Origin: a virus
IMG/VR virus record: IMGVR_UViG_3300025879_000070
Location: 1-30,287 of that record
DNA: 30,287 nt
Direction: 5' to 3' (one strand)
Position numbers and translations under genes: made by a program. The notes under the pieces were generated by a model, which was not told the origin of the DNA, made no database searches, and saw nothing but the letters and a program-made list of their open reading frames with translations. Shown in pieces: positions 1 through 30,287 of the stretch (position 1 is its first letter; every line of letters starts with the position of its first letter).

Positions 1-442
1 TGACATCCAGTTTAATGGAGATCATATAATTGTTAAAAATAAAGAAGAAGGAAAACAAAATTCTTTTGATTATACACCTTATATGGCATCTATATTAGAG
101 TATATGATTGATGAGGGTATGAAAATTCTACCGTTACCTGAAGTCAAAATTAAACGAGATTTAGTAGAGTCTAGTAACTTTTTTGGTAAAACAGCGTACT
201 ATGATCCAAACAATAAAGAAGTCGTATTATATGTTGAAGGTAGGCATCCTAAAGATGTAATGAGATCATTCACACATGAAATGATTCACCATAAACAAAA
301 CCTAGAAGGTAGATTAGGGAATATAGCCACTACAAATACCAATGAGGATAACAACTTAATGGAGATAGAAAAAGAAGCTTATTTAGAAGGTAATATGACT
401 TTCCGTAATTGGGAAGATTCACAAAAAAATGTTGGTAGTTAG
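1..442 (+). CDS. HExxH metalloprotease-like protein, 5' end cut by window
   Basis: The reading frame is open from the first bases of the window (codons start at position 2), so the gene is truncated at its 5' side. An internal ATG at 83 could be mistaken for the start, but the 27 codons before it read as ordinary protein (ending FDYTPY) with no stop. The visible 146 residues contain HEMIHH, a zincin HExxH zinc-binding and catalytic motif, at residues 92-97 of the visible part. It is preceded by a strand-like segment (KEVVLYVEG) and followed by a Glu-rich helix (EIEKEAYLEG) that could supply the third zinc ligand. It is probably a small zinc metallopeptidase; the substrate is unknown. It sits beside a second HExxH protein and upstream of the head genes, so it may be a head-packaged or morphogenesis protease. 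The family call rests on the motif alone. Confidence 0.6.
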   Translation, partial: DIQFNGDHIIVKNKEEGKQNSFDYTPYMASILEYMIDEGMKILPLPEVKIKRDLVESSNFFGKTAYYDPNNKEVVLYVEGRHPKDVMRSFTHEMIHHKQNLEGRLGNIATTNTNEDNNLMEIEKEAYLEGNMTFRNWEDSQKNVGS

Positions 443-464
443 GGTAAATTTTCTTATATTTAGG

Positions 465-472
465 TATAAATA
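465..472 (+). promoter_or_regulatory. TATAAATA box, T4 late-promoter orientation
   Basis: TATAAATA matches the T4 late consensus in the sense direction, but the ATG at 481 is only 8 bases after it, leaving almost no leader. It may be chance or a promoter for a near-leaderless transcript. Confidence 0.2.
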
Positions 473-480
473 AAAAGGTT

Positions 481-828
481 ATGGACTTAAGTAAGGTAAA
501 GAAAATAGTAGAAGAAATACTACCTAAAGTAATAGATAAGTACGGTTTTAGTAAATTTGCGGAATGTACACCATATGTGGAATACGAAAGAATGACACAC
601 GGAGATACACCTCATGCAGAGTATGATAATATAACTAATAGTATAATTATCTACTACCCTAAAATGAGAAGTAAGAAGCAAATAATACAGACTTTAATCC
701 ATGAGTATCAACACTACCTCCAGTCACCATCATGGATGACTAGGTATTATAGAATGGGTTATAGGTATGATAACCACCCTTACGAGATAGCGGCATACAA
801 CGAAGAAGTAAACTGGAATAAGATATGA
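481..828 (+). CDS. Small HExxH metalloprotease-like protein
   Basis: This 115-residue protein contains HEYQH at residues 74-78 followed by HPYEIAA at 99-105. The arrangement fits a zincin in which two His and a downstream Glu (E102) bind zinc and E75 is the catalytic base. The size and spacing recall SprT/WLM-like minimal metallopeptidases, but I cannot assign a family. It is unlike the preceding HExxH protein outside the motif, so the two do not look like a recent duplication. The start has no Shine-Dalgarno site; TATAAATA lies 8 bases before the ATG. Its last four bases overlap the start of the next gene (ATGA), suggesting coupled translation. The N-terminal segment MDLSKVKKIVEEI is helical with hydrophobic-x-Glu triplets at residues 9-12, so it could be a weak example of the capsid-targeting peptide discussed for its neighbours. 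Confidence 0.6.
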   Translation: MDLSKVKKIVEEILPKVIDKYGFSKFAECTPYVEYERMTHGDTPHAEYDNITNSIIIYYPKMRSKKQIIQTLIHEYQHYLQSPSWMTRYYRMGYRYDNHPYEIAAYNEEVNWNKI

Positions 829-1370
829 ATAAGAGTATAGTAGATTTATTAGAAGCCTATCCGATACCGGAACAAAAAGAGAAACCGCCATATAAGTTAT
901 ACTGTGATATGGATGGAGTATTGACAGATTTTCAAAGAAGATTTGAACACTACTCAGGAATGCAACCTAAAGAGTATGAGGATAAGTACGGAATAGCAGG
1001 TTTTTGGAATTTAATAGATGTTGAAGTAGGTATTGAATTTTGGGCTAAAATGCCATGGATGCCACAAGGAGAAAAATTATGGAATTTTATATCTCCATAT
1101 AATCCAGATTTATTAACATCACCTTCTAAAGATAATAACTCTAGATTAGGTAAGAATACATGGGTTAAAGATCATTTAAATCCTCCACCTAAAACTATAT
1201 TTGCTTACTCTAAAGATAAGCAGAGGTACGCTAATCCTAATGCAATCCTTATTGATGATAAGAAGTCTAACATACAGGAATGGGCAGCAAAAGGAGGAAT
1301 AGCAATTAGATGTAAAGATGGTAATGTAGATTACGTAATAGAGGAATTAAAAAAGTTAGGTTATGAGTAA
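825..1370 (+). CDS. HAD-superfamily 5'(3')-deoxyribonucleotidase-like phosphatase
   Basis: This 181-residue protein has the HAD signature CDMDGVLTDF at 27-36 (D28 would be the nucleophile and D30 the acid/base), a motif II candidate LLTSPS at 96-101, lysines near 110-115 for motif III, and the acidic motif IV LIDDKKSNI at 142-150. The combination and size match phage and bacterial 5' nucleotidases of the NT5C type, which dephosphorylate nucleoside monophosphates. A role in nucleotide salvage or pool control is likely, but the substrate is not proved. The first 20 residues (MNKSIVDLLEAYPIPE) precede the HAD core and contain L8-L9-E10, a possible gp21-type cleavage site, so the enzyme might be carried in the head. 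The start overlaps the previous gene by 4 bp and the end overlaps the next gene by 8 bp. Confidence 0.72.
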   Translation: MNKSIVDLLEAYPIPEQKEKPPYKLYCDMDGVLTDFQRRFEHYSGMQPKEYEDKYGIAGFWNLIDVEVGIEFWAKMPWMPQGEKLWNFISPYNPDLLTSPSKDNNSRLGKNTWVKDHLNPPPKTIFAYSKDKQRYANPNAILIDDKKSNIQEWAAKGGIAIRCKDGNVDYVIEELKKLGYE

Positions 1371-1941
1371 TGAATCACTATTAAAGAAGGAATTCAAACA
1401 TGCAGATGTACAGAGAGTTAGGAACTTAGTAAATAAGGATTTCACCTCTAAAACAAAAGCTCAAACAGGATATAGGAAGGTAACTGGAAGATATAAAGAA
1501 GGAGATGTCTGGGAGGAAAATGGAAAGCAGTGGACGATAAAAGACGGTATTAAACAAAATGTCACTAAATTAGATGCCGCTAAAAAAGCAGTAAGGATAC
1601 CTTTAAGATGTCCAAACTGCGGAGGACCTATGAAACACCATCTAGCTCAGAAGATGTATAAAATACACGGTTTTTGTTTCGACCCGTGTACTGTAGAGAT
1701 GGAAGCAGATTTAAGAAAAGCTGGTTTATACGAAAAGTATGAAAAACGAATGATGCAAGGTAGCATGACAGCTTTTGCTACAGATATAGAACAATGGGTT
1801 TTAGATGCTGTAAATTCACAAAATACCTTTGTAACGGAACAAGGAGATATAGAAGATTGGAAATCTAACTCATCAGAGAAAAAGAAACTTGCTGCTAATA
1901 TCAAACAATACCTTACACATTTATCAGAACACGTAAAATAG
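1363..1941 (+). CDS. Conserved phage protein with Cys4 zinc site
   Basis: This is a 192-residue protein with four cysteines in two pairs, CPNC at 83-86 and CFDPC at 105-109, separated by a His/Lys-rich loop (KHHLAQKMYKIHGF). This is a likely zinc-ribbon or treble-clef-like structural zinc site. The central segment (GDVWEENGKQWTIKDGIKQN, about 47-66) reads as a small beta domain and I recall it from T4-like marine phages, where no function is established. The C-terminal half is helical and charged. The ATG at 1363 lies inside the end of the preceding gene, with another possible ATG at 1370 in a different frame; the chosen frame gives MSNESLLKKEF. It could be a regulator or a structural accessory protein. 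Confidence 0.6.
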   Translation: MSNESLLKKEFKHADVQRVRNLVNKDFTSKTKAQTGYRKVTGRYKEGDVWEENGKQWTIKDGIKQNVTKLDAAKKAVRIPLRCPNCGGPMKHHLAQKMYKIHGFCFDPCTVEMEADLRKAGLYEKYEKRMMQGSMTAFATDIEQWVLDAVNSQNTFVTEQGDIEDWKSNSSEKKKLAANIKQYLTHLSEHVK

Positions 1942-1943
1942 AA

Positions 1944-1953
1944 CTATTTATTA
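1944..1953 (+). promoter_or_regulatory. Putative late promoter box upstream of 1970 gene
   Basis: CTATTTATTA, 16 bases before the ATG of the membrane-segment protein. It belongs to the recurring CTATTTATAA family in this window, with one mismatch. Confidence 0.4.
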
Positions 1954-1969
1954 GTAAAACTATTTTAGA

Positions 1970-2323
1970 ATGACTCAAAAGCAGATTTTAGAGACTGTAT
2001 TAACGGAATTATCTTCTATTAAAAAACAGATGCCTAATGGTGAGCTTAAGCAAATGCAGAAGGATATGGAGAAAGCTACACAAGATCTATCTGATTTAAA
2101 ATTTACTCTACTAAACCCAGATAATGGAGTTATAGTAAATACAAATAAGAATACAGAATTTAGAAAGAATCTTCAGGCAGAAGAAAAAGAATTTCAATCT
2201 AAATTAATGGAATTAGAATCTTTGAAGTCATGGAAGAATGGTGTAGCAAAAGCACTATGGATTATCTTTGCAACTTTAGCAGGATTAATAATTAGAGCTT
2301 TATCGCAAATTACAGGATCATAG
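1970..2323 (+). CDS. Small coiled-coil protein with C-terminal membrane segment
   Basis: This is a 117-residue protein. Residues 1-48 and 62-88 are Lys/Glu-rich with heptad-like spacing and are probably coiled coil. Residues 91-110 (GVAKALWIIFATLAGLIIRA) are a single hydrophobic span followed by a short tail. This architecture, an N-terminal coiled coil and a C-terminal anchor, resembles XhlA-type holin accessory proteins, and a lysis or membrane role is conceivable. No lysis enzyme is adjacent, so I leave the function open. A CTATTTATTA box lies 16 bases before the ATG, suggesting its own transcription start. There is no Shine-Dalgarno site. Confidence 0.55.
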   Translation: MTQKQILETVLTELSSIKKQMPNGELKQMQKDMEKATQDLSDLKFTLLNPDNGVIVNTNKNTEFRKNLQAEEKEFQSKLMELESLKSWKNGVAKALWIIFATLAGLIIRALSQITGS

Positions 2324-2324
2324 T

Positions 2325-2651
2325 ATGAAAAAAAGTGAACTAATAAATATAGTAAGAGAGGTTATTGACGAGAAAAAGAAAAGACCGGGTCTTTGGGCGA
2401 ATATTAACGCTAAGAGAAAAAGAGGTGAAAAACCTTCACATGGGAACTCTAATGCCCATAAAGCAGCAGTAGCAGCAGGGAAGAAGATTAAAAAAGAAGA
2501 TATAGACGAACCAGTTAAACCAGGTATATTAAAAGATAGGTTAGGTTCTCTTTCCTGCAGTAAAGTAAGAAAAGAGAAATCTAAGTTAAAAGACAAGGGT
2601 ACACACTACGCTAAAGCTCTTCAAAGATACTTAAATTACCACTGTCAATAA
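2325..2651 (+). CDS. Small basic protein with capsid-targeting-like N-terminus
   Basis: This is a 108-residue, strongly basic protein. It opens with MKKSELINIVREVIDE, an amphipathic helix with V10-R11-E12, like the N-termini at 5220 and 11798. The next segment (RPGLWANINAKRKRGEKP, about residues 20-37) is one I recall as a recurring small module in marine T4-like phage proteins. The rest is Lys/Ala-rich with a C-terminal helical stretch ending NYHCQ. A basic protein with a removable leader would fit a DNA-binding internal head protein, by analogy with T4 IPs, but this is inference. It begins 1 base after the previous stop and is followed by an intergenic CTATTTATAA motif. Confidence 0.55.
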   Translation: MKKSELINIVREVIDEKKKRPGLWANINAKRKRGEKPSHGNSNAHKAAVAAGKKIKKEDIDEPVKPGILKDRLGSLSCSKVRKEKSKLKDKGTHYAKALQRYLNYHCQ

Positions 2652-2668
2652 ATACACATCTTTACAAT

Positions 2669-2678
2669 CTATTTATAA
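2669..2678 (+). promoter_or_regulatory. Putative late promoter box upstream of 836-aa gene
   Basis: CTATTTATAA, 24 bases before the ATG at 2703, in a 51-base intergenic spacer with no Shine-Dalgarno sequence. Same motif and similar spacing as the other boxes. Confidence 0.5.
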
Positions 2679-2702
2679 TCAAGAAGAAAAACTTATTCCA
2701 TA

Positions 2703-5213
2703 ATGACATATCAAGAAATCAAAGACCGTTTAACAAAATGCGAAGTAGCACTAACTCAGATTAAAGACGGTAATTACAATTCTTTATCAACACCGGATTT
2801 AGAAAAAGCTAAAGAAAAACTAGAGTTAATAAGAGAATCTCTAACTAAAAAATTAAGATTATTAAAAGAAGAAGATATGGGCGATGACGGGTATGTTGCA
2901 ACAGATGATGAAGGTAAAGCAGAAGATTTAGCTAAAAAAGGAGTTAAAGTAAAATTAACTAATGAACAAGAAGGCATAGAATTTTCAGCTCAAGAGATGA
3001 AAGTAATTGCTAAAAAAGTAGGAGAAAGCTTAATCAAAGCATTAAGAGCAGTTGGTGATGAGATAGACACTATAAAAGCTCATGATTTCGATATAAATAC
3101 TTTTGAAGTATATGTTAGATATAAGAATGATTTCGAAGATGAGTTTGTATTCGATGTAAGGGATGATAAATTACATCTAGTCGATTTTTCTTTTGATAAA
3201 GAGTTAGTTGATGTAGGAATTAAACCCTCAGGTGAAGCTATACTAAATGTAGATGTCTTAGCTAATGAGTTAACAAAGCATTTTAAAGCACTGAATGAAC
3301 AGGAATATTCAAAAGATATAGAGGTAGGAGCTGACGAGTATGAAGAGTACGAAAAACTGAAACAAGATCTAAACAAACCTAAAGAAGCAAAAAAACAGGT
3401 TAACGAAGAAGATACACCTATCCAGAAGTACCTTAGGATATTTGATATGTACAAAAAAGCTCCTAGTCATGATCAAGATAGAATAAGACCACAGCTACTT
3501 AAAGCTGCAAAAAAAATAGGCATAAAATTAGATTTAGGCGGTATCTCCGAAGCACCGGAAGGAATGTTCTATATTACAGTATCAATTAGAGATGCTAGGA
3601 AAGCAATAAGTATATTAGACGACAGGTACAGAAAAGAAGTAACCTTTAATGGTTCAAACTCATACTACTTTAACTCAGAACAAACTGCATACGATGCATT
3701 AGAGGATTTTGGTGCTAACGATGTAGAAGTAGAAGATACTAATTTAGACTTATTTGCAGAAAATAATGAAGGAGTAAATAACGAAAAAGAAATCGTTGGA
3801 CAGGAACTAGTTGACTATATAATGAAGAATTGGGATTGGTCAGAAGAAAAGACACTAAAATTCCTTGCTGACAAACTCGGAAATAGACAAGCAGTAGATG
3901 AAACAGAAACTCCAGAAGGAGGTATTGATCAAGGTGGAGACTTAGATGTAGGGCATCAAGATGATGAGCCGAGTATGCTTAAAAAAGATTTATACGATAT
4001 AGCTGTTTATGCTTCTAAACTATATAAGCAATTAGATAAATACGACAAAATGGATGGAGAAGTAGATTTTCCTCATTGGTGGCAAAAGAAAGTAACTCTA
4101 GCTAGACAGTATATATCATCAGCACAGCATTATTTAGAAGCAGAAGAAAAACAACCTATGATAGATGCTTTAGCTCTTCAAGAAGGGAAGCAGACAGAAG
4201 CAGAACTAAAAGATAAATGGAGAGAGTGGAATAAGAAGCACCCTAAAGATCAAATTGACTGGAATGAATATAGAGAAGAACATGAAGATGAACTTATAAA
4301 AGAAGCTAACATAAACCCAGAAGTAACAAAATTAGTTAATAGATTTATAGGAGGATTAGCAAAAAGGTACGACTACGATACACAGTCAGCTGTTAATGCA
4401 ATAATGACAGTACTAAGAAATCAAAGTTGGGAAGGAGTTAATGAAGACCACTCAGACATCCCAAACGATAGGTACGAAGTAAAATATTCAAAATCTAATG
4501 ATACTTATCAAGTATGGGAAGGTGATGTTTTAGTAACCGACTTTGCAACTGAAGAAAGAGCAAAAGCCGAAGCGAAAAGACTAAATGACTTAGAAGATGC
4601 TAGAAGAGTAGATAAATCTCAAGTAGGAGAAGATAGAAGTAAAAGAAGAAAATTTATGGGTATATTCCCAACATCAAAAACTTCTTTTCAACGAGTTATA
4701 AAAAATATTGATAAACCCTCATTAGAAAAATTGATTAAATTTACTAAATCTAATGGTGATTTTATTGAAAACATCCACCAAAGCATATGGGGATACACAA
4801 AAGAAAGTGGGGAAGATAACCAAGCAGTTTGGCATTATGATAATAAAAGTAATGATTTGTTGTTTATTAATAAGGATTTCCCAACAATATATGATGAATA
4901 TATTCGTAAAGAATTAAATAACAATATGTCTGAGGATTTAGATGAAGACCATTCTAAAGACCCTAACGATAAATATGTAGTACGACCGTGTAAGAATAAA
5001 AAAGAACCTTGGGCTGTATGGGAAGGAGAAAAGAGAGTTAAAGGATTTGCAGAAAAGAAAGATGCTAAAGCATTTGCAGATAAAAAAAATAAAGAACAGG
5101 GACTAAACGAGCAGAAGTCAACTTGTTGCGGTAAATGTGGTAGAAAACACATTAAAGGAACAAAATGTAAAACACCTTATTTAAAAGGAGCTGATCACTG
5201 TAGAAATAAATAA
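2703..5213 (+). CDS. 836-residue mosaic protein, possible gp21-processed polyprotein
   Basis: A long acidic protein made of unrelated modules. Residues 1-60 are coiled coil. About 90-195 is an alpha/beta unit. About 238-345 holds a helical piece and a YITVSIRDARKAISIL domain. About 425-490 is helical (LYDIAVYASKLYKQL, GEVDFPHWWQKK) and is a segment I recall from other T4-like phages. Residues 535-577 are helical. Two related modules at about 588-630 and 756-798 (YQVWEGDVLVTDFATEERAKA and PWAVWEGEKRVKGFAEKKDAK) resemble DUF2188. The C-terminus 805-836 carries CC, CGRKH, KCK and DHC and may bind zinc. Module borders often coincide with (L/V)-x-E triplets: LNE 197-199, VNE 233-235, IKE 532-534, VNE 579-581, LDE 746-748, LNE 801-803. 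Its function is unknown. A CTATTTATAA box ends 24 bases before the ATG. Confidence 0.6.
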   Translation: MTYQEIKDRLTKCEVALTQIKDGNYNSLSTPDLEKAKEKLELIRESLTKKLRLLKEEDMGDDGYVATDDEGKAEDLAKKGVKVKLTNEQEGIEFSAQEMKVIAKKVGESLIKALRAVGDEIDTIKAHDFDINTFEVYVRYKNDFEDEFVFDVRDDKLHLVDFSFDKELVDVGIKPSGEAILNVDVLANELTKHFKALNEQEYSKDIEVGADEYEEYEKLKQDLNKPKEAKKQVNEEDTPIQKYLRIFDMYKKAPSHDQDRIRPQLLKAAKKIGIKLDLGGISEAPEGMFYITVSIRDARKAISILDDRYRKEVTFNGSNSYYFNSEQTAYDALEDFGANDVEVEDTNLDLFAENNEGVNNEKEIVGQELVDYIMKNWDWSEEKTLKFLADKLGNRQAVDETETPEGGIDQGGDLDVGHQDDEPSMLKKDLYDIAVYASKLYKQLDKYDKMDGEVDFPHWWQKKVTLARQYISSAQHYLEAEEKQPMIDALALQEGKQTEAELKDKWREWNKKHPKDQIDWNEYREEHEDELIKEANINPEVTKLVNRFIGGLAKRYDYDTQSAVNAIMTVLRNQSWEGVNEDHSDIPNDRYEVKYSKSNDTYQVWEGDVLVTDFATEERAKAEAKRLNDLEDARRVDKSQVGEDRSKRRKFMGIFPTSKTSFQRVIKNIDKPSLEKLIKFTKSNGDFIENIHQSIWGYTKESGEDNQAVWHYDNKSNDLLFINKDFPTIYDEYIRKELNNNMSEDLDEDHSKDPNDKYVVRPCKNKKEPWAVWEGEKRVKGFAEKKDAKAFADKKNKEQGLNEQKSTCCGKCGRKHIKGTKCKTPYLKGADHCRNK

Positions 5214-5219
5214 TACATT

Positions 5220-5834
5220 ATGAAAGTAGGAGAATTAAAGTTACTCATAGAGGAAGCATATATACAAGTATTAAGAGAATCTGAAGAACCTAAACCTGAA
5301 GATCCAATAGGTGATGAAGAAGCAGGACCGGAGACAGTATTAGAAGATGCTACAGAGACTATGCTTCAGAAATTCCCAACACTAAAAGCTACTCTCATTA
5401 AATTAATGACTAGAGACTTCAATGAATTTGTAGATACAATTGATTGGGTATCACCTAAACCAACTACATTCAGAATTAACTTAGTTAATGGACAGGACTT
5501 TACTATGAAATGGTCTGGCAAAAATTTCCAAGCTAAGATACAAGGTAAGAAATACTTCTTAGGACAGTTAGATGAGTTCCAACAAGCATTAGATAAATTA
5601 GCATTACTTTATCAAGAAGCACCACTTAAAGGAGCAGGAGAAGAAGGAGAACCAGGTGCTGAAGGTGGGGAAGCAGATTTCGGTTCCGGAGGCGGTGGAG
5701 GAGATTTCCCTGGAGAAGAAAGTGGAGGAGAAGCAGGCGGTGAAGCTGGTTTCGATGATGCAGGAGGAGCAGAAGAACCAACCGATACATCAGGAGATAT
5801 AGATTTCGAAGCAGGAGAAGAACCTGAAGCATAA
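5220..5834 (+). CDS. Gly/Glu-rich head-module protein with capsid-targeting-like leader
   Basis: This is a 204-residue protein in three parts. The leader MKVGELKLLIEEAYIQVL is a helix with I10-E11-E12. The middle (about 45-135) is a compact fold with strands (TTFRINLVNGQDFTMKWSG) followed by a helix. The tail (about 137-204) is extremely rich in Gly, Glu and Ala and is probably disordered. The low-complexity tail is encoded by purine-rich DNA (5626-5834), so slippage or length variation between strains is plausible. I do not recognise the central domain. Its place among proteins with similar leaders suggests a packaged head component or scaffold accessory. The gene starts 6 bases after the previous stop. 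Confidence 0.55.
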   Translation: MKVGELKLLIEEAYIQVLRESEEPKPEDPIGDEEAGPETVLEDATETMLQKFPTLKATLIKLMTRDFNEFVDTIDWVSPKPTTFRINLVNGQDFTMKWSGKNFQAKIQGKKYFLGQLDEFQQALDKLALLYQEAPLKGAGEEGEPGAEGGEADFGSGGGGGDFPGEESGGEAGGEAGFDDAGGAEEPTDTSGDIDFEAGEEPEA

Positions 5835-5845
5835 TAATAATAATC

Positions 5846-6322
5846 ATGGAAAATAATTTTAATTTAAAAAAGTTTTTAGTAGAGAATAAACTTACTGTTA
5901 ATAGTAGGATACTAAGTGAAGCATCCGGAAAATCGGAAGCTTTAGCAAAAGCGAAAGCATCTCATGACGCAAAAATGAGTAAACTAAAGGGTCAATCTCA
6001 AGGTGCTTCTGGTGGAGTTACTCGTGCTCGAGAAGATAAAGAGATAGAGAGGTACGAGAAAGAGGTAGAGAGAATTAATAAAAAATTTACTAATAACGAA
6101 GTAGCTAACGGTAGTAGTGAAGCATCCGGAAAATCGGAAGCTTTAGCAAAAGCGAAAGCATCTCATAACGCAAAAATGAATAAACTAAAGGGTCAATCTC
6201 AAGGTGCTTCTGGTGGAGTTACTCGTGCTCGAGAAGATAAAGAGATAGAGAGGTACGAGAAAGAGGTAGAGAGAATTAATAAAAAATTTACCAATAACGA
6301 AGTAGACCTAAAAGGACTATAG
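5846..6322 (+). CDS. Charged repeat protein with capsid-targeting-like leader
   Basis: This is a 158-residue protein. It opens with MENNFNLKKFLVENKLT, nearly the same as the N-terminus of the protein at 14356, with L11-V12-E13 as a possible gp21 cleavage site. The body is two almost identical 63-residue units (residues 24-86 and 91-153), each starting SEASGKSEALAKAKASH, passing through a Gly/Ser/Gln stretch and ending in a charged helix (EIERYEKEVERINKKF). Only two residues differ between the units (D/N and S/N). The body is basic and helical, and I do not recognise it. It may be an internal head protein. It starts just after a run of TAA/ATA codons downstream of the 5220 gene, with no Shine-Dalgarno site. 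Confidence 0.55.
   Translation: MENNFNLKKFLVENKLTVNSRILSEASGKSEALAKAKASHDAKMSKLKGQSQGASGGVTRAREDKEIERYEKEVERINKKFTNNEVANGSSEASGKSEALAKAKASHNAKMNKLKGQSQGASGGVTRAREDKEIERYEKEVERINKKFTNNEVDLKGL
5915..6304 (+). repeat. Tandem duplication, two 189-bp copies at 201-bp period
   Basis: Unit 1 is 5915-6103 and unit 2 is 6116-6304, separated by 12 bases (6104-6115). I count three differences in 189 bases: GAC to AAC and AGT to AAT, both amino-acid changing, and ACT to ACC, silent. The period is 67 codons, so the frame is kept. Such high identity implies a recent in-frame duplication. Confidence 0.95.
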
Positions 6323-6325
6323 TAA

Positions 6326-7321
6326 ATGAATACAATAGATAAAGTTTTATTAGAATGGTCTCACAAGACTGACAAAGGATACCCAGATATAAATTCGAAG
6401 GAGGATATGGATTTATTTGAATCTATGTTTGGGTTTAGGTTGAATGAAGAGGAAGACAGCGTACAAGACGATGTTGCTGAACTTACTAAATCTGAAATCG
6501 ATGAGATGTTAAAGGCTATAGATAAGGTAAAAGAAAAGTATGTTAGGTATTTAAGTGTATTTGCATACTTTGATAATAATTCACTTGGAACTATTTCTGA
6601 AGTTTTACTTACAAAGCTTTTACAAAAGACAGGAGTTCAAGCTTCGCATACCGGAGCCTCTGGAGGATTAGCCGATTTATATATTAACGGTAAACCAGTA
6701 AGTTTAAAAACTACTGTAGGTGTAACCAAAATAGGATTAGGAAACGATCAAGCTAGACTTAATGCTACTGATATTGACAGTGTAGTAAAAATACTTAAAA
6801 CACTAGATCCTAACTCTTATTCATCTATTTTAGATCTGAAAGATAAAATTGAACCTAATCTTTACCAAGTTTTAGTTAATAGGGTGGATTCAATTGCTGA
6901 AAAATTAGCAGGACCAAAAAACAAAGAGTACTTTGTATGGGTTGAAAAAATATTCGATAATAAAACTAAGGTATTAACAGATTTTAAAATACACGTAGCT
7001 AAATACGATCTCAATAAGGTTAAAAAAGAAATGATGAATATGAAACCATATGCATCAAGTAATTCATGGGGTTTGAAAGATCCTGGATTAGGCGGTAAAA
7101 ATGCTGTTACAGCTGATGCAGGTAGTAAGTATTTAAACGTAGAACCTAACTTTGTTAGGAAAACCACTGCGAAAACAGCACGAACTATAAAACTAATACA
7201 ACCAGAAGATATAGAAGGGTTAGATAAAAACGTTATAAGTCAAAACATTACAGATGCTTTATTTAATAAATTAGATGATTTATATACAAGTTTAGGTCTA
7301 GGTAAAGATAAAGTAAACTAA
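6326..7321 (+). CDS. Possible PD-(D/E)XK-type nuclease
   Basis: This is a 331-residue protein. The N-terminal segment (residues 1-43) starts MNTIDKVLLEWSHKTDKGYP and includes L8-L9-E10, a hydrophobic-x-Glu triplet like those of its neighbours. I recall similar W-S-x-K-x-x-x-G-x-P-D openings in marine T4-like phage proteins. The candidate catalytic core is E92 in TISEVLL, D117 in GGLADLYI and S126-L127-K128 in GKPVSLKTT. The pattern E, then D, then (S/E)-x-K after a short hairpin is typical of PD-(D/E)XK endonucleases and Holliday-junction resolvase-like folds, and HTGASGGLADLY has the look of restriction-type cores. The C-terminal half is not recognised. If correct, it would cut DNA; a nuclease next to terminase could act on host DNA after injection or in packaging. 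The fold call is tentative. Confidence 0.5.
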   Translation: MNTIDKVLLEWSHKTDKGYPDINSKEDMDLFESMFGFRLNEEEDSVQDDVAELTKSEIDEMLKAIDKVKEKYVRYLSVFAYFDNNSLGTISEVLLTKLLQKTGVQASHTGASGGLADLYINGKPVSLKTTVGVTKIGLGNDQARLNATDIDSVVKILKTLDPNSYSSILDLKDKIEPNLYQVLVNRVDSIAEKLAGPKNKEYFVWVEKIFDNKTKVLTDFKIHVAKYDLNKVKKEMMNMKPYASSNSWGLKDPGLGGKNAVTADAGSKYLNVEPNFVRKTTAKTARTIKLIQPEDIEGLDKNVISQNITDALFNKLDDLYTSLGLGKDKVN

Positions 7322-7347
7322 CACCCACTTCTTTTATTTTACACAAG

Positions 7348-7357
7348 CTATTTATAC
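7348..7357 (+). promoter_or_regulatory. Putative late promoter box upstream of gp17
   Basis: CTATTTATAC, 13 bases before the terminase ATG at 7371, in a 49-base spacer. It fits a -10-like element with a very short leader. Confidence 0.5.
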
Positions 7358-7370
7358 AAAAGAGTCATAA

Positions 7371-8945
7371 ATGGCACAAGACATAAAAAAGATTATAGCA
7401 CAGGAATATCTAAGATGTGCTAAAGATCCAGCTTACTTCATGAAGAAGTATTGTTATATTCAACACCCTACCCGAGGTAGGATACTATTTAACCTATACC
7501 CTTTCCAATCAGAAGTACTACATTTATTTAAAGACAATCAATATATCATAACATTAAAGTCAAGACAGTTAGGTATTTCTACCTTAGCTGCTGCTTATAG
7601 TTTATGGTTGATGTTATTTCATAAAGATAAGAACGTACTTGCTTTAGCGACAACACAAGCTACAGCACGTAACTTAGTTTCTAAAACTATGTTTATGTAT
7701 GACCAACTACCTAAGTGGTTGAAATTACCTGCAGTAGAGAAAAATAAACTATCTTTAAGACTTAAAAACGGATCAAAGATAACAGCAAAATCATCTAATG
7801 CAGATGCTGCTCGTTCGGAAGCGGTATCGTTATTATTGATTGATGAGGCAGCGTTTATTGATAATATTGAAGAGACCTTTGCAGCAGCACAACAAACACT
7901 AGCAACAGGTGGTCAGTGTATGGCTTTATCAACTCCTAACGGAATTGGTAACTGGTTTCATCAGACATGGGATAAAGCAGAAACAGGAGAAAATTCTTTT
8001 CTACCGGTAAAATTACCTTGGACAGTACATCCGGAGAGAAAACAAGATTGGAGAGATCAACAGGATAAAGACCTAGGACCAAGGATGGCAGGTCAGGAAT
8101 GTGACTGTGACTTCTTAGCATCAGGTGATACAGTATTTGAACCAGACGATCTAACATTCTATGAACAAACCTACCAGAAAGATCCTATGGAAAAAAGAGG
8201 AGTAGACGGTAATTTATGGATATGGGAACAACCTGACTATACTAAATCATATATGGTTGTATCCGATGTAGCTCGAGGAGATTCTAAGGATTACTCTGCA
8301 TTTCATGTATTCGATATAGAATCAGCAACTCAAGTAGCTGAATATAAAGGTAAGGTATCTCCTAAGGATCTAGGTAATATACTAGTTGCAATAGCATCAG
8401 AATACAATGATGCATTACTTGTTGTAGAAAATGCAAACATAGGATGGGCTACTATTGAACAGGTGATGGAAAGGGAATACCGTAATTTATATTATAGTCC
8501 TAAAAGTCAAATGGACACTGTAGAATCCTATATGGGTAAATACGAAAGAGATCAACTAGTACCAGGATTTACAATGTCTATGAAAACTCGTCCTCTTGTA
8601 TTAGCAAAGATGATGGAGTATATACGTGAGAAATCTGTTACAATACAGTCTAAGCGATTGATGGCTGAGATGAGAGTATTTGTATGGAAGAACGGTAAAG
8701 CACAAGCACAGACAAATTATAACGATGATTTAATAATGTCTTTCGCAACAGCACTATATGTTCGAGATACAGCTTTAAGATTAAGACAGCAGGGTATGGA
8801 CTTAGCTAGAGCACAACTTTCCTCTTTCACAAACCTAAATGCTAGAAACCAATCCATCATATCTTCAGTAGGTTCCCAAGCAAATAATCCGTATATTGTT
8901 AAGACGGATCATGGAAATGAGGATATTTCTTGGATAATAGGATAA
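7371..8945 (+). CDS. 17: Terminase large subunit (gp17-like)
   Basis: This 524-residue protein is the ATPase-nuclease motor that pumps DNA into the prohead through the portal and cuts the concatemer. The N-terminal ATPase has a Walker A-like SRQLGIST at 64-71, Walker B LLLIDEA at 154-160 with the catalytic Glu at 159, and the coupling motif STPNG at 187-191. The C-terminal RNase H-like nuclease has D299 in VVSDVARGD, E353 in LLVVENANIG and NDD at 451-453. Length and order of motifs match T4 gp17, though T4 gp17 is somewhat longer. It is followed directly by the portal gene with no sheath or tube gene between. A CTATTTATAC box ends 13 bases before the ATG. No small terminase (gp16) is visible. 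Confidence 0.95.
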   Translation: MAQDIKKIIAQEYLRCAKDPAYFMKKYCYIQHPTRGRILFNLYPFQSEVLHLFKDNQYIITLKSRQLGISTLAAAYSLWLMLFHKDKNVLALATTQATARNLVSKTMFMYDQLPKWLKLPAVEKNKLSLRLKNGSKITAKSSNADAARSEAVSLLLIDEAAFIDNIEETFAAAQQTLATGGQCMALSTPNGIGNWFHQTWDKAETGENSFLPVKLPWTVHPERKQDWRDQQDKDLGPRMAGQECDCDFLASGDTVFEPDDLTFYEQTYQKDPMEKRGVDGNLWIWEQPDYTKSYMVVSDVARGDSKDYSAFHVFDIESATQVAEYKGKVSPKDLGNILVAIASEYNDALLVVENANIGWATIEQVMEREYRNLYYSPKSQMDTVESYMGKYERDQLVPGFTMSMKTRPLVLAKMMEYIREKSVTIQSKRLMAEMRVFVWKNGKAQAQTNYNDDLIMSFATALYVRDTALRLRQQGMDLARAQLSSFTNLNARNQSIISSVGSQANNPYIVKTDHGNEDISWIIG

Positions 8946-8949
8946 ACGA

Positions 8950-8961
8950 TATTTATAAATA
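8950..8961 (+). promoter_or_regulatory. Putative late promoter box upstream of gp20
   Basis: TATTTATAAATA contains the recurring motif (8950-8958) and, overlapping it, TATAAATA (8954-8961) in T4 late orientation. The portal ATG follows at 8972. Confidence 0.5.
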
Positions 8962-8971
8962 AACTAGATAA

Positions 8972-10894
8972 ATGGCAGATACTTCACTCTTTAAACGATT
9001 AGGTAGATTATTTTCTTCTGACGTAGTGATTAGAAACGTAGGTGGTGATCAACTAAAAGTCGCAGATGTAAATCAAATACAAACTACCGGTAGGTATGAA
9101 ACTAATTCTCTAGTAGACAGGTTTTCAAGATTATATATTTACAACAACAAGAATATATTTAACCCAAATTTAAATTACCAAACACTCCGTATACAGTTAT
9201 ATTCTGACTACGAAGCAATGGATACAGATCCATTAATAGCATCAACACTGGATATATTAGCAGATGAAGCTACACTAAAGAGTGATATGGGAGAAGTACT
9301 TTCAATCAAATCCTCTGACGAAAATATACAAAAAGTACTTTATAACTTATTTTACGATGTTTTAAACATAGAATTCAACTTATGGTCTTGGACACGTAAT
9401 ATGTGTAAATACGGTGATTTTTTCCTTAAATTAGAGATAGCAGAGGAGTTTGGAGTATATAACGTACTACCGTATACTGTCTACCATATGACAAGACAAG
9501 AAGGGCAAGACCCGGAAAATCCTGCTAAAGTTACTTTTCAATTAGATCCTGATGGTTTAGCATCATCACAAGATCCTAACTACAGACCTAAGAGTAACGA
9601 CAAGGTGGTCGAATTTGATAACTACGAAGTTGCTCACTTTAGATTAATATCAGACACTAACTACCTACCTTATGGCCGTTCTTTTATAGAACCAGCAAGA
9701 AAAATATTTAAACAGTTAACTTTAATGGAAGATGCGATGTTAATTCACCGTATCATGAGAGCACCAGAAAAGAGAACATTTTACGTTAATGTAGGACAAA
9801 TACCGCCGAATGAAGTTGAGCAGTTTATGCAAAAAACTATTAACGGTATGAAAAAAACTCCATACGTTGATCCTAATACTGGAGATTACAACCTTAGATT
9901 CAATATGATGAATATGATGGAAGACTTCTACCTACCGGTAAGAGGAGGAGATACATCAACTAAGATTGAGACTACTAAGGGATTAGAGTACGACGGAACA
10001 AATGACATTGAATACCTTAGAGATAAGATGTTTGCTGCATTAAAGGTACCTAAAGCGTATTTTGGATATGAAAAAGATCTTTCAGGTAAAGCAACTTTAG
10101 CAGCAGAGGATATAAGATTTGCTAGAACAGTAGAAAGAATACAAAGAATATTAGAATCTGAACTTACTAAAATTGCACTAGTACATTTATACGTTCAAGG
10201 GTTTAAAGGAGAGTCATTAACTAATTTTGAAATTAAGTTAACTAATCCTTCTATCATTTTTGAACAAGAAAAAATAGCTCTATTAAAAGAAAAAGTAGAT
10301 TTAGCATCACAGATGTTAGATACTAAATTATTCCCAACAGACTACGTTTACGACCATATCTTCAATATATCAGAAGATAAGTATATGGAGATGAGAGACC
10401 TAGTTACGGAGGATTATAAACGATTATTTAGAATTACTCAAATAGAAAATGAAGGGAATGATCCTGCAAAATCAGGTAAATCTTACGGTACACCTCATGA
10501 TTTAGCATCTCTCTACGGTAGAAGAAAAGGAGAAGATAAAGGTACATCCTTTGGAGAAGTACCTGCAGGATATGAAGATGAAGTAGGAGGTATAGGAGAG
10601 ATAGGTCCTGAAGGAGGTCGTCCTAGAACACATGCCTCACACTACGGAACAAACTCAGGACTAGGAGGTAGGGATCCACTTGGAAAACAAGGAATGAAAG
10701 GAGGCTACGATTCAGACAATGAAAACGTAAATGAGAATGAAAATAAAGAGAAAGTAGATAATACCCTTGCAAAGTCTCTTTTTTATAAAAATAAAAGCAT
10801 GTTTACAGATAAGAAGCAAATAATTTTTGAGAATAAAGAAGAAGAAGAGGATAAGTTACTGGATGAATCACAAATCCAAGATTTAGATAATTAA
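8972..10894 (+). CDS. 20: Portal protein (gp20-like)
   Basis: This is a 640-residue protein. It should form the dodecameric ring at the head vertex through which DNA enters and to which terminase and the neck bind. The central and C-terminal core has gp20-type segments such as DGTNDIEYLRDKMFAALKVP and the stem/helix region KATLAAEDIRFARTVERI at about 372-390. From about residue 496 the sequence changes to a Gly- and Asp/Glu-rich, probably disordered tail of about 145 residues (GEVPAGYEDEVGGIGEIGPE, then an Asn/Glu/Lys-rich end). T4 gp20 is about 524 residues, so the tail is an addition. The start lies 13 bases after the TATTTATAA motif (8950-8958). Confidence 0.92.
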   Translation: MADTSLFKRLGRLFSSDVVIRNVGGDQLKVADVNQIQTTGRYETNSLVDRFSRLYIYNNKNIFNPNLNYQTLRIQLYSDYEAMDTDPLIASTLDILADEATLKSDMGEVLSIKSSDENIQKVLYNLFYDVLNIEFNLWSWTRNMCKYGDFFLKLEIAEEFGVYNVLPYTVYHMTRQEGQDPENPAKVTFQLDPDGLASSQDPNYRPKSNDKVVEFDNYEVAHFRLISDTNYLPYGRSFIEPARKIFKQLTLMEDAMLIHRIMRAPEKRTFYVNVGQIPPNEVEQFMQKTINGMKKTPYVDPNTGDYNLRFNMMNMMEDFYLPVRGGDTSTKIETTKGLEYDGTNDIEYLRDKMFAALKVPKAYFGYEKDLSGKATLAAEDIRFARTVERIQRILESELTKIALVHLYVQGFKGESLTNFEIKLTNPSIIFEQEKIALLKEKVDLASQMLDTKLFPTDYVYDHIFNISEDKYMEMRDLVTEDYKRLFRITQIENEGNDPAKSGKSYGTPHDLASLYGRRKGEDKGTSFGEVPAGYEDEVGGIGEIGPEGGRPRTHASHYGTNSGLGGRDPLGKQGMKGGYDSDNENVNENENKEKVDNTLAKSLFYKNKSMFTDKKQIIFENKEEEEDKLLDESQIQDLDN

Positions 10895-10897
10895 TTA

Positions 10898-10907
10898 CTA
10901 TTTATAA
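10898..10907 (+). promoter_or_regulatory. Putative late promoter box upstream of 10947 gene
   Basis: CTATTTATAA, 39 bases before the ATG, directly after the portal stop. The longer leader contains AAGGGG far from the start. Confidence 0.5.
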
Positions 10908-10946
10908 CAGTAAGGGGTACCAAAAGTACTGCAAAACTACAAGATA

Positions 10947-11801
10947 ATGCGCATCAAACACAGTAAGTATAGAAATACAGGGCTCATATTTGAACTATTA
11001 GTTAAGCAAATCGCTGCTGATACACTAAGCAAAAAAGACTCTCCAGCCGTAGCTATTCTTAAAAAGAATTTTACAGGTAAAACAGCTTTAGTTCGTGAAT
11101 TTAAATTATATGAGTTTATCTTAAAAAATAAATCTGTCCCACAATCCAAAGCAGAATCAATAGTATCTACAATAATTGAAGTCTCTAGAGGAATGGATAG
11201 AAACATTTTAAAGAAACAGAGGTACAACCTTATCAAAGATATAAAAGAGAGTTATAACTTAGAAGAGTTTTTCTCAATAAGTATAAATGACTACAAACCA
11301 TTAGCCGCTCTATACTGTTTAATGGAAGCTCACAAAGTAACTGATGTAGTAGATCCTAATTTTTTAGTTGACAATAAAACAACTATTTTAGAACACCTTA
11401 CAAAAGAGCAGCAAAATAAAGCACAAGTAAGAGATACGTTAATTGAAGAGTATTCAAAATATGACAAAGACTTAAAACTTCTTACCTTCAAAATTCTACT
11501 CGAAAAATTTAACAATAAATACGACTCTCTTCTCCCAGAACAGAAAAATGTACTAAAAGAATTTATAACATCAGTTGACTCTTCTAATAGATTACGTACA
11601 ATAGTTAATAAAGAATTTCACAAATTAAAAGAAGAAATTCTTAAATTAAAAGAGAGTATAGGAGATGAGATTGTAGCAATTAAATTACAGGAAGTTGTAA
11701 AAACTATTGAACCAGTTTCTAAATTGAAAAAAGTAACTGATGATCATCTTGTAAATATAATGCAATATTACGAATTAGTTCAAGAATTAAAAGAACTATG
11801 A
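10947..11801 (+). CDS. Conserved helical head-module protein, possible prohead core component
   Basis: This 284-residue protein is almost entirely alpha-helical, Lys- and Leu-rich. It begins MRIKHSKYRNTGLIFELLVK, a sequence I recall as conserved in marine T4-like phages at this position, with no assigned function. In T4 the interval between gp20 and gp21 holds prohead core proteins gp67 and gp68, so a core or assembly role is plausible by position only. The ATG at 10947 is preceded by a 49-base leader after the 10898 CTATTTATAA box. Its stop overlaps the next ATG (ATGA), so translation of the following small gene is likely coupled. Confidence 0.6.
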   Translation: MRIKHSKYRNTGLIFELLVKQIAADTLSKKDSPAVAILKKNFTGKTALVREFKLYEFILKNKSVPQSKAESIVSTIIEVSRGMDRNILKKQRYNLIKDIKESYNLEEFFSISINDYKPLAALYCLMEAHKVTDVVDPNFLVDNKTTILEHLTKEQQNKAQVRDTLIEEYSKYDKDLKLLTFKILLEKFNNKYDSLLPEQKNVLKEFITSVDSSNRLRTIVNKEFHKLKEEILKLKESIGDEIVAIKLQEVVKTIEPVSKLKKVTDDHLVNIMQYYELVQELKEL

Positions 11802-12061
11802 AAATAAGTCAATTAAGAGAACTTATTAAAGAAGTACTTCATGAAATAAATGAAGTTAGTACAACAGGAACTGGTGCTAGTTTTACACCGGGTACAGGAG
11901 CGCAGTACGCAACTCCTAATGCTTTTTCTAAAAATAGCAAAAAAAATAATGCTACTAAATACGCAGAAAAACTTGGGTATAAAGTAGCAAAGAATAAAAA
12001 GAGACCGTATAATACAAAAATGTTCGACTACTTAGATGAAGACACTACAGGAAAAATATAA
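11798..12061 (+). CDS. Small protein with targeting-like leader and gp23-like arm motif
   Basis: This is an 87-residue protein. The leader MKISQLRELIKEVLHEINEV contains I10-K11-E12, L14-H15-E16 and I17-N18-E19, any of which could be cut by a gp21-type protease. It is followed by STTGTGASFTPGTGAQYATP, which matches the region just after the likely cleavage site of the major capsid protein (SNTGTGASFNAGGGEQW). The rest is basic (KNSKKNNATKYAEKLGYKV) and ends in an acidic tip. It may be a small capsid-associated or internal protein sharing a processed N-terminal arm with gp23. It overlaps the preceding gene by 4 bp and the next by 26 bp. Confidence 0.6.
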   Translation: MKISQLRELIKEVLHEINEVSTTGTGASFTPGTGAQYATPNAFSKNSKKNNATKYAEKLGYKVAKNKKRPYNTKMFDYLDEDTTGKI

Positions 12062-13772
12062 TGCAATTTTAGAGGGAAAGTTCCCTAAAGCACAGTTTGT
12101 TAGAGACGCTCGTATGGAGCTACCTAACCTAATTACTCAATTCAACGGATTTGAAGACACTACTACTATTTTAAAGAATAGAGGAATGATATTTGAAGCT
12201 AAGAAAGTAGAGGTAGAAGAGTACGATAAACCAGCACCAGGTTACTCTATCGAAACATTAGAAAGAGCAGTAGACTATGAAATTGAAGGATTGGGATTAC
12301 AATCTCAAGAAACAGTATCAGAAGAAGACTACGCAAAAGCTAAAGCAAAAGCAGAAAAAAACTTAGATAAAGATCCAAACCACTACTTAGACTTACTTTC
12401 AGGTGAGTCTAATAAAGTTGATAAACATGACAAATATGTAGAGGTTAAGAAAAATAATCACGTAGATACTTTTAATGGAATGAAAAAAGCTGAATTAAAG
12501 GAAAGTATTGTTGAAAAAGCAATGGCGAAAGGGTACACAAAAGAGCAAGTTGAAGCAGCATTAAGTAGACTAAAAGAAAAGAAAGGAACAGACCACGACG
12601 GAGATGGTGACATCGATGGTGATGATTACATGGCTGCTAAAGATAAAGCTATCAAAAAAGCAATAGGCAAAAAAGTAAATGAAGCAGATCATAATTTCAA
12701 GGAAGGAGATAAAGTATCTGTATTTATGAGAGGTACTAAAGCTAATGGACCAGAAGAAGTAACAATAGTTGCAATGGATCCATCTGGAGTTGCTATTGTT
12801 AAGAATGTAGAAGGACAAGAAGATGAGGTATTTATTAAAGATATGCAGCCTGTTCAACAAGTAAAGGAAGTAGAAGCGTCAATAGAACCTCAAAAACTAC
12901 AAGATATGGGATATAGTGCTGGAGAAAAAGCATTAATGGATTTAGATTCAGAAATCTTCAATCAACCGCATTTTGATAGTTATGCAAGCGGTTTTATTAA
13001 AGGCTTTCAAGACAATATTGAAGCAAGTCAAGACTATGCAGCTCACTATGTTAACGAAGGTAGACGTAGAAAAATGAAAGGCGGTAAAGTAGTAACAGAA
13101 AATGATTATGAAACCGGCGGATATGTAGAGTCTATGGGGCCTATGTTAGATAAGGTACTAAAACAACTTATTGCCGTATGGGATGAATGGAAAGAAGGAC
13201 CAGCAACAGAACCAGGTATGGTTCCTTTTGCTAAAAAAGATTTAGTAAGCTATATTGACAGTAAAATATCTGAAGGAGAAGATATTGTAGAACATACTGT
13301 AGAAGAGCATAAAGAAATAAAAGAAGCATTTAAAGCTATTATTTCTAAAGTACTTAAAGAAGAAGTAATAACAGAAGCAGCTACAGGGAATCTAGCTAAT
13401 ATAGCAGATACGTATAATGATTTCGAAGGAATGCAATCAGCAGTTAATGCATTAGAGAACATTGTAACAGATGTAGAATCTTACTATGCTAAGACAAAAG
13501 AAAAGATTCAAAAAGTATATGATAGCTTCAATAACATTAAAAACCCAGAAGGGATAGTAATGGGAGCTCTTATCGGACCTGCTATTGAAAGCGCATTTAA
13601 AAAAGACCTAATACCAGTTGCATCTAAAGGATTTACAGAAGGATTAAAATTACCTCAAGTTAAGATGTTAAAACCAGGTGATGTACAGGAGGAAGAGTTA
13701 GAAGAAAAAGCAACAGTATTTACTCCTATCAATGAAACAAGAAAGAGAAAATACACTAAAAGTAAAAAATAA
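12036..13772 (+). CDS. 578-residue mosaic head-module protein with EF-hand-like loop
   Basis: It begins MKTLQEKYNAILEGKF, close in pattern to T4 internal-protein targeting peptides, with I11-L12-E13 as a possible cleavage site. The segment at about 16-55 (AQFVRDARMELPNLITQFNG) I recall as conserved in related phages. Residues 186-197 (DHDGDGDIDGDD) fit a canonical EF-hand calcium loop (D at 1, 3, 5; G at 6; I at 8; D at 12). Modules follow: a beta domain near 217-270, helical segments at 284-335, a helical unit from about 362 to 410, and a C-terminal helical part. VNE triplets at 214-216 and 339-341, ITE at 445-447 and INE at 565-567 fall between modules. Its start lies inside the previous gene. 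Lying directly before gp21, it may be a core or scaffold polyprotein. The function is not established. Confidence 0.6.
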   Translation: MKTLQEKYNAILEGKFPKAQFVRDARMELPNLITQFNGFEDTTTILKNRGMIFEAKKVEVEEYDKPAPGYSIETLERAVDYEIEGLGLQSQETVSEEDYAKAKAKAEKNLDKDPNHYLDLLSGESNKVDKHDKYVEVKKNNHVDTFNGMKKAELKESIVEKAMAKGYTKEQVEAALSRLKEKKGTDHDGDGDIDGDDYMAAKDKAIKKAIGKKVNEADHNFKEGDKVSVFMRGTKANGPEEVTIVAMDPSGVAIVKNVEGQEDEVFIKDMQPVQQVKEVEASIEPQKLQDMGYSAGEKALMDLDSEIFNQPHFDSYASGFIKGFQDNIEASQDYAAHYVNEGRRRKMKGGKVVTENDYETGGYVESMGPMLDKVLKQLIAVWDEWKEGPATEPGMVPFAKKDLVSYIDSKISEGEDIVEHTVEEHKEIKEAFKAIISKVLKEEVITEAATGNLANIADTYNDFEGMQSAVNALENIVTDVESYYAKTKEKIQKVYDSFNNIKNPEGIVMGALIGPAIESAFKKDLIPVASKGFTEGLKLPQVKMLKPGDVQEEELEEKATVFTPINETRKRKYTKSKK

Positions 13773-13773
13773 G

Positions 13774-14352
13774 ATGAATAACTTATTAGTAGATATAACA
13801 TCCTTTAAACCAGTAATACGAGAGTCGAAAGAAAGACCGGGGGTATTCGAGGTAGAAGGTATACTTCAAAGAGCAGGAGCTAAAAACCAGAATGGTCGAG
13901 TATACGATAAGACATTACTTGAAAGAGAAACTAAGAAGTATATAGAGGAATTCGTAAAAGTGGGTAACGCCTTTGGAGAATTAGATCATCCAGAATCTGC
14001 TGTTGTCTCTCTAAAGAACGCATCACACGTAATAAAAGAACTATGGTGGAAAGGAGATGACCTTATGGGACGTATAGAACTACTAAATACTCCGGCAGGT
14101 AATATTGTAAAGGAAATATGTAAAGCAGGTCATACAATAGGGATTTCATCAAGAGGAACAGGTTCAGTACAACAAACAAACGAAGGAACTTTAGAGGTAC
14201 AACCTGATTTTGAATTAGTATGTTGGGATTTTGTTTCTAATCCATCTACACATGGTGCATTCATGAACCCGGTTAGTTTAAATGAAGGTAAGCAACAAAC
14301 AAATAAGTACGGAAAATTAAACACAATAATAAACGATATATTAAGAGCATAA
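13774..14352 (+). CDS. 21: Prohead maturation protease (gp21-like)
   Basis: This 192-residue serine protease should cleave scaffold, capsid and internal proteins inside the prohead at hydrophobic-x-Glu sites. The catalytic candidates are H72 in GELDHPES, S125 or S126 in GISSRG, and D152 in CWDFVSNPS, the arrangement of the T4 gp21/herpesvirus-type fold. I place the start at 13774 (MNNLLVDITSFKP), one base after the stop of the preceding gene. An upstream ATG at 13732 is in frame but lies within the previous gene and adds a poorly conserved lysine-rich stretch. The C-terminal end contains SLNEGK, a possible self-cleavage site. It lies between the core/accessory proteins and gp22, as expected for T4-like phages. 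Confidence 0.9.
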   Translation: MNNLLVDITSFKPVIRESKERPGVFEVEGILQRAGAKNQNGRVYDKTLLERETKKYIEEFVKVGNAFGELDHPESAVVSLKNASHVIKELWWKGDDLMGRIELLNTPAGNIVKEICKAGHTIGISSRGTGSVQQTNEGTLEVQPDFELVCWDFVSNPSTHGAFMNPVSLNEGKQQTNKYGKLNTIINDILRA

Positions 14353-14355
14353 AAA

Positions 14356-15177
14356 ATGGAAAACAATTTTAACTTAAGAAAATTCTTAACAGAAAACAAA
14401 CTAACAGGTAATAGTAAGTTATTAAAAGAGAGTCCAAACGATATTATATGGACAGACGAAGAGGAAGACACTGGTAGTCACGGTACATTCAATCAATTAG
14501 ATTTAGGTGCATCTGAATTAGACTACTACGAAGTAGAGTTACTAGGGTACAGTCCTAGTACAGGAAAAGCATACTCTGGACAAACTTCTGGAGAGTATGG
14601 AGAGGTTGACTATGACAACATAGATGGAATAAAAGAAATGAATCCAAGAGAGACAGAAAACTATATAGCAAGTCTTAAAAAATACGAACCAGAACACTAT
14701 AGTAAGTTTACAGGTAATAGTAGACAAGTAGATGAAGAGAGTGGAGGTACATTCTTTAAAGCAACAGTAAACTTGGCAGATAAACCTGGTGTAGATTACG
14801 GTTATACCTTACATGCACAAGATGAAGAAAGTGCTAAAGCAGAATTAGCTAGCAAATTACAAGGTCAAGAATACCAACTTAAGGACTTAAAAGGACCTTT
14901 TACTCCTCAACCTAAACAAGGAGAAATTTCATCTAAAGTTGATAAATCATCAATTGAAATAGATGGAGTAGATTCAACAGACTATCCAGATTTTGTTGAT
15001 GCTTTTATATCAGCAGCTAATTTTGAGGATGGAACACCATTAACAGATGATGAATTAGATCAATTAGGAGATGAAATGTCAGATGAGATTCACCAAATGG
15101 CTTACGATAGTTTAATGGAAGGATTAAGTGAAAGAGAAAAGACATTAAAAGAAGAAGTATTAAAAGCTTTAAAATAA
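14356..15177 (+). CDS. Head-module accessory protein sharing the 5846 leader
   Basis: This is a 273-residue acidic protein. It starts MENNFNLRKFLTENKLTGNS, almost the same 20 residues as the protein at 5846, with L11-T12-E13 as a possible cleavage point, followed by an unrelated body. Residues 25-120 are Asp/Glu/Ser/Tyr-rich. A central segment (about 135-175) looks like a small beta domain. The C-terminal segment near 200-255 (DYPDFVDAFISAANFEDGTP, then LTDDELDQLGDEM) resembles a module I recall from cyanophage proteins of unknown function. It begins four bases after the gp21 stop and is followed by a terminator, so it is probably the last gene of the portal-protease transcript. Confidence 0.6.
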   Translation: MENNFNLRKFLTENKLTGNSKLLKESPNDIIWTDEEEDTGSHGTFNQLDLGASELDYYEVELLGYSPSTGKAYSGQTSGEYGEVDYDNIDGIKEMNPRETENYIASLKKYEPEHYSKFTGNSRQVDEESGGTFFKATVNLADKPGVDYGYTLHAQDEESAKAELASKLQGQEYQLKDLKGPFTPQPKQGEISSKVDKSSIEIDGVDSTDYPDFVDAFISAANFEDGTPLTDDELDQLGDEMSDEIHQMAYDSLMEGLSEREKTLKEEVLKALK

Positions 15178-15232
15178 TTCCTCGGACTCTACCGACGGAC
15201 TTAAGCCCCTCTTAGAATTAATTTTTAAGACC

Positions 15233-15261
15233 AACCCTTACAGAAATGTAGGGGTTTTTTT
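15233..15261 (+). terminator. Intrinsic terminator before scaffold gene
   Basis: A 10-bp stem (15233-15242 with 15247-15256, one G-T pair) around a GAAA tetraloop, followed by a run of T to 15261 and more T beyond. It ends the portal-protease-accessory transcript and shields the gp22-gp23 unit. Confidence 0.85.
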
Positions 15262-15274
15262 GTTTTTGTAAAAA

Positions 15275-15290
15275 GTATATATTTATATAC
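15275..15290 (+). promoter_or_regulatory. Putative late promoter box upstream of scaffold-capsid operon
   Basis: GTATATATTTATATAC contains TATTTATA and is a 7-bp inverted repeat around TT. It follows terminator 15233-15261 and precedes a structured leader and gp22 at 15382, so it is the likely promoter of gp22-gp23. Confidence 0.45.
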
Positions 15291-15294
15291 AAAT

Positions 15295-15357
15295 ATACAG
15301 TTCCTTATACTGTATTACTTATTAAAAGAACTTCACATTACGATTGTAATAATCGTA
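15295..15357 (+). promoter_or_regulatory. Structured leader of scaffold-capsid operon
   Basis: Two hairpins between the box at 15275-15290 and the gp22 ATG: ATACAG/CTGTAT at 15295-15315 with a 9-base loop, and TACGATT/AATCGTA at 15339-15357 with a 5-base loop. Most other genes here have leaders under 40 bases. The structure may stabilise the mRNA of the two most abundant head proteins. Confidence 0.5.
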
Positions 15358-15381
15358 CGAAACCAACAAACTATTATTAAA

Positions 15382-16509
15382 ATGGCAAACAAAGATTTAT
15401 TCAAGCAAGCTATTGCTGAAGCAAAATCTGTCCGTGAAGCCGCTATTGCTAACGCTAAAGAAGCTTTAGAAGAGACTTTAACTCCTCATCTAAAAGATAT
15501 GTTAGCTGCTAAACTTCAAGAAATGGAAGACGTTTCTGATGAAGAAGTAGTTGATGAAGCACAAGGTAATATCGATGCAAACGGAGAGAATCCATCTGAC
15601 CAACTTGAAGAAGAATTAACATTCGAAGAAGAAGGTGAAGAGGAAGAAGAAGTAGAAACTGACGTTGATTCAGAAGAATCTGAAGAGGAAGTGGAAGACG
15701 TAGAAGTAAAAGACATGGAGGTAGAAGACCTTAAAGACTTAATCCGCGATATCATCGCACAAGAAATGGGAGCTGAAGAAGCAGGTGAGGAATTACCTGG
15801 AGAAGAGTTACCAGCAGATGATATGGTAGGAGCAGAGGATGAAGAGGAAATCGACTTAGATGAGCTTTTAAGAGAAATTACAGAAATGTCTGACGAAAAC
15901 AAAGACGAAGCTGTAGAAGAAGTAGTTTCTGAAGAGGAACTAGATGAGTATGGTTCAACTAGACAAAGAGACGGTGCTGATGCTGCTGCTGGTGGATTAG
16001 AAAACATTGTTAACGGATTAAAAAATCTTTCTAAAAAAGCAGGACCAGCCGCTAAAAAAGCATATGCTGCTTTACAAGCTTTAGGAGCAGCTGCAGGCGA
16101 TGCAATGCGTAACGAAGGAGATTACAACAATGAAGTAGAAGAAACTCCAGAAATGGAAGAAGCAATGGCTACTATCAATGAACTAAAATCTCAATTACAA
16201 GAAGTAAATCTTCTTAATGCTAAATTACTTTATGTAAATAAGGTATTTAAAGCAAACAATTTAACAGAATCTCAAAAAGTAAATGTTATCGCTGCATTCG
16301 ATAAAGCTGAGACAGTTAAAGAGGTAAAATTAGTATTCGAAACTGTTGCTGATAATGTAGTAAGTAAAACTACAAAGAGCACTATTAAGGAAGCTAAATT
16401 AGGAATGGCATCAAAAGCTACAGGAGTTACTGCTAAAAAACCAGAAGTAATCTCAGAAGTAAGTGATGCTGTAAAAAGAATGCAAAAATTAGCAGGTATT
16501 ATTAAATAA
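15382..16509 (+). CDS. 22: Prohead core scaffolding protein (gp22-like)
   Basis: This is a 375-residue, highly acidic protein (long Glu/Asp runs at about 60-180) with helical N- and C-terminal parts. It would form the inner core on which gp23 assembles and be degraded by gp21 on maturation. The C-terminal end VSDAVKRMQKLAGIIK is a feature of gp22 scaffolds in T4-like phages and is thought to contact the capsid. T4 gp22 is 269 residues, so this version is longer, mainly through the acidic region. The leader is about 95 bases with two hairpins, and the gene is separated from the previous one by a strong terminator. gp23 follows after 23 bases without its own motif, so the two are co-transcribed. 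Confidence 0.85.
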   Translation: MANKDLFKQAIAEAKSVREAAIANAKEALEETLTPHLKDMLAAKLQEMEDVSDEEVVDEAQGNIDANGENPSDQLEEELTFEEEGEEEEEVETDVDSEESEEEVEDVEVKDMEVEDLKDLIRDIIAQEMGAEEAGEELPGEELPADDMVGAEDEEEIDLDELLREITEMSDENKDEAVEEVVSEEELDEYGSTRQRDGADAAAGGLENIVNGLKNLSKKAGPAAKKAYAALQALGAAAGDAMRNEGDYNNEVEETPEMEEAMATINELKSQLQEVNLLNAKLLYVNKVFKANNLTESQKVNVIAAFDKAETVKEVKLVFETVADNVVSKTTKSTIKEAKLGMASKATGVTAKKPEVISEVSDAVKRMQKLAGIIK

Positions 16510-16532
16510 TTTTAAAACAATCAAATTTAAAC

Positions 16533-18098
16533 ATGGAAATTAATCAATTATTAGAAGGATCAAACAACTTCAAAAGCTTACAAGCTGATGCAGCACGTTT
16601 ATCATCTAAATGGGAACAATCTGGATTATTAGAAGGATATTCTAACGAAATCGAGAAAAACAACATGGCTATGATTCTTGAGAATCAAGCTAAACAAATT
16701 GTATCTGAGCAATCAAATACAGGAACAGGAGCAAGCTTCAACGCAGGTGGAGGTGAGCAGTGGGCAGGAGTAGCTTTACCATTAGTACGTAAGGTATTCG
16801 CTCAAATCGCAGCTAAAGACTTCGTATCAGTACAACCAATGAACTTACCTTCAGGACTTGTATTTTACTTAGACTTTAAATACGGTACTGATTCAGCAGG
16901 ATTTGCAGCAGGAGACAATATGTACGGAAACGTATCTACTGCTAACTCTAAAATCGCTGTAGATCAAGATGCAGAAGGTGGATTGTATGGAGCTGGTAGA
17001 TTTGGTTATTCAATTAACTCAGCATCTATCGCAGTACAAGAAGCTGCAGGAACTGCTACATCAGCATCTATTGCATATGATAACGGTGTAAATCCAAGTG
17101 ATTACTACACAATTACTAAAGATATGTCATCTGTAGAATTTGACGCAGAAGGTGTAAGAGCTTTCCGTATCTTATCTGCATCTGTTGATGTAACTATTCC
17201 TAAGTATACTACTGTATCCGGTGACAACGTAACATTCGTAGTTGCTAAATCATCTACATCAGTAGATACATCATTAACAGGATCTGTAGTTTACCACAAA
17301 CAACCAGCTGATAACTCTAGAGGAGACTTTGAAGATACTGCAGGTAGTTTAAAAATTCCAGAAATCAATGTTGAGTTAGCTTCTGAAGCAATCGTTGCTA
17401 AGACAAGAAAATTAAAAGCTCAGTGGACTCCAGAGTTTGCTCAGGATTTAAATTCTTACCACTCTATTGATGCTGAAGCAGAATTAACTTCTTTATTATC
17501 AGAATACATCTCTATGGAGATTGATTTAGAGATCTTAGATATGTTAATTCAAGGTGCTCGTACTACTGAAAAGTGGTCAGCTCAAAACAACAGAGTATTT
17601 AACGGAACTGACTTCACTGATTCAACTTCTGATTTTTACAATACTCAAGGACAATGGTTCCAAACTTTAGGAACTAAAATCCAAAAAGTATCTAACAAGA
17701 TTCACCAAAAGACCTTAAGAGGTGGTGCTAACTTCTTAGTATGTTCTCCAACAGTTGCAACAATCTTAGAATCAATTCCAGGATATGCTGCTAACACTGA
17801 CGGTGACAAAATGGACTTTGCATTTGGTGTACAGAAAGTAGGTCAATTAAATGGACGTTACAAAGTATATAAGAATCCTTATATGAATGAAAACGTAATC
17901 TTAACAGGATACAGAGGATCTCAGTTCTTAGAAACTGGTGCAGTATATGCTCCTTATGTACCATTAATGATGACTCCATTAGTATACGATCCAAATACCT
18001 TTACACCAAGAAAAGGTATCATGACTCGTTATGCTAAGAAAATGATCAGACCAGAATTCTATGGTAAGATTTACGTTGCTGATTTAGCTACAGTATAA
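16533..18098 (+). CDS. 23: Major capsid protein (gp23-like)
   Basis: This is a 521-residue protein of the T4 gp23 type with an HK97-like fold. The N-terminal approximately 59 residues are helical and acidic and are expected to be removed by the gp21-like protease. Candidates for the cut are ILE at 48-50 and VSE at 57-59, the latter directly before QSNTGTGASFNAGGGEQW. The body includes capsid-type segments such as GEQWAGVALPLVRKVFAQI and FQTLGTKIQKVSNKIHQKTL. The length is the same as T4 gp23 (521). It is followed by an AT-rich hairpin and an intrinsic terminator, so it ends an insulated scaffold-capsid operon. No gp24 vertex homologue is seen nearby. Confidence 0.93.
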   Translation: MEINQLLEGSNNFKSLQADAARLSSKWEQSGLLEGYSNEIEKNNMAMILENQAKQIVSEQSNTGTGASFNAGGGEQWAGVALPLVRKVFAQIAAKDFVSVQPMNLPSGLVFYLDFKYGTDSAGFAAGDNMYGNVSTANSKIAVDQDAEGGLYGAGRFGYSINSASIAVQEAAGTATSASIAYDNGVNPSDYYTITKDMSSVEFDAEGVRAFRILSASVDVTIPKYTTVSGDNVTFVVAKSSTSVDTSLTGSVVYHKQPADNSRGDFEDTAGSLKIPEINVELASEAIVAKTRKLKAQWTPEFAQDLNSYHSIDAEAELTSLLSEYISMEIDLEILDMLIQGARTTEKWSAQNNRVFNGTDFTDSTSDFYNTQGQWFQTLGTKIQKVSNKIHQKTLRGGANFLVCSPTVATILESIPGYAANTDGDKMDFAFGVQKVGQLNGRYKVYKNPYMNENVILTGYRGSQFLETGAVYAPYVPLMMTPLVYDPNTFTPRKGIMTRYAKKMIRPEFYGKIYVADLATV

Positions 18099-18120
18099 TC
18101 GGAAATAGAATACTAATAAA

Positions 18121-18142
18121 TTAATGAATTAAAATTCATTAA
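18121..18142 (+). other. AT-rich hairpin after major capsid gene
   Basis: A perfect 10-bp stem, TTAATGAATT (18121-18130) with AATTCATTAA (18133-18142), with a 2-base spacer, lies just upstream of the intrinsic terminator. It may protect the 3' end of the capsid mRNA. Confidence 0.6.
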
Positions 18143-18151
18143 GGTGGGAAG

Positions 18152-18179
18152 AAAGAGGACTTAGGTCCTCTTTTTTTTT
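18152..18179 (+). terminator. Intrinsic terminator after major capsid gene
   Basis: A 9-bp perfect stem AAAGAGGAC/GTCCTCTTT (18152-18160, 18165-18173) with loop TTAG runs into a tract of T to 18179. It closes the scaffold-capsid operon before phoH. Confidence 0.9.
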
Positions 18180-18201
18180 GTTATAGACTTTACTTTTCGT
18201 A

Positions 18202-18210
18202 TATTTATAA
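18202..18210 (+). promoter_or_regulatory. Putative late promoter box upstream of phoH
   Basis: TATTTATAA, 24 bases before the phoH ATG and about 20 bases after the T-tract of the preceding terminator. Confidence 0.5.
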
Positions 18211-18234
18211 GTACAAACTAAAACGTTATTATAT

Positions 18235-18921
18235 ATGAGTTCAAACCATCATACAGATGATGTATTCACACAAAAAAGGAGACCAAAAAAACCTATTAAA
18301 TTTAACGTACAGCTCAACGATGAGCAAAAAGAAGCAAAAGCAACTATTTTAGAAAATCCAATCACAGCCATAAGAGGAATGGCAGGATCAGGAAAAACAC
18401 TTGTAGCAACACAAGTAGCTTTGGACATGCTATTTACAAAACAAGTTGATAAAATTATTATTACACGTCCAACCGTGTCTAAAGAAGATATAGGGTTCTT
18501 ACCAGGAGATTTACAAGCAAAGATGGATCCTTGGTTAGCACCAATCTACCACAATCTATACATGCTATATAACGAAGAGAAAGTAAAGAAGGAACTTGAA
18601 AACGGCAATATAGAAATAGTACCGTTTGCATTTATGAGAGGACGTACCTTTGTTAACTCTTTTATAATAGTGGATGAGGCTCAAAACGTAACACACAATC
18701 AGATGGAAACAGTGATTGGCCGTTTAGGAAAATCATCTAAGATGGTAATATGTGGGGATATGGCTCAAATAGACTTGAAAGATAAGAGGGAGACAGGATT
18801 TTCTTTTCTATCTAGATTAGAGGAAAATGTACAAGGATTTAAGACTGTAGTACTAGAAAATAACCACAGACATGCAATAGTATCTCCAATACTTGAAGTA
18901 TACTCAACCTTCAGAAATTAA
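18235..18921 (+). CDS. phoH: PhoH-like ATPase
   Basis: This is a 228-residue P-loop ATPase. Walker A GMAGSGKT is at 48-55, the segment TRPTVSKEDIGFLPG at 77-91 is typical of PhoH, Walker B FIIVDEAQN is at 143-151, and a conserved GDMAQID is at 174-180. PhoH-like genes are very common in marine phages; their role is uncertain (RNA-related or phosphate-stress ATPase). Here it lies between the capsid and neck genes instead of in a metabolic cluster. It is preceded by a terminator and its own TATTTATAA motif 24 bases before the start, so it can be expressed independently. The first 25 residues (Lys/His-rich) are less conserved. Confidence 0.9.
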   Translation: MSSNHHTDDVFTQKRRPKKPIKFNVQLNDEQKEAKATILENPITAIRGMAGSGKTLVATQVALDMLFTKQVDKIIITRPTVSKEDIGFLPGDLQAKMDPWLAPIYHNLYMLYNEEKVKKELENGNIEIVPFAFMRGRTFVNSFIIVDEAQNVTHNQMETVIGRLGKSSKMVICGDMAQIDLKDKRETGFSFLSRLEENVQGFKTVVLENNHRHAIVSPILEVYSTFRN

Positions 18922-18924
18922 TTG

Positions 18925-18934
18925 CTATTTATAA
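18925..18934 (+). promoter_or_regulatory. Putative late promoter box upstream of 18949 gene
   Basis: CTATTTATAA, 14 bases before the ATG, in the 27-base gap after phoH. It probably also serves the neck genes downstream, which lack boxes. Confidence 0.5.
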
Positions 18935-18948
18935 TAAAACAACAATAG

Positions 18949-19368
18949 ATGGCTAATTTTACATACTTTATAAGAGAGAGAGTCAAGCTCAACGGTATAG
19001 AAAGAGGTACGAACGTAGAAAAGACTATAGAGGGTATAAATTATGCCGATACAAGAGTAATGTCTATACCTTCAGGTTCTTTAACTGAAATTATTAACTT
19101 AGATAGTCTACCAGGTGCTGGTACTTTTGTTTCAAGTAGTGTAAAGTATATTAGAATTAGCAATTTATCTACAGAATCTATTAATTTACAGATTTCTGGT
19201 TCATCTACCGAGATGAATTACCTAGTACAAGGAAACGGTACATTCATGCTTAACTCTGAATTTGTAAATGAAACATTTAGTGACTTTGAGTACGGAGATT
19301 TAAGATCAATTAAAGCATCTCCTGTAGATACATCGGCAACATTGAGTTATTTTATAGCAACAACATAA
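18949..19368 (+). CDS. Small structural protein of unknown role
   Basis: This is a 139-residue, mostly beta-strand protein (alternating hydrophobic residues, Ser/Thr-rich, ending SATLSYFIATT). No motif is recognised. It sits between phoH and the gp13-like neck gene with its own CTATTTATAA box 14 bases upstream, suggesting a virion structural protein, perhaps a head-surface or neck decoration. This is position-based inference only. Confidence 0.5.
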   Translation: MANFTYFIRERVKLNGIERGTNVEKTIEGINYADTRVMSIPSGSLTEIINLDSLPGAGTFVSSSVKYIRISNLSTESINLQISGSSTEMNYLVQGNGTFMLNSEFVNETFSDFEYGDLRSIKASPVDTSATLSYFIATT

Positions 19369-19379
19369 TAAAATAGACT

Positions 19380-20582
19380 ATGGCAGATATCGCAATTTGG
19401 GACGGGAATACCAACTTTGTAGCAGGAGAATCAACTCCTTTTGGATTCTATGATGATGATTTAACATTTCAAGAAGATGCTCCAAAGGTTGCAAGATATT
19501 GTGCAGAAAAGCTAGGTTGGCCAGTCTTAGACATAGAATTAAACGAAAGACAATTCTACACTGCTTTCGAAGAAGCAGTTACAGCTTACGGGAAAGAAGT
19601 AATAGAAGCTATAGCAGCAGAAACTATTTCTAGTCAAGTAGGAGGAGGAGCAAATAATGAAGTAGTAAATGCTACTATATTTAGGCCAAATCTTAAAAAC
19701 GTAATAAGAGCGAGTTCACAATACGGTATGGAAGCCGGAGTAGGAGGACCAGTGGACCTAAAAAGTGCTATGATTGATTTGGTAGCAAATCAACAGGAAT
19801 ACGATGTTCAGTCCCTAATAGGAGATGGAGCAATAGAGGTAAGAAAGATATTCTATGAAGCACCTCCTGCTATCTTACGTTACTTTGATCCATATGCAGG
19901 AACAGGGACAGGAATACAGTCTCTAATGGATGCTTTTGATTTTGGTTCATATAGTCCAGGGGTTAACTTCTTATTAATGCCTGCTTCATATGATATTCTT
20001 AAAGTACAAGCAATTGAATTTAATGACCAGATAAGAAAATCTTCTTATAGTTTTGAAATCAATAATAATAAACTTAGAATATTTCCAGTACCTAAAAACG
20101 GAGGTAAGTTAAAGATACAGTATTACAGAGTAGAAGATAAAAACAGCCAATATTTTGATGATTCAGTTAATATTGAAGCAAGAGCAACAAGTGGAGGTTC
20201 TATAACAGGAACAGGAGGTTCTACATCTACTACAGGGGTAAGTACAAATATGTCAAACCTTAATGCACAGAATTTAGTCTATTCTGAAATAAATGCTATA
20301 GGTAGACAATGGATTTTTAAATACACAGCTGCAACTGCTAAAGAGATGTTAGCGTACGTAAGAGGAAAATACCAAACAGTACCAGTACCTGGTTCTGAAG
20401 TACAGATGAATGCAGCAGATTTATTAGCAGATGCTAGAGACGAAAAAGCATTTTTAGTTGAGGATTTAAAAGAAACTATGCAAACAGCTTCACTAACTAA
20501 TCAATTAGAATTATCTGCTACACAAACTAAATTTATTAATGACGCAATGGCAGGTGTGCCAATGCATATATACGTAGGATAA
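19380..20582 (+). CDS. 13: Neck protein (gp13-like)
   Basis: This is a 400-residue protein. The N-terminal segment (ESTPFGFYDDDLTFQEDAPK) and the following helix (RQFYTAFEEAVTAYGKEV) resemble neck proteins of T4-like marine phages, as does the C-terminal region (MLAYVRGKYQTVPVPGSEVQ, then a helical Glu-rich end). gp13 with gp14 completes the head after packaging and joins it to the tail. The following genes resemble gp14 and gp15, and the order 13-14-15 supports the call. The Gly/Ser/Thr-rich loop near 270-285 is probably a flexible insert. The assignment rests on remembered similarity and order, not on a diagnostic motif. Confidence 0.6.
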   Translation: MADIAIWDGNTNFVAGESTPFGFYDDDLTFQEDAPKVARYCAEKLGWPVLDIELNERQFYTAFEEAVTAYGKEVIEAIAAETISSQVGGGANNEVVNATIFRPNLKNVIRASSQYGMEAGVGGPVDLKSAMIDLVANQQEYDVQSLIGDGAIEVRKIFYEAPPAILRYFDPYAGTGTGIQSLMDAFDFGSYSPGVNFLLMPASYDILKVQAIEFNDQIRKSSYSFEINNNKLRIFPVPKNGGKLKIQYYRVEDKNSQYFDDSVNIEARATSGGSITGTGGSTSTTGVSTNMSNLNAQNLVYSEINAIGRQWIFKYTAATAKEMLAYVRGKYQTVPVPGSEVQMNAADLLADARDEKAFLVEDLKETMQTASLTNQLELSATQTKFINDAMAGVPMHIYVG

Positions 20583-20887
20583 TGAAAATACTTAACATAA
20601 TCTCAGAAATACAATTCGCTATCTACCAGGGAATGGTTAGAATAGGTCATGCTGAGAGTATAACAGTACAGGATATAGGAGAAATGTTAAGAGCAATGCC
20701 AGGTGTATTAACAGTAGGTCAGGTATCTCATAACAGTGACAATAATACTGCTGTAATGAAAGTAAAATTACTTACTACTAAGCCACCTAGTGAGGCATTT
20801 AATTCATTTAAAAATACATCTATTCAAAGGATACCGGAAGTAAAAAGAATAGAAATTGCAGAGAAGACAATAGAAAAAAAGAAGTAG
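20582..20887 (+). CDS. Small conserved neck-region protein
   Basis: This is a 101-residue alpha/beta protein (MKILNIISEIQFAIYQGMVR; GVLTVGQVSHNSDNNTAVMK) ending in a Lys-rich tail. Similar small proteins are known to me from the same place in marine T4-like phages, without function. Its ATG overlaps the preceding TAA (TAATG), so it is probably translated by termination-reinitiation from the gp13-like gene. The alternating beta-alpha pattern suggests a ferredoxin-like fold, but that is weak. Confidence 0.55.
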   Translation: MKILNIISEIQFAIYQGMVRIGHAESITVQDIGEMLRAMPGVLTVGQVSHNSDNNTAVMKVKLLTTKPPSEAFNSFKNTSIQRIPEVKRIEIAEKTIEKKK

Positions 20888-20890
20888 TAT

Positions 20891-21376
20891 ATGTTATTTG
20901 GGAGTAAAAAAGATTTTAATGTACTTACCCACATAGGTAGAGAACTACTTAAAGATATAGTAGAACAAGAAATAGGTTACTACAAACTATCTTTAGAAGA
21001 CACTCAAGCAAACTTATATGGTGAAGCAACAGATAAAATATTTCTTGACCCAGTAAAATTAAATTGCTTGATAACTAGAGGGGATCAAATTATATCAGTA
21101 GATGAATTTGGACCAGATTTAGGTAGAGAAGCATCATTTGCAATGATAAGACAGGATCTAGTAGATGCAAATACAGTACCTGAAGTAGGAGATGTAGTTA
21201 TGTGGCATGAAGATTATTACGAAGTAGATACAGTTAGAGAGAACCAATTATTTGTAGGTAGAGACAGTGGTTATAACTTAACTAACTACGGTTTTAAATT
21301 TGGATCTTCTGTATCGATCATAGTAGACTGTCACTTAACAAGAGCAGACAGAGTTGGAATAGCAAGAGTACGTTAA
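20891..21376 (+). CDS. 14: Neck protein (gp14-like)
   Basis: This is a 161-residue protein. The segment PEVGDVVMWHEDYYEVDTVR followed by ENQLFVGRDS corresponds in pattern to T4 gp14 (KEGDLIYF, LFEINWV, FYQLG), and the N-terminal FGPDLGREASFAM region also fits. gp14 helps close the head-tail connector. At 161 residues it is shorter than T4 gp14 (about 256). It lies between a small conserved gene and the gp15-like gene, separated by only 3 bases on each side. Confidence 0.6.
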   Translation: MLFGSKKDFNVLTHIGRELLKDIVEQEIGYYKLSLEDTQANLYGEATDKIFLDPVKLNCLITRGDQIISVDEFGPDLGREASFAMIRQDLVDANTVPEVGDVVMWHEDYYEVDTVRENQLFVGRDSGYNLTNYGFKFGSSVSIIVDCHLTRADRVGIARVR

Positions 21377-21379
21377 TAA

Positions 21380-22639
21380 ATGGCAAAAAAAACTAAAATA
21401 ATACCTAAAAGACAATCTCAACTATCACAAGATAGTATTGAGACCTACAACAATGCCACCAAACAACCAACACCTAGTACATTAAAAAAGAATAGAGGTT
21501 ATAATCGTTCGGTTAAGAATGATGATGTTAAGCAATTCAATATAGGTCTAAGAGATATTGATGAGACTATAGTTTACTATTTTAAGAACGTAATAAAACC
21601 ATCAGTTGTACAGAATGGGAAAAGAATAACAGTACCGATACTATACGGTTCTCCAGAAAGATGGGCAGCAGTACAGAAAGACGGTAACTATCGAGATAAG
21701 AATGGTAAGATACAGACACCTCTTATCATGTTTAAAAGGAATTCTATAGAAAAAAATAGGAGTTTAGGTAATAAAATGGATGCTAACAATCCTAATAACT
21801 TTGCTATATTCCAAAAAAAGTATTCTAAGAAGAATGTATACGATAATTTCTCTAGATTAACAAATAGAGAACCAGTTAAAGAATTATACGGGGTAATTAT
21901 ACCTGATTACGTTAATATTACTTATTCTTGCATTATATTTACAGAATACGTAGAACAAATGAATAAATTGGTTGAATCTATAAATTTTGCATCGGATGCT
22001 TACTGGGGAGACCCGGAAAAGTTTAATTTCCGTGCTATGATAGACAATTATACAACAACAACAGAGGTAAATCAAGGGGAAGACAGGACAGTAAAGACTT
22101 CTTTCGAGATAAAGATGATGGGACACATAGTTCCCGACTCTATTAACACTTCTATTGCTAATATGAACAAGTTTTACTCTAAATCAGCAGTAAAATTTGG
22201 CTTGGAAGTAGCAGGAACAGAGGAAATACTACTAGGTAAGTCATCTTCACCGGTATCTTCTGCACCAAAAGGTAGGTTTTACGATGGAATTACAGGTAGA
22301 AGTGAGACTACAATCAATTATAGTGGTATGACTGATGCAGAAAGGAGTTATGTAGCCTTATCTACCTTAATAGATACTAACAACACACCATTTACAGTAA
22401 ATACAGGAGATAACAGTATTACATTCCTAAATACAACTATAGTAACACCACCACCAAGCTTCCCACCACTAGGAATACAGGATTTCCAAGTATTTATTAA
22501 CGGATTAATAGTGGAACCATCAGCAATTACATCTATCACACAAGTTGGTAGCGATATTTTAGTAGACTTTGGTACAGGATTAGAATATACTATATCGGAT
22601 CAAATGGAGATCACAGTAGTAGGTAAATTTGAAGCATAA
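21380..22639 (+). CDS. 15: Tail sheath stabilizer / tail completion protein (gp15-like)
   Basis: This is a 419-residue protein. The core contains RITVPILYGSPERWAAVQKD, ITYSCIIFTEYVEQMNKLVE and a SFEIKMMGHIVP strand, which follow the T4 gp15 pattern (IRVPITYASKEHF; YELSIFTRYEDDMFQIVEQI; LTFEVNGWMYP). gp15 caps the contractile tail and joins it to the neck. T4 gp15 is 272 residues; here there is an N-terminal basic extension of about 50 residues and an additional C-terminal part of about 120 residues (from about 300), ending in a strand-rich FQVFINGLIVEPSAITSITQ unit that looks like an adhesin or Ig-like module. The stop overlaps the next ATG. Confidence 0.65.
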   Translation: MAKKTKIIPKRQSQLSQDSIETYNNATKQPTPSTLKKNRGYNRSVKNDDVKQFNIGLRDIDETIVYYFKNVIKPSVVQNGKRITVPILYGSPERWAAVQKDGNYRDKNGKIQTPLIMFKRNSIEKNRSLGNKMDANNPNNFAIFQKKYSKKNVYDNFSRLTNREPVKELYGVIIPDYVNITYSCIIFTEYVEQMNKLVESINFASDAYWGDPEKFNFRAMIDNYTTTTEVNQGEDRTVKTSFEIKMMGHIVPDSINTSIANMNKFYSKSAVKFGLEVAGTEEILLGKSSSPVSSAPKGRFYDGITGRSETTINYSGMTDAERSYVALSTLIDTNNTPFTVNTGDNSITFLNTTIVTPPPSFPPLGIQDFQVFINGLIVEPSAITSITQVGSDILVDFGTGLEYTISDQMEITVVGKFEA

Positions 22640-22926
22640 TGGCACAGGTATTTTGGGAACAAATAAGAAATGAATTACCAGATATAGGAGAGTTCCTATC
22701 AGGTTCACTTAGTGTATCAGGTTCATTTAGTACATCAGGTTCAGTCTCCTTAGAATTAGATGGAATAGAGGATACTTTCAAGGTATCAGTAGAAGGAGAA
22801 GAAAAAATTAAAATTAATACAGAAGGAGTACTACAATTTACTTCTCAATCGATAGAACCAACAGCAATAGAGGGAGGAATTTACTACAACAGTAGCGATG
22901 GCTTCTATTTAGGTTTTAATAACTAA
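22639..22926 (+). CDS. Small fibre-associated protein
   Basis: This is a 95-residue protein, MAQVFWEQIRNELPDIGEFL, followed by a Ser/Gly-rich stretch (SGSLSVSGSFSTSGSVSLEL) and a beta-rich end (IEGGIYYNSSDGFYLGFNN). Openings of this kind with Ser-Gly repeats occur in fibre and collar proteins of related phages. It may be an adaptor or a small fibre protein. Translation is coupled to the gp15-like gene through TAATG. Confidence 0.5.
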   Translation: MAQVFWEQIRNELPDIGEFLSGSLSVSGSFSTSGSVSLELDGIEDTFKVSVEGEEKIKINTEGVLQFTSQSIEPTAIEGGIYYNSSDGFYLGFNN

Positions 22927-22930
22927 AAGA

Positions 22931-22939
22931 TATTTATAA
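22931..22939 (+). promoter_or_regulatory. Putative late promoter box upstream of first fibre gene
   Basis: TATTTATAA, 22 bases before the ATG at 22962, five bases after the stop of the small 22639 gene. Confidence 0.5.
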
Positions 22940-22961
22940 CTAAACAAACTAAGAATAAAAC

Positions 22962-23969
22962 ATGGCAACTTGGAAAAAACTACTGGTCTCGGGATCGGAC
23001 ATATCACAGCTAAATAATGACAGTGCATATTTAGTATCTGGAGACTCAAACATACAACTATCAGGATCATTTAGCGGTTCTTTTGAAGGAGATGGTTCAG
23101 CATTAACAGGGTTAGTAACTAATTTAGATATCTCAGGCTCTACTGGGAACACATCCGTTGATTTACTTACCCAAGATTTCTCTATTTCTTCTGGTAACTC
23201 AATTAGTACAGAGGCAACAGATCAAACTATTACAGTTGCTGTTACAGATGGAGGTATCGGTACAACTCAATTAGCTGATGGTAATGTAACCAATATAAAA
23301 TTACAGAATGATAGTATCCAAATTGGTACTACTGATATTGAATTAGGAGCAACAGGTTCTACAGTAGCAGATTTAACTCTAACAGGAGTTGTAGCATCTG
23401 GTTCATTTAGCGGTTCATTTGAAGGAGACGCATCAGGATTAACAGGTACAGGTGGATCAATTCTTTCTGGTGATGCTGCAGATAATCAAGTCGCTGTATT
23501 TAATTCTTCGAATACTATTGATGGTTACGCTAATTTTACATTCAATGACGGTAACAATACATTAACTGTAGACGGAACAGGTTCATTCACTTCAGATTTA
23601 ACTGTAGGTGGTAACTTAATAGTTACAGGAGATACAATAAATGCTAATGTAACTAACCTAGACATAGAAGATAGATTCATACTTCTTAACTCAGGTTCTA
23701 ATACAATAGGGGATTCGGGTATCGTATTCGGTGGATCTAACGGAACTGCACAACAAGGAGCGGCAGTTATATGGGATGCTAGTTATAATAGTAATGATGG
23801 GCGTCTTGCTATTGTAAATGATATAGCATCTAATGCTACAGGAGATCAAACTCCAAACTACCATGTAGCAGGTGTATATGAAGGAACAGAAGCAAATGCT
23901 GCAACAGCACAAGCAGATCACGTAGGTAACATAAGAGTTGAAAGCGGAGATATATTTATATACGTATAA
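22962..23969 (+). CDS. Tail fibre-type structural protein with WKK leader
   Basis: This is a 335-residue, Ser/Thr/Gly/Asn-rich beta protein. It begins MATWKKLLVSGSDISQLN, matching the start of the next large fibre (MPNWKKVITSGSDASLN), which suggests that both attach to the same base. Two copies of an SGSFSGSFEGD-x-SxLTG unit occur near residues 30-50 and 145-165. The middle has the repeating short strands typical of trimeric beta-helical fibres (GNLIVTGDTINANVTNLDIE). The C-terminal part (QTPNYHVAGVYEGTEANAAT) reads as a globular tip. No peptidase S74 chaperone is visible. A TATTTATAA motif ends 22 bases before the ATG. Confidence 0.65.
   Translation: MATWKKLLVSGSDISQLNNDSAYLVSGDSNIQLSGSFSGSFEGDGSALTGLVTNLDISGSTGNTSVDLLTQDFSISSGNSISTEATDQTITVAVTDGGIGTTQLADGNVTNIKLQNDSIQIGTTDIELGATGSTVADLTLTGVVASGSFSGSFEGDASGLTGTGGSILSGDAADNQVAVFNSSNTIDGYANFTFNDGNNTLTVDGTGSFTSDLTVGGNLIVTGDTINANVTNLDIEDRFILLNSGSNTIGDSGIVFGGSNGTAQQGAAVIWDASYNSNDGRLAIVNDIASNATGDQTPNYHVAGVYEGTEANAATAQADHVGNIRVESGDIFIYV
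23953..23961 (+). promoter_or_regulatory. Possible promoter box inside end of fibre gene
   Basis: TATTTATAT lies in the last codons of the 22962 gene, 41 bases before the 58-aa gene. It may be a weak member of the motif family or a by-product of the codons for IFIY. Confidence 0.25.
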
Positions 23970-24002
23970 ATTAAAATTAACATAGTTACATTAAAATAGT
24001 TT

Positions 24003-24179
24003 ATGGGATTAATAGATAAAGTAAAGCCTATTAGTAAAAAAGAGCAGGATTTAACAGAACAGGAATCTGAATTTATACTTGCTAAACTAAGAACAGCTAC
24101 ATACAAAGGAAATGAGTTTGAGATGTTCTATACAATTTTCCAAAAAATAGGTAGACATATAAAATCATTAAATAAGTAG
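24003..24179 (+). CDS. Small protein (58 aa), unknown function
   Basis: This is a complete small reading frame starting MGLIDKVKPISKKEQDLTEQ and ending IGRHIKSLNK. It is compact, Lys/Glu-rich and helical and looks like a genuine gene: the codon composition is like its neighbours, it sits immediately before a UUCG-loop terminator, and no other gene competes for the interval. I recall similar short proteins near fibre genes in marine T4-like phages; no function is known. It could be a fibre-assembly or baseplate helper. Confidence 0.6.
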   Translation: MGLIDKVKPISKKEQDLTEQESEFILAKLRTATYKGNEFEMFYTIFQKIGRHIKSLNK

Positions 24180-24199
24180 AAAGTCCTTCGGGACTTTTT
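24180..24199 (+). terminator. Intrinsic terminator with TTCG tetraloop
   Basis: A 7-bp stem AAAGTCC/GGACTTT (24180-24186, 24191-24197) with the stable TTCG loop and a short T-tract begins right after the stop of the 58-aa gene. The next promoter box follows at once. Confidence 0.85.
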
Positions 24200-24200
24200 G

Positions 24201-24210
24201 CTATTTATAG
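24201..24210 (+). promoter_or_regulatory. Putative late promoter box upstream of large fibre gene
   Basis: CTATTTATAG directly follows the T-tract of terminator 24180-24199 and starts an 87-base leader to ATG 24298 that contains a GC-rich structured element. Confidence 0.5.
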
Positions 24211-24240
24211 ATATATTTCATATAATAAAGAAATATTATA

Positions 24241-24279
24241 GGCCCGATAAGGGAAGTGGGCACTGCTTTCAGTGTTACC
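24241..24279 (+). promoter_or_regulatory. GC-rich structured leader of large fibre gene
   Basis: Two adjacent stems: GCCC/GGGC (24242-24245, 24258-24261, 12-base loop) and CACTG/CAGTG (24261-24265, 24270-24274, loop CTTT), sharing C24261. An extended second stem using G-T pairs would compete with the first for the GGGC bases. I match it to no known riboswitch. Confidence 0.35.
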
Positions 24280-24297
24280 AACCATAATATAGAAGAT

Positions 24298-27200
24298 ATG
24301 CCAAACTGGAAAAAAGTAATAACTAGTGGATCTGATGCTAGCTTAAATTCACTTAATGTAGCCTCTGCTTTTACAGCAAGTGGAATAATATACCCTATAT
24401 CAGACGGATCAAATAACCAATCTTTAGTAACAGATGGAGCCGGAAATCTAACATTCGGTAATCCCTACTCAGACAATACCGTAGTATATGGTAAAAACCT
24501 TTCAGGTACTACAATTGAAAAGGGTACTCCTTTATATTTTACTGGAAGTGGAACTGGTGGTAATACAGTAGGGGTATTTCCTGCTGATGCTAGTAATCCT
24601 GCTAGAATGCCTGCAGGAGGTATTGCTGGAGAACAAATGTTAGATGAAGCTGAAGGTGTTATTTTACTTGATGGTTTCATTAATGGTGTAGATACTTCTG
24701 CTTTTGGTAGTGGGGATTTAGTATACGTAGGTGTAGGTGGAGGATATACAAATGTGACTCCTACAGGCTCATCTAATTTAATACAATCCTTAGGATATGT
24801 AGAGAAAATAGACAATACAAATGGTTCAGGTGTAATTAAAGGTCCTGGTGTTACTCGTTCAGTTCCAAACATCCAACAAGGATACGTTTGGGTAGGAAAT
24901 GCAGATGATGTTCCTACTCCTACAGCAACTTCATCTTTAAGTGTAGCAAGTGCTACTCAAACCTCTCAAGCTATTACTTTTAATAATGGAGGAACAGGAG
25001 CGGTATCAGGTACTACTTTCAATGGTTCAACAGCAAGAACCATATCTTATAACACAATAGGGGCACAACCCCTACTTACCAATCCTGTTACAGGAACAGG
25101 AACAACAAATTATTTACCCAAATTCACAGGAACATCAACTTTAGGAAACTCTTTAGTATTTGATGATGGAACAAATATAGGTATCGGAACGAATGATCCT
25201 ATAAGAAGACTTGATGTGAATTCAGGTATTGCATCAGATATAGCTAGATTTGGTAATAATTCTGGTAACTTTACTTTAGGACAGACATCAAATCTTACTT
25301 CATTAGATTTAGCAGCCAATAATGCCTATAGAGTAAGACAAGGTAGTACAGTACCTTTCTCAATCAAATCTGACGGTACATTACAATTAGCCACATACGG
25401 TGCAGGATTCCTTACCACAGACGCTTCAGGTAATGTGAGTGTGAGTACTTCAACATCTTCAGATACATTAGATGATGTTACCGGTCGTGGAAATACAACT
25501 ACTAATTCTATAGAAGTCGGGGATATTAAATCCACAGGTGATATTACAATTGATAATTCATCTGGTGACCCATTTTTAAAGTTTAAAACAACTGCTCAAG
25601 AATATGTTGTAAGAATTGACCAATCAGATAGTGAAAAATTTCAGATTAGAGATACTACTAATAACGAAACTAGACTAACAATTGATACATCAGGTAATTT
25701 AGGTATCGGAACGATTAATCCTTCTAGAAAGTTAGATATTAATGGGGATGCTCAAATTATTTCTGATGCTGGTACAGGATTAAGAATAGTAACAGGGAAT
25801 ACATCTGAAGGTTATTTGATTTTCGGCGACGCGGAAGATAATTCAATGGGAGGGATTGCTTACAACAATTCCACAAATAAATTATCCATTGACTCTAATA
25901 ATATAGAGGCAATCACAATAGATTCTTCAGGTAACGTAGGTATCGGAGCGACTAATCCGAATGCATTATTACATATAAGGAAAGATGACGATACAATCTA
26001 CGATCCTACAGCAGATGATGGACAAAGAGGTATAGGTGCAACTATTCAATTAAATAATAACAGTACAACTACTAATACATTTGGTCAAATAATGTATGAC
26101 ACTGATTCTTCAGGTCAAGCAGTTGCTCGTATTGTATTTCTAGATGCAGGAACTGCTAGTTCAGCTATAGCTTTTGTTACAGAAAATTCAGAAACGAAGG
26201 CGGAAAGAATGCGTATCGCTTCTAATGGTAACGTAGGTATCGGAACTACTAGTCCCGAAAGTAAATTACAGGTTGGAGAAATCTTAGGTTCTAATTATTT
26301 TAATATAATTCGAGGAGATGTAGATTTTATTGGTTCAAATAAAGATATTGGACAATTTCAAGCGGGAACGTTAAACATTAGTTCAACAACTAGATCTAGT
26401 AGTACTCCTTTTAATCAAGGAAACGGACCGTCATTAACTTTTACACAGAACGGTTCAGGTTATGTAGATGGTTATGATCAAGTTATTGGTGGTATTAAGA
26501 CAGAACTAAAAAACCCTGCTAACCTAGATTTTAGCAGTATTATGCAGTTTTATACTCATAATAATTCGAATATTTCTCCTAGAATGACTATAGATAACGA
26601 TGGTAACGTAGGTATCGGAACGGATAGTCCCGACAACAAGCTTCATTTAAGTGTAGGTAGTCAAACAGGAGGATTTAAATTAATAGGTGACTCTTCTGAT
26701 TATACAGCTGCTTTTATATCTAACACAGGTTCCGGTAATGCGGGTATTTATTTTGATGCAATAAATGGGGATATTGCAGGAAATGATTATGGATTTATAG
26801 GCCAAAATGACAGCGGGTATATGTTGTATAACATTGGTCCTAGCTCACCTATACCTTACCATGTCTTCACAGGAGGTAACGTAGGTATCGGAACAACTAG
26901 TCCTGACTATAAGCTTGATGTATCGGGGTCTGGTAGATTTAGCGGACCAATAAATGCTGAAGGAGGGCTTTATTTCAGAGGGGATGCTAATATGGGATTT
27001 ATACCATACCCAATAGGGGGTCAACTTAGAAGTGATTTAAATACTGCAACTGGTTACGTAATGATTAAGCTGCCAACCGATATAGGTAATCAGCCAGATG
27101 ATATGATCTCTTTCCACGTAGATTTATATGACTACACTACAAACGAAATGATTTCCGTATATATAGGTGGTTATGTTTATACTAATGGATCTGGCGGTGG

Positions 27201-27903
27201 TGCTTATTGGTATAATTGTACCTCTATAATCACAACTAAAGAAGATGGTAAAGACTTTAATGTTAGATTTGGTTGGGATGGTACTAATTATTACGTTGCT
27301 ATTGGTGAGACTACCTCTACTTGGGCACATCCTAGTATAATCGTAAGGGATTTTCAATGCTCTTATAGAGGTTCAATCGAACATTATATTGATGGGTGGG
27401 ATGTAAGTATAGGTACTTCTGCTTTAGTTGGTGTTGATGAAACACAAAGTGGTAATTTACCTAAAGCTTCAAGTACACCTCTTTCAACCGCAAGCTCATT
27501 ATACGATTTAATACCAAACGGGGCATTTACAACAACATATGCATTTACCTCTACAGCAGGAACTTGGGCGGAAGTAATGGAAGGTGATGATGTAATTACA
27601 TCATCAGGTACGTATTCTATTCAAGTATTTGTAGATGATCATGGAGTAGGAGGAACTCAATATGATGAATTTTATTCAGGTACAATGAGTTGGTTTGTAG
27701 CAGGTACAAACGATGCTGGAGGTGGGGCTATTTCAGAAATAGTATTACACAGAGCAGGTCACGCTGCAAACACAGGGGTTATTTACTTAAGAACAAGAGA
27801 AACAACAAACGCAGAAACCAACAAGTTAAAGTTAGAGGTAATGAGTAATAAAACATATACAGGGGCATCAAACCTAGTATTTAAATTTGTAAAATTAATA
27901 TAA
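24298..27903 (+). CDS. Large tail fibre protein with GNVGIGTTSP repeats
   Basis: The start is placed at ATG 24298 (MPNWKKVITSGSDASLN) because it parallels the previous fibre; a GTG at 24256 would add 14 residues overlapping a leader hairpin. The protein has 1201 residues. The N-terminal part (about 55-205, KNLSGTTIEKGTPLYFTGSG) is a compact domain known from fibre proteins of related phages. Then come repeated modules headed by GNVGIGTTSP-like sequences at residues 292, 466, 545, 644, 769 and 860, each followed by a K-L-D-(V/I)-type strand. The C-terminal domains are a globular part near 887-1065 and a beta jelly-roll-like end from about 1069 (YDLIPNGAFTTTYAFTSTAG) to LVFKFVKLI, the probable receptor-binding tip. 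No S74 peptidase is seen. Confidence 0.75.
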   Translation: MPNWKKVITSGSDASLNSLNVASAFTASGIIYPISDGSNNQSLVTDGAGNLTFGNPYSDNTVVYGKNLSGTTIEKGTPLYFTGSGTGGNTVGVFPADASNPARMPAGGIAGEQMLDEAEGVILLDGFINGVDTSAFGSGDLVYVGVGGGYTNVTPTGSSNLIQSLGYVEKIDNTNGSGVIKGPGVTRSVPNIQQGYVWVGNADDVPTPTATSSLSVASATQTSQAITFNNGGTGAVSGTTFNGSTARTISYNTIGAQPLLTNPVTGTGTTNYLPKFTGTSTLGNSLVFDDGTNIGIGTNDPIRRLDVNSGIASDIARFGNNSGNFTLGQTSNLTSLDLAANNAYRVRQGSTVPFSIKSDGTLQLATYGAGFLTTDASGNVSVSTSTSSDTLDDVTGRGNTTTNSIEVGDIKSTGDITIDNSSGDPFLKFKTTAQEYVVRIDQSDSEKFQIRDTTNNETRLTIDTSGNLGIGTINPSRKLDINGDAQIISDAGTGLRIVTGNTSEGYLIFGDAEDNSMGGIAYNNSTNKLSIDSNNIEAITIDSSGNVGIGATNPNALLHIRKDDDTIYDPTADDGQRGIGATIQLNNNSTTTNTFGQIMYDTDSSGQAVARIVFLDAGTASSAIAFVTENSETKAERMRIASNGNVGIGTTSPESKLQVGEILGSNYFNIIRGDVDFIGSNKDIGQFQAGTLNISSTTRSSSTPFNQGNGPSLTFTQNGSGYVDGYDQVIGGIKTELKNPANLDFSSIMQFYTHNNSNISPRMTIDNDGNVGIGTDSPDNKLHLSVGSQTGGFKLIGDSSDYTAAFISNTGSGNAGIYFDAINGDIAGNDYGFIGQNDSGYMLYNIGPSSPIPYHVFTGGNVGIGTTSPDYKLDVSGSGRFSGPINAEGGLYFRGDANMGFIPYPIGGQLRSDLNTATGYVMIKLPTDIGNQPDDMISFHVDLYDYTTNEMISVYIGGYVYTNGSGGGAYWYNCTSIITTKEDGKDFNVRFGWDGTNYYVAIGETTSTWAHPSIIVRDFQCSYRGSIEHYIDGWDVSIGTSALVGVDETQSGNLPKASSTPLSTASSLYDLIPNGAFTTTYAFTSTAGTWAEVMEGDDVITSSGTYSIQVFVDDHGVGGTQYDEFYSGTMSWFVAGTNDAGGGAISEIVLHRAGHAANTGVIYLRTRETTNAETNKLKLEVMSNKTYTGASNLVFKFVKLI

Positions 27904-30250
27904 TATGGCTATAAGAAACAACAATATTAATTCAAGAAAGATATATATAGGTACAAACACAGAAGTTGTACCAAATGATGGAGATGCTCTAATTAACGGT
28001 AATGTAGGTATAGGAATGACTAGTCCTGATTATAAACTAGATGTAACAGCAGCAGCAAGAGCTCACGGAGTTAGAATAGGTAGAGATTTTAGTATAGCCG
28101 ATAGAGGAACGGTTAGAATTGATGCTAATGGAGTAGATAAACCTGCTGATGTATTATTTGGTCATACAGCAGCTGCAAATGAAAGTGGCTGGACTGGGGT
28201 TTATTGGTCTTTGAGTTCTAGAGGTACAGAAGATAATGGTAAATTTCAATTATGGAGAGGTTCTGGACATGCAACTCCTTATAACTCTGAACTTAGAGTT
28301 CTTACAGTTCTACCAAATGGTAATGTAGGTATAGGTGCTACTGATCCAGACTACCCTTTAACTGTAAGCGGACTTGCTCAGGTAGCAGGTGCTTTAAGAA
28401 TTACAGAAACAGGAACAGCCCAGAGAATATTGATGGGTAACCAGGATAGTGCGGGTGTTGATAATCCAAGTATAATAGAAGCTGCTAACGGTAACTTATA
28501 TTTTGGTAATGGTGATTCATGGAACGGTGAAGGTGGCACTCACTCTATAAAAATGACTGTTTTAGACGGAGGTAAAGTAGGTATCGGAACAACTAGTCCA
28601 ACAAACGCAAAAGTACATATTGTAGGAGACGGTTCTTATGTCGGTAATGTAGGTTACAACACCCTAACATTAGAAGACTCCTCTGGATACCCTGGTCTTA
28701 ATCTCCGTTCTGGAAATAATAACTGGTTAATAAGAAAAACAGGAAATAACCATAATTTAGAATTTTATTATTCAGCTGATGCCTCTGCTCAAGGTACGGG
28801 AACGTATGGTAATAAATTTACAATTGATACCGGCGGTAATGTAGTAGCATCAGGTGACTTAAATGTAAGCGGAGGTGATATAGTCTTAGGAGGAACAGGT
28901 CGTATCCAAGGTATTGATACAGTATCAGCAGGAACAGATGCCGCAAATAAAACTTATGTTGATAATAAAGTAACTGGATTAACAGAATATGTAGCGGTAG
29001 CCGGTGATACGATGACCGGACAGTTAACACTTACGCAAAACCAAATTTCATCTAATATTGGGACTACCTCTGTAATAAGATTACAACCAGCATCTACCAC
29101 AGATACAACAGGTAAATCTTCAATATTCTTAGGCACTTCCCCTGTAGATAATTATGGTATATCTTTAAGAGGAGCTAGATTAGGTACTAATGGAACTCCA
29201 TCTTTTGAAATAGCAACTCACAACAACAGCGCAGAAGGAGATGTAAGAATAAAAATAGACAGTGTAGGACAAACACGAATAGGTGTTGGTGGGAAAAAAA
29301 CATCAATAGGTGCTGATAGAGCTCCTACTACAGTTTTATCCGTTCACGATATTCAAGACACTTCTAGTTATTCAGGTATTAGGGTAGGTAGATATACTGA
29401 CCCTTACGATAATAATGCATTCTTTGGAATGATAAACGCAGTAGGAGGTTCTTTTAATTTAGTAGCAAAATCAGGTGGTACTATTAAGTTCATGGAAGGA
29501 CAGAGTAGTGCAACTAATATGGAAATAGACGGCAGCGGTAACATTAAGTTCAATAATTACGGAGCTGGTATATTAACCTCTGACGTTGATGGAAATATAA
29601 CTGTAGCAACAACTGTTGCTTCTGCAACTAATGCCGACACTGTTGATGGTGTACATGCTTCTTATACTAGAAATTCAGCTAATACCATCCCCGTAAGAGA
29701 TGGTAACGGATATTTGAATTTAGGATGGATAAACACAACATCAGGAAACACTACTAATACTCTTACTGATATATACGTAAATACCAATGATGGGTATATT
29801 AGAAAAGCAACACCGGCTCATTTTAGAAGTCAAATAACAGATGGGGCGTATGTAAATACTACCGGGGATACAATGACTGGTACACTTACATTCAATAACT
29901 CAACTAATACTAAAATAAATCTCAACGATAGCAATGCCTATTGGCTTGCCACAGCAACAAATTGGGGGCTATATTGGAATACTTCAAATAACCAACTACA
30001 ATTCCATGGAGCAGGGAATACTAGAGGTTATATAGATTTAGATAATGGTAGATTAGGTATAAGTGAACACCTATTAGCAGGAGGTAATGTATACTCCTCA
30101 GGTAATGAAGGATTTGTATTTGGATCGTCAACGGGTGATGGTGAATATATAAAGAGATCTGGAAATGATATTCAATTCTTTGCTGGGGGAAGTGTAAGAA
30201 TGACTGTAGATGGCGATAATACTGGAGTAGGTATTGGTACGACTAGCCCA
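25171..30250 (+). repeat. Dispersed 30-bp fibre repeat encoding GNVGIGTTSP-like motif
   Basis: Ten in-frame copies start at 25171, 25693, 25930, 26227, 26602, 26875, 27998, 28319, 28571 and 30221. The 18-mer GGTAACGTAGGTATCGGA is exact in the copies at 25930, 26227, 26602 and 26875. The copies head the modules of two fibre genes. They could serve as recombination points. Confidence 0.85.
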
Positions 30251-30287
30251 AGGTATCAGTTAGACCTTGCAAAACCTCAGGACTCTT
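27905..30287 (+). CDS. Tail fibre protein, 3' end beyond window
   Basis: The ATG lies one base after the previous stop (TAATATG), giving MAIRNNNINSRKIYIGTNTE. The frame stays open for at least 794 codons to the window edge, so the gene is incomplete. It has no WKK leader and therefore probably occupies another position on the fibre or tail tip. GNVGIGMTSP-type repeats occur at residues 32, 139, 223 and 773. Between them are strand-rich segments with AGDTMTGQLTL and TGDTMTGTLTF, a pattern frequent in phage fibres, and a NADTVDGVHASYTR segment near 580-595. A downstream chaperone or tip domain cannot be judged from this window. Confidence 0.75.
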   Translation, partial: MAIRNNNINSRKIYIGTNTEVVPNDGDALINGNVGIGMTSPDYKLDVTAAARAHGVRIGRDFSIADRGTVRIDANGVDKPADVLFGHTAAANESGWTGVYWSLSSRGTEDNGKFQLWRGSGHATPYNSELRVLTVLPNGNVGIGATDPDYPLTVSGLAQVAGALRITETGTAQRILMGNQDSAGVDNPSIIEAANGNLYFGNGDSWNGEGGTHSIKMTVLDGGKVGIGTTSPTNAKVHIVGDGSYVGNVGYNTLTLEDSSGYPGLNLRSGNNNWLIRKTGNNHNLEFYYSADASAQGTGTYGNKFTIDTGGNVVASGDLNVSGGDIVLGGTGRIQGIDTVSAGTDAANKTYVDNKVTGLTEYVAVAGDTMTGQLTLTQNQISSNIGTTSVIRLQPASTTDTTGKSSIFLGTSPVDNYGISLRGARLGTNGTPSFEIATHNNSAEGDVRIKIDSVGQTRIGVGGKKTSIGADRAPTTVLSVHDIQDTSSYSGIRVGRYTDPYDNNAFFGMINAVGGSFNLVAKSGGTIKFMEGQSSATNMEIDGSGNIKFNNYGAGILTSDVDGNITVATTVASATNADTVDGVHASYTRNSANTIPVRDGNGYLNLGWINTTSGNTTNTLTDIYVNTNDGYIRKATPAHFRSQITDGAYVNTTGDTMTGTLTFNNSTNTKINLNDSNAYWLATATNWGLYWNTSNNQLQFHGAGNTRGYIDLDNGRLGISEHLLAGGNVYSSGNEGFVFGSSTGDGEYIKRSGNDIQFFAGGSVRMTVDGDNTGVGIGTTSPRYQLDLAKPQDS

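Follow-up and report, generated by a model that had tools for sequence, protein, structure and literature searches.

The head genes of an uncultured T4-like phage raise the question why proteins with unrelated bodies should share short N-terminal stretches that end in hydrophobic-x-Glu. In the window analysed here, the whole 30,287-nt stretch of IMGVR_UViG_3300025879_000070, the first-pass annotation had quoted nine such N-termini, all of which are encoded where it placed them, and had read them as one family of capsid-targeting leaders cut early by a gp21-type protease. The N-termini are very probably removable prohead packaging propeptides which an S77 protease would cut after [LIV]-x-E, the bodies being head cargo that travels with the DNA. 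The genes concerned are the following:

83..115, + strand: candidate leader MASILEYMIDE of the HExxH protein gene 83-442, with [LIV]xE at residue 11; absent from the first-pass annotation
481..516, + strand: weak candidate leader MDLSKVKKIVEE of the HExxH protein gene 481-828, with [LIV]xE at residues 11 and 12
825..854, + strand: leader MNKSIVDLLE of the 5'-deoxyribonucleotidase gene 825-1370 (phrog_2643, E 1.5e-25, match from residue 20)
2325..2372, + strand: class A leader MKKSELINIVREVIDE of the small basic protein 2325-2651, clustering with the MKKSQL leaders of phage immuto
5220..5279, + strand: class A-like leader MKVGELKLLIEEAYIQVLRE of the acidic protein 5220-5834, with [LIV]xE at E11, E12 and E20
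5846..5920, + strand: class B leader MENNFNLKKFLVENKLTVNSRILSE of gene 5846-6322, common to 53 unrelated body clusters
6326..6448, + strand: class D N-terminal module of ~41 residues ending in LNE, before the variable body of gene 6326-7321; adjoins terL, upstream
11798..11854, + strand: class A leader MKISQLRELIKEVLHEINE of the small head-block protein 11798-12061 (38 homologues aligned)
12036..13772, + strand: polyprotein-like, putatively core-located protein with N-terminus MKTLQEKYNAILE, constant ends and a variable insert
14356..14430, + strand: class B leader MENNFNLRKFLTENKLTGNSKLLKE of the acidic protein 14356-15177, with E25 kept in homologues

Instead of a single family, the nine N-termini comprise at least four leader types, namely 2325/5220/11798, 5846/14356, 6326, and 825 and 12036 each alone; the leader of 481 is weak, that of 12036 ambiguous, and the starts at 1970 and 20582 are perhaps further leaders.

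The bodies behind these leaders are diverse. Gene 825 encodes a 5'(3')-deoxyribonucleotidase (NT5C-like), as had been proposed, with a profile match, a DxDG motif (YCDMDG in the sequence; Pfam NT5C gives 16.5 bits, under its cut-off) and an added leader: 27 residues precede the catalytic DxDG, compared with 6-8 in the homologues of Atu_ph07, Cr30 and OLIVR1, and the homologues of immuto, L118, Melnitz and HTVC008M carry differing N-terminal extensions. Genes 83 and 481, candidate zinc metallopeptidases, contain the motifs SFTHEMIHH (HEMIHH) and HEYQH, respectively, with weak Pfam matches below threshold (SprT-like and Peptidase_M78 for 481). The body of 2325 is basic (26 K+R vs 8 D+E), that of 5220 acidic (42 D+E vs 14 K+R), and that of 6326, at most a candidate PD-(D/E)XK nuclease, shows by eye a GGLADLYINGKPVSLKT-type motif, also present in homologues, with no profile match and a low-confidence model. 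Most of the 125 leadered representatives are without a Pfam or PHROG match; bodies resembling ADP-ribosyltransferases (L236/L259, L228) or acetyltransferases (L233) have Pfam scores that stay under the cut-off, and these identities are not claimed. Conceivably, the proteins loaded by the leaders are core components destined for degradation or loss in maturation, most bodies being assembly aids and not delivered cargo: a large number of bodies share the small size and acidity of T4 gp67, and additional [LIV]xE sites occur within some. Against this, several bodies have enzymatic functions (5'-nucleotidase, Zeta-type kinase, NUDIX, HD, serine hydrolase), for which a role as degradable scaffold would make no sense, and this explanation is considered unlikely.

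With respect to the extent of the leaders, the profile search across related phages that the first-pass annotation had proposed traced two families through IMG/VR. The class A consensus MKKSELKQIIKEEIxKVLNE stands on 72 unrelated bodies, in a set gathered with a narrow nucleotide pattern, and the class B leader on 53 unrelated body clusters. A second [LIVM]xE, which lies outside what the search pattern imposed, is present in 51/53 class B bodies, where shuffling expects 6.3 and reaches 15 at maximum, and the sequence directly after this second [LIV]-x-E is random, so that conservation ends abruptly there. In class A, the Glu of the site is found at E20 in 38/72 (2.7 expected) and at E16 in 18 more, while in class D all 51 distinct N-termini have [LIV]xE at residues 37-48, with M1, E10, W11, G18, P20 and D27 invariant and bodies mostly unrelated. 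Leaders thus span 10 to 41 residues, most of them 16-41. The Glu at residues 8-13, first taken as the cut site, is too early because conservation mostly stops only after the second or later [LIV]-x-E; as judged from the sequences, the final cut is likely at E25 (5846, 14356), E19 (11798), E20 (5220), E16 (2325) and ~E41 (6326). In classes B and D another conserved [LIV]xE already stands ahead of the leader boundary, which makes the choice of cut sites uncertain and counts against the cargo reading. In the 14356 homologues, indels of 0-3 residues fall exactly at the junction of leader and body, after E25, and in the 11798 family LxE is kept before a conserved [NS]xT start in 38 homologues despite a 3-residue leader indel.

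A protease that would have the appropriate specificity and a presumed reference substrate are encoded in the same block, as had been recognized for the protease:

13777..14352, + strand: S77 prohead protease (gp21-like; PF03420, phrog_207)
16533..18098, + strand: major capsid protein gp23 (phrog_138, E 1e-77), with a predicted maturation site IVSE before QSNTGTGASF

The protease gene matches PF03420 at E 4.2e-37 (121.7 bits vs a cut-off of 27) and phrog_207, the PHROG head maturation protease, at E 3.2e-53. It accompanies the leaders, being present in 9/9 class B records of at least 49 kb and 13/19 class A records of at least 48 kb, compared with 1/7 random control records; the 6/19 class A records in which it was not detected, which may be fragments, are counted against the proposal. 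Among 84,980 prokaryote species genomes the class B pattern has a single match, on a 104-kb contig which carries S77. The cut signals can be aligned with the predicted maturation site of gp23, for which 33 gp23 N-termini were compared, and in the 11798 family the predicted mature start, an ANxTNVGG-type sequence after the cut signal, resembles that of gp23.

Leader-type peptides are not restricted to N-termini, and one of them belongs to the scaffold itself:

16459..16506, + strand: C-terminal peptide VSDAVKRMQKLAGIIK of the gp22-like scaffold, after VISE, with the motif of the class C cargo leaders

The class C leader RMQKLAGIITE matches this conserved gp22 peptide. The class C-type peptide is found at 81 scaffold-type C-termini, with [LIV]xE immediately before it in 79, and as an N-terminal leader in 10 cases with unrelated bodies. 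Leaders with LQE or MKE on their flanks also occur within fused ORFs and at the C-terminal end of proteins. The 12036-type protein has constant ends (1-158 and about 427-578) around an insert ranging from nearly absent to 641 residues, and the inserts hold 65 [LIV][NST]E sites vs 23 expected. Residues 359-411 form a module that immuto encodes as a separate protein with its own leader and that closes the class B cargo of L117 and L151. In its AlphaFold model, of low pTM, 14/21 [LIV]xE sites fall in low-confidence stretches (38% of the length), which is only suggestive because 31/67 of all Glu are located there too. A tentative extension, which we consider somewhat less likely to be right than wrong, is that the cargo leaders derive from core-docking peptides, in at least one case from the scaffold C-terminus, that were transplanted to N-terminal, C-terminal or interdomain positions, and that several cargo proteins in a row enter the head as one polyprotein, to be separated there by the protease.

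The junctions of leader and body also bear on the proposal that the leaders are permanent docking helices, kept on the protein, for another virion site or partner such as portal, neck or vertex. The class D N-termini are conserved past E10 and confidently folded (in the AlphaFold model of 6326, residues 1-40 form a two-helix hairpin at pLDDT 83-92, dropping to ~42 from residue 41; overall pLDDT 48), and the neck-region protein 20582 has a leader-like N-terminus, both in keeping with docking; the sharp end of conservation after [LIV]xE, the indels that gather at that junction as for a cut site and the internal leader copies bounded by cut motifs argue against it, and it appears slightly less probable still than the loading of degradable core proteins.

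That the hydrophobic-x-Glu starts exceed chance has been borne out, and they are more widespread than initially noted. From position 83 to gp23, 13/19 window genes have [LIVFM]-x-E with the Glu at residues 8-14, where the interiors of these proteins predict 3.1 (P = 2e-7), compared with 2/10 downstream of gp23 (1.0 expected). The closest isolate, Flavobacterium phage immuto, for which a complete genome exists, independently shows the same pattern, with the leader motif in 15/22 genes upstream of terL vs 33/200 remaining genes (~16%; Fisher P = 8e-7). Between proteins with unrelated bodies, N-terminal 25-mers give 159 pairs with Smith-Waterman scores of at least 40. For comparison, residues 31-55 give 19 such pairs, C-termini 3, shuffled N-termini 1 and mid-protein pieces none. 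Since K/E/L-rich helices often contain [LIV]xE, single weak cases (481, 1970, 12036) may be chance, and 481 and 1970 are indistinguishable from an effect of composition; as a general explanation, chance combined with amphipathic Lys/Glu-rich N-terminal helices that often hold hydrophobic-x-Glu is rejected as highly improbable on the internal, shuffled, C-terminal and downstream-gene controls and on leaders of 20-25 residues that are near-identical on 53 and 72 unrelated bodies. That the stretch is conserved as a nucleic-acid element, a translation enhancer or recombination hot spot with the peptide incidental, is equally improbable, as, despite mild conservation of part of the upstream 13 bases and biased leader codon use, variability is highest at third codon positions (0.71 bits vs 0.31 and 0.14, a comparison that the search pattern limits), several codons serve one residue, and leaders unrelated in sequence swap on the same body, for which A, B and E all occur as leaders (66% over 170 columns; 39%).

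Cleavable packaging leaders remain the preferred reading, of which the leaders on unrelated bodies, their [LIV]-x-E end, the gp21-type protease and the nucleotidase had been foreseen, and the single family and the early cut had to be given up. During head assembly the leader would dock the protein to the prohead core of scaffold gp22, 12036-like and 11798-like proteins and protease. Once activated, S77 would cut behind the Glu of the [LIV]-x-E that closes the leader, and by the same specificity gp23 would be matured and the scaffold cut to pieces; we infer that the body would remain inside the head together with the DNA and that delivery into the next host would follow. The leaders would be interchangeable modules of several sequence families, located N-terminally, C-terminally or between fused cargo domains, with the RMQKLAGI family corresponding to the scaffold's own C-terminal peptide.

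Injected internal proteins of T4-like phages include early counter-defence proteins and are almost unrecognizable from sequence. The leaders, being searchable, turn a large unannotated protein set into a testable cargo list and probably mark dozens of otherwise unrecognized proteins as head cargo, also in many aquatic relatives. Many uncultured aquatic phages encode such leadered proteins, and with immuto one isolate exists for checking the prediction. A tblastn search of isolate phages with the class A leader gave no match; the query is perhaps of low complexity, so this is not counted as absence. How targeting works is, to our knowledge, still open for T4 itself, and the shared scaffold peptide suggests a possible way. 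In the open-access literature we found no report of these leaders.

In T4, the core proteins (scaffold gp22, gp67/gp68) are cleaved by gp21. As in T4, a gp22-like gene precedes gp23 in the window, and 11798 and 12036 occupy the place of T4 67/68; unlike in T4, the C-terminal scaffold peptide serves a second time, as a cargo leader, and the insert of the 12036-type protein varies greatly in length. Inner-body proteins of phiKZ and SPN3US possess N-terminal propeptides that a prohead protease removes at x-x-E, in some cases at more than one position (PMC5694885). The common denominator is a set of internal head proteins that carry propeptides, cleavage in the present case being predicted from sequence, whereas the phiKZ/SPN3US propeptides are mostly >100 residues long and belong to another phage lineage, in which an N-terminus is common to two paralogues (gp53/gp54), and not, as here, to unrelated proteins. 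The T4 internal proteins are similar only in the leader, are packaged and have the leader removed by gp21 (PMC3012670, PMC5694885, PMC12373910). MKTYQEFIAE, as given in the first-pass annotation, is indeed the start of IPII and IPIII, and IPI starts with MKTFKEFTSTTTPVSTITE. As with this capsid-targeting sequence (CTS) of IPI-IPIII, a short N-terminal leader is the sole similarity among unrelated bodies (PMC3012670, PMC12373910), it ends in (I/L)-x-E and an S77 protease is encoded, the head location being presumed in our case. On the other hand, the window leaders have no similarity to MKTYQEFIAE beyond the [LI]xE end, so they are said to work like, and not to be homologous to, the T4 CTS; several families coexist per genome, leaders are also internal and C-terminal, and there are many more cargo types, enzymes included. 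They are best read as T4 CTS-like in working but distinct from it in sequence, number and placement.

The 30,287-bp IMG/VR virus record contains the head block of a T4-like myovirus as well as neck and tail genes, and shares its gene order with the closest isolate by terminase, Flavobacterium phage vB_FspM_immuto (immuto; 77% identity). Since a PHROG search returned no match for the gene at 15382, it was assigned as gp22-like by synteny and N-terminal resemblance.

Head genes and neighbouring genes of the window
7371: terminase (head block)
8972: portal (head block)
13777-14352: S77 (gp21-type) prohead protease (head block)
15382: gp22-like scaffold gene (synteny and N-terminal resemblance)
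16533-18098: gp23
18235: PhoH

All nine N-termini with a hydrophobic-x-Glu at residues 8-13 quoted in the first-pass annotation are present in the window. From position 83 to gp23, [LIVFM]-x-E ends at residues 8-14 in 13 of 19 genes, with 3.1 expected from the interiors of those same proteins (P = 2e-7), while 2 of 10 genes downstream of gp23 start in this way. In the independent isolate genome of immuto the motif is found in 15 of 22 genes upstream of terL, against 15% of replication/metabolic genes and 13% of neck/tail genes (Fisher P = 8e-7 against all other genes). Among proteins with unrelated bodies, 159 pairs of N-terminal 25-mers score ≥40, including ordinary signal peptides and tail-fibre starts that form separate groups, compared with 19 pairs for residues 31-55, 3 for C-termini, 0 for mid-protein pieces and 1 for shuffled N-termini. 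A small neck-cluster protein (20582-20887) also starts leader-like with MKILNIISE (homologues MKLTNIISE and MKLIDIISE), so the head block may not be the only place from which leadered proteins are encoded.

While the leaders do sit on unrelated bodies, as had been proposed, they constitute several families (classes A-E) and not one. Class A (MKKSELKQIIKEEIxKVLNE; 2325, 5220, 11798 and several immuto genes) covers 72 body clusters, with [LIVM]xE at E20 in 38 and at E16 in 18 (2.7 expected each). Class B (MENNFNLKKFLVENKLTxNSKLLxE; 5846 and 14356) was traced through IMG/VR with a DNA pattern ending at the T of ENKLT, which leaves later columns unforced; at least 154 matches represent at least 129 distinct proteins on at least 53 body clusters. 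Among the matches listed, an ATG lies 3-4 codons upstream in 141 of 151, NS[KR]xLxE follows the pattern before conservation is wholly lost, and 51 of 53 bodies have [LIVM]xE 7 or 8 residues past the T (6.3 expected by shuffling). Class C ([F/I]xRMQKLAGIITE) heads 10 different proteins whose bodies are unrelated to one another, and [LIV]xE has an identical position in all 10; class E (M(I)KLxxLLxE, ~10 residues) covers 23 body clusters. Class D (6326; ~41 residues with invariant E10, W11, G18, P20 and D27) ends in LxE ahead of mostly unrelated bodies, with [LIV]xE at residues 37-48 in 51/51 distinct sequences; AlphaFold predicts residues 1-40 as a confident two-helix hairpin breaking off at residue 41. 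At this single position upstream of terL (6326-7321 and its homologues in alignment A3), more than 20 phages combine the fixed 41-residue hairpin module with mostly unrelated bodies, some apparently nuclease-like, reminiscent of swapped effector domains.

Leaders also differ on one and the same body. The proteins immuto 102294 (class A) and L150 3857 (class B), the latter from a traced IMG/VR locus, are 66% identical over 170 columns with different leaders, and a class E leader precedes the same body (39%) at L037 10567. Together with the slot after gp21 in L037 and L075, they form a family with hydrophobic stretches and three leader types, which could be a membrane-active ejection protein. 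The 5'-nucleotidase starts with MNKSIVDLLE in the window, MKKVMGNLADLLLE in immuto and MIKLIDLLNE in L118, has other N-terminal extensions in Melnitz and HTVC008M, and in Atu_ph07, Cr30 and OLIVR1 begins 6-8 residues ahead of the catalytic DxDG. Differing leaders on one body and leaderless nucleotidase homologues thus identify the leader as an add-on module that can be exchanged.

The gp21-like protease noted in the same block is indeed encoded there, as the S77 protease at 13777-14352. The predicted gp23 maturation site in these phages is [IV]xE followed by ANxTNVGGxSFxxGxGEQ, and in the 11798 family ANVTNVGGASFTPGxGAQ comes directly after an LxE, a boundary motif kept despite a three-residue leader difference among members. 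After cleavage the 11798-12061 protein would start similarly to the predicted mature gp23 (ANxTNVGGxSFxxGxG), in what looks like imitation of the arm of the capsid protein. S77 is encoded in 9/9 class B records of ≥49 kb among the matches listed, in 13/19 class A records of ≥48 kb (7/8 of ≥90 kb) and in 1/7 control records drawn by random 16-mer. The class B pattern, searched in 84,980 species genomes of bacteria and archaea, hit one 104-kb MAG contig, also S77-positive. Immuto stands alone among 50,697 isolate phage records in having a credible class B leader, and alone among isolate phages in having class C. In the L240 record (G049:C1:122029-123549) the S77 match falls into two halves ~1.1 kb apart within one 570-codon open frame, which suggests that a sequence, for instance an intein, was inserted in frame.

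The window scaffold gp22 ends C-terminally in VISE-VSDAVKRMQKLAGIIK. In 5,583 proteins collected, [RK]xMQxLAG[ILV] occurs 95 times, 82 C-terminal (69 in gp22, judged by the N-terminal signature), 12 N-terminal and one mid-protein, the latter between LNE and ITE; [LIV]xE directly precedes the terminal peptide in 79/81 scaffold-type C-termini. As class C is of the same kind as this scaffold peptide, it is most simply read as a core-docking tag. Class B leaders also turn up within fused ORFs, preceded by LQE or MKE (e.g. L119 4418-5893, in the order leader, cargo, MKE, leader, cargo), and L145, L181 and L197 have them at C-termini.

The 12036 protein seems to be built in a related way. In its family both ends are constant and the insert is as long as 641 residues, most of it absent in members of 292-295 residues; [LIV][NST]E occurs 65 times in the inserts (23 expected). 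In immuto, module 359-411 exists as a leadered protein of its own (125241), and in L117 and L151 it forms the C-terminus of class B cargo. The 836-residue protein at 2703-5213, with repeated DHS..-type modules separated by VNE, LDE and LNE, is possibly another cleaved polyprotein.

Profile searches of leadered bodies gave no match for most; matches among the others include 5'-nucleotidase, as anticipated, Zeta-toxin-type kinase, NUDIX, HD domain and serine hydrolase. The expected basic and acidic proteins are present (2325 strongly basic; 14356 and 5220 strongly acidic). The 5846-6322 body is made up of a ~60-residue repeat present twice in tandem, in almost identical copies (ASGKSEALAKAKASH...). 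Immuto (NC_055915 18607-37015) encodes the 7-deazaguanine DNA-modification genes QueC, QueD, QueE, FolE and DpdA, a possible reason why anti-restriction proteins would have to be injected. As T4 internal proteins inhibit type IV restriction enzymes, which attack modified DNA (PMC12373910), an anti-restriction role of some leadered bodies is plausible.

The sole common part of T4 internal proteins is the capsid-targeting sequence (CTS), which is 10-20 residues long and is cut off by gp21 (PMC3012670; PMC5694885), so that the principle is already known; the leadered proteins are, from sequence, putative head cargo. Within the tools and papers searched, several features are new: the leaders of this separate aquatic lineage, most of it uncultured, differ in sequence from the CTS, several leader families coexist in one genome, leaders are seen to replace one another on the same body, they can also lie internally or at the C-terminus, and the scaffold terminal peptide is reused.
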